22,533 bases of DNA from a virus, in IMG/VR virus record IMGVR_UViG_3300045120_000300, positions 1 to 22,533 of that record; one strand, 5' to 3'. How positions within the stretch are numbered: the stretch's first letter is position 1; every line of letters starts with the position of its first letter. The notes below the pieces were generated by a model that searched no databases, had not been told where the DNA came from, and worked only from the letters and a program-made list of their open reading frames with translations. Shown in pieces: positions 1-22,533 of the stretch. Both the position numbers and the translations under genes were made by a program.

Positions 1-111
1 TGGAGAAGAGTTAGGTAAATCTTTGCTCATGGTGAGGATTGAACAGACACAAAATCCGAACACGCCGCCCAATATGGCTGCGATACAGAGTAAAAGACTG
101 AGTGTTATAAT
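1..111 (-). CDS. Possible small membrane protein, partial at left edge
   Basis: The minus strand is open from about position 111 to the window edge. It encodes a strongly hydrophobic stretch (around ILGGVFGFCVCSIL) followed by a polar tail, the pattern of a single-pass membrane peptide. There is no clear start: ATT at 111, TTG at 72, GTG at 63 and ATG at 28-30 are all in frame, and none has a good ribosome binding site. It follows the DUF7694-like gene and would overlap its end by a few bases if it began at 111. The product is unknown, and it may not be a gene. Confidence 0.3.
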   Translation of the reverse strand, partial: MITLSLLLCIAAILGGVFGFCVCSILTMSKDLPNSSP

Positions 112-578
112 GGACGTTGCCGCATCCCCGGTACATTGCGATGTTCTTCATAATTGACGTCGCGGTCTTGCCAGCCGAACGAAAAGCGATAGGTCGGATC
201 AGGCACGCCATAGAGATGATACTTGTTGGAGCTGTCCACCTTACGCGACTCGGCGGGGTAAAGTTCGACCGCCTCGCATTCCTCACCGATCAGCTGGTTC
301 TTGATGAGCTGAAAGTGCCGCCAGTCCCGAATCACCGCCGCGCCATCCCGTCTGCGAATGTTGAGATGGATCACGCCGGTATCGGTAACCCGCTTTTGCA
401 CCTGATAGAGATCGTTGATCCAAGTCTCGCATTTCGCCACATCGTCTTCAAGCAGTTTGATGACGCTGGCTTTGTCCAAATCCGGATATTGCTGCATGGC
501 ATGTGCGATCAACTCCGGCCGCAGCGGCTTGAAGTCTTCATTCCTGACAAGCGGAATCCATTTATAACGTGGTTTCAC
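105..578 (-). CDS. DUF7694-like phage protein
   Basis: A 157-residue protein of unknown function. The segment from about residue 70 to 145 (IHLNIRRRDG, IRDWRHFQLIKNQL, EAVELYPAESR, YHLYGV) matches my recollection of the DUF7694 domain, common in phages and prophages of many bacteria. It starts at GTG; no ATG lies nearby, and GGGAG in the leader box sits 8 bases upstream. The box also encodes a mini-ORF, MGELP, whose TGA overlaps the GTG as GTGA. The gene is the first of its unit, directly behind promoter/operator 608-636. The family name rests on memory of its motifs; the function is unknown. Confidence 0.85.
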   Translation of the reverse strand: MKPRYKWIPLVRNEDFKPLRPELIAHAMQQYPDLDKASVIKLLEDDVAKCETWINDLYQVQKRVTDTGVIHLNIRRRDGAAVIRDWRHFQLIKNQLIGEECEAVELYPAESRKVDSSNKYHLYGVPDPTYRFSFGWQDRDVNYEEHRNVPGMRQRPL

Positions 579-586
579 GGTAGTTC

Positions 587-597
587 TCCCATTGGTT
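587..597 (-). promoter_or_regulatory. AACCAATGGGA leader box before the DUF7694-like gene
   Basis: Minus-strand AACCAATGGGA. It supplies the Shine-Dalgarno GGGAG, and its ATG opens a five-codon mini-ORF (MGELP) that stops in overlap with the gene's GTG start. Confidence 0.6.
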
Positions 598-607
598 CAA
601 TCGGAGA

Positions 608-636
608 ACTATATCACATTATGTGCTAGAAGTCAA
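608..636 (-). promoter_or_regulatory. Leftward promoter with palindromic operator (site a)
   Basis: On the minus strand: TTGACT (-35), a 17-base spacer, TATAGT (-10). The spacer contains the near-palindrome CACATAATGTG (615-625), flanked as TAGCACATAATGTGATA. This is the clearest example of the dyad lying between -35 and -10, where a bound protein would block RNA polymerase. Site assignment is by eye. Confidence 0.65.
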
Positions 637-637
637 C

Positions 638-1342
638 TCACGCCGCCTCGGGTGGTTCGTATTTGGCGAGTTCATGGCGATAGGTCTGGTACAGCATCCA
701 GGCATCGTCGATGTCCTCGGGCGCGCAGTTCTGTTGCACAAAACAGCCGACGAAACCCGCCTTGCTGAATATCCTGCCGCAATCCTCTTCTTCGAAGGCT
801 TGCTTGAGAATCGCGCTGGCGGGGTCGGGTGCGGTGACGATGTATTTACGTCGTAGCTGGTCCTTGGTCATTGTGCCGTGCCTTTCTGTAACAGCCGCCG
901 CTGTGATCGCGGATACCACGATTGCCTGAATGTGCTGGGTCTTTGCCGTTTCGCTCAGATCGCTGGGCAGGGCTTCGATCTGGTGCGCCGCGTCCAGCGC
1001 GATTTGATTGCGGCCTGCCGGTGTGACGGTTGCTGCCCTGCGCACATTGTCCCGCTCATAAGCCAGCCCTGCGCGGAATCCGTGGTTATAGGACGCCTCT
1101 TGAACCCGCAAGCTTGCCTCAAGCCGCCCGATGCGGGCATCACGCTCCACCAACTCCGCGCTAAGCCGCTGGCTTAACCCGGCGCGGGCAGCGGCACGCA
1201 CAATCCCAAGCAGCTCGCCGCCGTGATCCTGATCGCGTGCTGCCGGATTTCGCCGAACCCAATCGGCAATCTCCCGCAGCGCCGCCTCCAGCGCCTCGAT
1301 GCGGTCTTGCATTGCTAATATCTTGTCGGTGTACTCACTCAT
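638..1342 (-). CDS. Coiled-coil phage protein, paralog 1 (last of the array)
   Basis: A 234-residue protein of unknown function. Residues about 10-30 form a heptad-like coiled coil (RIEALEAALREIADW). About residues 85-100 carry SYNHGFRAGLAYERDN, a motif shared almost exactly with the gene at 1726-2295, so the two are paralogs. The C-terminal 75 residues, from MTKDQLRRKYIV, resemble a separate module; their internal ATG near 871 has AAAGG about 10 bases upstream and could be a second start. The start at 1342 overlaps the TGA of the preceding gene as ATGA. It is the last gene of the unit reading from operator site b. Confidence 0.75.
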   Translation of the reverse strand: MSEYTDKILAMQDRIEALEAALREIADWVRRNPAARDQDHGGELLGIVRAAARAGLSQRLSAELVERDARIGRLEASLRVQEASYNHGFRAGLAYERDNVRRAATVTPAGRNQIALDAAHQIEALPSDLSETAKTQHIQAIVVSAITAAAVTERHGTMTKDQLRRKYIVTAPDPASAILKQAFEEEDCGRIFSKAGFVGCFVQQNCAPEDIDDAWMLYQTYRHELAKYEPPEAA

Positions 1343-1653
1343 TTCTTTTCTGGTGCGAGTGCTTCGAGTTCAATCCAAAACTGAGGCTTCGCGGCGGGCG
1401 CAATGCCATGCTTGTCCATTAAGCGTGCGATTTCTTTCCCCAACGATCTGGCAGGTCTCTCGATTGATTTGTCCTGCTCCCCGGCGAGGGCGACGCGGGC
1501 GATGGTCTGCATTGCTTCAATCGCCGTCCAGGAACTAGCGGACTTCATATTAGCGATATCCCGCAGTGCCGCCTTCAGCGCCTTGATGCGGTCGCGCTGC
1601 TCGATAAGTTTTTCGCACAGTCCGTCTATGGCTGCGTTTTCATCGTCGTTCAT
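1339..1653 (-). CDS. Coiled-coil phage protein, paralog 2
   Basis: A 104-residue protein of unknown function starting MNDDENAAIDGL. It contains the shared module RDRIKALKAALRDIAN (about residues 20-35) and the IARVALAGEQDK ending seen in its paralog at 2292, here followed by about 35 extra residues. I chose the ATG at 1653 because it overlaps the TGA of the tiny membrane gene upstream (ATGA) and AGGA sits just before it. A longer frame reaches 1701 but would run through the upstream gene. It is translationally coupled on both sides. Confidence 0.7.
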   Translation of the reverse strand: MNDDENAAIDGLCEKLIEQRDRIKALKAALRDIANMKSASSWTAIEAMQTIARVALAGEQDKSIERPARSLGKEIARLMDKHGIAPAAKPQFWIELEALAPEKK

Positions 1654-1739
1654 TTGTCCTTGCTCCTGAACGCATACATCGATGCGATGATCGCGGACCA
1701 CATGAGCACCAGATACGTAATTTTTTCAGCTACGCTCAT
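1650..1739 (-). CDS. 29-residue single-pass membrane peptide
   Basis: A short ORF, MSVAEKITYLVLMWSAIIAS and onward to a basic tail ending RSKDK. Residues about 7-22 are hydrophobic enough for one membrane helix. The start ATG lies within the end of the upstream gene (14-base overlap), preceded by AGGACAA. Its TGA overlaps the ATG of the next gene. The sequence GGACAAATGA occurs at both ends of this gene. Function unknown; its position in a tightly coupled operon argues that it is translated. Confidence 0.55.
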   Translation of the reverse strand: MSVAEKITYLVLMWSAIIASMYAFRSKDK

Positions 1740-2295
1740 TTGTCCTGTCCGTATTGTCTCGCTCGTAAGCCACGCCTGCGCGGAACCCGTGGTCATAGGA
1801 CTGTTGCGCCTCTTGGGCAGAATGGCTGATGGCCGCCAAGATTTGCCTGGCAAGATCGGCTGCATTGGTTATCTCAGTAACGCCATCCGAAAAACATATG
1901 ACATCGACGTTTTCATCGATGATTTTTTCGATAAGGTCAGCCGTCTCAATGGATGATTGGGCAGTACCGCGCAGGGTAGCTACTTCCGCCTCCAGCGCCT
2001 CGATGCGGTCACGCGCCGCGTCCATAAGGCCGGTGTTTTTATTAATCTGATTTGCCCATGCTCGGCGATCTGCCTCCAGCGCCTCGATGCGGTTACAGAG
2101 CCGTTCATTCTCTTTCGCTTCATCGCGCCATCGGCCTTCCCAATAGCGCGGGCCGTGCCATTCGTTATTCATTTGACGCTCATTTGTCCTGCCCCATTCG
2201 CGAATGACCGCCTCCAGCTCTTCGATGCAGTCGGCGGCTTCTTCTCTAGTAACGACGGCACCCAGATCACGCAGCCGTTCGACAAGATCACTCAT
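1726..2295 (-). CDS. Coiled-coil phage protein, paralog 3 (probable fusion)
   Basis: A 189-residue protein of unknown function. It has an N-terminal module (MSDLVERLRDLG, then EEAADCIEELEAVIREW), two coiled-coil stretches with RIEALEA (about residues 70-105), and a C-terminal SYDHGFRAGVAYERDN motif shared with the gene at 638-1342. The start overlaps the upstream TGA as ATGA. Around 2169-2190 the sequence AGGACAAATGAGCG, which forms gene junctions elsewhere in this operon, is read through in another frame as GRTNERQ. This suggests two former genes fused. An alternative start is the ATG at 2172 (MNNEWHG), giving 148 residues. Confidence 0.7.
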   Translation of the reverse strand: MSDLVERLRDLGAVVTREEAADCIEELEAVIREWGRTNERQMNNEWHGPRYWEGRWRDEAKENERLCNRIEALEADRRAWANQINKNTGLMDAARDRIEALEAEVATLRGTAQSSIETADLIEKIIDENVDVICFSDGVTEITNAADLARQILAAISHSAQEAQQSYDHGFRAGVAYERDNTDRTNERS

Positions 2296-2489
2296 TTGTC
2301 TTGTTCCTTGGCGAGGGCGGCGCGAGCGATTTCTGCTTGTACAATGGAGACGCCGGTTGGATCGTCCGCTATCTCCCGCAGCGCCGCCTCCAGTGCCTCG
2401 ATGTAGTCGGCGGCCTCTTCACACATCAAATAGCAATCTATCGACGCCTCATCGGCGCCTCTGCGCAGCCGTTTGACAATCTCGCTCAT
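2292..2489 (-). CDS. Coiled-coil phage protein, paralog 4
   Basis: A 65-residue protein, MSEIVKRLRRGADE, then CEEAADYIEALEAALREIAD and a tail IARAALAKEQDK. It is the shortest and probably simplest form of the module repeated in this operon; the EEAADYIEALEAALREI helix is strongly amphipathic. I chose the ATG at 2489 because it overlaps the TGA of the HTH gene (ATGA). An upstream in-frame ATG would lie inside that gene. The last codons (GEQDK-like) double as the ribosome binding site of the next gene. Function unknown. Confidence 0.7.
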   Translation of the reverse strand: MSEIVKRLRRGADEASIDCYLMCEEAADYIEALEAALREIADDPTGVSIVQAEIARAALAKEQDK

Positions 2490-2725
2490 TTCTTTGGTCG
2501 TTTCTTCCGCCATGGCGCACCCAATTCGTCAATGTCATCGGGAGTGATCTGGTAATTGTCCATGATCGATATCAGCAAGGCCACGGCATAGGGCGCCCCT
2601 TCGGCGGCCCAGCGGCGACCGGAGTTCATGGTCTTGCCGCCAAACAGCCAGCTGGCCTGTCCCTGGGTCAGATTGTAACGCGCCAGGGCTTTCTTGTACT
2701 GCATCGCAGTCATCGGTGGTGCCAT
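2486..2725 (-). CDS. Cro/CI-like helix-turn-helix protein
   Basis: A 79-residue protein resembling the small HTH proteins of phages: residues about 8-45 (MQYKKALARYNLTQGQASWL to GRRWAAEG) have the LTQ-x-x-A-A-x-x-L spacing of an XRE/Cro helix-turn-helix, followed by PYAVALLISIMDN and ITPDDIDEL, usual for this group. I chose the ATG at 2725 because GGAGG lies 5 bases upstream; the in-frame ATG at 2737 would place that site inside the gene. It is the first gene behind operator b, which nearly touches its ribosome binding site. That makes it a candidate to bind the repeated operators and regulate itself; this is inference. Confidence 0.8.
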   Translation of the reverse strand: MAPPMTAMQYKKALARYNLTQGQASWLFGGKTMNSGRRWAAEGAPYAVALLISIMDNYQITPDDIDELGAPWRKKRPKK

Positions 2726-2739
2726 GACAACCTCCATAG

Positions 2740-2771
2740 CACATTATGTGAGCTATGACGAAAAGTGTCAA
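2740..2771 (-). promoter_or_regulatory. Leftward promoter with palindromic operator (site b)
   Basis: On the minus strand: TTGACA (2766-2771), a 17-base spacer, CATAAT (2743-2748). Here the -10 box is part of the palindrome CACATAATGTG (2740-2750), not beside it. It drives the HTH gene and the coiled-coil operon. This unit has no CCAATGGGA box, only a strong GGAGG. Confidence 0.65.
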
Positions 2772-2786
2772 GACCGGAAACAGATA

Positions 2787-2804
2787 CGGCCCCTTTCGGG
2801 GCCG
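2787..2804 (-). terminator. Hairpin, possible terminator of the 2865-3053 gene
   Basis: CGGCCCC, TTTC loop, GGGGCCG: a perfect 7-base-pair GC stem with a 4-base loop, about 60 bases after the leftward gene stops. There is only a weak T-rich stretch after it, so intrinsic termination is uncertain. Confidence 0.45.
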
Positions 2805-2864
2805 CACCGTCCGCACGCGCTGGGAAACCAATGGGATGGGAACCATACGCGAGAGAAATAATAT

Positions 2865-3053
2865 TTAATGACTTTTTGACTGGCTCGCAATCTCTAATCG
2901 GCGCCGCAGCTCCAGCAAGACATTGAGATTAGACCGCATCAGACTGGCATGATCGTGCATCTGTTCGGTCATGGCGATCAAGGCATCCAGTTCAACCAAT
3001 GCATTGCTAACGAGATCAGCCGCTGACTGCCGAATTCGAATCGGTAGGCTCAT
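2865..3053 (-). CDS. Small helical phage protein
   Basis: A 62-residue protein, MSLPIRIRQSAADLVSNALV and onward, predicted to be almost all helical (LDALIAMTEQMHDH, LNVLLELRRRLEIA). Function unknown. I favour the ATG at 3053, with GGAG about 6 bases upstream. An in-frame ATG at 3098 (77 residues) also has a strong GGGAGG site, so the start is not settled. It has no operator of its own in view. It sits between the HTH operon and the terminator at 3190-3236 and may have its own weak promoter. Confidence 0.6.
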   Translation of the reverse strand: MSLPIRIRQSAADLVSNALVELDALIAMTEQMHDHASLMRSNLNVLLELRRRLEIASQSKSH

Positions 3054-3069
3054 GAGTTCTCCAATAGAG

Positions 3070-3135
3070 TTATTTGGGTGAAGGCGACACACCGCCATGA
3101 TTTCCTCCCGGCTGGGGGGTTGGGAGATTCGTCAT
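3070..3135 (-). CDS. Possible 21-residue Pro/Gly-rich peptide
   Basis: An ORF, MTNLPTPQPGGNHGGVSPSP plus Lys, with AAGGA a few bases before its ATG. It ends 16 bases before the ATG at 3053. It could be a leader peptide, or chance in an otherwise gene-free stretch. It competes with the longer start (3098) of the neighbouring gene. Confidence 0.2.
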   Translation of the reverse strand: MTNLPTPQPGGNHGGVSPSPK

Positions 3136-3189
3136 CCCGTCCTTGCGGCCTGTCCAATCGCATCACCAATCGGACTCGGGATCACCCAA

Positions 3190-3236
3190 AACATAAAAAA
3201 GACCCCGGCAATCGGGTTGAGACGATCGCCGGGGCC
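3190..3236 (-). terminator. Intrinsic terminator of the 3250-3537 unit
   Basis: On the minus strand the stem CCCCGGC/GCCGGGG (arms 3203-3209 and 3228-3234, with an inner ATCG/CGAT extension) is followed at once by TCTTTTTTATGTTTT. This is a classic rho-independent terminator just after the stop at 3250. Confidence 0.85.
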
Positions 3237-3249
3237 GACGTGCCCCTAC

Positions 3250-3537
3250 TCAATACTCGGAGGGCAAGAGGAAGGTGGTCACGGAACGATCCGCTTCGGT
3301 GATGATCCAGAAGATGTCTTCACTCTCCAGCATCGGATAGGCGCTCAGGATGCGCCCGCCACGCTGCAGAGCGGCGTTGTTGGCCTGCCAATCCTCATCA
3401 TCGATGCAGCCCCAATGGCCCTGCAGATGTTCGGCCAGCGCCGAAAAGGCATAGGCCGGATGGACCTTGTCCATGAATCCCTTGGTGGCGCAGAGGTCAC
3501 CAAAGTCAAACTTGGTATTTACTTCCACGACTTTCAT
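3250..3537 (-). CDS. Conserved phage/plasmid protein ending ITEADRSVTTFLLPSEY
   Basis: A 95-residue protein of a family common in phages and plasmids, sometimes mislabelled as a restriction subunit. Recognisable parts are GDLCATKG near the N terminus, LAEHLQGHWGCIDDEDWQAN in the middle (usual form: HxxGDWGxxxxEDxxxN), GGRILSAYPM, and the C-terminal WIITEADRSVTTFLLPSEY. The biochemical role is unknown. I chose the ATG at 3537, with GGGAG 8 bases upstream; the frame continues to 3642 but that extension crosses the promoter. It is a single-gene unit: promoter c, leader box, gene, terminator. Confidence 0.85.
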   Translation of the reverse strand: MKVVEVNTKFDFGDLCATKGFMDKVHPAYAFSALAEHLQGHWGCIDDEDWQANNAALQRGGRILSAYPMLESEDIFWIITEADRSVTTFLLPSEY

Positions 3538-3545
3538 AGTGTCGC

Positions 3546-3556
3546 TCCCATCGGTT
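3546..3556 (-). promoter_or_regulatory. AACCGATGGGA leader box (variant)
   Basis: One-base variant (CCGATGGG) of the leader box. Its ATG opens the mini-ORF MGATL, whose TGA overlaps the gene's ATG as ATGA. Confidence 0.55.
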
Positions 3557-3568
3557 TGCAGTGGAATT

Positions 3569-3596
3569 ACACTAGCACATTTGGTGACTGTGTCAA
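3569..3596 (-). promoter_or_regulatory. Leftward promoter with operator (site c)
   Basis: TTGACA (3591-3596), a 16-base spacer holding CACCAAATGTG (3576-3586), then TAGTGT; TGTAAT at 19 bases is another -10 choice. One arm of the dyad is degenerate, but TGTGCTA is kept. The -35 overlaps the stop of the upstream gene. Confidence 0.55.
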
Positions 3597-3778
3597 TACG
3601 TGCGGTTAGGGTTTTTCTCTTTCCATTGCTTGGCGGCTTCATGCATCCGCACCAGCTTGGCGGTGGCGTCCATCGCCAACTTGATCTGGCTGTTCATATA
3701 GACAACAATATCCAGCAGTTCGTCACGCGACAAGGTTTCGATATCCCTGCCCATCCAGTACATCCGTGGGCGTGGCAT
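3593..3778 (-). CDS. Small phage protein, 61 residues
   Basis: MPRPRMYWMGRDIETLSRDE, then LLDIVVYMNSQIKLAMDATA and a basic C terminus (KQWKEKNPNRTY). Predicted helical, with no transmembrane segment. Small proteins with a LSRDELLDIV-like core are frequent in phage early regions; none has a role I know. The start lies 3 bases after the upstream stop with GGGGTGA as ribosome binding site, so it is coupled to 3782-4084. It is the last gene of the long unit from promoter d. Confidence 0.7.
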   Translation of the reverse strand: MPRPRMYWMGRDIETLSRDELLDIVVYMNSQIKLAMDATAKLVRMHEAAKQWKEKNPNRTY

Positions 3779-3781
3779 GGC

Positions 3782-4084
3782 TCACCCCTTTGCTGCCTTG
3801 GTGGACATCTTGCGCCACACCCGTTCAAAGCCCAGCGCGCGGCCGGAGGCTTCGACGGTGACGTTGCTGGGACGGCAGGTCTTGCCGAAGAACCAAGCCC
3901 GCATGCAGCTGACCGACGGCCCGCCCTGGCGCTCGATCGCGCGCAGCATCTTGTTGTTGATCTTCTCGCCGTAGACGTCCTCGAACAGCGTCCGGGTCAT
4001 GTCGATCACAGGCTCTTTGTCCTTGAAGCTGTAAGAGCCATAGAATTTCAGATGGCCATTGGTTTTTGCGGTCTTTTTAGCCAT
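3782..4084 (-). CDS. Putative DNA-binding (Cro/CI-fold) phage protein
   Basis: A 100-residue basic protein. The C-terminal half, GGPSVSCMRAWFFGKTCRPS followed by TVEASGRALGFERVWRKM, has the layout of phage HTH proteins in which a recognition helix (S-x-S-x-x-R-x-W) precedes a RPxxxTVEAxxRALG segment. The N terminus begins with AKKTAKT, encoded across one of the AAAAGAC words. It overlaps the upstream winged-helix gene by 8 bases, so the two putative DNA-binding proteins are made together. Regulatory role is inferred from fold resemblance only. Confidence 0.7.
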   Translation of the reverse strand: MAKKTAKTNGHLKFYGSYSFKDKEPVIDMTRTLFEDVYGEKINNKMLRAIERQGGPSVSCMRAWFFGKTCRPSNVTVEASGRALGFERVWRKMSTKAAKG

Positions 4085-4487
4085 GGGACGCCTCCAGCTG
4101 TCGTAGTCCTTCCGGCGTCAGCCGGTATTGGCCCCGGCCGATCGCCCGGATCAAGCCATCGTTCTTCATGACAAAGATGGCGTTGGAAATGCTCTTGGCG
4201 GAAAACCCGGCCGGGACTGCCGCCGCCCGCAATTTCTCGGGGTCGCTGATTCGCTTTTCATCGGCGGCGAAAGTCTGCAGCATCACCGCCCGCAAACCGC
4301 CCCGCGAATCGCGTGGCTTGCGCTTGGGCGCCGCCAATAGCTTGGGCGCGTGGCCGTTCTGCAGCATCCGGACGGGTTTATCGTCGCCATAGAGCGCGAT
4401 CTTCATTTCGCTGTGGCCATGCTCGATCAGACTGAGGAAGTGGGCGATCGGCACGTCAAAGCTAACGGTGAGTTTCTTGATTCCCAT
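4077..4487 (-). CDS. Putative winged-helix DNA-binding phage protein
   Basis: A 136-residue protein. Residues about 60-130 read as a winged helix (RAVMLQTFAADE, AKSISNAIFVMKNDGLIRAI, then the wing GRGQYRLTPEG). The N-terminal part (MGIKKLTVSFDVPIAHFLSL) is different and unknown. The start is the ATG inside the AACCAATGGGA box itself, with AGGAG 6 bases upstream. In this one gene the box's ATG is clearly the start codon. It lies within the long unit from promoter d and may act as an early transcription regulator. Confidence 0.7.
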   Translation of the reverse strand: MGIKKLTVSFDVPIAHFLSLIEHGHSEMKIALYGDDKPVRMLQNGHAPKLLAAPKRKPRDSRGGLRAVMLQTFAADEKRISDPEKLRAAAVPAGFSAKSISNAIFVMKNDGLIRAIGRGQYRLTPEGLRQLEASHG

Positions 4488-4492
4488 TGGTT
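4482..4492 (-). promoter_or_regulatory. AACCAATGGGA box that contains the start codon of 4077-4487
   Basis: The box is intact, but here its ATG GGA are codons 1 and 2 of the gene, and the Shine-Dalgarno (AGGAG) lies upstream of the box. Confidence 0.55.
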
Positions 4493-4506
4493 TCTCCTGT
4501 TGTGGT

Positions 4507-4674
4507 TTAACGACGTTTCACTTCTTTGAGCAGTTCGCGAACCTGAATTGCGGTTTCTTCACCCAGCAAGCCATGCTTGGCAATATAACTCTGCAGGATT
4601 ATTGCCTGTTGGTTACGATCGTTCCCCATCGTCTCCAGCATAAACAGCAGCAGCTTTTCGTTCTGGCTAATCAT
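4507..4674 (-). CDS. Small helical phage protein, 55 residues
   Basis: MISQNEKLLLFMLETMGNDR, then NQQAIILQSYIAKHGLLGEE and a C-terminal helix ending RELLKEVKRR. The start overlaps the stop of the coiled-coil gene 4667-4906 by 8 bases (CTGAATGATTAG). The next gene starts 20 bases after the stop. All-helical, charged, soluble; function unknown. Its tight fit between coupled genes and sensible amino-acid use support it despite its size. Confidence 0.65.
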   Translation of the reverse strand: MISQNEKLLLFMLETMGNDRNQQAIILQSYIAKHGLLGEETAIQVRELLKEVKRR

Positions 4675-4906
4675 TCAGCTTCTCCATATCGATAAGCCCG
4701 CCCGCCGCCACCGCCAGAATCAGATTGGTGGCCTGCAGCAGCGCGCGAAACTGGTCGGCACGCCTCGCTTTATCGCGCGCAAACGCCGCTTCGTTGCGGC
4801 GATGCTTGGTGATTTCGTTGCGAAGTTCGTCAATCTCTTGGTTGGCCTCGAATAGCCGGGCCTCCAGCCGCGCGGCCACGGTGGTCTTTTTAAGTGGCTT
4901 TCTCAT
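4667..4906 (-). CDS. Coiled-coil phage protein, 79 residues
   Basis: A basic N terminus (MRKPLKKTTVAARLEARLFE), then a long coiled coil (EIDELRNEITKHRRNEAAFA) and a more hydrophobic C-terminal helix (ATNLILAVAAGGLIDMEKLND). Function unknown. The start overlaps the TGA of 4903-5184 as ATGA. The KKTT codons contain the AAAAGAC word. Confidence 0.7.
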   Translation of the reverse strand: MRKPLKKTTVAARLEARLFEANQEIDELRNEITKHRRNEAAFARDKARRADQFRALLQATNLILAVAAGGLIDMEKLND

Positions 4907-5184
4907 TCATACGCCTCATCCCGGCTCTTGGCAGTGTACCAGTCGAGCTGCGGCCAGTTTGCTTCCGCCTCGGCCTTGAGCTGATGATAGGTAAAGTCTG
5001 GCTCGCGCTGCCGCAGCGTCAGCTTGAGGTGTTCGCGGGCGCGGCCCTTGCGGTAAAAGTTCTCATGCGCCCAGCAGGTGCGGCACAGATACAGATTGCC
5101 GCCGCCGCCCAAGGCGTATAACCGCACTTCGCCGGTCGACTCCACGCAATGCGCGCCGTCGCAATTCGGATTTACATCTGACAT
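4903..5184 (-). CDS. Putative zinc-ribbon phage protein
   Basis: A 93-residue protein with four cysteines in two pairs: Cys8 and Cys13 (NCDGAHC) and Cys34 and Cys37 (LCRTC), a likely zinc site. After the second pair comes WAHENFYRKGRAREHL. I recall this layout (C-x4-C, about 20 residues, C-x2-C-W/F-x-H-E) from phage proteins of unknown role in Rhizobiales. The first codons (MSDVNP) and their DNA are identical to the start of the upstream gene 5200-5418. Coupled downstream by ATGA. Confidence 0.75.
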   Translation of the reverse strand: MSDVNPNCDGAHCVESTGEVRLYALGGGGNLYLCRTCWAHENFYRKGRAREHLKLTLRQREPDFTYHQLKAEAEANWPQLDWYTAKSRDEAYE

Positions 5185-5185
5185 T
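5168..5185 (-). repeat. 18-bp direct repeat, copy 1 (start of 4903-5184)
   Basis: GGATTTACATCTGACATT, identical to 5402-5419. It covers the ATG and first codons (MSDVNP) of two otherwise unrelated neighbouring genes. Confidence 0.8.
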
Positions 5186-5199
5186 TAAGTTATTCCACT

Positions 5200-5418
5200 C
5201 TAGATGTTGGCATGAGCCGCATAGGCATAGTCAGTGAGAAATTGCGCACGCGGAACCACAAGCTCATAGGCATTTCGTTTTTCGATGCCCGTGACCTTGT
5301 TACAGGGAATGATGGTAACATCGCCTTCGGTGCGGTGGGCACGAAGCACGCGCCAGTGTTTGCCGGTCTTATCCTTCCAGACGTCGCTAGTCCAGACTTG
5401 AGGATTTACATCTGACAT
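5200..5418 (-). CDS. Small phage protein, 72 residues
   Basis: MSDVNPQVWTSDVWKDKTGK, then HWRVLRAHRTEGDVTIIPCN and a C terminus rich in Ala and Tyr (FLTDYAYAAHANI). The middle looks like a small beta barrel. Function unknown. I chose the ATG at 5418, which follows a GGGGGGAC ribosome binding site. The start region duplicates that of the zinc-ribbon gene downstream. Confidence 0.65.
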   Translation of the reverse strand: MSDVNPQVWTSDVWKDKTGKHWRVLRAHRTEGDVTIIPCNKVTGIEKRNAYELVVPRAQFLTDYAYAAHANI

Positions 5419-5419
5419 T
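5402..5419 (-). repeat. 18-bp direct repeat, copy 2 (start of 5200-5418)
   Basis: Identical to 5168-5185; see that entry. Downstream of the repeat the two genes share nothing obvious. Confidence 0.8.
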
Positions 5420-5487
5420 CTAGTCCCCCCTTTTCGAATCGGACAGCAGCGCACGATTTGTAACCATGCGCCGCTGGATTTGCAATC

Positions 5488-5694
5488 TCATTCGCGTTCC
5501 AGTTCGCCATTAGGGTCGAACTTGTAATTTGGTTCGTCCTCGGATTCGATCACGCGCCATTCCCGCACCGACATCCAGCGCGACGCCAGATTGAGGGCGT
5601 AGAGTTCGGCATCTTCCTTGTTGGCAAACCGTATTAGATTGCCAACCCATTTTTCGCTGTCATCGGCGATGACTTCGGCCTTCCATGATTTCAT
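5488..5694 (-). CDS. Small conserved phage protein (WKAEVIAD...RWMSVREWRV)
   Basis: A 68-residue protein of a type widespread in phages: KAEVIADDSEKWVGNLIRFA, then EDAELYALNLASRWMSVREW and RVIESEDEPNYKF. The pattern (strand, W-x-G-N, F-A-x-x-E-x-A-x-x-Y helix, W-R-V strand) is a compact alpha/beta fold. The role is unknown. The start overlaps the TGA of 5691-5867 as ATGA. Confidence 0.8.
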   Translation of the reverse strand: MKSWKAEVIADDSEKWVGNLIRFANKEDAELYALNLASRWMSVREWRVIESEDEPNYKFDPNGELERE

Positions 5695-5867
5695 CCCAGC
5701 ACCATTGCTAACAGAATGCAGCCGCCAACGAGAACGATAGGCCAGATGATATGATATTCCTTGCCGCTATAATCATAGGTCAGATCATCCCACATTTTTT
5801 TAGCGCCATCGATTGCATCTCGCTCGCGGGCTTTACGATCGGCTCGCATTTGGTCGCGTTCATTCAT
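5691..5867 (-). CDS. Small C-tail-anchored membrane protein
   Basis: A 58-residue protein with a charged N-terminal half (MNERDQMRADRKARERDAID) and a single hydrophobic segment at about residues 40-57 (IIWPIVLVGGCILLAMVLG) at the extreme C terminus. This makes it a tail-anchored inner-membrane protein with a cytoplasmic charged domain. Function unknown. The start at 5867 lies 9 bases after GGGA in the leader box. The box mini-ORF MGNTP stops in ATGA overlap with it. A long hairpin (5895-5941) precedes the box. Confidence 0.65.
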   Translation of the reverse strand: MNERDQMRADRKARERDAIDGAKKMWDDLTYDYSGKEYHIIWPIVLVGGCILLAMVLG

Positions 5868-5875
5868 GGTGTATT

Positions 5876-5886
5876 TCCCATTGGTT
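5876..5886 (-). promoter_or_regulatory. AACCAATGGGA leader box before 5691-5867
   Basis: Intact box. Its ATG opens the mini-ORF MGNTP, with TGA overlapping the gene start. No operator lies upstream; a hairpin does. Confidence 0.55.
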
Positions 5887-5894
5887 GGCTGCAG

Positions 5895-5941
5895 CAGTGC
5901 AGCGTTGAGCGGCCTTTTCAGGCCGCTCCGTCGCTGCACTG
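5895..5941. repeat. 47-base two-part hairpin between genes
   Basis: Outer arms CAGTGCAGCG (5895-5904) and CGCTGCACTG (5932-5941); inner arms GAGCGGCC (5907-5914) and GGCCGCTC (5921-5928). All are perfect. It sits 3 bases after the stop of 5945-6427 and 9 bases before the leader box of the next gene. There is no T-run, so it is more likely an RNA processing or stability element, or a weak or rho-assisted terminator, than a standard intrinsic terminator. Confidence 0.7.
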
Positions 5942-5944
5942 GCG

Positions 5945-6427
5945 TTAGCGGTAGCAGCGAACGCCCTGTTCGATCGACACCACGTTGTTTTTGACGTTGA
6001 GTTGCCAGATATCGGAGAAATCCTCGCCTTGGGCCTCGATCGTGCCGTTCACGACATGATCGGCAAAGGTCACGGTGCCATCGGTCTTTTTGCCGATCGC
6101 GCCGGGTTTGAGGAAGTGATCGATCAGATATTGCATCCATTCATCGGCGTCATAGAACTTCTCGGCGCCGTTCCACTCGATCGCGGCGCCATCGGGGGTC
6201 GGCACCCACTGGCACCACAGGCCGGGCTGACCTGCGGGCGGGGTGTTGTAGTTACGGATATCCGGTTCTTCGTCCTGGCCCGCATAGCCCTTGCCGTCGA
6301 CGTAATAAGGGCCTTTCTCGCGATCCATGCGGCGGGTGTTGGCGAACTTCATGAGATAGGTCATCTCATGCGCCGACAATGGCGGCGTGACGGTGACGTG
6401 GCCATAGAATTCAGTGGTGTAACCCAT
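5945..6427 (-). CDS. Conserved phage protein (MGYTTEFYGHV; GQPGLWCQWVPT)
   Basis: A 160-residue protein of a family seen in many phages and some bacteria. It begins MGYTTEFYGHVTVTPPLS (usual form MGYTTxFxGxxxxxxPL) and has YLMKFANTRRM, a central PAGQPGLWCQWVPTPDGAAI, EKFYDADEWMQYLIDHFLKP, and a C-terminal strand region. I know of no assigned function. I chose the ATG at 6427; a GTG 24 bases upstream is in frame but would overlap the preceding gene. The preceding gene's last codons (EPMGD) are encoded by the leader box that supplies this gene's GGGAG. Confidence 0.85.
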   Translation of the reverse strand: MGYTTEFYGHVTVTPPLSAHEMTYLMKFANTRRMDREKGPYYVDGKGYAGQDEEPDIRNYNTPPAGQPGLWCQWVPTPDGAAIEWNGAEKFYDADEWMQYLIDHFLKPGAIGKKTDGTVTFADHVVNGTIEAQGEDFSDIWQLNVKNNVVSIEQGVRCYR

Positions 6428-6428
6428 T

Positions 6429-6614
6429 TTAGTCTCCCATTGGTTCGGCACTGCCTTCGATTACAAAAATCGCTTTGTGCCGGTCAAGCGATCCATGCAT
6501 GGAGATGAAAAACCCACTTCCCGGCTCCCGATTCGGCAGCCAGATCTTTAGCTCGCGATGGTCTTCGGTCATGGGAATCGCGGCCAGCAATTCCCGCAGA
6601 TATTTTATGGTCAT
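6429..6614 (-). CDS. Small conserved phage protein (LKIWLP motif)
   Basis: A 61-residue protein: MTIKYLRELLAAIPMTEDHR, then ELKIWLPNREPGSGFF and FVIEGSAEPMGD. It resembles the many short phage proteins of the form (helix)-D-x-E-V-K-I-W-L-P-(strand)-xIEGN; none has a known function. The start overlaps the stop of 6611-6832 (ATGA). Its last residues are the read-through of the leader box in this frame, stopping 1 base before the next ATG. Confidence 0.75.
   Translation of the reverse strand: MTIKYLRELLAAIPMTEDHRELKIWLPNREPGSGFFISMHGSLDRHKAIFVIEGSAEPMGD
6435..6445 (-). promoter_or_regulatory. AACCAATGGGA box inside the end of 6429-6614
   Basis: Here the box forms the last codons of one gene (EPMGD, then TAA) and gives the ribosome binding site of the next, whose ATG follows 1 base after the stop. 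Confidence 0.55.
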
Positions 6615-6832
6615 GATTCCGCCTCCGGCGTTTCAATGGCGTAACGGGTATTGCCGTCGATCAGGATCACGGACTCGCCGTCTTTTATGACCGGCGGCCC
6701 AAAATCGATTTCGTTGTCACGGATCTTCTGCACCGCGAGCCGCACCGATTCGGCGGGATCGTTTCCGGCATAGTCACGGTAATAGCGCACGGCGGCATTG
6801 AAATTGATAAAGCGGTTGGTTCCTACGCGCAT
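6611..6832 (-). CDS. Small phage protein, 73 residues
   Basis: MRVGTNRFINFNAAVRYYRD, then YAGNDPAESVRLAVQKIRDN, EIDFGPPVIKDGESVILIDG and NTRYAIE. Predicted helix-helix-strand-strand. Proteins with an AVRYYRDYG-like start and ending in DG-x-RY are common in alphaproteobacterial phages; function unknown. AGGTAAAG before the ATG is the ribosome binding site; its TGA overlaps the next start. Confidence 0.7.
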   Translation of the reverse strand: MRVGTNRFINFNAAVRYYRDYAGNDPAESVRLAVQKIRDNEIDFGPPVIKDGESVILIDGNTRYAIETPEAES

Positions 6833-6837
6833 GATCT

Positions 6838-6990
6838 TTACCTCTCATGGATAACGGCGGTTGCCAGCAATGCAAGAATTCCGGCAATCCAACCGCAAAC
6901 AAAACCATCTAAACCGATAGCATCGGCCAGATAACGCCCGGTTAGGAATAGCGGCACGCAAAACAGACCGGACAACATAAATTTTTTCAC
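6838..6990 (-). CDS. Small two-helix membrane protein, 50 residues
   Basis: Starts at GTG: KKFMLSGLFCVPLFLTGRYL, then ADAIGLDGFVCGWIAGILAL and ATAVIHER. Two hydrophobic stretches (about residues 4-17 and 29-46) fit two membrane helices. The GTG lies 4 bases after the stop of the previous gene, so coupling is likely; an internal ATG at 6978 is an alternative. Function unknown. Pairs of tiny membrane proteins like this and the next could be holin-like or superinfection-related, but nothing specific is visible. Confidence 0.55.
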   Translation of the reverse strand: MKKFMLSGLFCVPLFLTGRYLADAIGLDGFVCGWIAGILALLATAVIHER

Positions 6991-6994
6991 GGTG

Positions 6995-7099
6995 TTAAAA
7001 CACGATGGCAAAAATCAGGAAGGCGCCCAGCATCGTGATGCAGACCGAGAAAAACAAATCCCGAATCGCATCCAGCTCCACATTACGATCATTTTCCAT
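6995..7099 (-). CDS. 34-residue membrane peptide, first gene of a long operon
   Basis: MENDRNVELDAIRDLFFSVC, then ITMLGAFLIFAIVF. One hydrophobic C-terminal helix covers about residues 15-34. Its start overlaps the TAA of the leader-box mini-ORF MGTL (TAATG), with GGGG as ribosome binding site. It is the first of about fourteen leftward genes behind promoter d. Function unknown. Confidence 0.55.
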   Translation of the reverse strand: MENDRNVELDAIRDLFFSVCITMLGAFLIFAIVF

Positions 7100-7106
7100 T
7101 ACAGAG

Positions 7107-7117
7107 TCCCCATTGGT
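7107..7117 (-). promoter_or_regulatory. AACCAATGGGG leader box before 6995-7099
   Basis: One-base variant at the last position. Mini-ORF MGTL, stop TAA overlapping the gene start as TAATG. Confidence 0.55.
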
Positions 7118-7132
7118 TTTGACAACAAAATG

Positions 7133-7160
7133 ACCCTAGCACGTTTTGTGCTAAGGTCAA
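7133..7160 (-). promoter_or_regulatory. Leftward promoter with operator (site d)
   Basis: TTGACC (7155-7160), a 16-base spacer with CACAAAACGTG (7140-7150 on the plus strand as CACGTTTTGTG), then TAGGGT. The dyad is extended: TAGCAC and GTGCTA arms are perfect, and TGACC / GGTCA lie outside them. It is the most symmetric of the sites. Confidence 0.65.
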
Positions 7161-7169
7161 GATGTAAAT

Positions 7170-7334
7170 TTATAGCTCTGCAATGGCGTCGTCGATCGCG
7201 CTCCTGATGGCGTCCAGATTCGGGAAAGCCTCTTCCCACATTTCATCAGCGGGCACGTTGTCCAATAGAAAACTGGTCAGGTCATCCCGCAAGGCCAGTA
7301 GATCTTGCTTTAATTGTTCGCGGCTGTCGGTCAT
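7170..7334 (-). CDS. Small acidic phage protein, 54 residues
   Basis: MTDSREQLKQDLLALRDDLT, then SFLLDNVPADEMWEEAFPNL and DAIRSAIDDAIAEL. Acidic and helical, with no membrane segment. The start overlaps the stop of the DUF3150-like gene (TGATG), so it is coupled to it and may act with it. Function unknown. Confidence 0.65.
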   Translation of the reverse strand: MTDSREQLKQDLLALRDDLTSFLLDNVPADEMWEEAFPNLDAIRSAIDDAIAEL

Positions 7335-8206
7335 CATGCGGCCCTCGCCATGGCGTCGATTTGCGAGAGGATCAAATTTGCCTGTTTGGAGATATCCGCG
7401 CGCAGCTTTTCGTCGTCGCGCAGATCCTGCGCGGTATAGGCGGTCAACGAATTCAGCTTTTGCTGCATCCGGGTAAGATCGGGATCATTGGCGATATTGA
7501 TCGAGGGAATCAAACCCGCCAGCTCCTTGATGTTATCAACCAAGGTGTCATGAAACTTGCCTTCGGCCGGTTTGCCGTCCTTGGCGGGCTTGTAGTTCTG
7601 CAGCGCCATTTTCAGCTTTTCGACTTTTTCAATGATTCGCTGCCATGCGGTAACGTTGGCGTTGTCAATCGCGTCAGCGTTGCGTTCGGCAATTTCGAGC
7701 TTGATATCGTCAACGACTTCCTTGGGCAGTCCCTGGACTCTGAAATCATGGGCTTGCGGCATTGGTTCGCACGCAATGGTGAAAGCAAACTTTTCGCCCA
7801 GGTTGGCGCTATCGGGATAATCATTGGCGTCGAACAGATCGCCAAGGTATTTGCGGGCGTTGTCGCGTTCCTCGGCATAGACCGAAAAAAACTTGGCCAC
7901 GGCCTTATTGAACTCGCGTTCAAAGGTCGCCATCACGGCCTTATAAGCGGGGTAACCTTCGGCGGTAATGGCGCCCGGCCCTTCATAGGACCATGGCACG
8001 GTCCTTTGCCGGTGCTCCGCGCGGGCGGCGTTCGCAATGCGTTGAATCGCATCCAGTGCGTCGGCGGCGATCACGGATTTATAGACTTTGACTCCGGCTT
8101 TATCTCCGGCATGCGCGCGGGCTTGGGCGGCGCGGGTGGCGCCCTTGTCCATCTTGCGCGCGTTCCAGACGGACATTGAGAGACGAACTAGAAAGGCGTT
8201 GTTCAT
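7334..8206 (-). CDS. DUF3150-like phage protein
   Basis: A 290-residue, mostly helical cytoplasmic protein. Features are an N-terminal FLVRLSMSVWNARKMDKGAT (typical of DUF3150, which starts near such an S-V/I-W-x-A-R-K motif), a KVYKSVI segment, the middle TVPWSYEGPGAITAEGYPAY, FSVYAEERDNARKYLGD, and long C-terminal helices. DUF3150 proteins are found in phages next to MoxR/CobS-type AAA ATPases, as here two genes upstream. I chose the ATG at 8206, with GGGAG 8 bases upstream; the leader-box ATG at 8221 is in frame and would add five residues (MGAII). First gene behind operator e. Confidence 0.75.
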   Translation of the reverse strand: MNNAFLVRLSMSVWNARKMDKGATRAAQARAHAGDKAGVKVYKSVIAADALDAIQRIANAARAEHRQRTVPWSYEGPGAITAEGYPAYKAVMATFEREFNKAVAKFFSVYAEERDNARKYLGDLFDANDYPDSANLGEKFAFTIACEPMPQAHDFRVQGLPKEVVDDIKLEIAERNADAIDNANVTAWQRIIEKVEKLKMALQNYKPAKDGKPAEGKFHDTLVDNIKELAGLIPSINIANDPDLTRMQQKLNSLTAYTAQDLRDDEKLRADISKQANLILSQIDAMARAA

Positions 8207-8215
8207 GATGATAGC

Positions 8216-8226
8216 TCCCATCGGTT
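8216..8226 (-). promoter_or_regulatory. AACCGATGGGA leader box before the DUF3150-like gene
   Basis: Variant with CCGATGGG. Its ATG is in frame with the gene (MGAII, then MNNAF), so it would give an N-terminal extension, not a separate mini-ORF. Confidence 0.55.
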
Positions 8227-8234
8227 GAGGCTTG

Positions 8235-8264
8235 GGTTTAGCACGTTATGTGATATCGATTCAA
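8235..8264 (-). promoter_or_regulatory. Leftward promoter with operator (site e)
   Basis: TTGAAT (8259-8264), an 18-base spacer, TAAACC (8235-8240). The spacer holds CACATAACGTG (8242-8252), flanked as TATCACATAACGTGCTA. The promoter boxes are weak; the operator is well kept. Confidence 0.5.
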
Positions 8265-8396
8265 GACTATTTGACAAACGATAGAGAAAAAGATTTGGCC
8301 GGGCTGCAGCGCCACGCCATCGATTCCAGGTGCTGTAATACCATTGGCAGGGATTAGGTCCGAATCGGGATCAATTCTAAAGCCCGTGGGTGCGTT

Positions 8397-8435
8397 AAAA
8401 AAGGGAGGGCGCTACCATGGCGCCCTCCCTTTTTG
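8397..8435. terminator. Bidirectional intrinsic terminator
   Basis: AAAAAGGGAGGGCGC (8398-8412) and GCGCCCTCCCTTTTT (8420-8434) form a perfect 15-base-pair stem with an A-run on one side and a T-run on the other, so it works on either strand. It ends the leftward unit 8476-9303. From here to the operator at 8235-8264 I see no gene. Confidence 0.9.
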
Positions 8436-8443
8436 CGTCGACG

Positions 8444-8465
8444 GGCGCCCGGTTTGCCGGGCGCC
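8444..8465. repeat. Second hairpin after the DUF7192-like gene
   Basis: GGCGCCCGG and CCGGGCGCC, 9 base pairs with a TTTG loop, just after the stop at 8476. With no T-run of its own, it probably helps the strong terminator next to it or protects the RNA 3' end. Confidence 0.6.
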
Positions 8466-8475
8466 GCTTGGCGGC

Positions 8476-9303
8476 CTAGGCCGCTTCCTCGCCATTGAGC
8501 TTTGCGATTTGGTCGCGGACGAATGCTAGGGCCGTGCCATGGTCGCGGACGTCATGGGAGAGCAGGATTTCGGAGTCTTCGATCACGCCCTCGCCAACAT
8601 AAATTCCGTTCATGTCGCGGCGGCCGGGCGCATGGCTCTGTATCCAGGCATGGCCTAGGGCCCGAAAGAATCCCGGCAGGATCACGGCGCTAGTGGAGGT
8701 GACGTCAAACGGCATGCCGTGGTCCTTGACGATAATCCGGCAGGACGTGCGTTCGTTGCCCTTGGCGTTATCCCCGGTTGAGCCGCCGAAATTGACCACG
8801 AGGCGGACCATGTAACCGGCTTGTTCCAGTATGTCCGCCAGCGTCGCCGCTGCAGCCCCGCGCCAGAACAGCACGTCGGAATGTTCGCCGCCGCTGCAGA
8901 TCATGTTGGCGCAAATGTCGATCCGGGTTGGCGCCACGGTCGATCGGCGCTTCGCCGTCCGCCATGCGATATCAAGGCGGCCATTGTAGACCGCGAAAAT
9001 GTCCAGCACATCGCCTTGATCGGCGCGAACCGGGCGGCGGCGGCGATCGACCGGCACAAGGTCGACTTCGCCGATTTGGTCGCGCAAGGCATTGAGCCGC
9101 GCGCGGCCTTGTTCCCAACCTTCCGACATCACTTTGAGCACATCGTGGCCGGTACCACAGTCGGCGCCGTACCAGTCACCATTATGACCATCCATGAAAT
9201 GGGCCCAATAGCTGGTATTGGCGACATTGAGCGGTTTTAGCTGCACTGCAGACAGGAAGTCCGCGATCGAGTCGTATCGGGCATCGTTAAAGGGCTGTCT
9301 CAT
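8476..9303 (-). CDS. DUF7192-like phage protein
   Basis: A 275-residue cytoplasmic protein between the DUF3150-like protein and the AAA ATPase. Recognisable features are a central strand-rich part RIDICANMICSGGEHSDVLF, then WRGAAAATLADILEQAGYMV, VVNFGGSTGDNAKG and IIVKDHGMPFDV, and a late segment VILPGFFRALGHAWIQ. I associate this order (strand, GAA-x-x-L helix, strand with a polar loop) with DUF7192 of phages, and it is loosely like a VWA-type Rossmann core; I see no intact MIDAS DxSxS. I chose the ATG at 9303 by its GGGA spacing; the box ATG at 9315 is in frame. Single-gene unit: operator f in front, terminator behind. Confidence 0.6.
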   Translation of the reverse strand: MRQPFNDARYDSIADFLSAVQLKPLNVANTSYWAHFMDGHNGDWYGADCGTGHDVLKVMSEGWEQGRARLNALRDQIGEVDLVPVDRRRRPVRADQGDVLDIFAVYNGRLDIAWRTAKRRSTVAPTRIDICANMICSGGEHSDVLFWRGAAAATLADILEQAGYMVRLVVNFGGSTGDNAKGNERTSCRIIVKDHGMPFDVTSTSAVILPGFFRALGHAWIQSHAPGRRDMNGIYVGEGVIEDSEILLSHDVRDHGTALAFVRDQIAKLNGEEAA

Positions 9304-9309
9304 GTTGTT

Positions 9310-9320
9310 TCCCATTGGTT
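9310..9320 (-). promoter_or_regulatory. AACCAATGGGA leader box before the DUF7192-like gene
   Basis: Intact box. Its ATG is in frame with the gene (MGNN, then MRQPF). Confidence 0.55.
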
Positions 9321-9329
9321 AGAGGTAGC

Positions 9330-9362
9330 GCGGCTCTAGCACGTTTTGTGATAGAGCCGCAA
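9330..9362 (-). promoter_or_regulatory. Operator f inside a 31-base dyad
   Basis: The core CACAAAACGTG (9340-9350) lies at the centre of a longer inverted repeat, GCGGCTCTA (9330-9338) and TAGAGCCGC (9352-9360). TTGCGG (9357-9362) and TAGAGC (9333-9338) sit at -35/-10 spacing (18) but match consensus poorly. The extended dyad could form a hairpin in RNA arriving from the AAA ATPase gene. Confidence 0.55.
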
Positions 9363-9371
9363 GCTAATCGA

Positions 9372-10757
9372 TCAAACGCCGACTTTGGCCTTTTCGTCCT
9401 TGGTCCAATCCTCCAGCAAATGATCGCGGATTTCGCGCCAGGACTCGCCGCTTTGTTTCATGATCGCGGCCTTTTGGAATGAACGAGTCGAGATGACGCG
9501 ACGCAATTGCGCTTCGCGGGCCCGATCGCGCAATTCCCATAACCCGGCCATCTCTGCAGCGGTCAACCCGCCCGCAGCTGCAATGCTTTCCTCCAGGGTG
9601 CGATCATAATCGACCGTGATGAAGATGAATCGATCGCGGGTGGCGCCGTCCATCGCATTGCGGCCCGCGTAAATCGGGTTAGCGCCGGTCCCGTAGGTAT
9701 TGGCGGTTGCCATGAAATACGTATTGGCGCCGCGTAGTACCTCTGGATTGTCTTTTCGCAGATGGACAAACCATGAGCCATTGGCCAATGGCATGTTGGC
9801 GACCATGAGCATATTGGGGTCAAAGCCGTCAATTTCGTCAAAGCCGATCAACGCCTTGCCTTGCTCATAGAGCTTGATCGCCTTTGAGGGATGATATTCG
9901 AACTTGCCGCCATCGCCCGGCAATAGACGGCCGATCAAATCGCCTTCAGATGCGCCAGCGGTCCCGCCAACAATGGTATGGTCGACATCAAGGGCTTTTG
10001 CCAATTGCTTGATTAAATGTGTCTTGCCGCACCCGGCCGGGCCAACCAGCATGATATTGGCCTGATAGCCGTTCGGGCCAATTTTCGAGAGATAAGACAA
10101 CGCGCGCTCGAATTGCGGGTGAACAATGCCTTCAATGCGAATTGGCTTCTTGTCCTGATGCCGTACCTCAATAACTCGCGGCGCCACGCCAGCAAGGGAT
10201 TCGTTGATGATCGCCCGCACGCGGTTTTCGTCCAGGCCGGGCGTCCAGCCCTGCAACAAGAGTTGGCGCAATAGCGCCATGGGGTCAACGTTTGCCGGAA
10301 TCGCGTTACCAGGGATTGGTTGCGCTGCAGCATTGGGAGCGGGCTGTGGTGCCATTGGCGCGGCCATCGGTTCGGGTTGATCTGCAGCGGGCTCTGCAGC
10401 CTCTTGCGGTGTTTCCGGCTCTGCAGCGGGCTCTGCAGCCTCTTGTGGCGCCGCGCGGGGATCATCCCGCAAATAAGGTGTGGGGATCGGCGCCGGTTGC
10501 GGGGCGTCGTCGTTTTCGTCGCCGTTTTCAAGTTCGTCCAGTTTGCGCTTGATCGCGGCCAAACCGCTACCGTCGGTTTGGTTATAGGCCAGCGCCAATT
10601 CCCGCATTGAGAGTCCGGCGACGAAAAGCGCGGGATAACCCTGCGAAACCACCCATTTGCGAATTAAAGGCCGATTTTCTGAATTCACGGCGATGTGGCC
10701 GCGTTTGCCGATTAAAGACTCCGCTTCTTGCGGAGTCAGGCTTGGAGTTCGTGCCAT
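9372..10757 (-). CDS. CobS/MoxR-like AAA+ ATPase
   Basis: A 461-residue protein. Residues 1-78 form an N-terminal domain (SLTPQEAESLIGKRGHIAVN). Residues about 80-155 are a Pro/Ala/Glu-rich linker with internal repeats. Residues about 200-400 are the AAA+ core: Walker A GPAGCGKT (239-246), Walker B LIGFDEID (303-310), sensor-1 MATANT (349-354), and RDRF at 374-377. The core resembles CobS/MoxR ATPases, which remodel partner proteins using ATP. In phages such genes lie with DUF3150-like genes, as here, but the target is unknown. I see no CobT/VWA partner gene in the window. I chose the ATG at 10757; the leader-box ATG at 10772 is in frame. A hairpin lies in the first codons. Confidence 0.85.
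   Translation of the reverse strand: MARTPSLTPQEAESLIGKRGHIAVNSENRPLIRKWVVSQGYPALFVAGLSMRELALAYNQTDGSGLAAIKRKLDELENGDENDDAPQPAPIPTPYLRDDPRAAPQEAAEPAAEPETPQEAAEPAADQPEPMAAPMAPQPAPNAAAQPIPGNAIPANVDPMALLRQLLLQGWTPGLDENRVRAIINESLAGVAPRVIEVRHQDKKPIRIEGIVHPQFERALSYLSKIGPNGYQANIMLVGPAGCGKTHLIKQLAKALDVDHTIVGGTAGASEGDLIGRLLPGDGGKFEYHPSKAIKLYEQGKALIGFDEIDGFDPNMLMVANMPLANGSWFVHLRKDNPEVLRGANTYFMATANTYGTGANPIYAGRNAMDGATRDRFIFITVDYDRTLEESIAAAGGLTAAEMAGLWELRDRAREAQLRRVISTRSFQKAAIMKQSGESWREIRDHLLEDWTKDEKAKVGV
10382..10445. repeat. Two-copy direct repeat in the AAA ATPase linker
   Basis: A 25-base identical stretch occurs at 10382-10406 and 10421-10445 (period 39). It encodes the repeated QEAAEPAA linker segment. 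Length variation between related phages would be expected here. Confidence 0.75.
10711..10737 (-). terminator. Terminator-like hairpin inside the start of the ATPase gene
   Basis: On the minus strand GACTCCGC, loop AAGAA, GCGGAGTC (10717-10737), followed by TTTAAT. A perfect 8-base-pair stem with a short U-rich tail, within codons about 7-16. It may attenuate or pause transcription; it could also be chance in coding sequence. Confidence 0.4.
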
Positions 10758-10766
10758 TGTCTGTGT

Positions 10767-10777
10767 TCCCATTGGTT
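10767..10777 (-). promoter_or_regulatory. AACCAATGGGA leader box before the AAA ATPase
   Basis: Intact box. Its ATG is in frame with the gene (MGTQT, then MARTP). No operator lies directly upstream; the unit seems to start beyond 10956. Confidence 0.55.
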
Positions 10778-10800
10778 TCAGATGTTAAAAGACGGCGGGT

Positions 10801-10956
10801 TTAGTGACGTTCGCGAATGTCTTGAATTCGATAGGAGCGGGGGGAATAGTCTTTCCGCAGCTGGATTAATGCGGCCTTTTCGTCGGTCGCTTCGATATTG
10901 ATATCGAAAGACCAATGCTCCGCTTTTTCCCATATTCGGACTTCGAAGGTTTTCAT
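10801..10956 (-). CDS. Small phage protein, first leftward gene
   Basis: A 51-residue protein: MKTFEVRIWEKAEHWSFDIN, then IEATDEKAALIQLRKDYSPR and SYRIQDIRERH. The strand-helix-strand order with AxDEKAAxxxLRKDYxxRxYRI resembles small phage proteins of unknown function. I chose the ATG at 10956; GGGGAAAAAG upstream derives from a diverged leader box (AACCATGGGGA). The next gene is the AAA ATPase, 28 bases further on. It is the first gene left of the AT-rich control region, behind operators g and h. Confidence 0.7.
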   Translation of the reverse strand: MKTFEVRIWEKAEHWSFDINIEATDEKAALIQLRKDYSPRSYRIQDIRERH

Positions 10957-11007
10957 TTGGCTTTTTCCCCATGGTTTGTGCTGGCGCAATCGCCGCAGGC
11001 GTTTTCA

Positions 11008-11027
11008 GTCTTTTATCACGTTTTGTC
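11008..11027 (-). promoter_or_regulatory. Operator g (degenerate copy)
   Basis: Minus strand GACAAAACGTG (11017-11027) followed by ATAAAAGAC. One arm reads GAC where other sites have CAC. TTGACA overlaps the left arm. It is about 60 bases before the first leftward gene at 10956. Confidence 0.45.
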
Positions 11028-11085
11028 AATATGCAGAAAATTGTCTTTTGGGATCAATGAGTTAAAGACAGCGAAATAAGACGGA

Positions 11086-11112
11086 TATTTTATCACGTTT
11101 CGTGAGCTTATA
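11086..11112 (-). promoter_or_regulatory. Operator h with AT-rich promoter
   Basis: Minus strand TTATAA, 17-base spacer, AAATAT; TAAAAT at 15 is an alternative -10. The spacer contains CACGAAACGTG (11094-11104). Candidate promoter for the 10956 leftward unit; it could also face right. Confidence 0.45.
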
Positions 11113-11621
11113 AGTTATTGATATCATTGATGAAACGTCTGCATGTTTGCTAAAGGGCTGAATTCGAGCGGAATAATGAATTTATGTGTATGAAATTGCT
11201 ATGTAAATTTTTTAAAAGCGCGTTTTCTGCAGCGCCAACTAGGCGAAAAGTCAGTAGATTCGGAAACTAGACATGGGTGTGAGAGCATACTCCCCATTCC
11301 CTATTCCCTATTTTGTATGCAACTGCATGAACTTAATTTTTTACATCTCCCCATTAAGCAATTAGATAAAAGACATATATATATATATACTTATTGGAAG
11401 GTTATACTATACCTCTATTCGTATGATCGCTTTTTGCACGGTGCGGGAATGCCGGATTCAGAACGTATTGTTCTAGATCCGGGTATATATTTTGGAATTT
11501 GAGGATTTTCGGCTAGTGGAATTTAAGTCATTGAATTCATTGAACAATCGGTTTTTGCTAGTGGAGGCCAAAAGCAGATGTAAATTTCATTTCTGCACCA
11601 TTGGCGGCCTGGACTCGGCTC

Positions 11622-11638
11622 AAAAGACCATGTCTTTT
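11622..11638. repeat. Inverted pair of AAAAGAC words
   Basis: AAAAGAC, CAT, GTCTTTT: a perfect 7-base inverted repeat with a 3-base loop. A half operator (TTTTTGTGCTA) follows. A second, wider inverted pair of the same word spans 11648-11676. Confidence 0.6.
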
Positions 11639-11687
11639 TGTGCTACCGTCTTTTTAAGTTATTGAAAATAAAAGACAATTAATTTTT

Positions 11688-11706
11688 TCTGCACATTATG
11701 TGCAAA
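11688..11706. promoter_or_regulatory. Operator i
   Basis: TGCACATTATGTGCA (11691-11703 core), the most perfect palindrome in the set (15 bases), next to AAAGAC. No good -35 lies at the right distance on either strand, so it may be a repressor-only or looping site. Confidence 0.5.
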
Positions 11707-11942
11707 GACATTGCGAGATCCGTCCAACGGCCCAAAAAATCACGGAATGTGCGGTCCCCGACCCACCCCCAGCCTGTCCAGGCCACCCACCCAGCGCGCG
11801 TACTTGATGTGACCCCGACATAAAGAATTAAAAAAATCGAAAACGGTAATCCAATACCATTTATTTTTAAAAATGGGGTGGTAATTAGACACCCCCCCAA
11901 ATTATATGCAACCGCATTAATCTGGAACTTTACTAAAATTTA

Positions 11943-11974
11943 CTATCTAAATGCACAAAACGTGACAATAAAAG
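11943..11974 (+). promoter_or_regulatory. Rightward operator/promoter (site j)
   Basis: The only clear copy facing right outside coding sequence: CACAAAACGTG (11954-11964), followed by ACAATAAAAGAC. TATCTA and AATAAA lie at -35/-10 spacing (17) around it, a weak match. It points to the leader terminator and the winged-helix gene at 12156. Confidence 0.45.
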
Positions 11975-12059
11975 ACAGGATTATTTTATCCCTCCCGTCA
12001 CCCCCAAACCCGTGTTAGGCTCGCCCCGCTTGTCTGCTTCTTTGGCGTTATGTCTCCTT

Positions 12060-12103
12060 GGCCGGACCTTGCGGATGCCTCTGCAGTCCGGCCGTCTTTT
12101 TTA
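12060..12103 (+). terminator. Strong rightward terminator in the leader of the 12156 gene
   Basis: GGCCGGAC (12060-12067) and GTCCGGCC (12086-12093), with an inner GCGGA/TCTGC pairing, followed directly by GTCTTTTTTAGG. It stands between the rightward operator/promoter and the first rightward gene, which starts 53 bases later. Confidence 0.8.
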
Positions 12104-12155
12104 GGGTCGCCACTCCCCCGGCAATGCGCTATTCCTTGGGCCCCAGAGGACCAAT

Positions 12156-12671
12156 ATGGGATATGCGCTACCAGCGGTAGACTTCGCGATCCGCCTGGCG
12201 GACGAGGGCGTGCCGTTGCGGGCCATTGCGCGCGCCACCAAGATTCCATCGGAGCAGTTGCGTATCACGCTGGAGGAAGCGATCGACGACGGTCGATTGA
12301 TCGAGCTGCCGCGTGAGGACTGGCCGCCGGGTTTTCCGCGCGACCAGCGCGCACTGCAGCTGTCCCGCATGCTGTCCGAGGACCAGCACGCCCTGGTCTT
12401 TAATGTCCAGAAGATCTTCCACTTCTCGCCTGCGGAAGCCGCGCTGCTGTTGGCGCTGGTGCAGAACGTCCAGGTTTCCAAGACCCGCAACGACATGGCT
12501 TATAAATCGATCGATGTGTATATCTGCCGGATGCGCAAGGCGCTGGAGCCGTTCCAGATCGAAATCAAGACGCTGTGGGGCTATGGCTACCAGATCCAGA
12601 TGCCGGACCGCCGCAAGATCATGGATCTGATCCTGGCCTGCGTGCATGAGCCGCAAACGCAAACCGCTTAA
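12156..12671 (+). CDS. OmpR-type winged-helix phage regulator
   Basis: A 171-residue protein. Residues 1-55 (MGYALPAVDFAIRLADEGVP, LRAIARATKIPSEQL, DGRLIELP) form an N-terminal helical part resembling a small HTH. Residues about 90-150 match the DNA-binding winged helix of response regulators: FSPAEAALLLALVQN, then SIDVYICRMRKALEPFQI and the wing IKTLWGYGYQI. There is no receiver domain. I recall close relatives in phages of Rhizobiales, usually next to structural genes. AGAGGA lies 6 bases before the ATG. It is the only gene in its rightward unit and a candidate activator of late genes. Confidence 0.8.
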   Translation: MGYALPAVDFAIRLADEGVPLRAIARATKIPSEQLRITLEEAIDDGRLIELPREDWPPGFPRDQRALQLSRMLSEDQHALVFNVQKIFHFSPAEAALLLALVQNVQVSKTRNDMAYKSIDVYICRMRKALEPFQIEIKTLWGYGYQIQMPDRRKIMDLILACVHEPQTQTA

Positions 12672-12686
12672 CACCTCCCAAACTCA

Positions 12687-12718
12687 CCTAAAAAAGACCG
12701 GGATGTCGCCATCCCGGC
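12687..12718 (-). terminator. Intrinsic terminator of the leftward late unit
   Basis: On the minus strand CCGGGATG, loop GCGA, CATCCCGG (12698-12717), then TCTTTTTTAGG. It lies between the convergent genes ending at 12671 and 12744 and stops transcripts coming from 13915. Confidence 0.9.
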
Positions 12719-12743
12719 CCATTAACCCCGGTCCCGTGCAGGA

Positions 12744-13106
12744 TCAGGGTGTCACATTGGTGAAGCCAACACCAACGCCCAGTCCGACATTGTTCGACAG
12801 TGCTCCCGAAGCCGCAGCGCCGTTGCCGATGCTGATCGCACCGGACGCGGCGTTGCTCTGTCCGGCCGAGGCGCCGACCGCCGAGGTCAGCGATCCCGCC
12901 GGGGTCGTGGTGGCGATCCCCGCACCGATCGAGGTGTTGGTGCCGGTGGCGAGCGAGCCCGCCGCCGCCGTGCCGGTCGAGGCCGCGCCGGTCTGGGTGT
13001 TGACATGGCCGAGATTAAAGCCCGTGCCGAACGAGAAGCCGGAGGCCGCTTGAGCCCCTGACGCCATTAAAGACAGGGCCGTCACTAGGTAAATAGTTCT
13101 CTTCAT
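12744..13106 (-). CDS. Secreted Gly/Ala/Ser-rich protein
   Basis: A 120-residue protein with a clear Sec signal peptide (MKRTIYLVTALSLMASGAQA, cleavage likely after residue 20). The mature part is low complexity (Gly, Ala, Ser, Thr, Asn), with recurring patterns such as AAGSLATGTNTSIGAGIATT and ASGAISIGNGAAASGALSNN and almost no charge. Such sequences form repetitive beta structures in exported proteins. It is coupled (ATGA) to the larger exported protein upstream. A role in the cell envelope during infection or as an exported phage factor is possible; nothing identifies it. Confidence 0.7.
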   Translation of the reverse strand: MKRTIYLVTALSLMASGAQAASGFSFGTGFNLGHVNTQTGAASTGTAAAGSLATGTNTSIGAGIATTTPAGSLTSAVGASAGQSNAASGAISIGNGAAASGALSNNVGLGVGVGFTNVTP

Positions 13107-13915
13107 GGGATGACTTCCTTCTGTGGTGCAGCGGTTGCTGCGTTAATAGCGGCGACGCCAGGCGCCGACGCTATGGGGTGCGGTTTCGGCAGACGTGCCG
13201 TCACCTTGATCTTGGGGGCGCCGTTCCAGGCCAGGCAACGGAACCGGGCGGCGTCGTAAGTGTCACACAACCTTGTGCGGCCGGTCTTGCCTTCGATCAC
13301 TTCGATCGGTTCGACCGAACCAGCACTGGTTGACATGATAACCCCCGGTCCCCCCGCACTGGCCACGACGACGGGCCGGTAGCGTTCGCAGACGTCGGGC
13401 ATGCTGGCATAGATATCCGGCCGCTGGCACAGCCGCGCCACCGCCGCCGCCTTGAGCCCAAAAGACGCCAGGGTGCGGGCATCGAGCCGGGCCTGGCAAC
13501 CTTCGTCGGTCATGGTGGAACCGCCGCCGAGGCCAAATCCGGCCAGCGATATCATGCCGCTGGCGCTGCCGAGACAGGTTTCCAACCCGGCCGCCGTCAA
13601 CTGGGTGGCCAGCGACGGGTTGGTCTTGATGGTCTGGCTGCCGCTGACCCGCTGGTTGACATTCGAAGTCGTGGTGCCGCTCGAGACGATGTTCTGCGTG
13701 GTGGTGCCGGACACCGTCGAATTCACGGTGGCATTGGTGTTGGCCGGGTTTAAGACCGTCAGCGACGAACTGGAATTGCCATTGCCCCGGTTGACGGCAA
13801 GCGCGCCAGCGGCGGAATTGGACTCGGAAACCCCGACTCCGGTGCCGGTGGCGGTCTGGGCCATGGCAGGACTGGCCAGCGCCAGGATGGCGGCGGCGGT
13901 GATAAAGCGGATCAT
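13103..13915 (-). CDS. Exported phage protein with conserved LDARTLASFGL domain
   Basis: A 270-residue protein. It has a signal peptide (MIRFITAAAILALASPAMA, cleaved about residue 19), a Ser/Thr/Asn/Gly-rich region (about 20-105), a middle part CLGSASGMISLAGFGLGGGS, then EGCQARLDARTLASFGLKAA with AVARLCQRPDI and PDVCERYRPV, and a C-terminal part with two more cysteines (LCDTYDAARFRCLAWNG). The cysteines suggest disulfides in the periplasm. I recall similar exported proteins near the packaging genes of Rhizobiales phages, without a known role. GGGGAG lies 9 bases before the ATG. Upstream, 13916-13991 has no gene. Confidence 0.75.
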   Translation of the reverse strand: MIRFITAAAILALASPAMAQTATGTGVGVSESNSAAGALAVNRGNGNSSSSLTVLNPANTNATVNSTVSGTTTQNIVSSGTTTSNVNQRVSGSQTIKTNPSLATQLTAAGLETCLGSASGMISLAGFGLGGGSTMTDEGCQARLDARTLASFGLKAAAVARLCQRPDIYASMPDVCERYRPVVVASAGGPGVIMSTSAGSVEPIEVIEGKTGRTRLCDTYDAARFRCLAWNGAPKIKVTARLPKPHPIASAPGVAAINAATAAPQKEVIP

Positions 13916-13991
13916 GTTGATCTCCCCAAATAAGATAAGAAAGTGATGCTGCCGGGAAGATCGTGGCCGCGCTAGTGCGTTGTTGCCACAC

Positions 13992-14627
13992 TTAGGTCAA
14001 AATCTGACGTCCGTCTAATATGTCGTGGGCCGGGCGCGGGATGTTTCGCCTTGGCTTGTCAAACAGATTGGCGATGTCGTTCACCGTCAGGTCTTCCCCA
14101 GGCACCACCGTGAATTTCGACCGTGACATCAGGGCAACAACCGCCGCTTCGACCGGGGCGTAGCTGCGGACCTGGTTGCCGTCGCCGTGGATCTGCAGGA
14201 TATCGGCCGCCTCGAATTTTTCGAATACGCCGTGGCCGCCGGGGCCGTAGATGTTGCAGAGCCGGACAATGCAGGCGCCATAGGCTTTGCACACCACTTC
14301 GCCGGTCGCCTTCGACATCGCATACGGCGTGGTCGGGTAATTTACCGCTGCCGAGGACGCGAATACGGCCCGATCTCCGAATTGCCGCAGCACATGCAGG
14401 GTGCCGAGGACGTTGGTTTTCAGCATGGCGTCAAGGTCGGTTGACCTTGCGTCGGTCAGTGCCGCCAGATGAAAACACCAGTCAGCTTCCGGCAACGCCG
14501 TTTTAAGTTGCCGGACATCGCGGCCATCCAGCAAGTCAAAGCCTTCGACATCCCAGCCATCGGCTACCAGATGGCGGCAGAGATGCTGGCCGATGAAGCC
14601 GCGATCGCCGGTGACAAGCGCCTTCAT
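13992..14627 (-). CDS. Short SDR-family NAD-dependent epimerase/dehydratase
   Basis: A 211-residue protein related to nucleotide-sugar epimerases and dehydratases. The NAD-binding Rossmann motif is VTGDRGFIGQHL near residue 5 (GxxGxxG). The catalytic region is FASSAAVNYPTTPYAMSKAT, with Ser and the Tyr-x-x-x-Lys pair (YAMSK), and a later RLCNIYGPGGHG is also typical. Full-length members are about 300 residues; this one lacks part of the C-terminal substrate domain, so activity may be altered. I chose the ATG at 14627, with AGGAT before it; the longer frame overlaps the terminase. It lies 4 bases after the large terminase and may supply sugars for the glycosyltransferases at 19644-22285 (inference). 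Confidence 0.8.
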   Translation of the reverse strand: MKALVTGDRGFIGQHLCRHLVADGWDVEGFDLLDGRDVRQLKTALPEADWCFHLAALTDARSTDLDAMLKTNVLGTLHVLRQFGDRAVFASSAAVNYPTTPYAMSKATGEVVCKAYGACIVRLCNIYGPGGHGVFEKFEAADILQIHGDGNQVRSYAPVEAAVVALMSRSKFTVVPGEDLTVNDIANLFDKPRRNIPRPAHDILDGRQILT

Positions 14628-14631
14628 AATC

Positions 14632-16086
14632 CTATGTCCACCCAGCAGCGGTGATGTGCGCCCGCATCGTGGTTTTTCTGGGCGCCAGCCTGCGGGCGAA
14701 TTCATGCACCAGCCCGCCATGCACCACCAGCGCCACATATTGCAGGCAGTCGGCGACGTGGGAGAAGCCTTCCGGATCATATTTTTCCGGCACCGTGCGC
14801 AAGCCGCCGTCCTTGTGCTTCTTGTAGCGGTAGCCGCCGGTCATGGCGCGGCACAGGAACGGACAGCCCTCCTGGTTGATCAACAGCGCCGGGCCGCCGT
14901 TGACCTGGCGGCCCAGCAGCGTCTCCACCGCCCGCAGGCGGGGGTCGATATCGTTGGTCGGCGCCGGGAACGCGGGCAGGCCCATCCGTTTCAGGGCTTC
15001 GATGCAGGACTCTTCGCCGATGGTGCCTTTTGCGGAGCCGGAGGGGTCGCCGACCAGGATCACCTTGGAGCCGATGAACTTGTCCTTGAACAGCCGTGGC
15101 CGCAGATTTTGTTCGACGTGTTTTTCCAACCCGACATTGGTGGCGCGGACTTCTTCATGGACCAGGAGACGGCCCATATGGTCGACCTGGCAAATTAAAG
15201 ACCACGGGTTGCGGCCGAAATCCTGGCCGACGACCAAGGGATAACCGGGAATCACCAGCGTGTCCGGAACGACATGGAAGGAGGGCCGGAACGAAGACTT
15301 GAACACCGCCTCGCCACTGGGGTCATCGCCATACTGGGCATAGACGTATCGCTTCACCCAGGCGTGGTCGGTGCCGTACATCGACAGGAATTGTTCGTAA
15401 TATTTCCGTCCCTGCGCCAGCCGGGCCGGGTGGTTGAACGGCAGCGCCTTGGTGCGGTCGGTCTGCAGGAGATAATTGAGGTTTTCGGCCTTCTCACTCA
15501 TGCCGCTGGGCTGGATGAAGATCTGCCAGTTCGGCCGGGGCTCGGTCATGAATTTGTGCCAGTCGCTCATTTCAACCGGCATGTTGGTGTCGGCGATGAT
15601 GCCGTACCAGGTCGGCTGGCCCCGGTTTCCAGAGGGATAGCGGCCGATGCGGCCACTGACGGGGGCGAGCACGTCGAAATTCATCTCGATCGCTTCCGAC
15701 AGCCACGCCCCCGTCAGCTGCATCGACAATAACCGGGCCTGGTCTTCGGCGTTTTCCAGCGGGATAAAGACCCACTCCGACTTGACGTCGCCGAATTCGA
15801 CGTAAAACGTGTTGTCACTTACTTTCCAAAGACCCAGACCTTCCAGCCAGGACTGCACGTCTTTTAAGACCGTGTCTTTTAACTGCTTGAGGGTCTGACG
15901 CACGAAGGCAAAGCGGGTGTAGCGGTAGCCGTCCGGCGCCCTGGACTGCGCCATCGCCCGCCGCAGGCACTCGATCACGCAGGCCGTGGTCTTGCCGCTT
16001 CCGACGGGCCCGGCGATGACGCGGCCGAAGGCCGCCGACTTCATGAAAGTCGCCAGCGTCGGCGGCGCGGTGAAGTCAACTGCCAT
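14632..16086 (-). CDS. terL: Terminase large subunit
   Basis: A 484-residue DNA-packaging motor that cuts and pumps phage DNA into the procapsid. The N-terminal ATPase has Walker A GPVGSGKT (26-33) and a Walker B-like strand with catalytic Glu in LTGAWLSEA (124-132). The C-terminal RNase H-like nuclease has three acidic residues in the expected places: VGQDFG (Asp289), LVGDPSG (Asp347) and HVADCLQY (Asp446). Length is normal. It overlaps the small gene 16076-16279 by 11 bases. It is on the minus strand, whereas the portal gene is on the plus strand, which is not the usual colinear order. Confidence 0.93.
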   Translation of the reverse strand: MAVDFTAPPTLATFMKSAAFGRVIAGPVGSGKTTACVIECLRRAMAQSRAPDGYRYTRFAFVRQTLKQLKDTVLKDVQSWLEGLGLWKVSDNTFYVEFGDVKSEWVFIPLENAEDQARLLSMQLTGAWLSEAIEMNFDVLAPVSGRIGRYPSGNRGQPTWYGIIADTNMPVEMSDWHKFMTEPRPNWQIFIQPSGMSEKAENLNYLLQTDRTKALPFNHPARLAQGRKYYEQFLSMYGTDHAWVKRYVYAQYGDDPSGEAVFKSSFRPSFHVVPDTLVIPGYPLVVGQDFGRNPWSLICQVDHMGRLLVHEEVRATNVGLEKHVEQNLRPRLFKDKFIGSKVILVGDPSGSAKGTIGEESCIEALKRMGLPAFPAPTNDIDPRLRAVETLLGRQVNGGPALLINQEGCPFLCRAMTGGYRYKKHKDGGLRTVPEKYDPEGFSHVADCLQYVALVVHGGLVHEFARRLAPRKTTMRAHITAAGWT

Positions 16087-16279
16087 TTTGTTCCTGATTC
16101 GCCCCGTGGTCTTGGCAGCAGCTGTGCTTGCGGTAGGCGTTGCCGAGAGGCTTGGCGCAGTCGAGCATCGTCAACAGCGGCAGGCCGGAAACTCTCGCCC
16201 GGTCGACGTCGGGGCAGTCGGGGGCGTGGGCGGTGACCAAGGCGTCGTGTTCCAGCACCAGGGTGTAGTCATGGCTCAT
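16076..16279 (-). CDS. Small Cys-rich phage protein upstream of terL
   Basis: A 67-residue protein: MSHDYTLVLEHDALVTAHAP, then DCPDVDRARVSGLPLLTMLD and CAKPLGNAYRKHSCCQDH. Four cysteines and several histidines could bind a metal. The CPD-x6-SGLPLLTMLDC segment resembles small phage proteins of unknown role. The start at 16279 overlaps the end of 16269-16433 by 11 bases, and its end overlaps terL, so all are coupled. Confidence 0.65.
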   Translation of the reverse strand: MSHDYTLVLEHDALVTAHAPDCPDVDRARVSGLPLLTMLDCAKPLGNAYRKHSCCQDHGANQEQNGS

Positions 16280-16433
16280 CGGGAATGTCCTCGTCGTCCA
16301 GCGGCACGATCTTGAAGCCTTCGGTCCATAGCCATGCCAGCAGATGATCGACGCCGGAAGTATCCTTTTCGAAATAGCGTAATAGCGCCTCGCGGGCGAT
16401 GTTTTCATGGGTCTTCGGTGTTGCTTTCGCCAT
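16269..16433 (-). CDS. Small phage protein, 54 residues
   Basis: MAKATPKTHENIAREALLRY, then FEKDTSGVDHLLAWLWTEGF and KIVPLDDEDIPDEP. A short helical N terminus, then a L-x-x-WL-x-x-GF-x-IVPL segment that I also associate with small phage proteins. It begins inside the end of the probable small terminase (29-base overlap) and ends inside the next gene. Function unknown. Confidence 0.6.
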   Translation of the reverse strand: MAKATPKTHENIAREALLRYFEKDTSGVDHLLAWLWTEGFKIVPLDDEDIPDEP

Positions 16434-16950
16434 GTTTGGCGGCCTCCACCTGGGCGTACTTTGATTTTTTGGTCAGCTTGGGTTTGACCATCTTGGGCAA
16501 TGGCTTGGGCGGTACGTCATTCGGGGTAATCTCGATCGACTTGTCATAGGTCTCGGTATCGGCGCCGAGATTGATGTTGATGATGAAGCGTTCGGCGAGA
16601 TTCTTTTCGACTTTCATTTCGCCGACCCCGGCCATCTTCGACAACAGCTTGCCGACTTCGGTCGATGCTACCAGATTGGCGTCGTCTTTCATCGCGCGGC
16701 GGGTAATCACCGGCACCAATTGCTCCAGATAAGCGAGACTGCCGATCTTCAAGCGGTCTTCGGTGGAGATCGAAGCATTCCACTCGATCGCAAACGTCTC
16801 CTTGGCCTTCTTGTAAAAATCATTTTTCTCGATTTCATAATAATCCTGTTCGTCGATGCCATAGTCGGCGAACACCGCCTGATAATTGCGGATGTTCATC
16901 ACCATCTCGCGGGCGAGTTTGGCCAGTATGATTTCATCAAGATCAACCAT
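16405..16950 (-). CDS. Probable terminase small subunit
   Basis: A 181-residue protein. The N-terminal half is helical with an HTH-like beginning (IRNYQAVFADYGIDEQDYYE, then FYKKAKETFAIEWNAS). A central helical segment (RLKIGSLAYLEQLVPVITRR) could serve oligomerisation. The C terminus is basic and Pro/Lys-rich (PPKPLPKMVKPKLTKKSKYA), as often seen where small terminases contact DNA or TerL. Its position, first in the leftward unit ending in terL, supports DNA recognition in packaging. No single diagnostic motif is present. The ribosome binding site is weak (AAAAAGACCGC). Confidence 0.6.
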   Translation of the reverse strand: MVDLDEIILAKLAREMVMNIRNYQAVFADYGIDEQDYYEIEKNDFYKKAKETFAIEWNASISTEDRLKIGSLAYLEQLVPVITRRAMKDDANLVASTEVGKLLSKMAGVGEMKVEKNLAERFIININLGADTETYDKSIEITPNDVPPKPLPKMVKPKLTKKSKYAQVEAAKHGESNTEDP

Positions 16951-17013
16951 GCGGTCTTTTTAGTCGGTAAAAGTTAAGGCTTTCTTAATCTTTATACCAT
17001 TTCCTCACCCCCC

Positions 17014-19344
17014 ATGGCACCAAATCCGCTTGGACAACAAGGCGTTCTGCAGTTCGTACCGCCCGCTGCGCTGGAAGCCCAGTTGCAGAACGCGGCGGAT
17101 GCGAAATCCGCGCAGATGGCGCCGCCGACAGCCCCGGCGCCGCCGGAATTGGCCAATTACATCCGCACCCAGTTCGAAATCTTCCGCAACCACCGCAACA
17201 CCGCAGCGGGCTGGTCCAACCGGCTGATCGAGGCGTTGCGCACCTTCAACGGCCAGTATTCGCCGGAGAAGATGCGGGAGGTGATGAAATTCGGGGGCTC
17301 ACAGATCTACGCCCGGTTGACTGCGCAGAAATGCCGGGCGGCGTCGTCTTTATTGCGCGATATCTATTTAGGACAGGACCGGCCATGGGCGATCAAGCCT
17401 CCGGCCGATCCGGATGTTCCGCCTGACATCATCGAAAAGATCGACGCCCTGCTCAAGCATGAGCAGCAGATGGTGATGCAGGTGACCGGGCAGCAGCCGA
17501 CCCCGGATGACGAACGCAGCCGCCGCGATGCCCTGATGGAGTCGGCAGCGGAAGCGGCGAAGAAAAAGGCCGAGAAGCAGGCCAAGACATCGGAAGACCG
17601 CATCGAAGAATATTTGCGCGAGGGTGGCTACTACCATGCGCTGGCGGAATTCATCGTCGACCTGCCGATCTTTCCGTTCGCCTGCCTGAAAGGACCGACG
17701 GTCAAGATCGTGCCGGAGGTGAAATGGCAGCCGGGCGGGGGCCAGCCACAGGTGGTGCAGAGCCCGAAGATGTTCTGGAACCGGGTGTCGCCGTTCGACA
17801 TCTGGTGGACCCCAGGGGTAGCCGACATCGCCCTTGCTGACGTGATCGAGAAATCCCGGCTCACCCGTGCTGAATTGAATGATCTGTTGGATCTGCCCGG
17901 TTACGACCAGGGTGAGGTGCGCGCGGTACTGGACGAATATGGACGCGGCGGGCTCTACGACAATTGGGACACCACCGATGCCGAACGCGCGGTGCTGGAG
18001 TCGCGGGAGAATCCGGCGTGGAATCGGTCCAGTCTCATCACCATGATGGAATTCCACGGCAATGTGCAGGGCCGGATCCTGCAGGAATACGGCATGCCCG
18101 GCGTCTCCGATGAATTGCGCGACTACCGGATCGACGCCTATGTGATCGGCAGCCACATCATCAAGGCCAACATTTCGCCAAGCCCACGCGCGCGGCACTC
18201 CTACTTCATCACGTCGTTTGAAAAAGTGCCGGGGACGCCGCTCGGCAACTCCTTGAGCGATCTGGTCACGGATTTGCAGGACGTCGCCAACGCCACGCTG
18301 CGTTCCCTGGTCAACAATATGTCGATCGCCTCCGGGCCGCAGGTGATTGTCAACGACGACCGGGTGCGGCCGGAGGAAAATGCCGACGAACTCTATCCCT
18401 GGAAGCGTTGGCATGTTCTCAGCGATCCCGTCGGCAACAACGCCAAGGCGCCGGTCGAGTTTTTTCAGCCGCAGTCCAACGCCCAGGATCTGTTGACGGT
18501 GTTCAAGGCGTTCGTTGATCTCTCGGACGACGTCTCGGCGATCCCGAAATATATCGGCGGGCAAGCCTCTGGCGGCGCCGGGCGCACCGCGTCTGGCCTC
18601 GCCATGCTGATGGGCAATGCGTCGAAGATCCTGCAGACCGTGGCCGCCAACATCGATCGCGATATTTTTGAGATTGCTCTGCAGCAGCTCGGCGATCTGG
18701 TGTTGCTGACCGACACCACCGGGATGCTGACCGGCGAGGAAGATTTCTACGTCCAGGGCACCACCGTGGCCGTGCAGCGCGAGACCCAGCGCCAGCGGCA
18801 ACTGGAATTCCTGCAGCACACCAACAATCCGACCGATCTCGCCATCATGGGCATCACCGGGCGCGGTACCGTGTTGCGATCGGTGTCGGACACCATCGGC
18901 CTCTCCGGCGACAAGGTGGTGCCATCCGATGCCGAACTCTCCAAGAAGCAGGAGAAGCAGCAGGAGAGCGAACAGAACAAGGCGATCAACCAGAAGGTCG
19001 ACGAGGGCATCCAGACCGGCGTCGAACTGGGCGTGCAGAAATTTACATCCGAGATGACCACCGGTTTCCTGGCATCTAACGCGCAGATGCCCGGAGAAGG
19101 CGGGGGCGCGCCGCCTTCACCGGGCGGTCCCCCCGGCATGGGCGGTCCTCCTGGTATGGGCGGTCCTCCCGGCCCGCCAGGCGGGCCGCCCGGTAATATG
19201 GATCAGGCCGCGCGTCAGGCGCAAGGTTCGCAGCCGACGCCGATGAACCGGCAGTTGGCGCAGCCTGCCACCGTGGTCGGCAACCAGCGGCAACCGATCG
19301 TGCCGGGGCAGCGTCTACCGCCGCCGGGCGGCGGGCCCGGATAA
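17014..19344 (+). CDS. Portal protein
   Basis: A 776-residue head-tail portal, forming the ring through which DNA enters and leaves the capsid. Typical stretches are RTQFEIFRNHRNTAAGWSNR near residue 50, WNRVSPFDIWWTPGVADI, MMEFHGNVQGRILQEYG, the central FEKVPGTPLGNSLSDLVTDL with NATLRSLVNNMSIASGP, and AIPKYIGGQASGGAGRTASG, all in the order seen in podovirus-like portals. A charged coiled coil (about 175-200) interrupts the N-terminal part. The C-terminal 100 residues are rich in Gly and Pro, with collagen-like GGPPGMGGPPGM repeats. The ATG at 17014 has no Shine-Dalgarno (TTCCTCACCCCCC precedes it). It is divergent from the small terminase gene, 63 bases apart. Confidence 0.92.
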   Translation: MAPNPLGQQGVLQFVPPAALEAQLQNAADAKSAQMAPPTAPAPPELANYIRTQFEIFRNHRNTAAGWSNRLIEALRTFNGQYSPEKMREVMKFGGSQIYARLTAQKCRAASSLLRDIYLGQDRPWAIKPPADPDVPPDIIEKIDALLKHEQQMVMQVTGQQPTPDDERSRRDALMESAAEAAKKKAEKQAKTSEDRIEEYLREGGYYHALAEFIVDLPIFPFACLKGPTVKIVPEVKWQPGGGQPQVVQSPKMFWNRVSPFDIWWTPGVADIALADVIEKSRLTRAELNDLLDLPGYDQGEVRAVLDEYGRGGLYDNWDTTDAERAVLESRENPAWNRSSLITMMEFHGNVQGRILQEYGMPGVSDELRDYRIDAYVIGSHIIKANISPSPRARHSYFITSFEKVPGTPLGNSLSDLVTDLQDVANATLRSLVNNMSIASGPQVIVNDDRVRPEENADELYPWKRWHVLSDPVGNNAKAPVEFFQPQSNAQDLLTVFKAFVDLSDDVSAIPKYIGGQASGGAGRTASGLAMLMGNASKILQTVAANIDRDIFEIALQQLGDLVLLTDTTGMLTGEEDFYVQGTTVAVQRETQRQRQLEFLQHTNNPTDLAIMGITGRGTVLRSVSDTIGLSGDKVVPSDAELSKKQEKQQESEQNKAINQKVDEGIQTGVELGVQKFTSEMTTGFLASNAQMPGEGGGAPPSPGGPPGMGGPPGMGGPPGPPGGPPGNMDQAARQAQGSQPTPMNRQLAQPATVVGNQRQPIVPGQRLPPPGGGPG
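19121..19194 (+). repeat. Gly-Pro repeat at the portal C terminus
   Basis: An imperfect 18-base unit, GGCGGTCCNCCNGGNATG, repeated at least twice and then decaying into GGCCCGCCAGGC-type sequence. It encodes the GGPPGM collagen-like tail of the portal. Confidence 0.75.
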
Positions 19345-19365
19345 TTTAACCAAGGAGAGAGTCCA

Positions 19366-19644
19366 ATGGCGACGTACTATGTCAAATATCGCAAGACCGG
19401 CCCGCTCACCGTGGTCAGCGTTGAAGCGGATTCGCCGGAGCATGCTGTAGCGCAAGTGGTGGAGCAGGAAGGACCGGGCGAGTCCATCGAAGTCCTGGTG
19501 GCGTCCACTGACCACTCGATCGCGGGCGCCACCGGGCCGAACGGTGGCATCACCGGCACCACCGGCACCACCGGCACCACCGGCACCACCGGCACCACCG
19601 GCACCACCGGCACTACGGGTGCATCGGGCGCAGCCAGAAAATAA
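19366..19644 (+). CDS. Collagen-like (Gly-Thr-Thr)n repeat protein
   Basis: A 92-residue protein in two parts. Residues 1-55 (MATYYVKYRKTGPLTVVSVE, then AVAQVVEQEGPGESIEVLVA) form a small alpha/beta domain. Residues about 60-88 are a triplet repeat, GTT seven times, bounded by GPNGGI and GASGAARK. Gly in every third position is the collagen pattern, but the other positions are Thr where collagen has Pro. In known bacterial collagen-like proteins with Thr-rich triplets, such as BclA of Bacillus, the threonines carry O-linked sugars. The next gene is a glycosyltransferase joined by TAATG. AAGGAGAGAG is a strong ribosome binding site. Role as a virion decoration is inference. Confidence 0.8.
   Translation: MATYYVKYRKTGPLTVVSVEADSPEHAVAQVVEQEGPGESIEVLVASTDHSIAGATGPNGGITGTTGTTGTTGTTGTTGTTGTTGASGAARK
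19552..19614 (+). repeat. 9-base tandem repeat encoding Gly-Thr-Thr
   Basis: ACCGGCACC, six perfect copies (19552-19605) plus one with a single change. The near-identity at the DNA level suggests recent expansion or slippage. Copy-number changes would alter the length of the repeat arm without shifting the frame. Confidence 0.9.
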
Positions 19645-21593
19645 TGACCAGGCTGTGCTGGAACGCAATCGTCAAGAATGAGGACGCACGGATCGAACGC
19701 TGCGTCAATTCCCTGTTGCCTCACATCGATTGCGCCGTGGTGGTCGACACCGGTTCGACCGACCAGACCCTGACAAAATTGTCGGAGCTGTTCAAACAGG
19801 CGGGCAAACCGCTGGAAATCCATCACGCGCCGTTCGAGAATTTTGCGCAAGCCCGCAATGTCGCCTTAAACCGGGCGCGAGACAGCAAGCTGGCGTGGGA
19901 CTATTTGTTGCTGGCCGATGCCGACATGGAGTTGAAGGTCGAGAAAAAAGACTGGATCAACGGCCATGACGGTCTGTCCTACAGCATGAAGCAGCTGTCG
20001 GGTGCGTTGGGGTACCACAACGTCCGTCTGGTCAGTCGTCTGGTGAGTGGCAATTACGTCGGGGTCACCCATGAATATATTGATGTTACGGGCGCTGGGT
20101 TTATTGATGGAGCTTATTTCCTTGATCATGCTGACGGGGCTAATCGTCCTGATAAGTTCAAGCGTGATATAAGACTGATCAAGGCGGCGCTCAAAACCGA
20201 ACAAAGTCCGGGGCTGATCCAGCGGTATCATTTCTATCTGGCGCAGTCCTATTTTGATTCCGAGAATTGGCAGAAGGCGGCGGATCACTACAAAAAGCGC
20301 GTCGAACTCGGCGGCTGGGACGAAGAAGTCTGGAATGCGCAGCTGCACTACGCCCACTGTCTCGGCAACATGGGCGATTACAAGGGCTTTGTCTGGGAAT
20401 GCTTGCGGGCCTACGACATGCGCCCGTCACGGGCGGAGACCCTGTGCGATCTCGCCCGCTATTTCCGTGAACACGCCCACAACCATATTTCGCTGTTGTT
20501 TTCGGTGCCGGGGATGTTGAAGCCACGGCCAAAAGACATGCTGTTCGTCGCCGAAGATTGTTATACCACCACCATCAAGGAAGAGTTTGCGATCTGCGCC
20601 TATTACGATGCCAGCTTGCGCAAGAACGGCGCGATGGTCGCCAACTCCCTGGCCCTCAATGGCAGCCAGCAGGCACGGTTCAACTTGTTCTGGTATCTCA
20701 AACCATTAAGCGATCATGTGCCGTCGTTTAATCCGGAGAAGATCAACTTCACGCCGCCCGAAGGCTATGTGGCGATGAATCCGTCGCTGACCGATCATGG
20801 CTTGCTGGTTCGCACGGTGAATTACACCATCACCGACGACGGCCATTACCGGATCCGCGCCAGCGACGGCTCGATCTCCGGCGATTACCCAATCCATACC
20901 CGTAATTTTATCCATACCGATGATGGTTGGGGCGAAATCGAACTGCCTACGAACCTTCCGGCTCCGGCGTTTGATCTGGTGCTGGGGTTTGAGGATTCGC
21001 GGTTGTTTGAATGGCGGCAAGGATTTTGGACGCTGTCAACCGTTCGTCAGCTAAACCATGAAGGAATGTGTGAACAAGTTCTTGCTCCAGTCCTTCGCGA
21101 TGGGAACCGCTGGCGTTACGGACCAGATTGGCAACGGCTTCAATCGCCACATCAAGTGCATGAGAAGAACTGGATGCCTTGGGTTGACGGGGAGCAGCTT
21201 TCTTTTGTTTACCGGCTGGGGACATTGCTTGACTCCAAGGGTGAGACGACTCTCGCACATAATGTGCCATGGGATGTTGCCCGTATCAGCGGCGGTTCGC
21301 AAGTTGTAAAAATCGACGACGGCTTTATCGCGATCGTGCATGAGGCGGGCCAGATCCCCGGACGGCCCAATCGTTATTATCAGCATCGGTTCGTGCTGTT
21401 CGATGCGGACAACAAGCCATCCCACATCTCATTGCCGTTTTTCTTCCATGGCAAGGAAATCGAGTTCGCGGCCGGGCTGGTCTTTAATCCGGAAAAAAGA
21501 CAGCTGACGGTGTCTTATGGCCGACGCGACTGCGAAGCCTGGACGGCGACCATGGATGCCGATGAGGTGGTGCGTTTTGCCCAGGGGGCGTGA
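19644..21593 (+). CDS. GT2 glycosyltransferase with TPR-like region and beta-propeller domain
   Basis: A 649-residue cytoplasmic protein in three parts. Residues 1-180 are a GT-A glycosyltransferase of family 2: WNAIVKNEDARIERCVNSLL, VVVDTGSTDQT (nucleotide site), and the metal motif ADADM at 91-95. Residues about 190-290 are TPR-like helices (YHFYLAQSYFDSENWQKAAD). Residues about 370-649 look like a five-bladed beta-propeller of the GH130/GH43-like type (GFEDSRLF at 448-455, EKNWMPW at 507-513, IEFAAGLVFNPEKRQLTVSY at 606-625). Such a fusion could add and trim or recognise a glycan. The start overlaps the TAA of the repeat-protein gene (TAATG). The end overlaps the next gene's alternative GTG. 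A copy of the operator palindrome lies inside at 21256. Confidence 0.85.
   Translation: MTRLCWNAIVKNEDARIERCVNSLLPHIDCAVVVDTGSTDQTLTKLSELFKQAGKPLEIHHAPFENFAQARNVALNRARDSKLAWDYLLLADADMELKVEKKDWINGHDGLSYSMKQLSGALGYHNVRLVSRLVSGNYVGVTHEYIDVTGAGFIDGAYFLDHADGANRPDKFKRDIRLIKAALKTEQSPGLIQRYHFYLAQSYFDSENWQKAADHYKKRVELGGWDEEVWNAQLHYAHCLGNMGDYKGFVWECLRAYDMRPSRAETLCDLARYFREHAHNHISLLFSVPGMLKPRPKDMLFVAEDCYTTTIKEEFAICAYYDASLRKNGAMVANSLALNGSQQARFNLFWYLKPLSDHVPSFNPEKINFTPPEGYVAMNPSLTDHGLLVRTVNYTITDDGHYRIRASDGSISGDYPIHTRNFIHTDDGWGEIELPTNLPAPAFDLVLGFEDSRLFEWRQGFWTLSTVRQLNHEGMCEQVLAPVLRDGNRWRYGPDWQRLQSPHQVHEKNWMPWVDGEQLSFVYRLGTLLDSKGETTLAHNVPWDVARISGGSQVVKIDDGFIAIVHEAGQIPGRPNRYYQHRFVLFDADNKPSHISLPFFFHGKEIEFAAGLVFNPEKRQLTVSYGRRDCEAWTATMDADEVVRFAQGA
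21256..21266 (+). promoter_or_regulatory. Operator-like palindrome inside the glycosyltransferase gene
   Basis: GCACATAATGTGC, a perfect match to the operator core, in codons for AHNV. No promoter boxes surround it. It may be chance or a silencer-type site. Confidence 0.25.
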
Positions 21594-21595
21594 CC

Positions 21596-22285
21596 ATGAT
21601 CTCAGTGGTGTCAGCCTATGTACCGATTGCAGAGCACCCGCGTTCACGGGATGAGTTTTATCAGCTCGGCTGCCAGCTGCTGGAAATCAAGCACCGTGTC
21701 CTGTTTTCCAGGGCGACGGTCGAAGAGTGCTGGTTGCACGATTATCTGGCGCATGAGTTTATGCCCGACGGTGGTAAATTTACATATTCTGTTGCCGATA
21801 ACCCACAGAAAAATTCGCTGAATTATCATATCGTCATGGCGCAAAAGACGGAGTGGCTGGAGGCGGCTGCTGCCATTGATCTTGCCGCCGACGTGTTTGT
21901 GTGGATTGATTTCGGGATCTGCCATGTTCCCGGCGTCACGCCGCAAATCATAGACGACTTCCTGGACCGCGCCGAAGGCGAGCAAGCAATTGCGATCCCC
22001 GGATGTTGGAACAAGGACGACGTTAACCATCAATATGACGATCGATGGCCATGCTGGCGCTTCTGCGGCGGCGTGATGGTGGTGCCACGCCAGTTTGTTC
22101 GAAAATTCAACATCGCGATGAAGCTGGAATATACCAGGTGGCTTAAGGAGACCGGCAACATTTCGTGGGAAGTCAACACCCTGGCGCGGCTGGAGCAGCG
22201 TGACGAACATTTTCCGGTCTGGTGGTACGAGGCAGACCATAACCAGACGTTGTTCACCAACTATATCGGGGCCAAAACACAATGA
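21596..22285 (+). CDS. Glycosyltransferase-like protein (HtrL/YibB-like)
   Basis: A 229-residue protein. It begins MISVVSAYVPIAEHPRSRDE. The middle has AAAIDLAADVFVWIDFGICH (an acidic motif after a hydrophobic strand, like a GT-A metal site), then QAIAIPGCWN, WPCWRFCGGVMVVPRQFV (the CGGV-x-x-x-P turn seen in several glycosyltransferases) and a C-terminal WWYEADHNQTLFTNY. The order resembles HtrL/YibB-like enzymes of surface polysaccharides; this is recall, not a search. I prefer the ATG at 21596, 7 bases after GGGGG. A GTG at 21590 is in frame and overlaps the upstream stop. ATGA joins it to the amidase gene. Confidence 0.65.
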   Translation: MISVVSAYVPIAEHPRSRDEFYQLGCQLLEIKHRVLFSRATVEECWLHDYLAHEFMPDGGKFTYSVADNPQKNSLNYHIVMAQKTEWLEAAAAIDLAADVFVWIDFGICHVPGVTPQIIDDFLDRAEGEQAIAIPGCWNKDDVNHQYDDRWPCWRFCGGVMVVPRQFVRKFNIAMKLEYTRWLKETGNISWEVNTLARLEQRDEHFPVWWYEADHNQTLFTNYIGAKTQ

Positions 22286-22533
22286 AAATCTGCATCAGCT
22301 CCGGCCATGGCCGACACATCAGGGGCGCGCGGGGCGAACCGGTACCGCCCAATCTGGACGAAGTAAACGAGGCCCGTCGCGTGGTGGAACACGTCGCGGA
22401 CTATCTCGGCAACATCGGCGTGGAGGTTAGGACGTTCCACGACGACACCAGCCATACCCAGGCGGATAATCTGGACCGGATTGTAAACTGGCATAACACC
22501 CAAGGAGAGCATGATCTCGACGTCTCCGTTCAC
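22282..22533 (+). CDS. N-acetylmuramoyl-L-alanine amidase (endolysin), partial
   Basis: The first 84 residues of a zinc amidase of the Amidase_3 type, which cuts the bond between MurNAc and L-Ala in peptidoglycan and would free progeny phage. It begins MKICISSGHGRHIRGARGEP. The expected zinc ligands are present: His9 (SSGHG), Glu30 (VNEARRVVE) and His84 (VSVH), where the window ends. There is no signal peptide, so a holin or similar would be needed for export. The ATG overlaps the upstream TGA, which places lysis in the same rightward transcript as the glycosyltransferases. Confidence 0.85.
   Translation, partial: MKICISSGHGRHIRGARGEPVPPNLDEVNEARRVVEHVADYLGNIGVEVRTFHDDTSHTQADNLDRIVNWHNTQGEHDLDVSVH

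Follow-up and report, generated by a model that had tools for sequence, protein, structure and literature searches.

Dispersed 17-bp dyads in the early promoters of a soil phage as predicted operators of a small, Aca-like HTH repressor

Dyads in the non-coding sequence

Based on the recurrence of one short palindrome ahead of leftward early genes of a soil phage, we asked what these dyads are and which protein reads them. The window, i.e., the whole stretch analyzed, comprises 22,533 nt of IMGVR_UViG_3300045120_000300 (positions 1 to 22,533); the record is a fragment, with the parent phage being roughly 60–70 kb. A preliminary description had listed ten "palindromes or close variants" of CACRTTNTGTG and had made its reading hinge on an excess over shuffled sequence. 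All ten listed sites were present at the coordinates given. CAC-N5-GTG occurred 10 times in the non-coding sequence (~3.1 kb) against a mean of 0.5 in 1000 dinucleotide shuffles (maximum 4), which is beyond every shuffle. The strict motif CACRTTNTGTG matched eight times in the sequence, at 615, 2740, 7140, 8242, 9340, 11692, 11954 and 21256, versus none for the mirrored control. The match at 21256, the only one located within a coding region, was absent from the earlier list of ten. Three sites are one mismatch away from the strict motif, at 3576 (CACATTTGGTG), 11094 (CACGTTTCGTG) and 11017 (CACGTTTTGTC), the last of which has no GTG arm. Matches with up to two mismatches were not enriched (35 vs 30.8 expected), so the information is confined to the strict set; the earlier wording holds for the strict sites, which are enriched, but not for looser variants, which are at background level. 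The extended 17-mer TAGCAC-N5-GTGCTA, allowing up to two mismatches, was found six times against a mean of 0.33 (maximum 3; 300 shuffles), and the predicted operator proper is this 17-mer, TAG-CAC-N5-GTG-CTA.

Position of the dyads in early promoters

Six of the ten sites are situated at promoters (Table 1). The dyads of sites a and c–f lie within the 16–18 bp spacer of a TTGAxx-type promoter and that of site b lies over the -10 box, an arrangement proposed earlier that can be read directly in the sequence. A generic sigma-70 scan, the matches of which were not enriched in comparison with shuffles, passed only promoters a and b among a–f; promoters c–f, with their weak -10 boxes, therefore depend on the repeated architecture. 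For sites g–j, in a 1.2-kb non-coding region, no clear promoter of the a–f type was detected; the counterpart of site g in the relative L009 is one base shorter. Given the strong leftward terminator at 3201–3236, the small leftward ORF at ~2865–3098 is one gene lacking an operator of its own, so that the placement of an operator before "nearly every" early unit proved correct, with this gene as the exception.

Table 1. Putative operators, further dyad sites and genes discussed in the text (positions in the window)
Feature	Position	Strand	Sequence	Promoter (-35, spacing in bp, -10)	Context
Operator a	612–628	-	TAGCACATAATGTGATA	TTGACT (631–636), 17, TATAGT (608–613)	dyad in spacer; precedes gene 105–578
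Operator b	2737–2753	-		TTGACA (2766–2771), 17, CATAAT (2743–2748)	core 2740–2750 spans -10; precedes HTH79 gene and unit
Operator c	3573–3589	-	one core mismatch	TTGACA (3591–3596), 16, TAGTGT (3569–3574)	precedes gene 3250–3537
Operator d	7137–7153	-	perfect TAGCAC-N5-GTGCTA	TTGACC (7155–7160), 16, TAGGGT (7133–7138)	precedes unit ending ~3593
Operator e	8239–8255	-	TATCACATAACGTGCTA	TTGAAT (8259–8264), 18, TAAACC (8235–8240)	precedes gene 7334–8206
Operator f	9337–9353	-	TATCACAAAACGTGCTA	TTGCGG (9357–9362), 18, TAGAGC (9333–9338)	precedes gene 8476–9315
Site g	11014–11030	-	half-site TTGACAAAACGTGATA		overlaps TTGACA; precedes AAA ATPase unit
Site h	11091–11107	-	CACGAAACGTG		
Site i	11689–11705	.	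CACATTATGTG		large intergenic region
Site j	11951–11967	.	CACAAAACGTG		~200 bp ahead of rightward wHTH gene 12156–12671
HTH79	2486–2725	-			79 residues, five helices; directly behind site b; proposed binder
100-aa protein	3782–4084	-			alternative binder, disfavoured
AAA_5 ATPase	9372–10772	-			early gene of g/h unit
Trans_reg_C (OmpR/CtrA-type) wHTH protein	12156–12671	+			behind site j; present in nearly all relatives

HTH79 and the proposed shutoff of early transcription

HTH79 is modelled as an XRE-like HTH protein resembling the Aca and MqsA repressors. Its AlphaFold model (pLDDT 87) has an HTH fold, with the HTH at residues 21–42 and the recognition helix at 34–42, and the nearest folds, all at Foldseek E-values above 0.1, were the MqsA C-terminal domain, RsaL, Aca2 and Aca10. 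The fold match to the lambdoid P22 c2 was weak (TM 0.49), the profile match to Aca3 reached an E-value of 0.027 only, no Pfam HTH_3 match was obtained for HTH79, and two of seven homologues matched Xre-like-HTH (best E 0.084). The protein is of Cro/Aca size, without a repressor C-terminal domain, and it has the two Aca-type features of a small HTH protein and an inverted repeat within its own core promoter (site b). Aca proteins bind inverted repeats within core promoters and repress them (PMC9410906).

In our assessment, the dyads are probably the operators of one autoregulated, Aca-like early-shutoff repression system with HTH79 as the repressor. Host sigma-70 RNA polymerase would transcribe the leftward early units from the TTGAC-type promoters, and HTH79 would be the product of one such unit. 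We infer that an HTH79 dimer binds the 17-bp TAG-CAC-N5-GTG-CTA in the -35/-10 spacer, covering the -10 at its own promoter, and bound HTH79 would keep polymerase off every early promoter simultaneously, including its own. With polymerase excluded from all early promoters, early expression would be a short burst.

Operator frame and HTH79 family in other phages

Strict CACRTTNTGTG was essentially absent from 80 terminase relatives, and the notion of a motif private to this phage was dropped after dyad analysis showed other dyads in other relatives. The common 17-bp frame, TAG-NNC-A-NNN-T-GNN-CTA, which was partly defined on the genomes later used to test its enrichment, occurred in non-coding DNA 22 times versus once for the mirrored control in genomes with HTH79 homologues (42–67% identity), and 3 versus 4 times in genomes without them. 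Relatives with HTH79 homologues keep the frame with changed inner letters (TAGGAC, TAGGCC), and the same arrangement with altered letters is found in both related and unrelated phages. The closest relative, L154/G051, whose HTH is 67% identical to HTH79, carries TTGACACTAGCACAAAATGTGCGTATATA together with a one-mismatch operator at a TTGACA promoter; in addition, a dyad is located ~70 bp ahead of its HTH gene. No operator immediately precedes the HTH gene of G010 or G017. A single-sequence search of viral contigs with HTH79 gave no match, an alignment-based search gave ten loci, and a search of genome contigs revealed no bacterial or prophage relative.

A blind DNA search of 2.9 million viral contigs with TTGAC-N(2-5)-TAGSMCANNNTGKSCTA recovered 65 phage stretches, versus 5 for a control with swapped arms, and several of them carry 7–14 copies, e.g., L170 and L230. 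An HTH79-family gene was found in 17 of 55 further records, compared with 2 of 27 terminase relatives and none of five control records, a modest association (Fisher p 0.024). The ten blind-search records with CAC-type sites, the type of this phage itself, contained no HTH79 relative. In 45 of 70 sites from the blind search the operator begins exactly 2 nt past TTGACN, a distance at which its terminal TA starts the -10. Taken together, the blind search and the joint occurrence of HTH79 homologues and the 17-bp frame support both the multi-operon early regulon proposed in the preliminary description and its naming of the HTH gene that follows site b as the candidate binder.

Nearly all homologues whose operator has G at position 4 have Arg at residue 34 of the recognition helix; this residue is Asn or Thr in this phage and L154, both with C at that operator position. 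G021 breaks the pattern, with Ala and G. The covariation corresponds to roughly a single evolutionary event. Only tentatively do we suggest that a widespread family of tiny HTH repressors governs entire early regulons across many lineages of phages via a 17-bp spacer operator, with positions 4–5 rewired together with residue 34.

Alternative readings of the dyads

The phage could be temperate and the sites could serve its lysogeny (immunity) repressor, with HTH79 or a missing CI maintaining the prophage; phiC31 and L5-type phages use many dispersed immunity sites, and the unrelated TAGGCC-type phages G060 and G086 encode an integrase. This appears doubtful, as no Phage_integrase match was found in the long relatives G017, G012, G002, G022, G026, G041, G044, G045 and RHph_TM27A, with G018 being the exception, and the size and domain content of HTH79 argue against it as well.

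It is unlikely that the dyads are operators of a different phage protein, encoded at 3782–4084, at 4077–4487 or outside the 22.5 kb fragment. Both named proteins may be HTH-like, 4077–4487 has a weak match to a transcription regulator, much of the phage may lie beyond the fragment, and CAC-type sites occur in unrelated contigs without HTH79. However, 3782-type proteins are missing from most genomes with the TAG-N11-CTA frame, and the relative G004 has the protein but not the frame, a distribution on which 3782–4084 was rejected; 4077–4487 has no homologue in the genome set, whereas HTH79 follows the frame and sits directly behind site b.

Binding by a host regulator exploited by the phage, with early transcription following the host state, would parallel the use of host CtrA sites by phages (PMC9437464). 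CAC-type 17-mers are also present in phages without HTH79; nevertheless, the inner letters vary among phages of the same group, tracking the phage HTH79 family, and we regard this reading as very improbable. We know of no host regulator for such a site. Chance, or RNA-level palindromes acting as terminators or leader hairpins, has a negligible likelihood: a terminator scan flags site d, but most dyads are upstream of the -10, where they would escape transcription, and the dyad counts are above all shuffles.

Comparison with known systems

The phiC31 c repressor binds conserved inverted repeats, and lambda Cro and CI use a 17-bp operator at six sites of two promoters. Many near-identical palindromes beside early promoters are common to phiC31 and this phage, but phiC31 is a temperate Streptomyces phage with a large repressor, and the likeness is one of site arrangement. 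Lambda Cro/CI shares the 17-bp operator, the small HTH and a TATCAC half-site identical in e and f, although single sites at many promoters take the place of the lambda arrangement here.

The stoperators of cluster A mycobacteriophages are asymmetric, distributed genome-wide and bound by a monomeric two-domain repressor that blocks elongation (PMC9283540, PMC6550527). The likeness to dispersed actinophage sites drawn earlier stands for the many dispersed sites and, as proposed here, the single phage repressor; it does not extend further, because actinophage sites are asymmetric and stop elongation (PMC9283540), whereas those of this phage are palindromic and restricted to promoters. The early regulon attributed to Aca8, acr-aca promoters and the phiC31 inverted repeats come closer.

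In archaeal rudiviruses, an early regulon attributed to Aca8 has a virus-specific sequence around most early promoters, which the gene for a putative small wHTH regulator carries too, and viruses that lack Aca8 show different motifs, in some cases containing inverted repeats (PMC11065993). This phage likewise has a common regulatory sequence at most early promoters, including that of the regulator gene; the Aca8 regulon, however, involves archaeal TATA/BRE promoters, in contrast to the sigma-70-type promoters, 17-bp dyad and XRE-like protein of another family in this phage. Aca repressors resemble HTH79 in being small HTH proteins (about 70–80 aa) with an inverted repeat in the core promoter and in their autoregulation (PMC9410906), which for HTH79 is a proposal, but their described role concerns the acr operon to which they belong, compared with 6–10 sites across the early region here, and no known acr gene was identified in this phage. 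Our literature search found no published description of this operator.

Implications and further regulators

If the repressor reading is correct, TTGACN-N2-TAGNNCANNNTGNNCTA would flag early genes of many uncultured phages, mostly genes without known function that are likely anti-host, and the notion of an early Aca-type regulon would reach from archaeal viruses to bacterial phages. The phages would also offer a natural series of repressor–operator pairs with altered letters, for studies of protein–DNA specificity and phage cross-immunity. Should the widespread-family reading hold, genes behind such sites could be listed as candidate early anti-host genes by sequence alone.

Other operators, of the form TTGACA-N(2-3)-TGTCAA, were found in G002, G005 and G007; a regulator search revealed one small HTH-like candidate common to them (G007 11960–12205), yet present in G022 as well. 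In this phage, the Trans_reg_C wHTH protein behind site j is a candidate late regulator.

Genome context

The window is a linear fragment, the whole 22,533-bp IMG/VR record, and showed no DNA-level similarity to the GenBank phage collection. Its portal shares 55% identity with that of Rhizobium phage RHph_TM27A and distantly resembles portals of Roseobacter and HMO-2011-type phages, and 80 IMG/VR contigs, several of them 60–70 kb, encode a terminase 68–84% identical to its own. Judging by these portal and terminase relatives, the window is a piece of a ~60–70 kb phage whose host is probably an alphaproteobacterium. Early-looking leftward genes run from ~11 kb to the left end; rightward of them lie a 1.2-kb non-coding region, a rightward winged-helix (wHTH) gene, the packaging genes and rightward structural genes.

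Dyads and promoters in the window

The preliminary description had proposed a dispersed palindromic operator in the promoters of the early units, and its ten dyads (sites a–j) are all present in the sequence. Strict CACRTTNTGTG has 8 matches versus 0 for the mirrored pattern; one, absent from that original list, is in a coding region away from promoters, and looser matches in the window showed no enrichment. The sites do exceed shuffled sequence: non-coding segments contain 10 copies of CAC-N5-GTG (shuffled mean 0.5, maximum 4; 1000 shuffles), and the 17-mer TAGCAC-N5-GTGCTA with up to 2 mismatches occurs 6 times (shuffled 0.33, maximum 3; 300 shuffles).

That nearly every early unit carries a dyad also held, as each larger leftward unit starts with one, the sole exception being a small ORF without its own dyad that a strong terminator separates from its upstream neighbour. 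Among these promoters, those of sites a and b alone passed a generic promoter scan. Site g is a half-site overlapping TTGACA, and its counterpart in the phage contig L009, TTGACAAACGTGATA, is one base shorter; it is therefore probably not a full palindromic operator. The leader AACCRATGGG, conserved shortly upstream of nine leftward genes, is probably an extended ribosome-binding context.

Features of the window and dyads of related phage contigs (G and L numbers)
Feature	Location	Strand	Sequence or remark
Site a	615	-	TTGACT-17-TATAGT
Site b	2740	-	TTGACA-17-CATAAT, -10 within dyad
Site c	3576	-	TTGACA-16-TAGTGT
Site d	7140	-	TTGACC-16-TAGGGT
Site e	8242	-	TTGAAT-18-TAAACC
Site f	9340	-	TTGCGG-18-TAGAGC
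Sites g–j	11017, 11094, 11692, 11954
Strict match	21256-21266		within gene 19644-21593
HTH79 gene	2486-2725	-
Small ORF	~2865-3098
Terminator	3201-3236
Leader	597, 3556, 4492, 5886, 6445, 7118, 8226, 9320, 10777	-	AACCRATGGG
wHTH gene	12156-12671		Trans_reg_C
CtrA-box-like	16974-16988; also G002, G004, G017, G018, G019, G022, G026, G032, G041, G044		TTAA-N7-TTAA
Repeated hexamer	40 places, e.g. 11008, 11043, 11369, 11671, 11971, 15859, 20532	both	AAAGAC/GTCTTT
First-class dyad	G011		TAGGACA-NNN-TGTCCTA
First-class dyad	G003/G004, early region		TTGAC-N4-GTCAA
First-class dyad	G002, G005, G007, early region		GGTTGACA-N(2-3)-TGTCAACC
First-class dyad	G021		TAGGTC-N5-GACCTA
Dyads	G018		clustered GAGC-N7-GCTC; early-region form TGAGCA-N5-TGCTCA
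Second-class palindromes	G026, G032, G041, G044, G045, RHph_TM27A (L010, L011)

HTH79 and the shared operator frame

HTH79, the 79-residue HTH protein proposed to bind the dyads, was modelled with a mean pLDDT of 87; the model has five helices, and residues 21–42 form the HTH. Among solved folds, those of the MqsA C-terminal domain, RsaL, Aca2 and Aca10 come closest to it (Foldseek probability high, E above 0.1), and its sequence profile matches Aca3 (E 0.027). Homologues occur in G050/G051 (67% identity, the closest), G010, G011, G012 and G015–G017 (42–53%) and, more distantly, G052/G053 (46%).

Promoter dyads of the genomes with a homologue share the frame TAG-NNC-A-NNN-T-GNN-CTA. Their non-coding sequence contains 22 matches versus 1 for the mirrored frame, compared with 3 versus 4 in genomes without a homologue; two of those three come from G021, in which profile search later detected a distant HTH79-family member. 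The G051 sites, one in TTGACA-ctagCACAAAATGTGcg-TATATA and another, with one mismatch, in a further TTGACA promoter, fall just under the threshold of the 22-versus-1 count. Residue 34 lies where the recognition helix begins. The window has Asn at this residue and G051 has Thr, and in both the operator carries C at position 4; nearly all other homologues have Arg, paired with G at that operator position. This covariation, about one evolutionary change, is suggestive.

A blind scan of all viral contigs with the DNA pattern TTGAC-N(2-5)-TAGSMCANNNTGKSCTA matched 65 stretches versus 5 with the outer arms swapped. An HTH79-family gene (E up to 0.01) was present in 17 of 55 records not previously seen, versus 2 of 27 terminase relatives (Fisher p = 0.024) and 0 of 5 control records. 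In 45 of 70 sites the operator begins exactly two bases after TTGACN, so that its last TA starts the -10 hexamer, and some contigs carry seven to fourteen promoter-operator sites each.

The association has a weak point: none of the ten blind-search records with sites of the window's CAC type (L181, L190, L194, L203, L209, L214, L216, L220, L223, L231; promoter-operators TTGACN-N(1-3)-TAGCACANNNTGTGCTA) had an HTH79 relative. On this gene content the 17-bp frame is not exclusive to the HTH79 family, and in these records the CAC type must serve a different regulator.

Dyads of the terminase relatives

When related genomes were scanned, the strict motif was almost missing from the terminase relatives, and several had dyads of their own. 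The first class is located in TTGAC-type early promoters; G003/G004, G002, G005, G007 and G018, with other early-region dyads, have no close HTH79 homologue. Dyads of the second class (TTACCG-N3-CGGTAA or similar) occur genome-wide, in coding and non-coding sequence alike, and are not confined to promoters, which looks like a different device. Its forms are TTACCT-N4-AGGTAA, TTACCG-N3-CGGTAA or TTACTG-N3-CAGTAA, with up to ~30 copies per genome, and a literature search found no description of them.

Proposed regulation

The best reading is that HTH79 would be an autoregulated early-shutoff repressor of many early promoters, each with one operator at which the bound protein would occlude RNA polymerase. 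The sequences show the sites, their enrichment, their position in promoters and their co-occurrence with the HTH79 family; binding, repression and timing are what we infer for this predicted repressor. The long terminase relatives, except G018, had no Phage_integrase match, which favours a lytic role over immunity. G060/G086, TAGGCC-type phages of another kind, have such a match, and the same promoter-operator device may thus serve temperate phages too.

Dispersed sites are known in phiC31. They are also known in cluster A mycobacteriophages (PMC9283540). Aca repressors bind inverted repeats within core promoters (PMC9410906), and for archaeal viruses it has been proposed that a single small HTH regulator, Aca8, governs virus-wide early regulons (PMC11065993). 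What appears new here is that a defined frame of 17 bp forms part of the spacer of bacterial promoters and is repeated many times per genome, with specificity letters that vary between phages.

Other motifs

Nearly all relatives have the CtrA-box-like TTAA-N7-TTAA, typically 30–70 bp upstream of a late or structural gene. Since nearly all of them also encode the Trans_reg_C wHTH protein, there may be a CtrA-like late activator encoded by the phage; alphaproteobacterial phages are known to carry CtrA sites, from work on host CtrA (PMC9437464). AAAGAC/GTCTTT is about five-fold above expectation in the window (40 versus 7.7) and occurs both inside and outside coding regions. The longer forms AAAAGAC/TAAAGAC are rare in more distant relatives; the hexamer is also frequent in the closest relatives, G050 and G051 (42 and 34 copies).
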